DNA of 64,000 nucleotides from Chrysomallon squamiferum (taxonomy: Eukaryota > Mollusca > Gastropoda > Neomphalida > Peltospiridae). The stretch's first letter is position 1. The number at the start of each line of letters is the position of its first letter. Shown here in pieces: positions 1 through 64,000 of the stretch. Location of the stretch: assembly GCA_012295275.1 (NCBI GenBank), contig CM022671.1:33459183-33523182 (forward strand), in the 5' to 3' direction. A program made the translations under genes and the position numbers. The notes under the pieces are model-generated. The model made no database searches and was not told where the DNA came from. It was given only the letters and a program-made list of their open reading frames with translations.

Positions 1-508
1 CAACGCAGTAAGTAAACGCACTACCGGAACATGCCTTTATGTCGACCGTTATCTAATGTCGGAAACATATGGCACGTCAATGAGTTATGGCTAGACAAAT
101 TTATTTCTGCTCAATTATCGTTAAGGGCGCTATTAAAGACTGTCACTCGTTGGTTTTAGTGCGAAATTTAACGCTAAACCGAACAGTTTATACACGATTA
201 ATGGTACAAAATAAATAAGGATAATTGTGATAGGTGATAATTCTGTCGTTGTGCTGCTGGCTGCTACTTCATCTACAACAACAACAGCTTGTCAATAAAT
301 AAATAAATAATAATAAAACTCGTACATATTTCTTTTTCCTAGATTCTTATGAAAGGGAAAATCCTTGTAATAGTTGGCGAAAATTAAATTAACAGTTATT
401 AATTTCAGTTTTGTATAAGCAACTATTCTGCATCATAATTTTGAAGGTATAAATGAATTTCCTAAGTTTCTTAGTTAATACACCCAATAATCAAAACAAA
501 ATAACAAC

Positions 509-551
509 TTCAACATCAACAACAACAACAACAACAACAACAAAAATAATA

Positions 552-590
<39 letters not shown>
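509..590. repeat. (CAA)n followed by poly-A tract
   Basis: About nine CAA triplets grade into AAT triplets and then an uninterrupted A-run of nearly 40 bases. It could be a degraded retroelement tail, but no element body is recognisable upstream. Confidence 0.8.
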
Positions 591-593
<3 letters not shown>

Positions 594-1738
594 TGAAAAA
601 GGATAAAACAAATAAATATATTTAAATATATTTAAAAAAAAAAATTATAAAAAAATTAAAGAAATATCTGGAATATCGAGTGTACTTTGGTTTACAATGT
701 AGTTTTACTAACAAATGTAATAATAAGGTGCATGCAAGAAACAACTACAGAAAAGCAGACTTTCTTCACTAAGCACGTGTAAAATGTGAAGTAGAGGAGT
801 ACAAGGCTCTTTTTTTACTCTTCTAATGAAATATGAGAATGTCTTATTGTTTCAAATTATTTTGGGAGATTTTAAAAATAAAACTGTAGCCTCTCTATCC
901 TTTTCCCGTTCGGCCGTATTCTTCCATTACTATGAAATAAAAATAATCCGTAATAATCAAAGAGATAATAATTATGTGCTGTCTGAGATATATGCGCGCG
1001 CGTTCACTGACACACTAACACACACTCAGGACACACACACACAGAGGCTTACATATGCACTGTGACACTGACAATAATAAATTGTTCCAAAATGTATGAC
1101 TTAGAAAATAAGATTGCTTCTAAACGACAGATATAAAAGTTAGGTTGATGGAGGTTGAATTCTCGAATAATCTCGAGATTTCCAAATGCTGATTGCGACA
1201 AGAAGCCTCAGATGTGACGTCAGAACCCCCGTGGACTTCTTGTCGTTTAGAAAACGTCGATATTCCACGATTATATGTCACAGTTCATTTTGTCGTCGCT
1301 CTCTGATAAAACGGAATGAAGCTGTCACTGCAGTCGAGCAAAATGTATCCATCACTATCTTTGGCGTTGTCTTCAATTAAGGCTGTGTTTGCCATCATTG
1401 TATCTGCCGACGTTGAGATTGTCTGCGTTGTATTTGGAATCGCTGATGTGGTGAGCAGCGTCTAGTTTGACTGATGTTGATTTTACCAGCAGGTGTCGCT
1501 GAAGTTGTGTTTGTGATATGTGTTTAGTGGAATGTTTTAAGAAGTTACAGTGCTGCATCCCTTAAGAGATAATAATTGAAAATATTGCGAATAAGGCAAT
1601 GATTTGAATTTTATGTTCAGCTTTTTGGAGGATATGTATAAAGAAATTCGCTTTCTATCCTAGCGATGCTTATAATATTGTGTTATGTTCCTGTGTTATG
1701 GGAATCAACCGTTTTAAAGGTATATTATTTTCTGTATT

Positions 1739-1850
<112 letters not shown>

Positions 1851-2224
1851 GTCTTTCTGACTGTGTCTCTGTCTCTCATGCCATTTCATAGATCTTCATA
1901 AGAATCGAACAACAAAAAAGTAATAAGCAAATAAATAAACAGCATGTGGTATATCAGCTAATTCAGTTATAAAGTAATTGTAAATATTTATCATTAATAT
2001 TACTTACTTTTTTGTAGTTATATGCAAACAAAAAGAATAAACATACATATATAAATATAAGCTTTTTTTCAATAATTGTAATTATTTCCGTTATGGGATG
2101 CTATAGACACGTGCAAAAAAAAAAATTAATGATTTGTATTCCTTAAAACAGTCTTCATACAAAATATAAATTTTCTATAAAGAAAAAGGCGGTGACATAG
2201 AGGTATGATTGCACAGTACTTTCA

Positions 2225-2346
<122 letters not shown>

Positions 2347-2516
2347 ATAAAACTAAAATTTGCTTCATTATAAATATATTTTTTGTCTCATACAGTAGTA
2401 TTTTCTGCTTTGTTTGCAATCTGTTTTTTTTTGTATGGAGAGTATTTTGATAGTTATTAATTTATCATTTCATATACTTGATTCTTTTTCTGATTTATTA
2501 TTATTTTATGTTTTAT

Positions 2517-2644
<128 letters not shown>

Positions 2645-2820
2645 GCACACACACATATCCCCATCAGTCTACTGCTCAGTCAGTCAATCAACCATTTAAC
2701 AATCCATTCATTAACTTTCTTAAATTACACATGAAATAATCTTCATTTAATCAGTATTTTCAGTTTTATTGTTTTATATCTTTATTAACAAATTTATATT
2801 GCTCTTTTCATCTGTTGCAG

Positions 2821-3635
2821 GTGACAGTATTGGCGAGTTTCTGACTGTTGACCAGTTTAACTGAAAAAGAATCGGAACGGATGAGGTCAGTGTTGGCGTT
2901 AATTCTAACAAAGCCGGAGATTACTTTATTTCTTCTTGTCCACAAATTATCCTCTAAAAAAAAGAATGTCAGCCAAAGCTCACCATTAACAGCACCATTT
3001 CCGGCCTTTCACCTGACGGAAGTAGCCCACACGATAAGGTCTTTTTGTAATCACTGGCAAGTGTTGTTCCATTATGGCTGACGTTGACCGAGAGTAAAGT
3101 CAATATTTGCAAAATCCTCAGAACTTCTGCGTTATAATCTTTGTTACGGCACCAGAAACGCAGTGGTCGCAATAATTAGGAACTTCGTATCCGCTTGGGC
3201 TTTCCCGTCAAATAAAGCGATGCGGTAATTCATTTGTAATTTAAAAACATTTGTTTCGCACTGGGAAATAAACGAGGACCTGAAAAGGAAAAAAGAAACT
3301 TTGTCTCCCCTGGGAGCTGTAAATTGGATGATGTTTTATGAATGTTTTGAATAAACACTGAAACTTGTTACAGTGACGGATTGCGGCTGCTGGTAGTTCT
3401 TTTACAAACATTAGAAAAACAAAATGGCGTTCCTAGAATCTGTTCGTTTCGGTTAACACGTCAGCTTGAAATTGGCAGGAGATATCTGTTAATGGATTTC
3501 GTGTTTGTGTTTCCACGTCGTGCCTTTGTCCTAACACCTAAATGTCATTTGACGAATTCGAAAAAGTGAATATGAATTTTTAAATGTTACTCTGATATTT
3601 CACTGCTAATTTGGATAAACATTTTACGCCTAGCG
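2821..3635 (+). other. Candidate 5' untranslated leader of the GPCR gene
   Basis: This stretch lies between a plausible splice acceptor (pyrimidine-rich run, then TTGCAG ending at 2820) and the GPCR start codon. It is markedly less AT-rich and less repetitive than its surroundings, which fits exonic sequence. It holds several short upstream open frames, for example from 2848 and 3381, none resembling a known protein. The assignment is inference: no splice donor partner is visible, and transcription could instead start inside this stretch. Confidence 0.35.
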
Positions 3636-5279
3636 ATGGAGAAAACTACATCAAGCTTGATGGACAACTTTACTAATTTCTGGTCCAGTTTAACAAGCCA
3701 ATCAAAAGATTACTCGACTGAATCGGATTCAGTGTCACATATTCAGGAATCAGACTCAAGGACATATTCCCCAGAATCAAATGCAAGGACATATACTTTG
3801 GACGCAGATTCAAGAACTTATTCCTCAGAATCAGACGTCTTCTTTAACATGACTAATACTGATATGAATAAACAGGAAATGTCCACACTGTCTCACAATA
3901 TTACATCTGTTTACAAAACAACAACATCTAGGTTGTTGTCTACCCTTTTTTCAGGAATATCTGAAGAAACGTCTTCGGTTGACGATATTTCGCATAACCC
4001 TCGTGGTGACACAGGAGTGTACACGAATGGAACCGATTCTTTAGATTCGGAATTCGAGTACAGCACCAGTTCGTTTACAGACAGTTTGAGTAACAGTGCA
4101 AGCTCCGTAACAGACCAGTACGTATACCCTCTTTTTACCGGTACTCTCTCCACATTCGTCAGTTCAGGAACCTATGTTCAAAATGGCGTCAGAACAGTGG
4201 CAGACGATTCAGACATTGACGTCATTGTGCTCAAAGTGTTGTCCTTGATCCTCATCGCTCTGGCAGGCATAGCGGGTAACGGTTTTATTCTCGTCAGGGT
4301 GGTCCGAGCTGTCAACCTACACAGACCCCCTTTCTACTACCTGCTGAGCATGTGTGTGTCGGATATATCAAGATCTGTGTTCTGTGTTCCTCTCGTTCTG
4401 ACGTCAGTGTTACAAGATTCTGTATGGAAATACGGAACGTCTGCTTGCAAGCTCTTCGCTTTCGCAAACTCCTTTTTTATCTACAGTTCATGCATGTCTA
4501 TTCTTGCCATAGCCGTAGATCGGCACGTATCAATAGTATATTCTAAATATTACAGACGTCGTTCCCGTGGTCTGTTGAACATGATTGTCGTCGTAATCGG
4601 ATGGACTGTTGCGTTTGCCATGTCTTTCCCTCCAGTGATCGGAGTGGGTACTTACGTGTTCATAGCAGACGAAGCACAGTGCACGTTTTATCACAGAGAC
4701 TATCGGCGGAATGATACACTCGGTTTTTTACTTGTGTTCACGATGATTCTGTGCTTTGCTGCATTCCTCTACTTCCGTGTTTTCGTGTTTCTCCGCGCTC
4801 ACAGACGAATGAGACCATTAGAGCACACAGCTGCTAGAAGTCGAAACTGGACTTTTATCGGGCCAGGAGCAAACGGACAGGCAGTGGTCAACTGGCTTAA
4901 CGGCTTTGGCGGTCGTAATCAGCCCAATCCTATCGGGAACGGAGCGAGAAATCCTCAAATTCATCCGAATTTCGGTCGCGTCGTGAACCTCCAGGTCACG
5001 AAAAACGAACATCTGACCAGGCTTTTTTGCTTTCTGACATGCGCATTCGGTATCCTGTGGGCGCCTTACATTGTTCTGGGTTTCTGGAGAATTTTCGGTG
5101 ATGCAAATTTAATATCGTCCCCTTACGTAACTGTGTCGACTTGGCTTTCTTACACCCAGGTGGCGCTGTGTCCTGTTGTTTACATTTTGTCACGTGGGCC
5201 AATTAGAAGAAGTTCAAGGACAGTGGTAGACGCTAATGACAAGAAAGAATTTTTACTGGAGCCAAGACATAGAAAATAA
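3636..5279 (+). CDS. SREB-family orphan GPCR (GPR27/GPR85/GPR173-like)
   Basis: Intronless frame of 547 residues. The start ATG has G at -3 and G at +4. Residues 1-195 are a Ser/Thr-rich extracellular region with N-glycosylation sequons at about N11, N71, N88 and N131 and a short repeat around SDSRTYS (38-66). Seven membrane segments follow: TM1 about 197-223 with GN at 214-215; TM2 233-257 with D243; TM3 from C271 to DRH 295-297; TM4 315-336; TM5 362-386; TM6 459-484 with LWAPY; TM7 497-519. The family signature is strong: FPPVIGVGTY, DEAQCTF (C349 would pair with C271), the RNDTLGF block, and the intracellular loop 3 block NWTFIGPGANGQA. These match what I know of vertebrate SREB receptors. 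Oddities are the long N-terminus, DRH for DRY, and CPVVY for NPxxY. Ligand unknown; probably a plasma-membrane neural receptor by family analogy. Confidence 0.93.
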   Translation: MEKTTSSLMDNFTNFWSSLTSQSKDYSTESDSVSHIQESDSRTYSPESNARTYTLDADSRTYSSESDVFFNMTNTDMNKQEMSTLSHNITSVYKTTTSRLLSTLFSGISEETSSVDDISHNPRGDTGVYTNGTDSLDSEFEYSTSSFTDSLSNSASSVTDQYVYPLFTGTLSTFVSSGTYVQNGVRTVADDSDIDVIVLKVLSLILIALAGIAGNGFILVRVVRAVNLHRPPFYYLLSMCVSDISRSVFCVPLVLTSVLQDSVWKYGTSACKLFAFANSFFIYSSCMSILAIAVDRHVSIVYSKYYRRRSRGLLNMIVVVIGWTVAFAMSFPPVIGVGTYVFIADEAQCTFYHRDYRRNDTLGFLLVFTMILCFAAFLYFRVFVFLRAHRRMRPLEHTAARSRNWTFIGPGANGQAVVNWLNGFGGRNQPNPIGNGARNPQIHPNFGRVVNLQVTKNEHLTRLFCFLTCAFGILWAPYIVLGFWRIFGDANLISSPYVTVSTWLSYTQVALCPVVYILSRGPIRRSSRTVVDANDKKEFLLEPRHRK

Positions 5280-5421
5280 TGTGTATGTTTCTGCGCGTGC
5301 GTTTGTGTGTGCATGTGCATATGTGTATTTGTATGTGGGGCTGGCTGTATGATAATTCTGGGCTTAATTAAAAGTTAATTACTTTAAATGTAATAATAAT
5401 GTTTTGACGTTTTCTGCCAAG

Positions 5422-5459
<38 letters not shown>

Positions 5460-5598
5460 GATTATTATGATTATTATTTTCCATATGATCACTTTATTAT
5501 TATTATTGCTATTTCTCTTCACTCTTATACTGTGCATTTAATTTTCGTCCTGAATTTTCTTTTTATCAGTTAGTTAATTAATTAATTAGTCAATCAAT

Positions 5599-5629
<31 letters not shown>

Positions 5630-5837
5630 TTCATTCACTTGATAAATTTTCATTTAAAGACTTAATTTATAATGAAACATTTTAAAAACGATTTTTCAGT
5701 CTATGCTTCTCAAGCCATCTCTGCTGAATGATTCATGTGTTTGAAAAATATATATATAAATGTTTTTAACATTCATTGTTTGCCATTGCAATAATAAAAT
5801 GCTGTGTATTTTTATTTCTAAAACTTGCTGCTTCTGT

Positions 5838-6290
5838 GGTAGTTGATACTACTATTACTACTACTACTGTGATTAAAGCTGATTCAGCTGTTATTATTAC
5901 TATCATTGCAACGTCATCATCATCAGTAATTTTGTCACCGCCACCGCCTCTTCTTCTACCACATCGTGTACTGGAGCCACCATCACTGGTGCTGCTGTTA
6001 CTGTTACTACTACAACAACTACTACTACTACTACTACTACTACTATTACTACTACTACTACTACTACTACTACTATTACTACTACTACTGCTGCCACTAC
6101 TACCATCAAAATTAATACTCCAATGTACACCATCATTATTGTTGCTGTTACTGTTATTACTACTTCTTCTACAACAATAGCTACTACTACTACCACCTCT
6201 ACTACTACTAACACTATCACTGCCAGTGCTGCTTCTACTTCTGCTACTACCACCAGCAACACCACATTCACCGCCTTAATATACTAAAAT
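5838..6290. repeat. Degenerate (ACT)n / (TAC)n trinucleotide field
   Basis: About 450 bp dominated by ACT/CTA/TAC triplets, purest at 6010-6090, interspersed with GCT, GTT and CAC triplets. Because the period is three, several frames stay open and give poly-Leu or poly-Val translations. These are not genes. Confidence 0.85.
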
Positions 6291-7009
6291 AATAACGTCA
6301 ACCAATACTGCCACTGCTACTTTTATGACACCAACGACTGCTGTTATTACTTCTGCTAGCAGTGCTGTTGTTACTACACAGCTATAATTGTACTTATTAC
6401 TATTACTATTACTATAACTGGTCTTCTATTGCTGTGGCCAATAAAAAGCATAAGAAGACAACAAGACAACAACAATAAGGACAACAAAAAACAAAACAAA
6501 ACAAAAAACACTATGGGGAAACAAGGGACATGATATAAAATAAAAGTTCAGTTATTAATTTTATTGAAACTGTCAACATCATCAACCAGAATGACATCAT
6601 AACAATTTGTTATAATTCCACTATAATTACTCTATTGGAGAATTTTATTTCTTTGCTTTTCTCAACCGCATGCGGGTCAGGTTATCATAAATCATTAGTT
6701 AAATGTTGCATGCGGGAATTCTGTGTTCGCGGTGAAGCTTTGTTCCAAAATTATTTCCTTTCCTATTTCTTTTCTTTTCTCTCTTACTTTTTTTTTATGT
6801 TATTTTAATTTAATTTATTTTATTTTATTTTAATTATTTTTTATTTATTATTATTATTTTTTTTATATAAAAATATATATGGAACAGGAAAAAAGTAAAA
6901 AAAAAAAAAATGAAAATAATTAAGCATTTTAAATGCAATTAAATTAACATCTTACACAAATACTTAATAATACTGATAAATAAACGCAATATTATAAAGA
7001 CATTTAATG

Positions 7010-7060
7010 AATCAGCTGTGGAGCGCTGGCTGAAAGGTGGGATAACCCAAAGAGCTGTAA
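7010..7060 (-). mobile_element. SINE fragment, degenerate
   Basis: The stretch from 7014 (AGCTGTGGAGCGCTGGCTG) resembles the reverse complement of the post-tRNA segment of the dispersed SINE family seen elsewhere in the window. Only about 50 bp can be matched by eye. Confidence 0.4.
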
Positions 7061-7361
7061 ACAAGCAGAAGTGTTACGTAATAGTTTTACGCGTCAGTAC
7101 GTACGTAAGGGGGAAATATTAACAGCTTCACTCTTCTTAAGATTTCCCAAATGTCAAATGGCAAATTGCGTCCTACTGCAAAATTATTCCCAACTGTAAA
7201 TTTTCACTGCTTTTCATTACAGAATATTGCTTTGTTCAAAACAACAGATTGCAAATGGCTGACATAGTTAAGATCAATCATGTTAGAATTCTTTTTGCGA
7301 ATTCAGGAAAACAAAAAGGTTGAAACGATGCTAAAACCCTTTTATGTGCAAAAAGAAATAG

Positions 7362-7400
<39 letters not shown>

Positions 7401-7452
7401 TCATTAGTTTTTGCTGTTGCTGAAAATAATATTATTTCATATATAATCCAAT

Positions 7453-7489
<37 letters not shown>

Positions 7490-8685
7490 AACACAAATAA
7501 ATAAAAAAATAAAAATAAATAAAATGAAATAAAATAAAATAAATCAGTAAATATCAGATGGTGTTATTTTATTAATTAATATAAATATTTTCAGTTATTT
7601 ATTTATGTGCCTTTTTATCAAAAAGGTGAAGGAATTTTTATTTTACAAAACGCAAATAGGTGATCCATTTCCCTACATACATGTTTTAGAAACAATTATG
7701 TTTTTGCATTCTGAAAATTGTTATTATTTAATTATTTATTTTATTTTGAGATTTTGGTAACACTGTATACTCTATGATGGTAAAGCAGAATTCAGCATTG
7801 AAAACTAGTATGTATGCAAGTATTGTTTCGGTGTATGCATAAATGTATGTGTATCTGTGTGTGTATGTTTGTAGACGTGCATACATGTATTTATGTATAT
7901 GTAAAGATCTGTTTGTTGTTGTTATTTTTATTATTATTATTTTTTGTTCGCCTATTTTTACTCGGTTTCTTTTCATCTGTGGGTTTTTTGTTTGTTTTTT
8001 TTCTGTGTTTTTCCCATGTCGAGGATTACGTGTGGTAATGAGGCCATGAATATACACACTCCTAGATCCGAATTTATGGCAAGTGTTATCTTGTACTTCA
8101 GCTCGATCAAACCCTACATTTTATTGCGCGTTACATTTTAAGGTTTGTTGGTTTGGCTTCTTTTTTAGCTATAACTTTCAGTGTTTTAACAATCATTATC
8201 TAGTTTGTTTCAGTTTCTCAGCTCCCCCCTCTCACTTCCTCATACACACACATGCACGCACGCACGTACACGCACACGATCGTTTTTCTTTGTATAATTA
8301 TTTCGCTGATCTTGTTGTTTATTTTTATTACATGTATTTGGGATTTGTATTCGTTTTGTGTTTGTTCTTTTGTTATTTTTTTATTATTACCTTTTTAAAT
8401 GTTCGTATCTGTTATATTTGTCTTTCTGTTTTCTCAAAAACATAAGGTAATTAAAAAGAGAAAACTCAGTTTAAAACATATTTTTTATTTTATGGTTGTC
8501 TGCTTAGTTTATTATTACTTTTTTGTTCTTCTGTAAAATATGTGTTTGTCCTGAGTTTGTATGTAGGCAAATCGATCATCTTTTTTCCTTTCAGTTTATG
8601 AGTGCTAATTACTTGTCACGTCGTGTACTAAAGAGATTCTAAAACGATTAATTACACAGCTATCAAAAACATAAACGTCAAAGAC

Positions 8686-8688
<3 letters not shown>

Positions 8689-8744
<56 letters not shown>

Positions 8745-8759
8745 AGAGAGAGCGAGAGA
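8689..8759. repeat. Poly-A tract with short GA tail
   Basis: A run of about 50 A followed by GA dinucleotides and another short A-run. This may be a retroposon tail, but no body is recognised. Confidence 0.85.
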
Positions 8760-9080
8760 AAAAAAAAGATAAAAAACAGCATAAAAATCTCTTCAACAAA
8801 TCGCTCTTTCAACGGTATTTTCGCCATCGTTCTGTTTTCGTTCGATAATTTTTCATCACACATTTCGTTTTCTGAATGGCGATTAATTTTCATGAGAGTT
8901 CTTTCCAACAGACACGCTTAGCTGTGTACAAATAAAGGAAAAGAAACGAGACTTTTTTTTTTTTTTTTCATCATTAGAAGCTTCTGGTGATGACTCGGTC
9001 GGTCATGGCGAATCGCTAATTTACGGTTTCGTTCTCGCCGATCATGATACTTATTTTAACCTCTAATTACGCGTTATAAA

Positions 9081-9185
9081 AATGGGCTTAAGTTCAGTGG
9101 TTGAATACTCGCCTGAGGCTCGATGGGTCGTAGGATTAATTCTCTTCGCTGAGCCCACTGTGTTAGTTTTACCCGATTCAGGCAG
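9081..9185 (+). mobile_element. tRNA-derived SINE head, truncated
   Basis: The segment has the layout of a tRNA-derived SINE 5' end: a CAGTGGTTGAA A-box-like region, CTCGCCTGAGG in the anticodon-arm position, GGGTCGTAGGATTAATTCT where the B-box (GGTTCGATTCC type) should be, then a GAGCCCACTG-type linker. The B-box is mutated, so it is unlikely to be transcribed by Pol III. Identification rests on memory of a repeat family common in mollusc genomes. Confidence 0.55.
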
Positions 9186-12100
9186 TATTCCATGTCTGTT
9201 TATGATAAGTCGGTGCATTTTCTTTCTATGGGAAGGTAGATATTTAATATATTTTGGTGCTAATTTCAATATGAAATTAACTATTCATTGAGTCACTGAT
9301 AAACTGACCATTTCATTTTGTTTCTCTGGCAAAAATAATTGTTCTCTCTCTCAGTTTTAAGTCCGAGCTGCATTATTATTTTTTCATTTTCTTTTCGAAT
9401 ACTCTAATTATTATTTTAAAATTTAAATTATTTTCAGAAATAAAATAAATATTTTAGTTCTTAACATAATAAAAACAGTAAACTATTACAAATTTATGAT
9501 TTTACAATTTACTAGTTTTATGATGGTTAAAATATTTGAGACGCCAATGATACAGACTGACTGGATTTAATTTATTTTTTATTTTTTATTCTCCATCTGT
9601 GAATTTTCACTGGGATTTGTGCGCCAAAAGTCAAGGACCGGTTGCCTTTAATTTAGGTCTGAGTCTGTCAAATTTCCCTCCAACATGCATCACTATCACG
9701 TTTTTCATCAAATTGTTCGCGCACATGAATTCTAACGAGGCGGGGACACAAGTGGCAAATTTCTGACAATGTCATTTCCGCGTCGCTTCCTGACAATTCA
9801 AGGGTCGCCATTTCCTTTGTGTACTTTTAAACCTGCATGTCGTCTGCTCTTAGTCAGCGACAAGGATTTTTTTTTTTTCTAAATAAAAATACAAGTTAAA
9901 AAAAAAAACGAAAAAAAAAAAAAAAAAAAAACGAAAAAAAAAAAAGAGCTCCCCTCAAAATTTCCTAAATGCAAGAATACTTCAATCAGACGTGTATTCA
10001 AGGCTGCCTTGTTGTCGTTTTGTCATGGTCAATATTCAAAGTAATTAAAACTCTTCATTAGATAAAGGAACTGTCAATTTCTGCCAGTGCGAAAACCGAA
10101 TGAAAAGAAATTTGTTTTGTTTCCCCAGTGGAGCAGACGACACGACGTCGTTAATGTAGTTGTTGAAAAATCTTCAAGGCGACTTCGTCATCAAATGAGG
10201 GAACTGTGTTTTCTCATGCTGTCCTCCCACAAAATCCCCAGTGTACAGAATTCAAAGACGACTTCATTTAAATCCTAATATTTTCTTTATACATCAGAAA
10301 ATTATGTCAGAAAGAATAAAGGATAATTTTAAAAATGAAAATTTTATTACATTTTTTCTTGTATTGTTTAGTCTTGTTTCTTTCTTCTTATTTATTTTTT
10401 TTGTTGTTTAAATTCGTTTTCTTTCATACCTTTCTTTTTCATGCTTTCTCTTTTCTTTCTTAATTAATTTAATTATTATTATTATTTATATACATTGCTG
10501 TTGTGCGTATTTTATTGTTTCAGTTCATTCTTAATTATATTTCTTCATTTCTTTATTTCTTCTTTCCTTCTTTCGTTCAGTCATTGTTTTTTTTTACTTC
10601 TTGATTTATTTTCCTTTCGTTCATCTTTCATCCTTTCCTTTCTGGCAGACGCACAAATTATTCACACGGTTTTGTTACTTCCAACACTGAAGAGTCAACG
10701 AAGACAGCGCCATCTGACGTTAGAAAGAAGGTCATGACTGTTTTCTTAGTTTTGCCAAAGGGTGATTAAACTTTTAAATTATTTCTACAAAAGGATTGCC
10801 AAAATTCAGCTTAAATTGTGATGTGCAGAAATAAAACAAAAAACAAAAACCCACAACAACAATAATAAAAAAACAACCGTAAACTATGTAAAAATAAAAA
10901 TAAAAATTATTAATAATAAAATAATTAAAATAATATAGCAAGTATAATAACAATAAACCACCACCACAACAACAGTAATGATAAATAAATAAAAAAAAAA
11001 AAAAAAAAAATAAAATAAAATAAATAAATAATTAATTTAAGAATACAAAAATATATTATACTGTTCAGTTTATTTGGATTTGCAAAACATGAGATATAAA
11101 CAAATAAACAGTAAATTAATTAATATGAATAAACAAACAAGTAAACAAATAAATAAATTGAGTATAATATCAGTTTTAAAAATTTCCTTAGACCACATAT
11201 GAAAAATCGAATCTGTTATAGTCTTTACAATTTTTAAAAAAACTTCCCAAAACAACACAGCAGAGACCCACAAAAGTCGTCAAATATCCGCAAAATAAAA
11301 TTCCCGAACAAAAAATAAAAATAAATAAATAAAAATTAAAATTAAATTAAAATTAAAAACTGTGAAAAACAAAATAAAACTATACACCTGGCACTTTAAA
11401 ATTTTTATCTAGTTATAATTTATATAAACATATTCTTATCATTCTCTTTCTCTATGTTTCTTTCTTTCTTTCCTTATGTATATATTTTTTTTATGCTGTT
11501 ATTTTACTTAACCTTTTTGGTTTCATCAACATGACACTAAAATCGATCCTAATTTAAATTCAACAACTTGTTTTAAATTCTATCTTTTTAACAGTTTCCT
11601 TTAAACCAGACAAAAAAAAAAAAAAAAAAAAAACGAAAAAAGAAAGTACTATTCATTGAGATGGCGACACATTGGAGGTGAAGAGTATCTGTTTGAAGTC
11701 TTAGAAATGCATCCGCGTTTTAAAACTTTTTTTTTGTTTTGAAAACTTGGTTATTTTTAAATCTATTTCTGAAGAGATATTTAACCACGTATAAAATAGC
11801 TGTCACTGACCGTAAAAACATAATCTGAACTTGGAAACATGCTACTCATCAGCAATGGATTTTTATGTGCACATTTCCTGAGGTGGGAAGATATTATGAG
11901 TTTAGATGAACAGGCGAGCTCTACTTGGAACGGGAAGTGGCCAATACTATTTATGATGTTTGTTTGAGTGGATGGAACGAACGATAGAAAGGAAGAAAGA
12001 AAGAAATGAAGGAAGATCGATATAGATAAAGAGAGTGAGAAACAGAGAAAGTCAGAGAGAGAGAGAGAGAGAGTATTCTAATATATTCAAAATCGACTAA

Positions 12101-12837
12101 ATTTTCAATTTCATCAGACGAGATGGCTTGTCAACGTCTTTTTTGGAACCTTTCTCGCAATCACAAAACAGTGATGAAGTCTTGAGTAAAATACACACAT
12201 ACTTTTTTTTGTTGTCGCATATCATTTTATATTTATCTTCTCCATTCTAAAAGACCATTCCATATCTATTCTTCAGCCTCCCCAATCTGAATGTTTTATG
12301 GGATATTAAAGATCTTCTCTCCGAATTAACCATCTCGTTCATCTGAGCGATGATCGAGCTGTTCTTGTTACACGAAAAGAGATACCGTTAGCAAGACAAC
12401 AGTATTTACTGCATGACCATGGGATGTGTGAAGACGGCCAGAGCGTCATTATCATAGATCAACTCTTCCAACTGGCCACTCTGGGAAGCGGCTGGCCATC
12501 TCATCAGTTTGTTACTTTATTGCTCGCCAGTGGCATCGCCAGTGTTTTATGATAAATGTTGCCTTTGTTTACGTCTGTATAAAACTATTGATCGGTTCGA
12601 ACTGTACTTGTCGTTAAATCTTATACGTCTTGGAAGACCCCAAAGTAGGTAACAAATAGCGACCAAGATGTGAAACATATTTAGTGAAAATTCGATGATT
12701 ACTGCCTAATTTATGAAAGAATAATGTAAATAAAATATCAGTGGCAGGGAATTCCAGAAATGTTTCCTATAATTTTTGTAGGTTAATTTTGTTTCAGTTA
12801 TATAGTAAATGTAAGGAGATTATGCTGTATGTAATTT

Positions 12838-12939
<102 letters not shown>

Positions 12940-13629
12940 TCATCATCAAAATCATTATTATAAGTATCATAAAGAACTAAAAATATCGTTAAATATACAT
13001 ATTAATTTAAAATGTAGATAGAATATTCTTTAATCCTTGTCACCTCTCACACACGAAAAATATAATTTTTTAAAAAAAGAACAAGGAGAATAAATATGTG
13101 ACCAAATCACTAGTGAAAGGACAAAAAGAACTCAACTGTTTTTGACGAAAAAAAAAAAAAATAATAATAATAAAAAAAAAAATTTACTTGCCGAAGAAGA
13201 AGGAAAAAAAACCCGAAAAAAAAACAACAAAAAGCAAATGCCGACAAGGACGACTTTGGTATTTAATAATCCTCCCATTTTCTTTTACGTAATGACTTCT
13301 ATGACAACGCCAGCTGCAACTCTTCGGAATTCATTGCCTTTAAACGGATAGCACTGTGTTCCCCGGAGTATATTGGACAATCAATAGCAATTTGTGTGTG
13401 TTTCTTCCGCGGGCTAATCCATTAGAGGACGCTTGTCCATGTCAGAAAGGCTGTTCCTAAAACCCACGATGGTAAAAATTCGACAATATTTTCCATGACA
13501 TGGCGACCCGACGTGTCAGAATTTCAAGATGCCATCACAGTTTTGTGAATGCGAGAGCGATTCCGAAAAAAAACGTTGACAAGCCATCTTGTCTTGATGA
13601 ACTTGAAATTTTAGAATATATTAGAATAA

Positions 13630-13788
<159 letters not shown>

Positions 13789-15099
13789 TATATGGCTTTT
13801 AGTTTATTCATAGGTTTCAAAAGTTAGGAATAACTATTTTTGAATTTAGTACGTAAATGTATATGCTTGAAAACGAAAAAAAAAAAAAAAAAAAAAAATG
13901 GCAAGCTGTTAAGAGATTCAAAAATAAATAACTACCTAACTAACTAACAAACAAAATAAATAAATATCAAACAAATAATTAACAATAGAATAATAGTAAT
14001 AAAATAGACTAGTATAATAATAGTAGTAGTAGTAGAAGTAGTAGTAGGAGCAGTAAATAAAAAAATAAAAATGAATAAATAAAACACTATACATATATTC
14101 GAGGGAAACCCAGAAAAAAAAATGGCCGCATTCCTATAATAGTGAAATTATCCAGATGGCCTTATTATATATGTTTCAGTCCTTACAGTGGTTTGTAATT
14201 CCCAGCAAGCTTCTACGTTCTATACAATTAAAGATACAGAATCTGCAAAGTAATGCTATTTCCTCTCGTATCTGCAACTAGTCATGTCCAATTTTTCGTC
14301 TTTTACAAATTACGTTAAGTCGAAATGTTCACACGTGTGCCGTGTCCTCTTTAATTTGTAATAAATTCTCACACTCTTTCGCTTTTAAATTGGAGGAAAA
14401 TAGAGAAGAAAAAGAATGGATGAATGAATTACTGAATCTTTCAAGTTGAATGACATAGAAGAAAAGAAAAAGAAAGAATTCTTTAACCTTTCAAATTGGA
14501 GGAAAATGGAGAAGTAGAAGAAGAAGAAATAATTCCTGAGTCTTCTGAATTGGAAAAGAATAGAAACTTCCTCAACAGTCAGGGCTTTAATACAGAATAA
14601 TGAATTCGTAATTTCTTGTAGACAGCATGGCTCGCTAGGCTACGCTTCACATTCGCGATTCACATAATATAATAATAAGACGGAGCATCACGAATCTTAC
14701 ACTTTCAAACGTCATCTAGCGAATTTATATCTAAATACGCGATGGTTCAAATTGGCAGGGTACGCTCAATGATTTAAATTTTATGTTCAAACCTCATTTT
14801 TTTTATATATATGTATTCCTTTGAGTATTTGTTGTCAGCTTAGGCACGTATATTAGCTACTGAACGATTGGAAACTTATTGAATAAAATCTCAGTACATA
14901 TTAATAATTCACGATTAATAAAATTCGTGTAGGATGTGGAAAAACAAACCACTTGCCGCTGCATTTTGACTACTCATCGATTGTGAACGTAAGTAATTTT
15001 GTAGTATGTTTCATCAGAACTATTGCAGTTTACATAAGTGTATTTATTATTCGTGGGAATAATCGCCGACTTCACCAAAATGTTACAGGTCAACAGAAG

Positions 15100-15131
<32 letters not shown>

Positions 15132-16024
15132 TATTATTGTTTTGATATATATATATATATGCACCTTATTGTAGAAAGAAAAACATAAACCCTGTGCGGA
15201 ACAGGAAATTGCCTAATGGCTGAGATAAAAAGAGGAGAAGAGAGAGGAAGACAAAGTGTCGTGGGTGGAAGTTATTTAAGAAAATGATCTGATGTGTTTT
15301 TCGCTACTGACAAAGTCATCAATGACGGCGAAGACGAGAGCATTTGAATATTTACAATCCCGTTAAAGGTAATAAAAATGGACACATTAGAAAATGAAAC
15401 CATTAAAAAACATGGAATTTTCCAGTCGCTGAATTTTTATGTGTCTTTCGAGAATTCTAGCAACAGATTCAAGAGTTTTTTTTTTTTTTTCTTTCTTTGC
15501 TGCTTGATCAAAGAAACGATAAAACAGGAGGAGAATATTGTAATCTTACCCGACTGGGCATTCGCGATTAACCGAGATCACTGTCGGATGAAACTCGATC
15601 GCGGGTTCACGCGGGAGACATTTTTTACCCGAGCTGGCTGCTACCGAAGGATAATCGTTTTTTTCCGATAATTTTCGCCGTGTGTTAATGGCAGAACAAT
15701 CCAACAGAATTTTAAACCGAAAAATACCAAAGGGGATTTTTACAGAACAGATGTCGCGTGAAAAATGGCTGTTGGCAAAACGATTAGTGATACCATAATT
15801 TGATCTCGACTACATAGTCGCGTCATCAGCCCTTGGGATAACAGCTGTCACGACTTCTACCGATAAGGCGGTCATTATATTCGAAATGGCCAGTTTGAGG
15901 CTGTCAAGTAATGGACACGACTTAATAAAGCGAAAATTCAACTCTGACATATGGCGACTTGTTAGAAAGTATTGCGTTATAGCTTTCAAAATATTTGGTA
16001 AAATGGAGACCATTTCAGAACTCC

Positions 16025-16037
16025 ATTATTATTATTA

Positions 16038-16085
<48 letters not shown>

Positions 16086-16163
16086 GTTACGTATTTCTCT
16101 TTTTCTGAAAAGTGCTTACATTCCATTCATTCAGATTATACATTTACGATATTAACATTATTA

Positions 16164-16210
<47 letters not shown>

Positions 16211-16262
16211 TTTTTTTTTTTTTTTTTAAGATTTATTTATTTATTTATTTATTTATTATTAT
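16025..16262. repeat. (ATT)n / (TTA)n / (TTTA)n cluster
   Basis: Three AT-only arrays close together: ATT at 16025-16085, TTA at about 16148-16210 running into a T-run, then TTTA at about 16236-16262. Confidence 0.9.
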
Positions 16263-16924
16263 TATTTTTAAATCAAAAATATAATTACATTTTTCAAATA
16301 ATGACATCATGTCTTTCAATTTTCCCTTTTTGGCATAAATACGTATTTGTCTGATGGGAATGTGGGGGGAGAATTTGGTCTTAGAAAAGAGAAAAAACAA
16401 ACAACATCTGTATTCAAACTCAATTTCTTTCTGTTTAGCTAGTTTGACCCGACGCGTTAATTAGCGACCAATCGCAAGAATTGGCGAACGTGAAATTCTC
16501 CTGACCACAGTAAAATATCCAAGGTTACCTTTCTTTTCTGTTTTTTTTTTTTTTTTTTTCTTGAATGAGTTGTCTTGGGGATTCGAGTAACTGAAATAGC
16601 AATTTAACGCGATGCCATCGAAAAATATTTATATTCTCGTGAAAATTCTTTATTGAATTGCTCATTCAAGAGTGGCTTAAATACAAATTAATTTATTGAA
16701 GAAGAAGACGAAGAAGAAGAAGACATTTTTTTATTAAAAAAAATAAAAATAGGAAAGGCAGTGTGAAAAAGAGCGAGCTAATTAATATGAAAGTTTACTG
16801 TGAAGAACGTTCACTAGTTATTGGCCCTGCCTTCATCCAGGTTAAGATTTATAAACAGGTGCTCTGTTTTATTCTGTTAATTTACTGTTACTACCACCAC
16901 TACTACTACTACTATAATTATTTT

Positions 16925-16925
<1 letters not shown>

Positions 16926-16990
<65 letters not shown>
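16926..16990. repeat. (TAA)n directly joined to (TTA)n palindrome
   Basis: About 12 TAA/AAT units switch without spacer near 16962 into about 9 TTA/ATT units, which makes a near-perfect self-complementary arm pair. Confidence 0.9.
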
Positions 16991-16994
<4 letters not shown>

Positions 16995-18054
16995 TTGAAC
17001 AGACTCAGTTAAGAAAATAAATATCAAGTGTTATCACATATTATTATAAGCAAACGTTGGTTTCCAGTAAGTTAGATAATACAAAGTATGCTTCTTTTAA
17101 GCAGTTTGATAATTATACTTTTCTCTCGGCCTTGATGGATTCCGCTGAATTCGTGTTCACCTACCAAGAAGCTGAAAAGAACAGTGAGAAGCATTTGCAG
17201 TGGCTACTTTAACGATTATGGATCGATGTGAGTAAGTGTGCTGGTCAGTCAGTAATTACTTTAAAGCAGAATCTGTCTTTAAAATTAGATTACAGAATCA
17301 AATGGGGATATAAATAGAAAATAAATGTGTTTGTACCAAAAATATGTGGATGTGATGCATGATGTACAGTGTACCCTGGATTTAACGGACAGCTACGGTG
17401 AACGTGTGTCGGTTAATACCGAAACATTTGATAAATTGCAAATGTTTGAAAATTATATTTTATTACTATGCAATTTTAATAAGTTTAATTCCATATTGTA
17501 GAAATTATTGATATATTATTTAGTAATATGATATTAAATTAAAACATTTTCAGTTCATAAAAATAAATTAAAACTTGACATTTTTAGATGTATGAAAAGA
17601 AAGCGAAGTGACGTTTTAGAAGGACTTATAGAAATTTATATTAGGAGAAAGTTAATAATTACGATCTCTAAATGTCATATAACAATATAGCAGAAGTATT
17701 ATGATAATATAATAGCTGCTACTGTGATAAAATAATAAAAATATAGTAATCTGTATGTATGTGTCAATTTTATGGTTTTTCTTTTATTCATTTTATATAA
17801 TAAAAATCAGATATATACTTGTATAAAATATGTTATTGGTAGGTAACTGTTTAAGAAATACATTCTAGAAGCAATAACAATTTAAGTAAAGGCAAAATTA
17901 CAATAGTATGCTGAAAATATTTATCACATCAGTATATTTAGTGATGTAATGCTAAATGAAAAAGGAAGGTCACTACAGGAAACCATAAAAACTGATATCA
18001 TGTTTTAATTATTAGTGAACCAGCTGAACAGGTAATGTATTTTAATAGTAAGGA

Positions 18055-18300
18055 GTTTATATCAACAGAGAACTTATTTCAATAGTTACCAAAATTGTAT
18101 CAACAGAACATATTTACAAAAAATAAGGGAATTATACCAAAAGAGCCATAATAATGAAATTATATCAACAGAATATATTTCAGCTGTGAGGAAATTCTAT
18201 CAAAAGACTTAATTAATTAGGGAATCATTTGAACAATATTGAGGGAATTATGTTAACAGTTGAACAATGGGCTATTTCTGTAGTAGAGAAATTATTTACA
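18055..18300. repeat. Degenerate minisatellite, about 30-36 bp period
   Basis: About six irregular copies of a unit built around TATCAACAGA followed by an ATATTTCA-like segment and GGAAAT. Similarity decays to the right. Counted by eye only. Confidence 0.4.
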
Positions 18301-18928
18301 GTAGCAGTAATCCTTTCAGTAGTTAATAAAATATTTGGATGGTTGGAAAAAATTTGTGACAGTGGAGGAAACAGCATGGATTCATTTATCACGGAAGTTA
18401 TTTCCATTCTCCAAAATGTGATAGTATTAGTACATGATAAAACAACAAAAACATTATAATATAAAATCATTATGATAATACAGCAGCTGCACTATGATAA
18501 TATATAATAGAAATAGAAAATACAGTAGTATTACCATAATGCAACAGCTGCACTACGATAAACCAAATCAAATATTATGATAGTACAACAGCCTCTTGTT
18601 ATGAAACATCGTATATATTATAATAATAATGCTATAATAATACAGTATGTACATAATGCTTAAGTTTTCTTGAACATCTATAAAAAGAAAGTAATAATTA
18701 AAATTTTAAAATTAAGACATTTAACATTTTCTTATAGATACATACATACTACATAAAATAAGAAACAAGTAAGAAAGGAAAATTCCACACTAAAATTAAG
18801 AAAGACATAACTCCTCTTTCAAAGCATTTATACAATTCATTGTTCATATTAAAACATGTGCAACTGTGAAACCTGTTGATCCAAATAATTTGCAAAAACA
18901 TGGACAAAGATAAAAATATAGTGCTGTG

Positions 18929-18933
<5 letters not shown>

Positions 18934-18985
<52 letters not shown>

Positions 18986-19012
18986 TATGTATGTATGTAT
19001 GTATGTATGTAT
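18934..19012. repeat. (CA)n then (TATG)n microsatellite
   Basis: About 24 CA units, then TATG/GTAT tetranucleotides. Confidence 0.95.
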
Positions 19013-19490
19013 TTAGGCATAGAAAAAGCAAACACAACCTTGATGGTTATCATTGTAGTTTTACAGACATAAGACCAAAACAGGCATCCTAACATCAGTC
19101 TTTACAAAAAAATATGCACAGATAAAATATTTTACATATTCTTTACAAAATAAGAACAAAGAAGAAAATTCTACTCTAAAATCCCACCAGTCTATTTTAG
19201 TTGCTAAAAGTGAGATACTATTAAAAGCACAAAGAATTAAAATAAAATAAAATATATATATAAAAGAAATCATATACAAAAAAACCATTATATGAGTGCA
19301 CACAAATACATTAAGAAATACTGTTTAAAATTAATTCCAAATTAAGAAAGACATTTACAGAATTCATTGTTGATATAAAAATGTGCAACTGTGAAACTTG
19401 TAGATCCATACAATTTGTAAAAACATTGACAAAGATAAAATATAGTGCAGTGAATTTATTTAGTCTTTTTCCAAAAAATATTTTACATTT

Positions 19491-19578
<88 letters not shown>

Positions 19579-19598
19579 TTATTTATTTATTTATTTAT
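19491..19598. repeat. (CT)n-(CA)n-(TA)n-(ATTT)n compound microsatellite
   Basis: Ten CT, about 26 CA, seven TA and five ATTT units in direct succession. Confidence 0.95.
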
Positions 19599-21380
19599 AT
19601 ATGTATAGCAAAAACAAAAACAACCTTGATGGTCATTATTGTAGTTTTACAGATGCAAGACCAAAATGGCATCCTTACATCAGTCCTTACATATACAGGT
19701 ACAGATTCTCATAAGTATGAATATATTTATAAAATTAAAATAGTACAATTTTACAGCAAAATTTTTTTTCACTAAAGTAACAATTAAATTATTTAGAATA
19801 ACAATAAGACATTGTAGAACTAGATATAAAATTATAAAACAACTCCATACTACTGAAAATTATGGAAATCACATGATATTTAAATCAGAAATGGTCAAAA
19901 TATTCCCTTTATAATGATATATGAAAATAAAAGATCAAGTAATTAAAGCACATTTTAAGAAAAGCAGACATTCGTAATTAATACACAAATTACCGTAATA
20001 TATACATCTATAAAATATATGTTATTAATTTATATAATGTAACAAGAACAAGATAAATGTCAGATTACGACCAATCTTCAATACCTTGCCATTAGTTCAC
20101 TGATATAAGCGATTAATTAAAATGTACCTATGTGCCAGTCTAATTGCTATTTGTCTAATTACAAAAGATTATAAGTTACTGGTAATGAATGTTTATTAAT
20201 AATAAAGTAGTGACAAAGAAATAAAATAAAAAATACAATTTCTGAGAATATATGAAGTTCAGTAATTTTATAACATCATTTAATATTCAGAAATGAAAAA
20301 TACACATAATAAAGTATTGACAAAGAAATAAATAAAAAAGAAAATGTAAAAGTTTGAGTATTCTAGTAAGCTATTTATTGTCATACTTTATTGGTAGTAA
20401 AGTAACAAATTAAATGAACTCGCGGAAGTATTGTGTGTTTAGTATGTTATTTTGTACTGCATCTGGTACACATTCACATTCAAATGTATATAGAATTTTA
20501 TGAATTTTTTATGAATATTCGTTTATTTATTTATTCTTATTTTATTCTTATTTTGTTATTATGTTTGAATGTGTATCCAGATTAATCTGAACATTAAAGT
20601 GTACTAGATGCCATAAAAAAGAAAATGCTAAATATTTATAAATACTTAAATTTCACGAGCTGTCTCACTGGTAAATCTAGACAAAACTAAACCTACAAAC
20701 TACAGTGAATGCATCTGAAAAATAATAAAGTACTGTACATTTTCTCAGTTACAAAAATATTCAGCAGAATGTCTAAATTTTGTGGTAAGACACATCAAAG
20801 AATTTATTTTGTAGTTCCATAGTTTAGAAAGTTTCCTATTTTTCAATAATTAATTCAATATATTTATAATGAAAATATTGTTTGCAAACTAAGATAGGCT
20901 GCCTGAACAAGCATCATTTGTAGCCTGACAACATTTTATTTTTAATGTTTTAAATTGTTTTAAATTGATTATTTCTGTTTGGCATATTTATTGTGAGTGT
21001 GTGCAAATGGCCAGCTGCATAGGTGTATGTTTTGTATATATACCATCTCTTTAAAAAAATTGTCTCTGTGACTGTGCAAGTGTACGAAACTTATGTAGAT
21101 ACTGTATTTCTTCTGATCACTGGTCTTATTCATTGTTAAACGTTTCATTTATTATGCAATGCTATTTATCATTCATTAACCACGTGTAGTAGATTGAAAA
21201 GAACTATACTATATTATTTTGTGAGTTAAGCTCTAAATGAGTTTTAGTTTTTTTTTAAGTTTCCACTTAAAACTTTCATTACTGAGTATATTTGGTCACA
21301 TGAATATTTCCCCAGTGACAGCTCTACTGATGACTTGGTTTCTAACAGCCAGACAAAAAACATAATCAGTCAGTGAAATT

Positions 21381-24300
21381 TTACACAGAACTGTGCTTTC
21401 TGTACATCATAACTGGACCTGTGGGGACGTACATGTAAGACTTTCCAGTCAGGTATTCCTGCTCTCCTTGGGCTTTATGTCTTGTGTTACCACTGATATC
21501 ATAAATAAAAATGTCTTTGACATCAAAATTTTCCCCTTCATGAACAATCTGCATTCCATTCATATTAGTATCCAGCCTTTCTCTGTTATCTTCATTAAGG
21601 CTATCCTTGACATCAACATTGTACCCTCCATTCATATCAGCGTTCAGCCTTTCTCTGCTGTCACCCTTCAGCCTATCCTTGTCATCAACATTGTACCTTC
21701 CATTCAAATTACCATTCAGCCTTTCTCTGTTGTCATCATTAAACTTATCCTTGACATTGACCTTCTGTCTTCCATTCACATTAGCATTCAGCCTTTCTAT
21801 GTTTTGATTATAAACCGTATGTTTGACACGCGCCTTCCGCCTTCCATTTACAATACCATTCACAATAGCATTCAATCCTTCTCTGTCAACATCAAGCCTA
21901 TGATTCACATGAACTTTCTGCCTTCCATTGACATTAGAATTCAGTCGTTCTCTCTTTTCTTCATTAAGCCTATGCTTGATGTGACCATTCTGCCTTCGAC
22001 AGACATTAGCATTATGCCTTTTTCTTTTGTCATCATAACGGCTATCCTTGATATCACTATTCTGCCTTCCATTCATATTAACATTCAGCCTTTCTCTGTT
22101 GCCATCATTAAGGCTATCCTTGACATCAGTATTCTGCCTTCCATTCATATTAGTATTCAGCCTTTCTCTGTTGCCATCATTAAGCCTATCCTTGACACCA
22201 GTATTCTGCATTCCCTTCATATTAGCATTCAACCTTTCTCTGTTGTCATCATTAAGCCTATCCTTGATATCAGTATTCTGCCTTCCATTCATATTAGCAT
22301 TCAGCCTTTCTCTGTTGCCATCATTAAGCCTATTCTTGACATCAGTATTCTGCCTTCCATTCATATTAGCAGTGAGCCTTTCTCTGTTGTCACCATTAAG
22401 CCTATCCTTGACATCAGTATTCTGCCTTCCATTCATATTAGCATTCAGCCTTTCTCTGTTCTCTTCATTAAGCCTATCCTTGACATCAGTATTCTGCCTT
22501 CCATTCATATTAGCATTCAGCCTTTCTCTGTTCTCTTCATTAATCCTTTCCTTGACATCAGTATTCTGCCTTCCATTCATATTAGTATTCAGCCTTTCTC
22601 TGTTGCCATCATTAAGCCTATCGTTGAATTGACCATACTGCCTTCCATTCACATCAGCATTCAGCCTTTCTTTTTTCTCATCATTACGCCTATCCTTAAC
22701 ATCAGCATTCTGCCTTCCACTGAAATTAGCATTCAGCCTTTCTCTATAGTCATCATTAAGCCTCTCCTTGATATCACTATTCTGCCTTCCATTGACATTA
22801 GCATTCAGCCTTTCTGTATTGTCATCATTAAGCCTATCCTTGACCTCAGCATTCTGCATTCCATTCACATTACAATTCAGCCTTTCTCTATTGTAATCAT
22901 TAAGCCTATCGTTGATATCAGCATTCTGCCTTCCATTCACATTATCATTCAGCCTTTCTCTATTATCATCATTAAGCCTATCCTTGACATCAGTATTCTG
23001 CCTTCCATTCACATTATCATTCAGCCTTTCTCTGTTGTCATCATTAAGCCTATCGTTGAATTCACCATACTGCCTTCCATTCACTTTAGCATTCAGCCTA
23101 CCTTTTTTGTCATCATTACGCCTATCCTTAACATCAGCATGCTGCCTTCCACTGAAATTAGCATTCAGCCTTTCTGTATTGTCATCATTAAGCCTATCAC
23201 TGACATCAGTATTCTGCCTTCCATGGACATTAGTATTCAGCCTTTCTCTGTTGCCATCATTAAGCCTATCGTTGATATCAGCATTCTGCCTTCCATTCAC
23301 ATTAACATTCAGCCTTTCTCTATTGTCATCATTAAGCCTATCGTTGACATCATCATACTGCCTTCCATTCACATTAGCATTCAGCCTTTCTCTATTGTCA
23401 TCATTAAACCTATCGTTGACATCAGAATTCTGCCTTCCATTCATATTAGCATTCAGACTTTCTCTATCGTCATCATTAAGCCTATCGTTGACATCACCAT
23501 ACTGCCTTCCATTCACATTAGCATTCACCCTTTCTCTATTGTCATCATTAAGCCTATCCTTCACATCAGATTTCTGCCTTACACTGACATTAGCATTCAG
23601 CCTTTCTGTATTGTCATCATTAAGCCTATCGTGGACATCAGTATTCTGCATTCCATTGACAGTAGTATTCAGCGTTTCTCTGTTGCCATCATTAAGCCTA
23701 TCCTTATAATCAGTATTCTGCCTTCCATTGACAATAGTATTCAGCCTTTCTCTGTTGCCATCATTAAGCCTATCCTTGACATCAGCATTCTCGATTCCAT
23801 TCACATTAGCATTCAGCCTTTCTCTATTGTGACCATTAAGCCTATTCTTCACATCAGCATTCTGCCTTCCATTCATATTAGCATTCAGCCTTTCTTTGTT
23901 CTCATCATTAAGCCTATCCTTGACATCAGCATTCTGTCTTCCATTCACATTAGCATTCAGCTTTTCTCTTTTGTCATCATTAAGCCTATCGTTGACATCA
24001 GCATTCTGCCTTCCATTCGTATTAGCATTCAGCCTTTCTCTGTTGTCATCATCAAGCCTATACTTGACATGAACCTTTTGCCTTCCATTCACATTAGCAA
24101 TCAGCCTTTCTCTGTTGTCATCATCAAGCCTATCCTTGACATCAGCATTCTGCCTTCCATTCACATTAGCAATCAGCCTTTCTCTATTGTCATCATTAAG
24201 CATATCGTTGACATCAGCATTCTGCCTTCCATTCACATTAGCATTCGGCCTTTCTCCGTTGTCATCATCAAGCATATCGTTGACATGAACATTTTGCGTT

Positions 24301-25357
24301 CCATTCACAGTAGAATCCAGCCTTTCTCCGTTGTCCTCATTAAGCCTATACTTGACATGAACCTTTTGCCTTCCATTCACAGTAGAATCCAGCCTTTCTT
24401 TTTTGTCATCATTACGCCTATCCTTGACATCAGCATTCTGCCTTCCATTCACATTAGCAATCAGCCTTTCTCTATTGTCATCATTAAGCATATCGTTGAC
24501 ATCAGCATTCTGCCTTCCATTCATATTAGCACTTAGCCTTTCCGTCTTATCATCATTAACCCTATTCTTGATATGAACATTCTGCCTTCCATTTTGCAAC
24601 TGTTGACTTGGTGAAGTTGCTTCTGATACTCTGCTTCCTGAATTCTTAAATTCTATATTATCTGAAGATAGGAACTGTTTATTTACAGGTACAACCTGCT
24701 CTCTAATGTTCACTGCTGACTGGTAATTGCCTGATTTCTTCCTTTCTCTTAACAGTTCTTCAATGACCTGATCAAGGTCTGGACTGAAGAGGATACTGGG
24801 TGGTGCAAACCCATTTTCCTTGCTTAGACGAATGATGGCCTGTCGTTGTCCTTCAGTTATGTACAGCAGCAGCTGAGGAGGAAAATTCCATGTGGTCCGA
24901 CCACTGACGTCCTGATAGAAGAGCTTGTTTTTTGTAGCAGCCTCTTGACTTCTGTGAATTGTCCAGCCATCTGGCAGGGCAGAATCTATTAGAAGAATCC
25001 CACAATCACATCTTTCTGAATTCTTCAGATTCCTTTTAAGGGTCTCTAACTTAGGAGCATTTTCATCAAATGGGGTTGAGTAATAAACATTATCCATGTT
25101 GGGACAGTCTGGAAGTGGCAATGCTGGTCGACTGACTGGTACATTAACTTTCCTCTGACGGTCCTTTTCAATTATGTTTCTTCTGATGTCTGAAATTTTC
25201 TGAGTGGATGATGGGAGCCAGCTGGCTACTGCTTCTAGTTCAGTTAAGCTATCAAGTGACACGTGTTTTTCACTGGTCTGGCTGAATAATGGAATTCTGT
25301 TCTTCTCTCTGAAAGACGAAGTGCTGGAACATCTTACAGGAAATGCTGTTTTAGCTT
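21381..25357 (-). CDS. Gene 1, last coding exon: WW domain, repeat array and tail
   Basis: The acceptor is TTTTCCAG before AAGCTAAAAC. The first codon is split, with G from the preceding exon, and continues E-A-K-T. The 3977-bp exon stays open to TAA at 21381-21383. It carries the conserved MDNVYYST segment, the WW domain, a linker with GFAPPSILF, the array at 21561-24593 and the tail. Confidence 0.88.
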
Positions 25358-25969
25358 CTGGAAAATAAAACATTATTCACTGCTGTTTTATGAAATAGGT
25401 TAAACAATACCATAGATACAAAAGAGATATGTTAGTGTTGAAATATCTATCATTAGTGAAGGAAATATACATCAGTCAAATAATAATAACAACAACAACA
25501 GAATTAATATTAGAATTAATGATAGTAATAATAATTTAATACAAGAGTGCAGTAGAGTAAAGATACCAAATCGCTGTACCTGGACTCGTGGCTAAGAAGG
25601 ACGGATGTAGTGAGTTTGGTGATATCGCATGTGGTATCATGGCCTGAGGTATACCTTTTCCCATCTGTTCATCCGGTTGTATCGTCCTTTTACTCACACC
25701 GCCCAACCTTTCGTAGTCCGAGTAATTGTTAATTGGATACAGCAAGTGCACATTCTCTATCTTTTCCAAGTTACCTATTCTGTGGTGCTTGTAAAAGCTA
25801 CACAGTTTCATGAATGACATGAATTTCTTTCCAGGAACGATGTAATACAGGAAGTGTCCACCTTGTTTCTCCATAACCACATTTATGTGTCGTACGGAAC
25901 TATCACTTATACTGTAAGATACATAAATAAATAAACAAATTAATAGCCGATATCAACAACAGCAATAAC

Positions 25970-26022
<53 letters not shown>

Positions 26023-26024
26023 TA

Positions 26025-26067
<43 letters not shown>

Positions 26068-27525
26068 TAATTTATAACAGTAATAGTAATAAACAATGAT
26101 ATAAATTAAAAATCAATATCAAATAAGCTGTTATTGGTACACTGCCTTTTTAGAAAACAATATCAATATACTTGACAAAGATATCACTGACAATCATACT
26201 GTAAACAAGAACAGTTATAAAATGAAATTACAAAAAATAAAATAAAATACATTTGAAAACATTTTTCTTTAAACCTAAACGTTTTGAAACAAATTATTTC
26301 AAAACGTTTAGTTAATTATTATATTACTAACCATTTATCATCAAGAATTATTTTCTGATGTTCACAGTCATTACTTATAAACTCTAAATATATTGATATT
26401 CTCATATTTTACCTGACAGATAAAGACAAGTAGTTATCTCCCTTCGTACTCAGCCGCAACAGATAACATCCAGTACTTACAGGACTGTAATGTTTAATGA
26501 ACCTTGTCGCCTGTAGAATAAAAATACAAATAAATTAGATAATGAAATATTAAAAGTAATCAAAATTAATTAATAAATTATAGACACATAATATACATGT
26601 ACAAATGTAAAATCTTATAAAGAAACACACCAACCAGTTATCCTGATGTCATCATGAAGTGAAGCATATAGACACGTGTATTTTCACATATATAAATAAA
26701 CAAACAAACTCATGCCCATATACTTACCTATCTGCCTGCCTACTTACGTATCTATGTATCTAATCAGTGTAGGAAAGCACAACCTTGTATTTACAATTCT
26801 AATAATTTTGAGAAGAATGACATAAAATGTGTAACAGTGCTAGACTGCACAAGAGATGGCAGCTTTAATCATAAACGATAATACTGCAGATACAATATCT
26901 CTACATCTTAACATCTCTGTTGATATAAGTTTTTTTGCTTTAATTTAATAAGATGCAGTAGACTGTAAGATTGTGTCCTCACAAAAGACCCATCAGTCTA
27001 TTTTTTATTTTACCCAGTGATTCACAGTTGATGTACAAAATGTTGTACGGTAAGTGCTATTTTGTCTGCAGGATGGTGCATATCTAAAGGGTCTCTTGCT
27101 GTTAATCAGAAAGAGTAGTTCACAAAATGGCAGCAGTGGGTTTCCTCTATCACTATCTCAGTGGTCCTTAAGCCTAAACTTTAAACACATAGGTATGATA
27201 ATTATGTTGTTGGCATCATAAAATACAAATTACTTCATTTCTTTTTTCAAAATATTTAGTTATAACAACTGCATATAAATACACAATAAACAAAGTCAGC
27301 AAACTACATATAACTGTAAATATTGATATGACAATGAAATGTATATATATTTACATCCATATATACAAACCATACAACAATAAACATTGATAACTCAGTG
27401 ACAATATATGTATGACATATAACAGATCAGAAACTTACCTCTTCACTATTTGTAATGTCTGGAAAGAAGAAGGGTAAAGTTGCTATTTCTTTTGGTACAT
27501 AATTCGTATGATTAGCTTCAGCCAT
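21381..27525 (-). CDS. Gene 1: SH2-WW protein with about 42 copies of a 24-aa repeat
   Basis: Predicted CDS is four coding exons: 27525-27439, 26510-26413, 25911-25580 and 25357-21381. Lengths 87+98+332+3977 give 1498 codons (1497 aa) with no stop, and all junctions are GT-AG. The start ATG (G at -3 and +4) is chosen because the frame entering its exon would otherwise follow a stop in the likely leader exon. Residues 19-122 form a divergent SH2 domain: YLLR with R48 for FLVR, the SV strand, VRH (H71 in the betaD4 position) and FMSFMKLCSFY. Residues 241-256 are proline-rich. The WW domain is about 300-332, with LPDGW, an FYQD aromatic pair and TTWNFP. The 24-aa charged repeats and a tail ending SYMYVPTGPVMMYRK follow. 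No signal peptide or membrane segment, so probably a cytoplasmic phosphotyrosine adaptor; that role is inference. Confidence 0.82.
21561..24593 (-). repeat. Exonic 72-bp tandem repeat array of gene 1, about 42 copies
   Basis: 3033 bp of in-frame 72-bp repeats. Each encodes 24 residues: an NGRQ turn, a variable -DVKDRL- part, NDDNRER, then LNANV or LNANM. Copies differ at roughly 1-8 positions, mostly at the residues after NGRQN and in the NDDN segment. One copy is a codon short and is followed by a four-residue insertion. The composition is strongly polar (N, D, R, K), with one Leu or Val about every seven residues. Confidence 0.97.
25580..25911 (-). CDS. Gene 1, SH2 C-terminal exon
   Basis: Acceptor CTTACAG at 25912-25918, donor CCAG/GTACAG after 25580; 332 bp entering in phase 2 and leaving in phase 1. 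It encodes the C-terminal half of the SH2 domain (ISDSSVRHINVV, a GHFLYYIVPG strand pair, the FMKLCSFY helix, LLYPI) and a linker with YSDYERLGG. It is six codons longer than in units 2 and 3, near GKGIPQA. Confidence 0.85.
25961..26068. repeat. (AAT)n microsatellite in intron of gene 1
   Basis: About 100 bp of AAT/TAA units with a few substitutions. The same intron carries an AAT or ACT array at the corresponding place in every other unit (37756, 47636 and 58481). Confidence 0.92.
26413..26510 (-). CDS. Gene 1, SH2 N-terminal exon with the FLVR-type arginine
   Basis: 98 bp between TTCTACAG and a GTAAAA donor. It encodes ATRFIKHYSP then GCYLLRLSTKGDNYLSLSV. The YLLR motif stands where SH2 domains have FLVR, and its arginine is the expected phosphotyrosine ligand. 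Confidence 0.85.
26958..27245 (+). mobile_element. SINE in the first coding intron of gene 1 (antisense to the gene)
   Basis: Plus-strand copy of a dispersed SINE: CCCATCAGTCTATTT linker, CCAGTGATTCAC, GGATGGTGCATATCTAAAGG, CTTGCTGTTAATCAGAAAGA, GGGTTTCCTCTATCA, CAGTGGTCCTTAAGCC and a tail near ACAAATTACTTCATTTC. The tRNA-like head is degraded. The same copy sits in the matching intron of units 2-4. Confidence 0.65.
27439..27525 (-). CDS. Gene 1, first coding exon
   Basis: The exon itself probably runs 27439-27564: acceptor AGCTCAG, donor GAGGTAAGT, 126 bp, phase 0. Translation is taken from the ATG at 27525, giving MAEANHTNYV and FFFPDITNSEE, the start of the SH2 fold. The 13 codons upstream of the ATG are open but probably leader. 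Confidence 0.75.
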
Positions 27526-27997
27526 CACTGGTGTGAGGATTCTGTTAAACGTTTTTGTCTTCTTCTGAGCTAAATAACAACACAATATTATTATTTGACA
27601 GTATATGAGTGTTTGCGTAATATCTATTTTAAGGATGTTTTTAAATAAAAAGAGAATCAAATTATCATTCACAAACCAATCACGTTAGAATAACAATTGT
27701 GCCTTCAGTTGGAAGAATAGTGCCAAGGGAAAAAAAATCAACAAAAAATATTGAAGTAAGAAGGAAACTGAAAATGTCAGAGGATATTAAATAAATTAAA
27801 ACAATATATATTCTTTTCTAGAATTTACCTATTTAGTTACAGTGAGTCATACTGACCTAAATAGTATCTATGATATAAAGTAAAACAGTCAAAACCAGAT
27901 TACACACACTGTAAGTGTTTAATTTTGAAATATATTATTAGAGCATAAACTGCTAGTGTTGCTATAATAAGTATTATTATTATTAGTGGTGGCAGTA

Positions 27998-28041
<44 letters not shown>

Positions 28042-28101
28042 CAACAATAATAATAATAATTAAATAATAATAAAAATAAATAATAATAATTAATGATAAT
28101 C

Positions 28102-28153
<52 letters not shown>

Positions 28154-28787
28154 TTAAAATCTTCAAATTCTGTTGACGATGGTTCAAAACCTATATAAAA
28201 TATCCTGAATTAAATAACAATCATTTGATACACAACTACTTTATAGTTTTCTTTCTAAGCAGCAAAAATATTGCAACTAATAATAAGGTAGGTATTAATT
28301 TCATAATGAAATATTTAACTATATTCCTTCATGGTGCATATCATCATCTACTATTGATAAAATGTCATAACAGATAAGTGTTATCTGGTGCAAAAAATTA
28401 TTTGGAATTTCAAATTTCTTACCCATAAGGAACCAAACTGCATTATTAGAGCAAAATCTAAGGGAATAAAGTGAAACAGTTAATTGATTTTCATATTTTC
28501 AATTAAGAAAATGATCTCAAAAGTTTACATAATCTTGCACACAATTTAAGACAAACTTTAGGTTTCTAAGAATTATGTATTTAATATTAGGAATTATTAC
28601 TCCAGACTAAGATTCCAAGTAACAATAACATTCACTAGTCTCTAGAAGACAGACTAAAGATTGCTTATTAATCATTACAAGTCTTAAAAACGACTATTGC
28701 AAAATTATTTATTTTAGTGAAATTATTTGTATTGATTTGATATATAAACAGAACGTTCTAGTGTTTTGTCTTCATGAAATAAAAAAT

Positions 28788-28847
<60 letters not shown>

Positions 28848-28981
28848 GTAGTAATAATAATAATAAAAATATTAAAAATAATAACAGAAATATTAAAGTG
28901 AATTTACTAGCCAATAAATATAAAATAAAGAATATCAAAATCTAAACACAGATCTGTGGCGAACATAAGTTCCTCTAATTT

Positions 28982-28995
28982 AAATAAATAAATAA

Positions 28996-29051
<56 letters not shown>
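28982..29051. repeat. (TA)n microsatellite
   Basis: AAAT units followed by about 27 TA dinucleotides. Unit 3 has a shorter version at about 50512-50548; units 2 and 4 lack the long run. Confidence 0.95.
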
Positions 29052-29055
<4 letters not shown>

Positions 29056-29357
29056 TAACTTAATGAAAGTCCTTTATAAAAACTAATTACAATGAAAAAC
29101 ATAAAATGTAATACTTTTACAGGTACAATCTATGACTAAGTATTCTGTATTTCAAACGGTCTCTTTATCTAAAAGTAGTTTAGACAGGCCTATATCACTT
29201 GTCATTCATATTATTGCTGAAACTGATTGTATGATGATTAAAGTCAAATAGACTGAGTGACTTTGTTGATAACAAAAACTGAAATAAAAAGTTTAGCCTT
29301 TGCTAGAAGCATTAAAAATACACGTTAATTCTAACATGTACTAATAGTAATACTCAC

Positions 29358-29500
29358 TCATGTTCATTAACTGACAAAGTTTTTATGGGAACTTTTCACG
29401 TCTATTTTGATATTTTTTCCATTTCTTTTACCCTTAAACAGGAAATTATTGAGCGTCTTCCTGAACAGAAAACGAAACTAAAAAAGAGGGGAAGGCTGAC
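29358..29500 (-). other. Candidate non-coding leader exon of gene 1
   Basis: The gene-strand sequence ATGAACATGA at 29367-29358 is followed directly by the donor-like GTGAGTATTAC. The block is conserved in all four units (exon ends at 29358, 41143, 50855 and 61888). Joined to the start exon it would be out of frame or hit a stop, so it is read as 5' leader. The upstream limit (29500) is approximate. Confidence 0.3.
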
Positions 29501-30394
29501 TCATTGTTAATAGTAACGGGTCCGAAAGTCGTTACTGATTTAAGGTTATACAAAAATGAAGTAAGCTACAAACTTGGTATTACTGCCGCCACCACAATCA
29601 GAACATCACTGTTATATTAAGACTATAGCTGCTGCAATTAGTAGTCCTATAATTATTATACTAGTACTACTACTAATACTACCACTACTGGTACTATTAT
29701 TCCTAAAATGGTTGCTGCAGCTACCACCACAATCACACCAGTATGAATTATTTATATGTACCATAACATTGACAACTTCTAATACTTCTACTATTACACA
29801 ACTACTACCACCGTAGCTTCTAGCTATTTTTACTACTACTTCTATCCTACAATTTATTTAAGCATCATACTGTTATTGACCCTCTATTTTCTTTCTCCGT
29901 CCTCTTCTTCGTACTATTATTAGCTGCTTTATGAATTTGATTGTACTTTCGTGTCTCCGTAAAGATATGCGCATTTAATATCCCATACATGCTGATTATG
30001 ATAAGAATATTTAGATAATGAAGACTAATATATGCTTCTCTTAAAATAAACAAATGCATGAATGAATGAATGAACGAATGAATAAATAAATATGTCATTA
30101 AACATTTCTTCATTCATATTACTACAAGCATTAGTGTAACTCCAATAAATACAACTATTGCTGCTTCTGATACTACTACTGCTGTTATTATTGTTAATAC
30201 TAATATTTTTGTATTCCTTATTTCGTTCTCGTCTCAAAAACAAAATTCTAAAATATTTCACCACTGCACCGAAACATTGGTATCTGTTGATAGAAACGAA
30301 TAGAGGCATTATTGCTTTCGATTACAATGTAGAGTTTGATAGGTTGTCTTCATCAACGTCGTTATGGGAGACCTGTATGTAACAGGGTTAGCGA

Positions 30395-30432
30395 TGGCTC
30401 ATTGCGCACCAGAGAAAGTGACCAATGAGCCA
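30395..30432. repeat. 10-bp perfect inverted repeat with 18-base loop, unit 1
   Basis: TGGCTCATTG at 30395-30404 pairs with CAATGAGCCA at 30423-30432. It lies in a block conserved in every unit, upstream of the minus-strand gene. It is intact in units 1, 2 and 4; one arm has a substitution in unit 3. Confidence 0.6.
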
Positions 30433-30672
30433 CCCTTTCGGGTCATATTGGCCATCATCTTAAACAGTGAAAGAAGCTAGAAAGAACACATATAAATCGG
30501 TTTTCTTTTCTTTTTTCTTCTTCTTATTTTTCTTTCTTTCTTTTTATAATTATTCCTGTCATAAATTTCATTTTAAGCGCACATAATGCAACAAACTAAA
30601 GTACGAATTCCAATTTTAACACATTGACCTCAGTCTTGGGCATTTTGTGCTAATGATTCAGTCTCCATGTTT

Positions 30673-30903
30673 TCAACGTACTTTCAAGAGTCCTAGCAAA
30701 CAGTAAATGTTTTTCAAGATTAAACCCATCAAAACTGACAAAAATTGTATGATTCCTTTGTGATTTTTGGCATTTTGCACAACAGGTTTAGTAAGGATAT
30801 ACAAAATTAAATCAGCCTCAACTGAGCTTATTTCTTCCTGGACAGGCTCAATAAATGCATATGACATAGCGTGGGAGATTTTCTGAGAAAATGGTATGTA
30901 CAT
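30673..30903 (-). pseudogene. Unidentified ORF or exon remnant at the head of unit 1
   Basis: A 76-codon frame starting MYIPFSQKISHAM with the segment EEISSVEADLILYILTKPVV. The start overlaps a possible acceptor (ATTTTCTCAG). In unit 3 (52133-52372) the frame stays open with a different, more protein-like continuation (KGIIQFNVSFDGF). In units 2 and 4 it is shifted by extra bases in a T-run. It is not related to the SH2-WW gene and I do not recognise it. Confidence 0.3.
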
Positions 30904-31097
30904 TTTATGGATAAATAAGTAAATTTTGTATACTTCCTAATTTTTATTTTATGTATTCAAACTAATCTTTTCCAGTGATATCTATAATGAGACAAGGAGA
31001 ATAGGAGAATAGTTGCATTTTGCCAAATGTCAAGTGATCTTTCATGTCATTGGTGTGCCTTGGTCTGTTCTCTTCTGTTAATGTACTACTACTGCTG

Positions 31098-31132
<35 letters not shown>

Positions 31133-31246
31133 GCTAATGATAATAATAATAATAATATTACTACTATTACTGTTAATTCCTCTACAAGTATTAGAATAAT
31201 TTTATCAGTGGTTATCTGTTATTATTATTGGTTTCCAGCAATCTGT

Positions 31247-33461
31247 CCTTAAAATTAGATTACAGAATCAAATGGGAATATAAATAGACTATAAATGTGT
31301 TTGTACCAAAAATATAATCTAGTGCTTTCATGACAAAACAACAAAAATATAGTAGCATTTTGATAGTACAACAATCTCCAGTTATAAAATATCATATATA
31401 TTATAATAGTTTTATAATAATACAGTGATTATTATGATAACCTATCAACAAGAATATTATTTTATCTGAATATTTTCAATTTGAAAATGTGACATTCAAT
31501 TCTGTAGTCATTAAACATTTAATAGAAGATAAAATACTACTTTATTTACATAATGCTTAAGTGTTCTTCAATATTATACATATAAAAAATAAAATAAAAA
31601 GATATTTTACATATAATTTATAAAATAAGAACAAATAAGAAAAGAAAACTCTACACTAAAAACAGACCAGTCTATTTTAGTTGCTAAAAGTTAGATACTA
31701 TTTCAAGCACAAATATTTAAAACAAATAAAATAATATATATATATATATGATAAACGTTATATATAAAAAATAAACATTTTATGAGTGCACACAAATACA
31801 TAAAGAAATACTGTTTAAAATTAATTGCAAATTAAGAAAGACATGCCTCCTCATTCGGTGTATTTACACAATTCATTGTTCATATTAAAATGTGCAACTG
31901 TGAAACTTGTAGATCAATACAATTTGCAAAAACACTGACAAAGATAAAAATATAGTGCAGTGAATTTATTTAGTCTTTTTCCAAAAAATATTTTACATTT
32001 TCACACACACAAACACACACACACACACAGACACAGACAGAGAGAGAGTCATTATATACATAGTAAAAACAAAAACAACATTGATGGTCATTATTGTAGT
32101 TTTACAAATGCAAGACCACAATAGGCATCATAACATCAGTCTTTACATATACAGGTACAGATCCTCATAAGTATGAATATATTTATAAAATTAAAATAAT
32201 ACAATTTTACAGCAAACATTTCTCACTAAAATAAATATTAAATTATTTACTGATAACAATGAGAAATTGTAGTACTGCATATAAAACTATAAAACAACTC
32301 CATATTACAGAAAATTATGGAAATCATAAGATATTAAATCAGAAACATGAAAATAAAAGATGAAGTAATTAAAGCTCAATTTTAGAAAAAAACACATATT
32401 TGAAATTAATATACACGTTTTAACCGTAACATATACATTTATAAAATATGTATTATAAAAAAACTCATGGAAGTATTGTTATTTTGTACGGCATCTGGTA
32501 CACATTCACATTCAAATGTATATAGATTTTTTACTAATTCTTATTTACTTATTTATTCTTATTTTATTATGATTTTGTTATTATATTTGAATGTGTATCC
32601 AGATTAATCCGAACATTAAAGTGTACTAGATGCAGTACAAAATGCTAAATATTTACATATACTTAAATTTCAAGAACTGTCTCACTGGTTTATCTAGATA
32701 AAACTAAACCTACATATTACAGTGAATGCATCTGAAAGATAATAAAGTACTGTACATTTTCTCAGTTCTAAAAATATTCAGCAGAATGTCTAAGTTTTTG
32801 ACAGAAGGGCTGTGGCAAGGCACATCAAAGAACTTATTTTGTAGTTCCATAGTTTAGAAAGATTCCTATTTTTCAAATTATTAATACAGTATCTTTATAA
32901 TGAAACAATTTTTCCCAAACTAGCATCACTTCTAGGCTGACAACACAACATTTATTTAATTATTAATTTTTTTATTTGTATTTTAAATTCATTGTTTCTG
33001 GCATATTCATTGTGAGTATGAATATTTGTGTTAAGCATTTAGCTGCACATACACATCATCTCTTTATAGAGATGTCTCTGTGACTGTGCAAGTGTACAAA
33101 GTTTATATCCAAATGTCAGTAACTTGGTACTCTATTACTTCAAATCACTGGTCTTATTCATTATTAAAAGATTAATATATTATGCAGAGTTCTTTAACAT
33201 TTAAAAACACAAACAAAAAACATTTATTAACCATTTGAAGTAAATTGTAAACCACTATACTAAGTTGTTAGATAAGCTGTAAATCCCTTGTACTTTTAAT
33301 TTTAAGTTTCCAATTTAGAACTTTTATTACTGTATGTATTTGGTCACATCGGGTAGACAAAAGAAATAGTGATATATGACACAGTTTGTTGTTATATGCC
33401 CAGTTCTGTATGAAAATTTCGCTGAACACTAAGTCAACCTTGCTGAGGATGTCTCTCTGGA
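31247..33461 (-). other. 3' flank of gene 2 (unit 2)
   Basis: Non-coding and AT-rich. It contains an imperfect (CA)n-GACAGA tract at about 32002-32048. TTTATT near 33223 (AATAAA on the gene strand) is a possible poly-A signal, about 240 bp beyond the stop; the same site is present in units 3 and 4. Confidence 0.5.
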
Positions 33462-36400
33462 TCAGAACTGTCTTTTTCTGTACATCACAACTGGACCTGT
33501 GGGGAAGTACAAGTAAGACTTTCCAGTCAGGTAATGCTGCTCTCCTTTGGCTTTCTGTCTTGTGTTACCATTGATATCATAAACCGACATATCCCTGACA
33601 TCAAGATATTGCCTTTGATTAATATGGAGAATCTGCCTTCCATTCATATTAGAATTCAGTATGTCTCTGCCGTCATCATTAAGCCTATCCTTCACATCAG
33701 CATTCTTCCTTCCATTCATATTAGCATTCAGCCTGTCTCTGTTTTCATCATTAAGCCTATCCTTGACATCAGCATTCTGCCTTCCATTCATATTACCATA
33801 CAGCCTTTCTCTGTTTTCATCATTAAGTCTATCCTTGACATCAACATTCTGCCTTCCATTCACATTAGCATTCAGCCTGTCTCTGTTTTCATCATTAAGT
33901 CTATCCTTCACATCAACATCCTGTCTTCCATTCACATTAGCATTCAGCCTTTCTCTGTTGTCATCATAAAGCCTATCCTTGTCATCAGCATTCTGACTTC
34001 CATTGACATTAGCAGTGACCATTTCTCTGTTGTCATCATTAAGCCTATCTTTGACATCAGCATTCTGCCTTCCATTGGCATTATCATTCAGCTTTTCTCT
34101 GTTGTCATCATTAAGCCTATCCTTGACATCAACATTCTGGCGTCCATTCACATTAGCATTCTGCCTTTCTCTGTTCTGATCATTAAGACTATGCTTGACA
34201 TCAGCATTCTTCCTTCCATTCACATTAGCATTCGGCCTTTCTCTGTTGTTATCATTAAGCCAATGCTTGACATGAGCATTCTGCCTTCCACTCACATTGC
34301 CATTAACCTTTCCTCTGTTGTCATCATAAAGCCTATCCTTGTCATCAGCATTCTGACTTCCATTGACATTAGCAGTGACCATTTCTCTGTTGTCATCATT
34401 AAGCCTATCTTTGACATCAGCATTCTCATTGGCATTATCATTCAGCTTTTCTCTGTTGTCATCATTAAGCCTATCCTTGACATCAACATTCTGCCGTCCA
34501 TTCACATTAGCATTCTGCCTTTCTCTGTTCTGATCATTAAGACTATGCTTGACATCAGCATTCTTCCTTCCATTCACATTAGCATTCGGCCTTTCTCTGT
34601 TGTTATCATTAAGCCAATGCTTGACATGAGCATTCTGCCTTCCACTCACATTGCCATTAACCTTTCCTCTGTTGTCATCATTAAGCCTATCCTTGTCGTC
34701 AGCATTCTGACTTCCATTGACATTAGCATTCAGCCTTTCTCTGCCGTTATCATTAAGCCTATATTTGATATCAGCATTCTTCCTTCCATTGACATAAGCA
34801 TTCAGCCTTTCTCTGTTGTCATCATTAAGCCTATCCTTCAGATAACCATTCTGCCTTCCATTCACATTAGCATTCACCCTTTCTCTGCTGCCATCATTAA
34901 GCCTATCCTTGTCATCAGCATTCTGACTTCCATTGACATTAGCAGTGAGCATTTCTCTGCTGCCATCATTAAGCCTATCGTTGACATCAGCATTCTGCCT
35001 TCCATTCATATTAGCACTCAGCCTTTCTCTTTTGTCATCATTAAGCCTATCTTTGACATCAGCATTCTGCCTTCCATTCATATTAGCACTCAGCCTTTCT
35101 CTTTTGTCATCATTAAGCCTATCCTTGACATCAACATTCTGCCGTCCATTCACATTAGCATTCAGCCTTTCTCTGTTGTCATCATTAAGCCTATCCTTGA
35201 CATCAACATTCTGCCGTCCATTCACATTATCATTCAGCTTTTCTCTGTTGTCATCATTAAGCCTATCCTTGACATCAACATTCTGCCGTCCATTCACATT
35301 AGCATTCAGCCTTTCTCTGTTCTGATCATTAAGACTATGCTTGACATCAGCATTCCTCCTTCCATTCACATTAGCATTCGGCCTTTCTCTGTTGTTATCA
35401 TTAAGCCAATGCTTGACATGAGCATTCTGCCTTCCATTCACATTCCCATTAACCTTTTCTCTGTTGTCATCATTAAGCCTATCTTTGACATCAGTATTCT
35501 GCCTTCCATTCAAATTAGCACTCAGCCTTTCTCTTTTGTCATCATTAAGCCTATCTTTGACAACAGCATTCTGCCATCCATTGGCAATAACATTTAGCCT
35601 TTCTCTGTTGTCCTCATTAAGCCTATCCTTGAGATCAGCATTCTGCCTTCCTTTCATATTAACATTCAGCCTTTTTCTGCTGTCATCGTTAACCCTATCC
35701 TTGCCATGAGCATTCTGATTTCCATTGAAATTTGCAGTGAACATTTCTCTGTTATCATCATTACACCTATCTTTGACATCAGCATTCTGCCTTCCATTGA
35801 CATAAACATTCAGCCTTTCTGTATTGTCATCATTAAACCTATCTTTGATATCAGCATTATGCCATCCATTGGCAATAACATTAAGCCTTTCATCATTAAG
35901 CCTATCCTTGAGATGAGCATTCTGCCTTCCATTGACATTAGTATTCAGCATTTCTTTTTTGTCATCGTTAAGTCTATCCTTGACATCAGCACTCTGCCTA
36001 TCTTTGACATCAGCATTCAACTTTCCATTGACATTAGGGTTCAGCCTTTCTCTGTTGTCATCATTACGCCGATCCTTGACATCAACATTCTGCCGTCCAT
36101 TGACATTAGCACTCAGCCTTTCTCTGTTATTATCGTTAAACCGATTCCTGACATCAGCATTCTTTCTTCTATTCATATTAGTACTCAGCCTTTCTTTTTT
36201 ATCATCATTAAGCCTATCCTTGACATTAATATCCTGCCTTCTATATTGCAGCTGTTGACTTGGTGAAGTTGCTTCTGATACTGTGCTTCCTGAATTTTCA
36301 AACTCGCTATTATCTGAAGATAGGAACTGTTTATTTACAGGTACAACCTGCTGTCCAATATCCAATGCAGACTGGTAATTATCCAATTTCTTCCTTTTTG

Positions 36401-36961
36401 TTAAAAGTTTTTCGAGGATCATGTCACATTCTGGACGGAAGAGAATACTGGGTGGTGCAAACCCATTTTCCTTGCTTAGACGAATGATGGTCTGTCGTTG
36501 CCCTTCAGTTATGTACAGCAGCAGCTGAGGAGGAAAATTCCATGTGGTCCGACCACTGACGTCCTGATAGAAGAGCTTGTTTCTTGTAGCAGCCTCTTGA
36601 CTTCTGTGAATTGTCCAGCCATCTGGCAGGGCAGCATCTGTGAGAAGAATCCCACATTCACATCTTTCTAAATCCTTCAGTTTCCTTCTAAGGATCTCTA
36701 ACTTAGGAGCATTTTCATCAAGTGGGGTTGAGTAATAAACATTATCCATGTTGGCACAGTCTGGAGGAGGCAATGGTGGTCGACTGTTTGGTAAACTAGC
36801 TTTCGTCTGACGGTACTTTTCAGTGATGTTTGTTCTTATGTCTGGATCTTTCTGACTGGATGATCGCAGCCCAATGGCTACTGCTTTTACTTTAGTTACC
36901 CTATCAAGTGACATGCGTTTTTCACTCCTGTGGTTTCTTACAGGATGTGCTCTTTTACCTT
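33462..36961 (-). CDS. Gene 2, last coding exon
   Basis: Acceptor GTTTTCCAG before AAGGTAAAAG, entering in phase 1 (G/AA). Open for 3500 bp to TGA at 33462-33464. It holds the PPLP segment, MDNVYYSTPLDENAP, the WW domain, the array and the tail. Confidence 0.88.
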
Positions 36962-37752
36962 CTGGAAAACAAAAAAGTGTTTAATCCTCTTTTATGAAAT
37001 AGGTCAAAGAATACAACAGATATAAAAGAGATATGTTAGTGTTGAAATATATATCATTACTCAAGGAAATAATATTTATAGGTATTTTATACATTTAAAG
37101 AGAGTTAAAAAAATGCAATTAATCTGAGATAATTTAGTCTGAACATTAACATTTACTATATAATATAATTATAATAATAATTTAATGCAACGATAACAAC
37201 AAAAGAGTAAATGATGAAAAAAAAAAAAAAACTATATCAATAATAACATAAAACAACAACAACAAAAAACATGATGAACAGCAACCATAATAACAATAAT
37301 AACAACAGAATTAATATTAGAATTAGTGATAGTAATCGTGATCTAATACAAGAGTGCTGTATAGTAAAGATACCAAATCGCTGTACCTGGACTCATTGCT
37401 AAGAAGGACGGCTGTAGTGAGTTTGCTGATGTCGCAGGTAGTATCATGACCATCTGTTCATCGGGCTGCATCGTTCTTTTACTCACACCGCCCAACCTTT
37501 CGTAGTCCGAGTAGTTGTTAATTGGATAGAGCAAGCGCACATTCTCTATCTTTTGCAAGTTACGTATACTGTGTTGCTTGTAAAAGCTACACAGTTTCAT
37601 GAATGACATGAATTTGATTCCAGGAACGATATAATACTGGAAATGTACACCTTGTTTCTCTATAACCACATTTATATGTCGTACAGAACTTTCACTAATA
37701 CTGTAGAATAGATAAATAAATAAACAAATCAATAACTGATATCAACAACAGC

Positions 37753-37815
<63 letters not shown>

Positions 37816-39262
37816 TTATAACAGTAATAGTAATAAACTATGAGATAAATTAAAAAGTTAATAAATTTTAAACTTAAGAAGCAATGTCAAATAAGCTGGT
37901 ATTGGTACACTGCCTTTTTATAAACAATATCAGTATACTTGACAAAGACATCATTGACAATCATCCAGTAAAAAAGAACAGTTATAAAATGAAATCAGAA
38001 AAAATAAAAATAAAATACATTTGAGAACAATTTTCTTTAAACTTAAATGTTCTGAAACAAATTATTTCAAAACATTTAGATAATTATTATATAACTAACC
38101 ATTTATCATCAAGAATTATTTTCTGATATTCACACTCATTTCTTATAAACTCTAAATATATTGATATTCTCATATTTTACCTGACAGATAAAGACAAGTA
38201 GTTATCTCCCTTCGTACTCAGCCGCAACAGATACCATCCAGTACTTACAGGACCGTAATGTTTAATGTACCTTGTCGCCTGTAGAATAAAAATACAAATA
38301 AATTAGGTAATGAAATATTAAAAGCAATCAAAATTAGTTAATAAATGATAGACACAAAATATACGTGTACAAATATAAAATCATACAAAGAAACCAACCA
38401 ACCAGTTATCCTGATCTCCTCATGAAGTGAAGCATATAGACATGTGTATTTTCACATATATAAATAAACAAACAAACTCATGCCCATACACTTACTTATC
38501 TCCCTGCCTACTTATCTATCTATGTATCTAATCAGTGTATGAAAGCATAACCTTGTGTTTACAATTCTAATCAGTTTGAGGAGAATGACATAAAATGTGT
38601 AACAGTGCTAGACTGCACAAGAGATGGCAGCTTTAATCATAAATGATAATGCAGATATAATATCTCTACATCTGAACATCTCTATTGACATAAGTTTTTT
38701 TGCTTTAATTTAATAAGATGCAGTAGACTGCAAGACCCATCAGCCTATCTTTTATTTTACCCAGTGATTCACAGTTGATGTACAAAAATCTATATGGTAA
38801 GTGCTATGTTATCTGCAGGATGGAGCATGTCTAAAGGGTCTCTTGCTGTTAATCAGAAAGAGTAGCTCACAAAATGGCAGCAGTGGGTTTCCTCTATCAT
38901 TATCTCAGTGATGCCTAAACTTTAAAACCATAGGTATGATAATTATGTTGATGGCATAATAAAATACAAATTACTTCATTTCTTTATTCAAAATGTTTAG
39001 TTATAACACCTGGCTATAAATACACAATCAAGAAAGTCAACAAACTATATATAACTGTTAATATTGATATGACAATGAAATATGTATATACATCAATATA
39101 TACAAACCATACAACAATAAGCATTGATGTCTCAGTGACAATATATGTATGACATATAACAGATCAGAAACTTACCTCTTGACTATTTGTAATGTCTGGA
39201 AAGAAGAAGGGTAAAGTTGCAATTTCCTCTGGTACATAATTCGTATGACTAGCTTCAGCCAT
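33462..39262 (-). CDS. Gene 2: SH2-WW protein with about 36 copies of the 24-aa repeat
   Basis: Coding exons 39262-39176, 38278-38181, 37700-37387 and 36961-33462 (87+98+314+3500 nt = 1333 codons, 1332 aa) are open and in phase across three GT-AG junctions. The SH2 domain is about 19-122 with GWYLLRLS (arginine kept) and SVRHINVV. The proline-rich region has SRPPLPPPD, which includes PPLP, a known ligand type for group II WW domains. The WW domain is about 278-310. Compared with gene 1 the linker after the third junction is shorter (GKRAHPVRNHRSEKRM) and lacks a Ser-rich segment. The tail is INGNTRQKAKGE through YLTGKSYLYFPTGPVVMYRKRQF. This is one of two undamaged copies. A phosphotyrosine and proline-motif adaptor role is inference from the domains. 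Confidence 0.82.
33645..36245 (-). repeat. Exonic 72-bp tandem repeat array of gene 2, about 36 copies
   Basis: 2601 bp of 24-codon repeats with the same consensus as gene 1. Two copies are shortened in frame: NDERLNVIA near the 5' end, and NENADVKDRL with a 6-bp deletion. Copies in the middle form a higher-order pattern in which a five-repeat block recurs. Confidence 0.97.
33970..34680 (-). repeat. Higher-order duplication of a five-repeat block in gene 2
   Basis: Two successive blocks, each with repeats of the types NGSQNADDKD, SGRQNAHVKHWL, NGRKNADVKHSL, NGRQNVDVKD and NADVKD...REMVTANV. They are nearly identical at DNA level. The period is about 354 bp because one block lacks 6 bp. A related partial block lies further upstream in the gene. 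Confidence 0.8.
37387..37700 (-). CDS. Gene 2, SH2 C-terminal exon
   Basis: 314 bp, acceptor TTCTACAG, donor CCAG/GTACAG, phases as in gene 1. Encodes SISESSVRHINVV, FMSFMKLCSFY and LLYPINNYSDYERL. Confidence 0.85.
38181..38278 (-). CDS. Gene 2, SH2 N-terminal exon
   Basis: 98 bp with the same splice sites as gene 1. Encodes ATRYIKHYGPVSTGWYLLRL and STKGDNYLSLSV. Confidence 0.85.
38729..38990 (+). mobile_element. SINE in the first coding intron of gene 2
   Basis: Same element and same position as in unit 1, with a short deletion in the head (GCAAGACCCATCAGCC). Confidence 0.65.
39176..39262 (-). CDS. Gene 2, first coding exon
   Basis: The probable exon is 39176-39301. Translation from the ATG at 39262 gives MAEASHTNYVPEEIATL and FFFPDITNSQE. 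Donor GAGGTAAGT. Confidence 0.75.
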
Positions 39263-40602
39263 CACTGGTGTGAGGATTCTGTTAAACGTTTTTGTGTACT
39301 TCTGAGCTAAATAACAACACAATATTATTATTTGACAGTATATGAGTGTTTGCATAATATCTATTTTAAGGAATGTTTTTAAATAAAAAGCTGGCACACA
39401 ATCAAATTACCATTCACAAAGCAATTATGTTTGAATAATAATTGTGCCTTCAGTTGGAAGAATAGTACGAAGAAAAAAAATCCATAAAAAATAGTGAAGT
39501 AACAAGGAAACTGAAAATGTCAATAGATACTAAATAAATTAAAAATAAAAATATTCTTGTCTAGAAGTTGAGTATTTAGTTACAGTGAGTCATACTGACC
39601 TAAATAGTATCGATTTTATAAATCAAAACAGTCAAAACCACATTACACACACTGTAAGTGTTTAATTTATAAATATATTATTAGAGCATAAACTGCTAGT
39701 GTTCCTATAATAAATATTACTAGTAGTGATGAAATAAGAACTGTAATTAATAATAATATTAATAATAATAATAATAATAACAACAACAACAACAACAATA
39801 ACAATAATAAGAATAAAATAAGAATAAGAATATATAATAATAATAATAATTAAATATTAAAATCTTCAAATTCTGTCGACGATGGTTCAAAACCTATATA
39901 AAATATCCTGAATTAAATAACAATCATTTGATACACAACTACTTTATAGCTTTCTTTCTAAGCAGCAAAAATATTGCAACTAATAACAACGTAGGTATTA
40001 ATTTCATAATGAAATATTCAACTCTATTCCTTCATATTAATATTTAGCAAAATTTCAGATGTATAATACAATTAGGTCTACTCTGATTCAGACTGGGTGA
40101 TAAGTAAATGTAGAGCTTTGGCCAATTTTCGTTCTACTGATACACCAAGTTTATTTCATTTGAAATGCAGTGGTTAAAGATGCATACGATCATCTACTTT
40201 TGATAAAATGTCATTACAGAGGAGTGTTATCGGGTGTAAAAAAAAACAAACCAAAATACATTATTAGAGCAAAATCTAAGGGAATAAAGTGAAACAGTTA
40301 ATTGATTTTCAGTTAAGAAAATTATCTCAAAAGTTTACATAATCTTGCACACAAGTTATGACTAACTTTAGGTTTCTAAGAATTATGTATTTAATATTAG
40401 GAATTATTACTCCAGACTAAGATTCCAAGTAACAATAACATTCACTAGTCTCTAGAAGACAGACTAAAAATTGTTTATTAATCATTACAAGTCTTAAAAA
40501 CGACTATTGCAAAATTATTTATTTTATTGAAATTATTTGTATTGATTTGATATATAAACAGAACCTTCTAGTGTTTCGTCTTCATGAAATAAAAAATGTA
40601 AT

Positions 40603-40617
40603 AACAATAATAATAAC

Positions 40618-40677
<60 letters not shown>

Positions 40678-40696
40678 AAGAAGAAGAAGAAGAAGA
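40603..40696. repeat. (AAT)n-(AAG)n compound microsatellite
   Basis: AAT/AAC units followed by about 16 AAG units. The same compound array recurs at 61365-61445 in unit 4 but not in units 1 or 3. Confidence 0.95.
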
Positions 40697-42241
40697 AAAG
40701 GATAAAAAATAATAACAGAAATATTAAAGTGAATTTTCTAGCCAATAAATATAAAATAATTAAAATCAAAATCTAAATACAGATCTGTCGCGAACATAAA
40801 TTCCTGTAATTGAAATAAATATATACATAAATATATTAAGTACCTTAATGAAAGTCCTTTATAAAAACTAATTACAATGAAAAACATAAAATGTAATACT
40901 TTTACAGGTACAATCTATGACTAAGTGTTCTGTATATCAAACGGTCTCTTTATCTAAAAGTAGTTTAGACAGGCCTATATCACTTGTCATTCATATTATT
41001 GCTGAAACTGATTGTATGATGATTAAAGTCAAATAGACTGAGTAACTATGTTGATATTTAAGGCTGAACTTAAAAGTTTAGCCTTTGCTAGAAGCATTAA
41101 TAATACACGTTAATTCTAACATGTACTAATAGTAATACTCACTCATGTTCATTAACTGACAAAGTTTTTATGGGAACTTTTCACGTCTATTTTGATATTT
41201 TTTCCATTTCTTTTACCCTTAACCAGGAAATTATTGAGCGTCTTCCTGAACAGAAAACGAAACTAAAAAAGAGGGGAAGGCTGACTCGTTGTTAATAGTA
41301 ACGGGTCCGAAAGTCGTTACTGATTTAAGGTTATACAAAAATGCAGTAAGCTACAAACTTGGTATTACTGCTGCCGCCACAATCAGAACATCACTGTCAT
41401 ATTAAGACTATAGCTGCTGCAATTAGTAGTCCTATAATTATTATACTAGTACTACTACTAATACTACCACTACTGGTACTATTATTGCTAAAATGGTTGC
41501 TGCAGCTACCACCACAAGCATACCAGTATAAATTATTTATATGTACCATAACATTGACAACTTCTAATACTTCTACTATTACACTACTACTACCACCGTA
41601 GCTTCTAGCTATTTTTACGACTACTTCTATCCTACAATTTATTTAAGCATCATACTGTTATTGACCCTCTATTTTCTTTCTCTGTCCTCGTCTTCGTGCT
41701 ATTATTAGCTGCTTTATGAATTTGATTGTACTTTCGTGTCTCCGTAAAGATATGCGTGTTTAATATCCCATACATGCTGAATATAAGAATATTTACATAA
41801 TGAAGACATGTTTATCATCGTAAGAAATATGATCATCACCTAGTATATGCTTCTCTTAAAATAAATATATAGATGAATGACTGAATGAACGAATGAATAA
41901 ATAAATATGCCGTTAAACATTTCTTCATTCATAATACTACAAGCATTAGTATAACTCCAATAAATACAACTATTGCTGCTTCTGATACTATTACTGCTGT
42001 TATTATTGTTAATATTAATATTTTTTATTCCTTATAGTGTTCTCGTCTCAAAACCAAAATTATATAGGGGAAACTGGGGACCTTTGAGCCATTTTTAAAA
42101 TATTTGACCATTGCACCGAAACATTGGTATCTGTTGATAGAAACGAATAGAGGCATTATTGCTTTCGATTACAATGTAGAGTTTGATAGGCTGTCTTCAT
42201 CAACGTCGTTATGGGAGACCTGTATGTAACAGGGTTAGCGA

Positions 42242-42279
42242 TGGCTCATTGCGCACCAGAGAAAGTGACCAATGAGCCA
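42242..42279. repeat. 10-bp inverted repeat, unit 2
   Basis: Same arms and loop as in unit 1 (TGGCTCATTG / CAATGAGCCA). Confidence 0.6.
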
Positions 42280-43120
42280 CCCTTTCAGGTCATATTGGCC
42301 ATGATCTTAAACAGTGAAAGAAGCTATAAACAACACATATAAATCGGGTTTCTTTTCTTTTTTCTTATTATTATTTTTCTTTTTTTTTTTATAAATATTC
42401 CTGTCAGAAATTTCATTTTAAGTGCACATAATGCAACAAACTAAAGGGCGAATAACATTTTTAACATTCACCTCAGTCTTGGGCATTTTGTGCTAATGAT
42501 TCAGTCTCCATGTTTTCAACGTAGTTTCAAGAGTCCTAGGAAACAGTAAATGGTTTTCAAGATTGAATCCGTCAAAACTGACACTGAGTTGTATGATTCC
42601 CTTGTGATTTTTTGGTATTTTGCACAACAGGTTTAGTAAGGATATACAAAATTAAATCAGCCTCAACTGAGCTTATTTCTTCCTGGAGAGGCTCAATAAA
42701 TGCAAATGATATAGCGTGGGAGATTTTCTGAGAAAATGGTATGTACATTTTATGGATAAATAAGTAAATTTTGTATACTTCCTAATTTTTATTTTATGTA
42801 TTCAAACTAATCTTTTCCAGTGATATCTATTATGAGACAAGGAGAATAGGAGAATAGTTGCATTTTGCCAAATGTCAAGTGATCTTTCATGTCATTGGTG
42901 TGCCTTGGTCTGTTCTCTTCTGTTAATGTACTACTACTACTACTACTACTAGTAATAATAATAATAATAATAATTCTATTACAGATACTATTACTACTAA
43001 TTCTCCTCTAAGTATTATTACACATATTATTATAATGTGTTAAGATAAAAGAAAGATAGTATATTTTCAGATTCTATCAGTGTTTTCATATGTTATTATT
43101 ATTGGTTTCCAGTAATCTGT

Positions 43121-45279
43121 CCTTAAAATTAGATTACAGAATCAAATCGGAATATAAATAGACTATAAATGTGTTTGTACCGAAAATATAATATAGTGGT
43201 TTTATGATAAAACAACAAAAATATAGTAGGATTATGAAAGTACAGCAACCTCTAGTTATAAAACATGGTATATATTATAATAGTTTTATAATAATATAGA
43301 GACTGCATTATGATAATACATCAACAAGAATATTATTTTCTCTGAATATTTTCAATTTGAAAATGTGACATTAAATTCTGTAATCATTAAACATTTAATA
43401 GAAGAAAATCTACTACTTTATTTACATAATCCTTAAGTTTTCTTGAATATTATACATATAAAAAAAATATTAAAATATTTTACATATAATTTATGAAATA
43501 AGAACAAAGTAGAAAAGAAAATACTACACTAAAATCCCACCAGTCTATTTTAGTTGCTAAGCACAAAGAATTAAAAAAATAAAATATATATATATAATAT
43601 AAATCTTATAAGAAAAAAACATTATATGAGTGCACAAAAATACATAAAGAAATACATTTTTAAATTAATTCCAAATTAAGAAAGACATAACTCCTCTTTC
43701 GGTGTATTTACACAATTCATTGTTCATATTAAAATGTGCAACTGTGAAACTTTGTAAAAACATGGACAAAGATAAAAATATAGTGCAGTGAATTTATTTA
43801 GTCTTTTTCCACAAAATATTTTACATTTTCTCACGCACACACACACACACACATTATATACATGTATAGCAAAAACAAAAACAACTTTGATGGTCATCGT
43901 TGTAGTTTTACAAACGCAAGACCAAAATAGGCATCCTAACATCAGTCTTTACATATATAGGTATAGATCCTCATAAGTATGAATTTATTAAATCATTTAA
44001 CTCTGTCATGAGAATAGATGAAGTTCAGTAATTCTTTAACATAATTTAATATTCAAAAAATGCAAAACAAACATAAATAATAATAATAATTAAAATTTAT
44101 AAATCAAACATAATAAAAAAAAAGAATAATAATAAATTAAATGAATCTCTACATGTTTATCCCATCAGAAATAAAAATAAAAATATGTAAGTTCCAGAAT
44201 TCTAATAAGCTTGTTATTTATTATTGTCATACTTTATTAATGGTAAAGTAACAAATTAAACAAACTCATGGAAGTATTGTGTGTTTAATATGTTATTTTG
44301 TACTGCACCTGGCACACATTCACATTCAAATGTATATAGATTTTTTATTAATTCTTATTTACTTATTTATTCTTATTTTATTATGATTTTGTTATTATGT
44401 TTGAATGTGTATCCAGATTAATCAGAACATTAAAGTGTACTAGATGCAGTACAAAATGCTAAATATTTATATATACTTAAATTTCAAGAACTGTCTCACT
44501 GGTTTATCTAGATAAAACTAAACCTACATATTACAGTGAATGCATCTGAAAGATAATAAAGTAATGTACATTTTCTCAGTTATAAAAATATTCAGCAGAA
44601 TGTCTAAGCTTTTGGCAGAAGGGCTGTGGCAAGGCACATCAAAGAACTTATTTTGTAGTTGCATAGTTTAGAAAGATTCCTATTTTTCAAGTTATTAATA
44701 CAGTATATTTATTATGAAACAATTTTTCCCAAACTAGCATCAGTTCTAGTCTGACAACACAACATTTATTTAATTATTAATTTATTTATTTGTATTTTAA
44801 ATTGATTATTTCTGGCATATTTAGTGTGAGTATGAATATTTGTGTTAAGCATTTAGCTGCACATACACATCATCTCTTTATAAAGATGTCTCTGTGACTG
44901 TGCAAGTGTACAAAGTTTATATCCAAATGTCAGTAACTTGATACTCTATTTATTCAAATCACTGGTCTTATTCATTATTAAAAGATTAATATATTATGCA
45001 GAGTTCTTTAACATTTAAAAAACAAACAAAAAACATTTATTAACTATTTGAAGTAAATTGTAAACCACTACACCATAGTAAGTTGTTAGATAAGCTGTAA
45101 ATCCCTTGTACTTTTAATTTTAAGTTTCCAATTTAGAACTTTTATTACTGTATGTATTTGGTCACATCGGGTAGACAAAAGAAATAGTGATATATGACAC
45201 AGTTTGTTGTTATATGCCCAGTTCTGTATGAAAATTTCGCTGAACACTAAGTCAACCTTGCTGAGGATGTCTCTCTGGA
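43121..45279 (-). other. 3' flank of copy 3
   Basis: Non-coding. It contains a short (CA)n at 43833-43853. It is almost identical to the unit 4 3' flank, and its first 130 bp match the start of unit 5 essentially base for base. Confidence 0.5.
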
Positions 45280-45462
45280 TCAGAACTGTCTTTTTCTGTA
45301 CATCACAACTGGACCTGTGGGGAAGTACAAGTAAGACTTTCCAGTCAGGTACTGATGCTCTCCTTTGGCTTTCTGTCTTGAGTTAGCATTAATATCATAA
45401 ACCGACATATCCCTGACATCAAGATATTGCCTTTGATTAATATGGAGAATCTGCCTTCCATT

Positions 45463-46110
45463 CATATTAGAATTCAGTATGTCTCTGCCGTCATCATTAA
45501 GCCTATCCTTCACATCAGCATTCTTCCTTCCATTCATATTAGCATTCAGCCTGTCTCTGTTTTCATCATTAAGTCTATCCTTGACATCAACATTCTGCCT
45601 TCCATTCACATTACCATACAGCCTTTCTCTCTTATCATCATTAAACCTATCTTTGATATCAGCATTATGCTATCCATTGGCAATAACATTCAGCCTTTGT
45701 CTTATGTCATAATTAAGCCTATCCTTGAGATCAGCTTTCTGCCTTCCATTGATATTAGTATTCAGCCTTTCTCTGTTGTCGTCGTTAAGGCTATCGTTGA
45801 CATGAGCATTCTGATTTCCATTGTCATTAGCATTCAGCCTTTGTCTTATGTCATCATTAAGCCTATCCTTCAGATCAGCATTCAACTTTCCATTGACATT
45901 AGCATTCAGCGTTTCTCTGTTGTCATCATTACGCGTATCCTTGACATCAACATTCTGCCGTCCATTGACATTAGCACTCAACCTTTCTCTCTTATTATTA
46001 TTAAGCCAATTCATGACATAAGCATTCTTCCATCTATTCATATTAGTACTCAGCCTTTCTCTTTTATCATCATTAAGCCTATCCTTAACATTAATATCCT
46101 GCCTTCTATA
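45463..46110 (-). repeat. Exonic 72-bp repeat array of copy 3, exactly 9 copies
   Basis: 648 bp, the shortest array in the window. Copies include variants not seen elsewhere (NDDIRQRL, NYDIRQRL). Confidence 0.95.
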
Positions 46111-47269
46111 TTGCAGCTGTTCACTTGGTGAAGTTGCTTCTGATACTGTGCTTCCTGAATTCTCAAACTCGCTATTATCTGAAGATAGGAACTGTTTATT
46201 TACAGGTACAACCTGCTGTCCAATATCCAATGCAGAGTGGTAATTATCCAATTTCTTCCTTTTTGTTAAAAGTTTTTCGAGGATTATGTCACATTCTGGA
46301 CTGAAGAGAATACTGGGTGGTGCAAACCCATTATCCTTGCTTAGACGAATGATGGTCTGTCGTTGTCCTTCAGTTATGTTCAGCAGCAGCTGAGGAGGAA
46401 AATTCCATGTGGTCCGACCATTGACGTCCTGATAGAAGAGTTTGTTTTTTGTAGCAGCCTCTTGACTTCTGTGAAGTGTCCAGCCATCTGGCAGGGCAGC
46501 ATCTATGAGAAGAATCCCACATTCACATCTTTCTAAATGCTTCAGTTTCCTTGTAAGGGTCTGTAACTTAGGAGCATTTTCATCAAGTGGGGTTGATTAA
46601 TAAACATCATCCATGTTGGCACAGTCTGGAGGAGGCAATGGTGGTCGACTGTCTGGTACACTAGCTTTCCTCTGACGGTCCTTTTCAGTGATGTTTGTTC
46701 TTATGTCTGGAGCTTTCTGACTGGATGATCGCAGCCCAATGGCTACTGCTTTTACTTCAGTTACCCTATCAAGTGGCTGAATAATGGTATTCTTTTCTGC
46801 TTTCTGAGAGAAGAAGTGCTGGAACTTCTTACAGGATGTGCTCTTTTAGCTTCTGTAAAACAAAACAGTGTTTACTCCTCTTTTATGAAATAGGTTAAAG
46901 AATACTTTGGATATAAAAGAGATATGTTAATGTTGAAATATCTATCATTAGTCAAGGAAATAATATTTATAGGCATTTTCTACATTTAAAGAGAGTTTAA
47001 AAAATGCAATTAATCTGAGATAATTTAGTGTGAACCTAAACTTTAACTATATAATATAATTATAATAATAATTTAATGCAACGATAACAACAAAAGAGTA
47101 AATGATAAAACTATATCAATAATAACATAAAACAACAACAACAACAAAAAAACATTATGAACAGCAACCATAATAATAATAATAACAACAGAATTAATAT
47201 TAGAATTAGTGATAGTAATCGTGATCTAATACAAGAGTGCTGTATAGTAAAGATACCAAATCGCTGTAC

Positions 47270-47583
47270 CTGGACTCATTGCTAAGAAGGACGGCTGTCG
47301 TGAGTTTGCTGATGTCGCAGGTAGTATCATGACCATCTGTTCATCGGGCTGCATCGTTCTTTTACTCACACCGCCCAACCTTTCGTAGTCCGAGTAGTTG
47401 TTAATTGGATAGAGCAAGCGCACATTCTCTATGTTTTGAAAGTTACGTATACTGTGCTGCTTGTAAAATGTACACAGTTTCATGAATGACATGAATTTGA
47501 TTCCAGGAACGATAAAATACTGGATATGTACACCTTGTTTCTCTATAACAACATTTATATGTCGTACAGAACTTTCACCGATA
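47270..47583 (-). pseudogene. Copy 3, SH2 C-terminal exon (open)
   Basis: 314 bp, splice sites intact. Changes from gene 2 include HIQYFIV, CTFYKQH and NFQNIENV. Confidence 0.75.
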
Positions 47584-47637
47584 CTGTAGAATAGATAAAT
47601 AAATAAACAAATCAATAACTGATATCAATAACAGTAA

Positions 47638-47675
<38 letters not shown>

Positions 47676-48063
47676 ATAATAATAATAATAATAATTCATA
47701 ACAGTAACACTAATAAACGATGAGATAAATTAAAAAGTTAATACATTTTAAAATTAAGAAGCAATATCAAATAAGCTGTTATTGGTACACTGCCTTTTTA
47801 GAAAACAATATCAGTATACTTGACAAAGATATCACTGACAATCATACAGTAAACAAGAACAGTTATAAAATGAAATCATAAAAAAAATAAAATAAAATCA
47901 ATCTGAAAACATTTTTTCTTTAAACCTAAATGTTTTGAAACAAATTATTTCAAAACGTTTAGGTATTTATTATATTACTAACCATTTATCATCAAGAATT
48001 ATTTTCTGATATTCACACTCATTATTTTTACACCATAAATATACTGATATTCTCATATTTTAC

Positions 48064-48161
48064 CTGACAGATAAAGTTAAGTAGTTATCTCCCTTCGTAC
48101 TCAGTCGCAACAGATAACATCCAGTACTTACAGGACGGTAATGTTTAATGTACCTTGTCGC
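48064..48161 (-). pseudogene. Copy 3, SH2 N-terminal exon (open)
   Basis: 98 bp, YLLRLSTKGDNYLTLSV. The key arginine is retained. Confidence 0.75.
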
Positions 48162-48609
48162 CTGTAGAATAAAAATACAAATAAATTAGATAATGAAATA
48201 TTAAAAGTAATCAAAATTAGTTAATAAATGATAGACACATAATATACATGTACAAATATAAAATCTTATAAAGAAACAAACCAACCAATTATCCTGATCT
48301 CATCATGAAGTGAAGCATATAGACACGAACATCTTCACATATATAAATAAACAAACAAACTCATGCCCATATACTTACCTATCTACCTGCCTACTTACGT
48401 ATCTATGTATCTAATCAGTGCACGAAAGCATAACCTTATATTTACAATTCTAATAATTTTGAGAAGAATGACATAAAATGTGTAACAGTACTAGACTGCA
48501 CAAGAGGTGGCAGCATTAATCATAAACGATAATACTGCAGATACAATATATCTACATCTTTACATCTCTATTGAGATAAGTTATTTTGCTTTAATTTAAT
48601 AAGATGCAG

Positions 48610-48900
48610 TAGATTTTAAGATCGTGTCCTCACAAAAGACCCATCAGTCTATTATTTATTTTACCCAGTGATTCACAGTTGATGTACAAAAATCTATATG
48701 GTAAGTGCTATGTTGTCTGCAGGATGGTGCATGTCTAAAGGGTCTCTTGCTGTTAATCAGAAAGAGTAGCTCACAAAATGGCAGCAGTGGGATTCCTCTA
48801 TCATTATCTGAGTGGTCCTTAAGCCTAAACTTTAAAAACATAGGTATGATAATTATGTTGATGGCATCATAAAATACAAATTACTTCATTTCTTTATTCA
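48610..48900 (+). mobile_element. SINE in the first coding intron of copy 3
   Basis: Same insertion as in units 1, 2 and 4. It keeps a longer head (GATCGTGTCCTCACAAAAGA) like unit 1. Its minus-strand reading gives a spurious 61-codon frame. Confidence 0.65.
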
Positions 48901-49085
48901 AAATGTTTAGTTATAACATCTGCGTATAAATACACAATCAAGAAAGTCAAAAATCTATATATAACTGTAAATATTAATATGACAATGAAATATGTATATA
49001 CATCCATATATACAAACCATACAACAATAAACATTGATAACTCAGTGACAATATATGTATGACATATAACATATCAGAAACTTAC

Positions 49086-49172
49086 CTCTTGACTATTTGT
49101 AATGTCTGGAAAGAAGAAGGGTAAAGTTGCAATTTCCTCTGGTACATAATTCGTATGATTAGCTTCAGCCAT
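49086..49172 (-). pseudogene. Copy 3, first coding exon (open)
   Basis: Probable exon 49086-49211. Encodes MAEANHTNYVPEE and DITNSQE, with an intact donor. Confidence 0.7.
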
Positions 49173-49211
49173 CACTGGTGTGAGGATTCTGTTAAACGTT
49201 TTTGTGTACTT

Positions 49212-49665
49212 CTGAGCTAAATAACAACACAGTATTATCATTTGATAGTATATGAGTGTTTGTATAATATCTATTTTAAGGAATGTTTTTAAATAAAAAG
49301 TTGGCACACAATCAAATTACCATTCACAAAGCAATTATGTTTGAATAATAATTGTGCCTTCAGTTGGAAGAATAGTACGAAGAAAAAAAAATCAATAAAA
49401 AATAGTGAAGTAACAAGGAAACTGAAAATGTCAATAGATACTAAATAAATTAAAAATAAAAATATTCTTGTCTAGAAGCTGAGTATTTAGTTCCAGTGAG
49501 TCATACTGACCTAAATAGTATTGATTTTATAAATCAAAACAGTCAAAACCAGATTACACACATTGTAAGTGTTTAATTTATAAATATATTATTAGAGCAT
49601 AAACTGCTAGTGTTCCTATAATAAATATTATTATTAGTGATGAAATAAGAACTGTAATTAATAAT

Positions 49666-49707
<42 letters not shown>

Positions 49708-50327
49708 AATAATAAAATAAGAATAAGAATAAATAATAATAATCATAATAAATAATAATAATAATAATACAAATTAAAATCTTCAAATTCTGTTGACGAT
49801 GGTTCAAAACCTATATAAAATATCCTGAATTAAATAACAATCATTTGATACACAACTACTTTATAGTTTTCTTTCTAAGCAGCAAAAATATTGCAACTAA
49901 TAACAACGTAGGTATTAACTTCATAATGAAATCTTTAACTATATTCCAATATGTAATGTTACCCATAACAAACCAAAATACATTATTAGAGCAAAATCTA
50001 AGGGAATAAAGTGAAACAGTTAATTGATTTTCATATTTTCAATTAAGAAAATTATCTCAAAAGTTTACATAATCTTGCACACAATTTAAGACTAACTTTA
50101 GGTTTCTAAGAATTATGTATTTAATATTAGGAATTATTACTCCAGACTAAGATTCCAAGTAACAATAACATTCACTAGTCTCTAGAAGACAGACTAAAGA
50201 TTGCTTATTAATCATTACAAGTCTTAAAAACGACTATTGCAAAATTATTTATTTTAGTGAAATTATTTGTATTGATTTGATATATAAACAGAACGTTCTA
50301 GTGTTTTGTCTTCATGAAATAAAAAAT

Positions 50328-50360
<33 letters not shown>

Positions 50361-50506
50361 GTAGTAGTAGTAATAATAATAATAAAAATATTAAAAATAA
50401 TAACAGAAATATTAAAGTGTATTTACTAGCCAATAAATATAAAATAAAGAATATCAAAATCTAAACACAGATCTGTCGCGAACATAAATTCCTCTAATTT
50501 AAATAA

Positions 50507-50552
<46 letters not shown>

Positions 50553-52741
50553 TAACTTAATGAAAGTCCTTTATAAAAACTAATTACAATGAAAAACATA
50601 AAATGTAATACTTTTACAGGTACAATCTATGACTAAGTGTTCTGTATTTCAAACGGTCTCTTTATCTAAAAGTAGTTTAGACAGGCCTATATCACTTGTC
50701 ATTCATATTATTGCTGAAACTGATTGTATGATGATTAAAGTCAAATAGACTGAGTGACTTTGTTGATAACAAAAACTGAAATAAAAAGTTTAGCCTTTGC
50801 TAGAAGCATTAAAAATACACGTTAATTCTAACATGTACTAATAGTAATACTCACTCATGTTCATTAACTGACAAAGTTTTTATGGGAACTTTTCACGTCT
50901 ATTTTCATATTTTTTCCATTTCTTTTACCCTTAACCAGGAAATTATTGAGCGTCTTCCTGAACAGAAAACGAAACTAAAAAAGAGGGGAAGGCTGACTCA
51001 TTGTTAATAGTAACGGGTCCGAAAGTCGTTACTGATTTAAGGTTATACAAAAATGAAGTAAGCTACAAACTCGGTATTACTGCCGCCACCACAATCAGAA
51101 CACCACTGTTATATTAAGACTATAGCTGCTGCAATTAGAAGTCCTGTAATTATTATACTAGTACTACTAGTAAAACTACCACTACTAGTACTATTATTCC
51201 TAAAATGGTTGCTGCAGCTACCACCACAATCACACCAGTATGAATTATTTATATGTACCATAACATTGACAACTTCTAATACTTCTACTATTACACAACT
51301 ACTACCTCTATCCTACAATTTATTTAAGCATCATACTGTTATTGACCCTCTATTTTCTTTCTCCGTCCTCTTCTTCGTACTATTATTAGCTGCTTTATGA
51401 ATTTGATTGTACTTTCGTGTCTCCGTAAAGATATGCGCATTTAATATCCCATACATGCTGATTATGATAAAAATATTTAGATAATGAAGACTAATATATG
51501 CTTCTCTTAAAATAAACAAATGCATGAATGAATGAATGAACGAATGAATAAATAAATATGTCATTAAACATTTCTTCATTCATATTACTACAAGCATTAG
51601 TGTAACTCCAATAAATACAACTATTGCTGCTTCTGATACTACTACTGCTGTTATTATTGTTAATACTAATATTTTTTTATTCCTTATTTCGTTCTCGTCT
51701 CAAAAAGAAAATTCTAAAATATTTCACCACTACACCGAAACATTGGTATCTGTTGATAGAAACGAATAGAGGCATTATTGCTTTCGATTACAATGTAGAG
51801 TTTGATAGGTTGTCTTCATCAACGTCGTTATGGGAGACCTGTATGTAACAGGGTTAGCGATGGCTCATTGCGCACCAGAGAAAGTGACCAGTGAGCCACC
51901 CTTTCGGGTCATATTGGCCATAATCTTAAACAGTGAAAGAAGCTACAAACAACACACATATAAATCGGTTTTCTCTTCTTTTTTCTTCTTATTATTTTTC
52001 TTTCTTTCTTTTTATAATTATTCCTGTCATAAATTTCATTTTAAGTGCACATAATGCAACAAACTAAAGGGCGAATAACATTTTTAACACATTCACCTCA
52101 GTCTTGGGCATTTTGTGCTAATGATTCAGTTTCTATGTTTTCAACGTACTTTCAAGAGTCCTAGCAAACAGTAAATGTTTTTCAAGATTAAACCCATCAA
52201 AACTGACATTGAATTGTATGATTCCCTTGTGATTTTTGGCATTTTGCACAACAGGTTTAGGAAAGATATACAAAATTAAATCAGCCTCAACTGAGCTTAT
52301 TTCTTCCTGGACAGGCTCAATAAATGCACATGACATAGCGTGGGAGATTTTCTGAGAAAATGGTATGTACATTTTATGGATAAATAAGTAAATTTTGTAT
52401 ACTTCCTAATTTTTATTTTATGTATTCAAACTAATCTTTTCCAGTGATATCTATTATGAGACAAGGAGAATAGGAGAATAGTTGCATTTTGCCAAATGTC
52501 AAGTGATCTTTCATGTCATTGGTGTGCCTTGGTCTGTTCTCTTCTGTTAATGTACTACTACTACTACTACTACTAGTAATAATAATAATAATAATTCTAT
52601 TACAGATACTATTACTACTAATTCTCCTCTAAGTATTATTACACATATTATTATAATGTGTTAAGATAAAAGAAAGATAGTATATTTTCAGATTCTATCA
52701 GTGTTTTCATATGTTATTATTATTGGTTTCCAGTAATCTGT
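49212..52741 (-). other. 5' flank of copy 3
   Basis: Non-coding. It contains (CAA)n/(AAT)n arrays at 49665-49770 and 50329-50388 and (TA)n at about 50512-50548. The leader-exon donor is at 50855, and the inverted-repeat block near 51858-51896 has one arm mutated (CAGTGAGCC). An open version of the unidentified frame is at 52133-52372. Confidence 0.5.
52133..52372 (-). pseudogene. Unidentified ORF or exon remnant at the head of unit 3
   Basis: A 79-codon frame, the longest open version of this conserved block. It begins MYIPFSQKISHAM, then VEADLILYIFPKPVVQ, then KGIIQFNVSFDGF and LFARTLEST. The composition looks more like a real protein than its AT-rich surroundings, but I cannot assign it. 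Confidence 0.3.
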
Positions 52742-54902
52742 CCTTAAAATTAGGTTACAGAATCAAATGGGAATATAAATAGACTATAAATGTGTTTGTA
52801 CCGAAAAATATAATATAGTGGTTTTATGATAAAACAACAAAAATATAGTAGGATTATGAAAGTACAAGCAACCTCTAGTTATAAAACATGATATATATTA
52901 TAATAGTTTTATAATAATATAGAGACTGCATTATGATAATACATCAACAAGAATATTATTTTTCTGAATATTTTCAATTTGAAAATGTGACATTAAATTC
53001 TGTAATCATTAAACATTTAATAGAAGAAAATCTACTACTTTATTTACATAATCCTTAAGTTTTTTCTTGAATATTATACATATAAAAAAAATATTAAAAT
53101 ATTTTACATATAATTTATGAAATAAGAACAAAGTAGAAAAGAAAATACTACACTAAAATCCCACCAGTCTATTTTAGTTGCTAAGCACAAAGAATTAAAA
53201 AAATAAAAATATATATATAATATAAATCTTTAAGAAAAAAAACATTATATGAGTGCACAAAAATACATAAAGAAATACATTTTTAAATTAATTCCAAATT
53301 AAGAAAGACATAACTCCTCTTTCGGTGTATTTACACAATTCATTGTTCATATTAAAATGTGCAACTGTGAAACTTTGTAAAAACATGGACAAAGATAAAA
53401 ATATAGTGCAGTGAATTTATTTAGTCTTTTTCCACAAAATATTTTACATTTTCTCACACACACACACACACACACATTATATACATGTATAGCAAAAAAA
53501 AACAACTTTGATGGTCATCGTTGTAGTTTTACAAACGCAAGACCAAAATAGGCATCCTAACATCAGTCTTTACATATATAGGTATAGATCCTCATAAGTA
53601 TGAATTTATTAAATCATTTAACTCTGTCATGAGAATAGATGAAGTTCAGTAATTCTTTAACATAATTTAATATTCAAAAATGCAAAACAAACATAAATAA
53701 TAATAATAATTAAAATTTATAAATCAAACATAATAAAAAAAAAGAATAATAATAAATTAAATGAATCTCTACATGTTTATCCCATCAGAAATAAAAATAA
53801 AAATATGTAAGTTCCAGAATTCTAATAAGCTTGTTATTTATTATTGTCATACTTTATTAATGGTAAAGTAACAAATTAAACAAACTCATGGAAGTATTGT
53901 GTGTTTAATATGTTATTTTGTACTGCACCTGGCACACATTCACATTCAAATGTATATAGATTTTTTATTAATTCTTATTTACTTATTTATTCTTATTTTA
54001 TTATGATTTTGTTATTATGTTTGAATGTGTATCCAGATTAATCAGAACATTAAAGTGTACTAGATGCAGTACAAAATGCTAAATATTTATATATACTTAA
54101 ATTTCAAGAACTGTCTCACTGGTTTATCTAGATAAAACTAAACCTACATATTACAGTGAATGCATCTGAAAGATAATAAAGTAATGTACATTTTCTCAGT
54201 TATAAAAATATTCAGCAGAATGTCTAAGCTTTTGGCAGAAGGGCTGTGGCAAGGCACATCAAAGAACTTATTTTGTAGTAGCATAGTTTAGAAAGATTCC
54301 TATTTTTCAAGTTATTAATACAGTATATTTATTATGAAACAATTTTTCCCAAACTAGCATCAGTTCTAGTCTGACAACACAACATTTATTTAATTATTAA
54401 TTTATTTATTTGTATTTTAAATTGATTATTTCTGGCATATTTAGTGTGAGTATGAATATTTGTGTTAAGCATTTAGCTGCACATACACATCATCTCTTTA
54501 TAAAGATGTCTCTGTGACTGTGCAAGTGTACAAAGTTTATATCCAAATGTCAGTAACTTGATACTCTATTTATTCAAATCTGGTCTTATTCATTATTAAA
54601 AGATTAATATATTATGCAGAGTTCTTTAACATTAGAAAAAAAACAAACAAAAAACATTTATTAATCCTATTTGAAGTAAATTGTAAACCACTACACCATA
54701 GTAAGTTGTTAGATAAGCTGTAAATCCTTTGTACTTTTAATTTTAAGTTTCCAATTTAGAACTTTTATTACTGTATGTATTTGGTCACATCGGGTAGACA
54801 AAAGAAATAGTGATATATGACACAGTTTGTTGTTATATGCCCAGTTCTGTATGAAAATTTCGCTGAACACTAAGTCAACCTTGCTGAGGATGTCTCTCTG
54901 GA
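52742..54902 (-). other. 3' flank of copy 4
   Basis: Non-coding and near-identical to the copy 3 3' flank, with a few single-base and short-run differences. It contains a short (CA)n at 53456-53475. Confidence 0.5.
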
Positions 54903-57688
54903 TCAGAACTGTCTTTTTCTGTACATCACAACTGGACCTGTGGGGAAGTACAAGTAAGACTTTCCAGTCAGGTACTGATGCTCTCCTTTGGCTTTCTGTC
55001 TTGAGTTAGCATTAATATCATAAACCGACATATCCCTGACATCAAGATATTGCCTTTGATTAATATGGAGAATCTGCCTTCCATTCATATTAGAATTCAG
55101 TATGTCTCTGCCGTCATCATTAAGCCTATCCTTCACATCAGCATTCTTCCTTCCATTCACATTAGCATTCAGCCTGTCTCTGTTTTCATCATTAAGTCTA
55201 TCCTTCATATCAGCAGTCTGCCTTCCATTCACATTAGCATTCAGCCTGTCTCTGTTTTCATCATTAAGCCTACCCTTCATATCAGCAGTCTGCCTTCCAT
55301 TCACATTAGCATTCAGCCTTTCTCTGTTGTCATCATAAAGCCTATCCTTGTCATCAGCATTCTGCCTTCCATTGACATTATCATTCAGCTTTTCTCTGTT
55401 GTCATCATTAAGCCTATCCTTGAAATCAACATTCTGCCGTCCATTCACATTAGCATTCAGCCTTTCTCTGTTGTCATCATAAAGCCTATCCTTGACATCA
55501 GTATTCTGACTTCCATTGACATTAGCAGTGACAATTTCTCTGTTGTCATCATTAAGCCTATCCTTGACATCAGCATTCTGCCTTCCATTGACATTATCAT
55601 TCAGCTTTTTTCTGTTGTCATCATTAAGCCTATCCTTGAAATCAACATTCTGCCGTCCATTCACATTAGCATTCAGCCTTTCTCTGTTGTTATCATTAAG
55701 CCAGTGCTTGACATGAGCATTCTGCCTTCCATTCACATAGCCATTAACCTTTCCTCTGTTGTCATCATTAAGCCTATCCTTGTCATCAGCATTCTGACTT
55801 CCACTGACATTAGCAGTGACCATTTCTCTGTTGTCATCATTAAGCCTATCTTTGACATCAGCATTCTGCCTTCCATTCACATTAGCATTCAGCCTTTCTC
55901 TGTTGTTATCATTAAGCCAGTGCTTGACATGAGCATTCTGCCTTCCATTCACATAGCCATTAACCTTTCCTCTGTTGTCATCATTAAGCCTATCCTTGTC
56001 ATCAGCATTCTGACTTCCATTGACATTAGCAGTGACCATTTCTCTGTTGTCATCATTAAGCCTATCCTTGAGATAAGCATTCTGCCTTCCATTCACATTA
56101 GCATTCACCCTTTTTCTGCTGCCATCATTAAGCCTATCCTTGTCATCAGCATTCTGACTTCCATTGACATTATCATTCAGCTTTTCTCTGTTGTCATTAT
56201 TAAGCCTATCCTTGACATCAACATTCTGCCGTCCATTCACATTAGCATTCAGCCTTTCTCTGTTCTGATCATTAAGCCAGTGCTTGACATGAGCATTCTG
56301 CCTTCCATTCACATTGCCATTAACCTGTTCTCTGTTGTCATCATTACGCCTATCTTTGACAACAGCATTCTGCCATCCATTGGCAATAACATTTAGCCTT
56401 TCTCTGTTGTCCTCATTAAGCCTATCCTTGAGATCAGCATTCTGCCTTCCTTTCATATTAACATTCAGCCTTTTTCTGCTGTCATCGTTAAGCCTATCCT
56501 TGCCATCAGCATTCTGATTTCCATTGAAATTTGCAGTGAACATTTTTCTGTTATCATCATTACACCTATCTTTGACATCAGCATTCTGCCTTCCATTGAC
56601 ATAAACATTCAGCCTTTCTGTATTGTCATCATTAAACCTATCTTTGATATCAGCATTATGCCATCCATTGGCAATAACATTAAGCCTTTCATCATTAAGC
56701 CTATCCTTGAGATGAGCATTCTGCTTATCTTTGACATCAGCATTCAACTTTCCATTGACATTAGGGTTCAGCCTTTCTCTGTTGTCATCATTACGCCGAT
56801 CCTTGACATCAACATTCTGCCGTCCATTGACATTAGCACTCAGCCTTTCTCTGTTATTATCGTTAAACCGATTCCTGACATCAGCATTCTTTCTTCTATT
56901 CATATTAGTACTCAGCCTTTCTTTTTTATCATCATTAAGCCTATCCTTGACATTAATATCCTGCCTTCTATATTGCAGCTGTTGACTTGGTGAAGTTGCT
57001 TCTGATACTGTGCTTCCTGAATTTTCAAACTCGCTATTATCTGAAGATAGGAACTGTTTATTTACAGGTACAACCTGCTGTCCAATATCCAATGCAGACT
57101 GGTAATTATCCAATTTCTTCCTTTTTGTCAAAAGTTTTTCGAGGATCATGTCACATTCTGGACGGAAGAGAATACTGGGTGGTGCAAACCCATTTTCCTT
57201 GCTTAGACGAATGATGGTCTGTCGTTGTCCTTCAGTTATGTACAGCAGCAGCTGAGGAGGAAAATTCCATGTGGTCCGACCATCGATGTCCTGATAGAAG
57301 AGCTTGTTTTTTGTAGCAGCCTCTTGACTTCTGTGAATTGTCCAGCCATCTGGCAGGGCAGCATCTGTGAGAAGAATCCCACATTCACATCTTTCTAAAT
57401 CCTTCAGTTTCCTTCTAAGGATCTCTAACTTAGGAGCATTTTCATCAAGTGGGGTTGAGTAATAAACATTATCCATGTTGGCACAGTCTGGAGGAGGCAA
57501 TGGTGGTCGACTGTTTGGTAAACTAGCTTTCGTCTGACGGTACTTTTCAGTGATGTTTGTTCTTATGTCTGGATCTTTCTGACTGGATGATCGCAGCCCA
57601 ATGGCTACTGCTTTTACTTTAGTTACCCTATCAAGTGACATGCGTTTTTCACTCCTGTGGTTTCTTACAGGATGTGCTCTTTTACCTT
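54903..57688 (-). CDS. Copy 4, last coding exon (open)
   Basis: 2786 bp open to TGA, acceptor GTTTTCCAG as in gene 2. The first part is nearly identical to gene 2; the tail and 3' end are nearly identical to copy 3. That such a long exon lacks any other lesion argues the gene is recent or still constrained. Confidence 0.75.
55086..56972 (-). repeat. Exonic 72-bp repeat array of copy 4, about 26 copies
   Basis: 1887 bp. The distal repeats carry variants not found in genes 1 and 2 (NGRQTADMKD, NVDFKDRL). NGRQNAHVKHWL and GSQNADDKD pairs recur as a smaller higher-order pattern. One in-frame deletion fuses two repeats near KDKQNAHLKD. Confidence 0.95.
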
Positions 57689-58111
57689 CTGGAAAACAAA
57701 AAAGTGTTTAATCCTCTTTATGAAATAGGTCAAAGAATACAACAGATATAAAAGAGATATGTTAGTGTTGAAATATATATCATTACTCAAGGAAATAATA
57801 TTTATAGGTATTTTCTACATTTAAAGAGAGTTAAAAAAATGCAATTAATCTGAGATAATTTAGTCTGAACATTAACATTTACTATATAATATAATTATAA
57901 TAATAATTTAATGCAACGATAACAACAAAAGAGTAAATGATGAAAAAAAAAAAAACTATATCAATAATAACATAAAACAACAACAACAAAAAAACATGAT
58001 GAACAGCAACCATAATAACAATAATAACAACAGAATTAATATTAGAATTAGTGATAGTAATCGTGATCTAATACAAGAGTGCTGTATAGTAAAGATACCA
58101 AATCGCTGTAC

Positions 58112-58426
58112 CTGGACTCATTGCTAAGAAGGACGGCTGTCGTGAGTTTGCTGATGTCGCAGGTAGTATCATGACCATCTGTTCATCGGGCTGCATCGTT
58201 CTTTTACTCACACCGCCCAACCTTTCGTAGTCCGAGTAGTTGTTAATTGGATAGAGCAAGCGCACATTCTCTATCTTTTGCAAGTTACGTATACTGTGTT
58301 GCTTGTAAAAAGCTACACAGTTTCATGAATGACATGAATTTGATTCCAGGAACGATATAATACTGGAAATGTACACCTTGTTTCTCTATAACCACATTTA
58401 TATGTCGTACAGAACTTTCACTAATA
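58112..58426 (-). pseudogene. Copy 4, SH2 C-terminal exon with +1 frameshift
   Basis: 315 bp, splice sites intact. The extra base is in the A5 run at 58307-58311. Confidence 0.8.
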
Positions 58427-58478
58427 CTGTAGAATAGATAAATAAATAAACAAATCAATAACTGATATCAACAACAGC

Positions 58479-58529
<51 letters not shown>

Positions 58530-58894
58530 TTATAACAGTAATAGTAATAAACTATGAGATAAATTAAAAAGTTAATAAATTTTAAACTTAAGAAGCAATG
58601 TCAAATAAGCTGGTATTGGTACACTGCCTTTTTATAAACAATATCAGTATACTTGACAAAGACATCATTGACAATCATCCAGTAAAAAGAACAGTTATAA
58701 AATGAAATCAGAAAAAAATAAAAATAAAATACATTTGAGAACAATTTTCTTTAAACTTAAATGTTCTGAAACAAATTATTTCAAAACATTTAGATAATTA
58801 TTATATAACTAACCATTTATCATCAAGAATTATTTTCTGATATTCACACTCATTTCTTATAAACTCTAAATATATTGATATTCTCATATTTTAC

Positions 58895-58992
58895 CTGACA
58901 GATAAAGACAAGTAGTTATCTCCCTTCGTACTCAGCCGCAACAGATACCATCCAGTACTTACAGGACCGTAATGTTTAATGTACCTTGTCGC
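58895..58992 (-). CDS. Copy 4, SH2 N-terminal exon
   Basis: 98 bp, identical in coding to gene 2 by eye (GWYLLRLS). Confidence 0.75.
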
Positions 58993-59439
58993 CTGTAGAA
59001 TAAAAATACAAATAAATTAGGTAATGAAATATTAAAAGCAATCAAAATTAGTTAATAAATGATAGACACAAAATATACGTGTACAAATATAAAATCATAC
59101 AAAGAAACCAACCAACCAATTATCCTGATCTCCTCATGAAGTGAAGCATATAGACATGTGTATTTTCACATATATAAATAAACAAACAAACTCATGCCCA
59201 TACACTTACTTATCTCCTGCCTACTTATCTATCTATGTATCTAATCAGTGTATGAAAGCATAACCTTGTGTTTACAATTCTAATCAGTTTGAGGAGAATG
59301 ACATAAAATGTGTAACAGTGCTAGACTGCACAAGAGATGGCAGCTTTAATCATAAATGATAATGCAGATATAATATCTCTACATCTGAACATCTCTATTG
59401 ACATAAGTTTTTTTGCTTTAATTTAATAAGATGCAGTAG

Positions 59440-59700
59440 ACTGCAAGACCCATCAGCCTATCTTTTATTTTACCCAGTGATTCACAGTTGATGTACAAAA
59501 ATCTATATGGTAAGTGCTATGTTATCTGCAGGATGGAGCATGTCTAAAGGGTCTCTTGCTGTTAATCAGAAAGAGTAGCTCACAAAATGGCAGCAGTGGG
59601 TTTCCTCTATCATTATCTCAGTGATGCCTAAACTTTAAAACCATAGGTATGATAATTATGTTGATGGCATAATAAAATACAAATTACTTCATTTCTTTAT
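59440..59700 (+). mobile_element. SINE in the first coding intron of copy 4
   Basis: Same insertion, sharing the head deletion of unit 2. Confidence 0.65.
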
Positions 59701-59888
59701 TCAAAATGTTTAGTTATAACACCTGGCTATAAATACACAATCAAGAAAGTCAACAAACTATATATAACTGTTAATATTGATATGACAATGAAATATGTAT
59801 ATACATCAATATATACAAACCATACAACAATAAGCATTGATGTCTCAGTGACAATATATGTATGACATATAACAGATCAGAAACTTAC

Positions 59889-59975
59889 CTCTTGACTATT
59901 TGTAATGTCTGGAAAGAAGAAGGGTAAAGTTGCAATTTCCTCTGGTACATAATTCGTATGACTAGCTTCAGCCAT
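59889..59975 (-). CDS. Copy 4, first coding exon
   Basis: Probable exon 59889-60014. Encodes MAEASHTNYVPEE and DITNSQE as in gene 2. Confidence 0.7.
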
Positions 59976-60014
59976 CACTGGTGTGAGGATTCTGTTAAAC
60001 GTTTTTGTGTACTT

Positions 60015-61395
60015 CTGAGCTAAATAACAACACAATATTATTATTTGACAGTATATGAGTGTTTGCATAATATCTATTTTAAGGAATGTTTTTAAATAAA
60101 AAGCTGGCACACAATCAAATTACCATTCACAAAGCAATTATGTTTGAATAATAATTGTGCCTTCAGTTGGAAGAATAGTACGAAGAAAAAAAATCCAAAA
60201 AAAAGTAGTGAAGTAACAAGGAAACTGAAAATGTCAATAGATACTAAATAAATTAAAAATAAAAATATTCTTGTCTAGAAGTTGAGTATTTAGTTACAGT
60301 GAGTCATACTGACCTAAATAGTATCGATTTTATAAATCAAAACAGTCAAAACCACATTACACACACTGTAAGTGTTTAATTTATAAATATATTATTAGAG
60401 CATAAACTGCTAGTGTTCCTATAATAAATATTACTAGTAGTGATGAAATAAGAACTGTAATTAATAATAATATTAATAATAATAATAATAATAACAACAA
60501 CAACAACAACAATAACAATAATAAGAATAAAATAAGAATAAGAATATATAATAATAATAATAATTAAATATTAAAATCTTCAAATTCTGTTGACGATGGT
60601 TCAAAACCTATATAAAATATCCTGAATTAAATAACAATCATTTGATACACAACTACTTTATAGCTTTCTTTCTAAGCAGCAAAAATATTGCAACTAATAA
60701 CAACGTAGGTATTAATTTCATAATGAAATATTCAACTCTATTCCTTCATATTAATATTTAGCAAAATTTCAGATGTATAATACAATTAGGTCTACTCTGA
60801 TTCAGACTGGGTGATAAGTAAATGTAGAGCTTTGGCCAATTTTCGTTCTACTGATACACCAAGTTTATTTCATTTGAAATGCAGTGGTTAAAGATGCATA
60901 CGATCATCTACTTTTGATAAAATGTCATTACAGAGGAGTGTTATCGGAAAAAAAAAAAAAAAAAAAAAAAAATGGAATTTCCAATTTGTTACCCATAACA
61001 AACCAAAATACATTATTAGAGCAAAATCTAAGGGAATAAAGTGAAACAGTTAATTGATTTTCAGTTAAGAAAATTATCTCAAAAGTTTACATAATCTTGC
61101 ACACAAGTTAGGACTAACTTTAGGTTTCTAAGAATTATGTATTTAATATTAGGAATTATTACTCCAGACTAAGATTCCAAGTATCAATAACATTCACTAG
61201 TCTCTAGAAGACAGACTAAAAATTGTTTATTAATCATTACAAGTCTTAAAAACGACTATTGCAAAATTATTTATTTTATTGAAATTATTTGTATTGATTT
61301 GATATATAAACAGAACCTTCTAGTGTTTCGTCTTCATGAAATAAAAAATGTAATAACAATAATAATAACAATAATAATAATAATAATAATAATAA

Positions 61396-61426
<31 letters not shown>

Positions 61427-63869
61427 AAGAAGAAGAAGAAGAAAAGGATAAAAAATAATAACAGAAATATTAAAGTGAATTTTCTAGCCAATAAATATAA
61501 AATAATTAAAATCAAAATCTAAATACAGATCTGTCGCGAACATAAATTCCTGTAATTGAAATAAATATATACATAAATATATTAAGTACCTTAATGAAAG
61601 TCCTTTATAAAAACTAATTACAATGAAAACATAAAATGTAATACTTTTACAGGTACAATCTATGACTAAGTGTTCTGTATATCAAACGGTCTCTTTATCT
61701 AAAAGTAGTTTAGACAGGCCTATATCACTTGTCATTCATATTATTGCTGAAACTGATTGTATGATGATTAAAGTCAAATAGACTGAGTAACTATGTTGAT
61801 ATTTAAGGCTGAACTTAAAAGTTTAGCCTTTGCTAGAAGCATTAATAATACACGTTAATTCTAACATGTACTAATAGTAATACTCACTCATGTTCATTAA
61901 CTGACAAAGTTTTTATGGGAACTTTTCACGTCTATTTTGATATTTTTTCCATTTCTTTTACCCTTAACCAGGAAATTATTGAGCGTCTTCCTGAACAGAA
62001 AACGAAACTAAAAAAGAGGGGAAGGCTGACTCGTTGTTAATAGTAACGGATCCGAAAGTCGTTACTGATTTAAGGTTATACAAAAATGCAGTAAGCTACA
62101 AACTTGGTATTACTGCTGCCGCCACAATCAGAACATCACTGTCATATTAAGACTATAGCTGCTGCAATTAGTAGTCCTATAATTATTATACTAGTACTAC
62201 TACTAATACTACCACTACTGGTACTATTATTGCTAAAATGGTTGCTGCAGCTACCACCACAAGCATACCAGTATAAATTATTTATATGTACCATAACATT
62301 GACAACTTCTAATACTTCTACTGTTACACTACTACTACCACCGTAGCTTCTAGCTATTTTTACGACTACTTCTATCCTACAATTTATTTAAGCATCATAC
62401 TGTTATTGACCCTCTATTTTCTTTCTCTGTCCTCGTCTTCGTACTATTATTAGCTGCTTTATGAATTTGATTGTACTTTCGTGTCTCCGTAAAGATATGC
62501 GTGTTTAATATCCCATACATGCTGAATATAAGAATATTTACATAATGAAGACATGTTTATCATCGTAAGAAATATGATCATCACCTAGTATATGCTTCTC
62601 TTAAAATAAATATATAGATGAATGACTGAATGAACGAATGAATAAATAAATATGCCGTTAAACATTTCTTCATTCATAATACTACAAGCATTAGTATAAC
62701 TCCAATAAATACAACTATTGCTGCTTCTGATACTATTACTGCTGTTATTATTGTTAATATTAATATTTTTTATTCCTTATTTCGTTCTCGTCTCAAAACC
62801 AAAATTATATAGGGGAAACTGGGGACCTTTGAGCCATTTTTAAAATATTTGACCATTGCACCGAAACATTGGTATCTGTTGATAGAAACGAATAGAGGCA
62901 TTATTGCTTTCGATTACAATGTAGAGTTTGATAGGCTGTCTTCATCAACGTCGTTATGGGAGACCTGTATGTAACAGGGTTAGCGATGGCTCATTGCGCA
63001 CCAGAGAAAGTGACCAATGAGCCACCCTTTCAGGTCATATTGGCCATGATCTTAAACAGTGAAAGAAGCTATAAACAAGACATATAAATCGGGTTTCTTT
63101 TCTTTTTTCTTATTATTATTTTTCTTTCTTTTTTTTATAAATATTCCTGTCAGAAATTTCATTTTAAGTGCACATAATGCAACAAACTAAAGGGCGAATA
63201 ACATTTTTAACATTCACCTCAGTCTTGGGCATTTTGTGCTAATGATTCAGTCTCCATGTTTTCAACGTAGTTTCAAGAGTCCTAGGAAACAGTAAATGGT
63301 TTTCAAGATTGAATCCGTCAAAACTGACACTGAGTTGTATGATTCCCTTGTGATTTTTTGGTATTTTGCACAACAGGTTTAGTAAGGATATACAAAATTA
63401 AATCAGCCTCAACTGAGCTTATTTCTTCCTGGAGAGGCTCAATAAATGCAAATGATATAGCGTGGGAGATTTTCTGAGAAAATGGTATGTACATTTTATG
63501 GATAAATAAGTAAATTTTGTATACTTCCTAATTTTTTATTTTATGTATTCAAACTAATCTTTTCCAGTGAGTATCTATTATGAGACAAGGAGAATAGGAG
63601 AATAGTTGCATTTTGCCAAATGTCAAGTGATCTTTCATGTCATTGGTGTGCCTTGGTCTGTTTCTCTTCTGTTAATGTACTACTACTACTACTACTACTA
63701 GTAATAATAATAATAATAATAATTCTATTACAGATACTATTACTACTAATTCTCCTCTAAGTATTATTACACATATTATTATAATGTGTTAAGATAAAAG
63801 AAAGATAGTATATTTTCAGATTCTATCAGTGTTTTCATATGTTATTATTATTGGTTTCCAGTAATCTGT
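60015..63869 (-). other. 5' flank of copy 4
   Basis: Non-coding and near-identical to the unit 2 flank. It has AAT/AAC arrays (60465-60566), a poly-A run at 60948-60972 not matched in unit 2, (AAT)n-(GAA)n at 61365-61445, the leader-exon donor at 61888, the GGGGAAACTGGGGACC segment near 62813 and the inverted repeat at 62987-63024. Confidence 0.5.
62987..63024. repeat. 10-bp inverted repeat, unit 4
   Basis: Same arms and loop as in units 1 and 2. Confidence 0.6.
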
Positions 63870-64000
63870 CCTTAAAATTAGATTACAGAATCAAATCGGA
63901 ATATAAATAGACTATAAATGTGTTTGTACCGAAAATATAATATAGTGGTTTTATGATAAAACAACAAAAATATAGTAGGATTATGAAAGTACAGCAACCT
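63870..64000 (-). repeat. Start of tandem unit 5, cut by the window edge
   Basis: The last 131 bases match the start of unit 3 (43121 onward) apparently without difference. They are slightly different from unit 4, so the array continues to the right. Confidence 0.8.

Follow-up and report, generated by a model that had tools for sequence, protein, structure and literature searches.

A gene cluster in Chrysomallon squamiferum predicted to encode SH2 and WW-like proteins with repeat arrays of variable length

The genome of Chrysomallon squamiferum, a deep-sea vent snail, contains seven related gene copies in one row, four of which lie on the minus strand of the 64-kb window (the whole stretch of DNA that was analysed). 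The predicted proteins start with an SH2 domain. A linker rich in proline connects it to a WW-like module, and beyond this come a hydrophilic array built of 24-residue repeats and a tyrosine-containing tail. We consider it probable, with a good deal of room for doubt, that they are phosphotyrosine adaptors in which the repeats form a disordered spacer, varying in length, that separates the WW-like module from the tail. Genome searches did not detect the gene family outside this cluster in C. squamiferum.

Results

The four window copies share a plan of four exons with GT/AG junctions and intron phases 0, 2, and 1, which bears out an earlier note on this DNA that had described four minus-strand copies with a common exon order and splice phases. 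The third intron phase of copy 4 appears different because of a frameshift in exon 3. The same note had placed the family at 17277..64000; a tandem family is indeed present there, but the cluster extends beyond the window, and the start at 17277 is unsupported, as flank matches between copies begin at about 19103. Four of the seven copies (1, 2, 6, and 7) are intact as assembled, with frames of 498-1497 codons and GT/AG junctions. Copy 1 (21381..27525, minus strand) encodes 1497 aa in exons 27525-27439 (from the ATG), 26510-26413, 25911-25580, and 25357-21381 (to the stop), and its exon 2/3 junction encodes SVSI, as in the Haliotis relatives described below. Copy 2 (33462..39262, minus strand) encodes 1332 aa in exons 39262-39176, 38278-38181, 37700-37387, and 36961-33462. 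The remaining three copies are broken as assembled, and two of them, copies 3 and 4, are in the window. Copy 3 (45289..49172, minus strand; exons 49172-49086, 48161-48064, 47583-47270, and exon 4 from 46852) is disrupted by a frameshift near the start of exon 4, by an in-frame TAA, and by a stop inside the repeats. In copy 4 (54915..59975, minus strand; exons 59975-59889, 58992-58895, 58426-58112, and exon 4 from 57688), the frameshift in exon 3 is of one base, and exon 4 is open (934-aa ORF).

The SH2 domain of copy 1 is divided among exons 1-3 (aa 14-123). The Pfam profile PF00017 scored 31.9, 29.9, 28.1, and 35.0 bits in copies 1, 2, 6, and 7, respectively (cut-off 21), so all four intact copies were above the cut-off of the profile that the earlier note had proposed for checking copies 1 and 2. 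The hallmark of SH2 domains is the phosphate-binding arginine in the FLVR motif; it is present here in the form YLLR or YLVR, and R48 is invariant in a six-row alignment. A six-frame SH2 scan of the snail's own genome gave 52 matches, none of them in the cluster, as is expected because introns split the domain. The closest solved SH2 domains by sequence were those of VAV2, ZAP-70, SYK, SHP2, and GADS (best E 0.00081, with a query protein that carried two junction errors); these proteins differ in having other domain company, and the similarity is weak.

The WW-like module of copy 1, with its flanking helices and the conserved YYSTP and CDCG motifs, is encoded at 24735..25097 (minus strand; WW core at about 24876-24980). 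WW domains are marked by two tryptophans and a closing proline. The corresponding residues here are LPDGW ... GRTTWNFP, in which the second tryptophan and the proline are invariant in 10 aligned rows, and the first tryptophan is kept in nine of them, being replaced by tyrosine in Gigantopelta. The earlier note had called this module a WW domain, with PF00397 as the check. In sequence it stayed below the Pfam cut-off of 26.9: short segments of copies 1, 4, and 3 scored 12.7, 12.7, and 11.3 bits, over 31/31 profile positions, the profile was listed at E <= 1 in none of the four core proteins, and in one of the seven relatives it was listed with 13 bits. A profile search of the PDB with the WW-like alignment gave a best E of 0.028, for a protein judged to be unrelated, and Foldseek found no match at E <= 0.001 for either model. 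However, the AlphaFold2 model of the copy 1 module is confident (pLDDT 80.9), and WW domains superpose on approximately residues 40-77 of it; WW-containing structures, two of which we take to be such, made up 17 of the 32 rows of the superposition list. The module would therefore best be called WW-like. A methyl-CpG-binding domain (MBD) in place of WW was also considered; it had no sequence support, and the fold comparison was compatible with it.

The C-terminal tail of copy 1 (21384..21536, minus strand; core LTGKSYMYVPTGP..MYRK) was matched by tblastn in 7/7 copies and contains tyrosine in this common part. The LTGKSYMY element was not present in the Gigantopelta protein, so the conservation of the tail is shown within this cluster only.

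The array unit is 72 bp or 24 aa long, with the copy 1 consensus NGRQNADVKDRLNDDNRERLNANV. Tandem Repeats Finder and unit counts placed 41 full units in copy 1 (21548..24593), 36 in copy 2 (33632..36241), and 26 in copy 4 (55073..56968); Tandem Repeats Finder gave about 9 in copy 3 (45450-46106), all on the minus strand. For copy 1 it reported 42.2 copies of 72 bp, which agrees with the 24-residue unit and the up to 42 copies claimed previously, the full units being 41. Taken over the seven copies, the arrays hold 41, 36, 26, 9, 9, 5, and approximately 1 units between the same flanking elements, and the two shortest, with about 1 and 5 units, belong to intact genes.

A search of the own genome with the repeat unit gave 65 matches, 49 of which were in the cluster. 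The other 16 were weak (E 6.6e-10 or worse, 23-38% identity) and included single matches on C2, C13, C14, and C10:3.56 Mb; the locus of the best off-cluster match, on contig C10, proved to be a different satellite of 24 bp. Thus, among the searches made, the 24-residue repeat appears to be found only in this cluster. The MgtE_N profile (PF03448) also matched the repeats, with 34.8 bits in copy 1 and 17.9 and 20.6 bits in copies 2 and 4 (cut-off 25.9). As it exceeded the cut-off in only one of the three copies tested, it was taken as a composition match.

Copy 4 is a mosaic: it resembles copy 2 upstream of the array and copy 3 in the tail and 3' flank, the switch being in or beside the array. 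Its tail is identical to that of copy 3 at 162/162 positions, and the next 900 bp at 889/892. Copies 2 and 4 are near-identical upstream of their arrays only, and the arrays differ (36 vs 26 units). Taken with the difference in unit number, this mosaic suggests that unequal recombination through the arrays is a probable source of altered array lengths. Within the copy 2 array, there is an internal multi-unit duplication (units 23-25 and 28-30 are identical at at least 71/72 positions). A block that starts inside the copy 2 array and reaches the region upstream of copy 3 (34352..50063) occurs a second time, there starting inside the copy 4 array (55073) and reaching past the window to a point upstream of copy 5, with 13,070 of 13,108 aligned bases identical (two segments, arrays left out); copies 4 and 5 thus largely repeat copies 2 and 3.

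The arrays show no amino-acid constraint, and the sequence of their units drifts. The pN/pS ratio between units was 0.74-1.33 in four arrays, similar to that in wrong frames of copies 1 and 2 (0.68-1.34), in copies 1, 2, and 4 the changes between units fell fairly evenly on the codon positions, and amino-acid changes among units were not below those of a neutral simulation (fraction as low 0.997, 0.108, and 0.162). These ratios near 1, the intactness of the copies with about 1 and 5 units, and the resemblance of the arrays to recombination sites are also what one would see if the array were a coding minisatellite without benefit, a neutral passenger in an adaptor of the repeat-free type, lengthening and shortening through recombination and tolerated as an in-frame, soluble insert. 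We regard this as possible, although unlikely. Against it, the arrays are stop-free beyond expectation: copies 1, 2, and 4 have no stops, where 7.5, 6.4, and 5.5 were expected, and as few were reached in 0/2000, 0/2000, and 7/2000 simulations, respectively, in a test that is imperfect, as array units share descent. In copy 6, 0 stops vs 0.6 expected was uninformative. A wrong sense frame was also stop-poor in copy 2 (46 vs 67.4; 0/2000) and copy 4 (35 vs 47.6; 1/2000), and no wrong frame of copy 1 had fewer stops than simulated. Moreover, array hydropathy in copies 1, 2, and 4 was below that of the neutral simulation (fraction as low 0.048, 0.004, and 0.004). As stop-free arrays and low hydropathy would also be expected if selection acted only on a working tail downstream of the array, the neutral passenger keeps some probability. 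The copy 1 array is on the disordered side of the charge-hydropathy rule, and judged by composition alone, the array is probably disordered.

The plus-strand ORFs over the arrays (up to 1056 aa) were considered as genes as well. Stops in the antisense frame were not clearly below chance (1, 1, and 1 vs 3.6, 3.3, and 2.6 expected; P 0.10, 0.15, and 0.26), and these ORFs look like a by-product.

It is improbable that the repeats are a multivalent surface, as had also been suggested, in which every unit would bind the same partner and copy number would tune avidity. The units are many and have a recognisable consensus, with four positions more than 90% conserved in copy 1, but a binding motif should show constraint, which the comparison with the neutral simulation did not reveal, and the drift of the unit sequence leaves this part of the earlier proposal unsupported. 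Least probable is a decaying or misassembled cluster, with most copies being pseudogenes or assembly duplicates of a family that is being lost: three of the seven copies are broken, copies 4 and 5 largely duplicate copies 2 and 3, and the arrays could have misled an assembler in a genome described in PMC7142155 as built from nanopore and Illumina reads at 1.38% heterozygosity, but four copies are intact, with long frames and GT/AG junctions, no stop interrupts the arrays of copies 1, 2, 4, and 6, and the copy 3-like flank after copy 4 is unlike the product of plain end-to-end haplotype joining.

Discussion

The SH2 domain, the WW-like module, the range of array lengths, and the unconstrained units support the adaptor with a variable-length repeat spacer that the earlier note had put forward. 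As predicted from the genes, these would be cytoplasmic adaptor proteins. The SH2 domain would dock on a phosphotyrosine partner; the YYxxP motif, the proline-rich stretch, the WW-like module, and the tail could recruit further partners; and the disordered array may set the reach or spacing from the WW-like module to the tail. Array length would shift via unequal recombination, among as well as within arrays, while selection would maintain an open frame and a hydrophilic chain, not a particular sequence. Still more doubtful than the neutral passenger is a reading of the array as a molecular ruler that is genetically adjustable, with recombination making the lengths and selection acting on length and solubility, not on sequence. 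The core is fast-evolving among paralogs (dN/dS 0.59-0.87 in six pairs; 1.04-1.32 for the WW-like module in five pairs, the sixth being undefined), and so the adaptor function may be weak or changing.

Within one genome, the cluster offers a natural series of spacer lengths (about 1 to 41 units) for a single adaptor family. As a repeat-free relative also exists in the same family of snails, the effect of spacer length alone on how a signalling adaptor behaves becomes testable.

That relative is LOC121369458 of Gigantopelta aegis. It was recovered, together with the Haliotis proteins P0002-P0007, in similarity searches, one of which gave seven matches (7995 candidates scored), and all are annotated as uncharacterized. 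A search for long relatives with residues 1-500 of a 1331-aa ORF returned no match at E <= 0.001 (7996 candidates scored). From Haliotis asinina and from H. cracherodii, two different proteins each were obtained. The Gigantopelta protein shares the core (48% identity over 88% of the query); the alignments as a whole show 33-53% identity, with the 51-53% values covering only 26-27% of the query. Like the Chrysomallon proteins, these relatives have an N-terminal SH2 domain (PF00017 above cut-off in 7/7), a proline-rich linker, YYxxP, CxCG, and the WW-like module, but they are 363-509 aa long, without the repeat array and the LTGKSYMY tail.

The family had been said to match none described. This holds for the long array, which was found only in this lineage, but SH2-WW proteins have been published (PMC11593052, PMC5431462); a mollusc SH2-WW family, or an SH2-WW protein with a long repeat array, was not found in the open-licence literature searched. 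A sea star protein (XP_038061760) joins SH2 and WW as its sole recognised domains, and its authors suggest an adaptor (PMC11593052). The likeness is by description only, the account given there mentions no long repeat, and the protein was not among the seven relatives matched in the 7995 candidates scored. Amphioxus SLP-76, a 642-aa protein with the order SAM-WW-proline-rich-SH2, is likewise an adaptor with WW and SH2 domains, but the order of the two is reversed and a SAM domain is added; its low-complexity regions are argued by its authors to alter the space in the complex (PMC5431462). Among the SH2-WW adaptors, which the papers considered report from deuterostomes, the Chrysomallon cluster and its relatives would form a mollusc branch.

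Gene structure and repeat arrays

The minus strand of the window (C7:33459183–33523182) carries four copies of one gene (copies 1–4), which belong to a cluster of seven. Exon 1 supplies the ATG, exons 1–3 encode an SH2 domain, and exon 4 encodes most of the linker, a WW-like module, the repeats and the tail. GT/AG junctions in phases 0, 2 and 1 are common to all seven cluster copies, except for the third junction of copy 4, where one additional base in exon 3 is the sole cause of a different reading. Where exons 2 and 3 meet, the residues SVSI agree with those of Haliotis relatives in the aligned rows and so lend the splice model indirect support. We searched 404,604,130 bases in 22 contigs; the scaly-foot snail assembly is described as 15 pseudo-chromosomes and seven unanchored contigs [PMC7142155]. 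Exon 3 of the SH2 and the core of exon 4, used as queries, gave eight matches each, all in the cluster (contig C7, 33.48–33.55 Mb), and these represent seven genes, because a broken exon yields two matches. Four copies are intact in the assembly, namely 1, 2, 6 and 7, with lengths of 1497, 1332, 613 and 498 aa; lesions are shared by copies 3 and 5, and copy 4 has one frameshift. The window also contains, at 3576–5279 on the plus strand, a 567-aa frame in one exon that encodes a rhodopsin-family GPCR (PF00001, 126.3 bits) with an N-terminus rich in serine/threonine.

The array unit is 72 bp long (consensus NGRQNADVKDRLNDDNRERLNANV), with 22–24% asparagine and nearly balanced charge. The arrays of copies 1, 2, 4 and 6 have 41, 36, 26 and 5 full units, each array being a single open frame from end to end; those of copies 3 and 5 have 9.1 copies each (Tandem Repeats Finder), and copy 7 has, by eye, about one unit. 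Long antisense open frames run over the arrays (window 21366–24536, plus strand, and other arrays), compatible with an origin in unit composition alone. Outside the cluster, a 24-bp satellite of the TTGTGTATCTATGTTGAATCTTTG type (positions 4469–6368 of locus L029, contig C10) resembles the repeat weakly in translation and was judged unrelated to it.

Possible function of the array and selection on it

The sequences show the domain order, a conserved arginine and a variable array flanked by constant parts. YYxxP, directly before the WW-like module, and CxCG are invariant between the copy 1 module (window 24735–25097) and seven Gigantopelta and Haliotis relatives; YYxxP may be a site of tyrosine phosphorylation and SH2 binding. 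The protein could dock to phosphotyrosine through SH2 and recruit partners through its proline-rich stretch, YYxxP, WW-like module and tail, with the array as a disordered spacer. By the charge–hydropathy rule, the array of copy 1, unlike its other parts, falls on the disordered side.

The main rival to a spacing role is the possibility that the array is a neutral passenger. Substitutions are spread fairly evenly over the three codon positions (107/80/98, 95/86/90 and 74/65/66 in copies 1, 2 and 4; few, 13/3/7, in copy 6), pN/pS is 0.74–1.33, much as in copies 1 and 2 when read in wrong frames, and amino-acid changes among units are not fewer than in neutral simulation (fraction as low 0.997, 0.108 and 0.162). 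On the other side, the arrays of copies 1, 2 and 4 contain no stop codons, against 7.5, 6.4 and 5.5 expected under random placement (as low in 0, 0 and 7 of 2000 simulations), P values that are too small because the units are related by descent; copy 6, with 0.6 expected, is uninformative. Against this test counts one wrong sense frame that is also stop-poor relative to simulation (46 vs 67.4 in copy 2, 35 vs 47.6 in copy 4). Array hydropathy lies below neutral simulation (fractions 0.048, 0.004 and 0.004), and most other composition measures lie inside the simulated range. Taken together, the absence of stops, the low hydropathy and the unreduced amino-acid changes indicate that the frame and hydrophilic character of the array seem to be kept, and its sequence not.

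History of the family and probable recombination among copies

The closest relative that the searches gave is a Gigantopelta aegis protein; this snail, like Chrysomallon squamiferum, belongs to Peltospiridae. A tree with relatives unites the four intact copies (support 98/99), and copy 7, with about one unit, branches first among them (81/82); the long Gigantopelta branch makes placement uncertain. In contrast to the cluster genes, the seven Gigantopelta and Haliotis relatives (363–509 aa) have no array, so the array most likely grew inside this lineage.

Comparison of paralogs shows a rapidly evolving core, with dN/dS of 0.59–0.87 over six pairs. For SH2, five pairs have a ratio of 0.26–0.54 and the other has 1.32; for the WW-like module, five pairs have 1.04–1.32, and the ratio between copies 1 and 7 is undefined (dS 0). 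These two copies have no synonymous difference in the 121 codons of this module (window 24735–25097 in copy 1; copy 7 lies outside the window), even though their SH2 parts differ (dS 0.24), which suggests gene conversion of the module between them.

A block that reaches from within the copy 2 array to a point upstream of copy 3 recurs between the copy 4 array and the region upstream of copy 5. Over two segments that exclude the arrays, the two occurrences agree at 13,070 of 13,108 aligned bases, and the arrays of copies 3 and 5 differ at 1 of 657. Copies 2 and 4 have 99.7–100% identity in exons 1–3 and in the introns. Beyond the array, copy 4 switches partner from copy 2 to copy 3: its tail matches copy 3 at 162/162 bases and copy 2 at 157/162, and the following 900 bases match at 889/892 and 863/891. 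Most units of copy 4 resemble those of copy 2, with units 1–3 and 5–8 in copy 2 order (70–72 of 72 matching) and units 9–25 in changed order (66–72 of 72); copies 2, 3, 4 and 5 end in an identical unit. The simplest reading of these alignments is unequal recombination through the arrays, with or followed by unit reshuffling; misassembly through the arrays is a possible source of the same pattern.

Comparison with known SH2-WW proteins

SH2 is joined to WW in a 317-aa sea star egg protein, and a lancelet protein has the same architecture [PMC11593052]. Amphioxus SLP-76 has SH2 and WW in the reverse order relative to the snail genes [PMC5431462], and the expanded myosin III-like genes of choanoflagellates have members with domains including WW and SH2 [PMC3942036]. 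The open-licence papers searched contained no report of a mollusc SH2/WW-like family or of a long repeat array in an SH2-WW adaptor. This kind of adaptor is already known, and the snail genes are a further variant of it.
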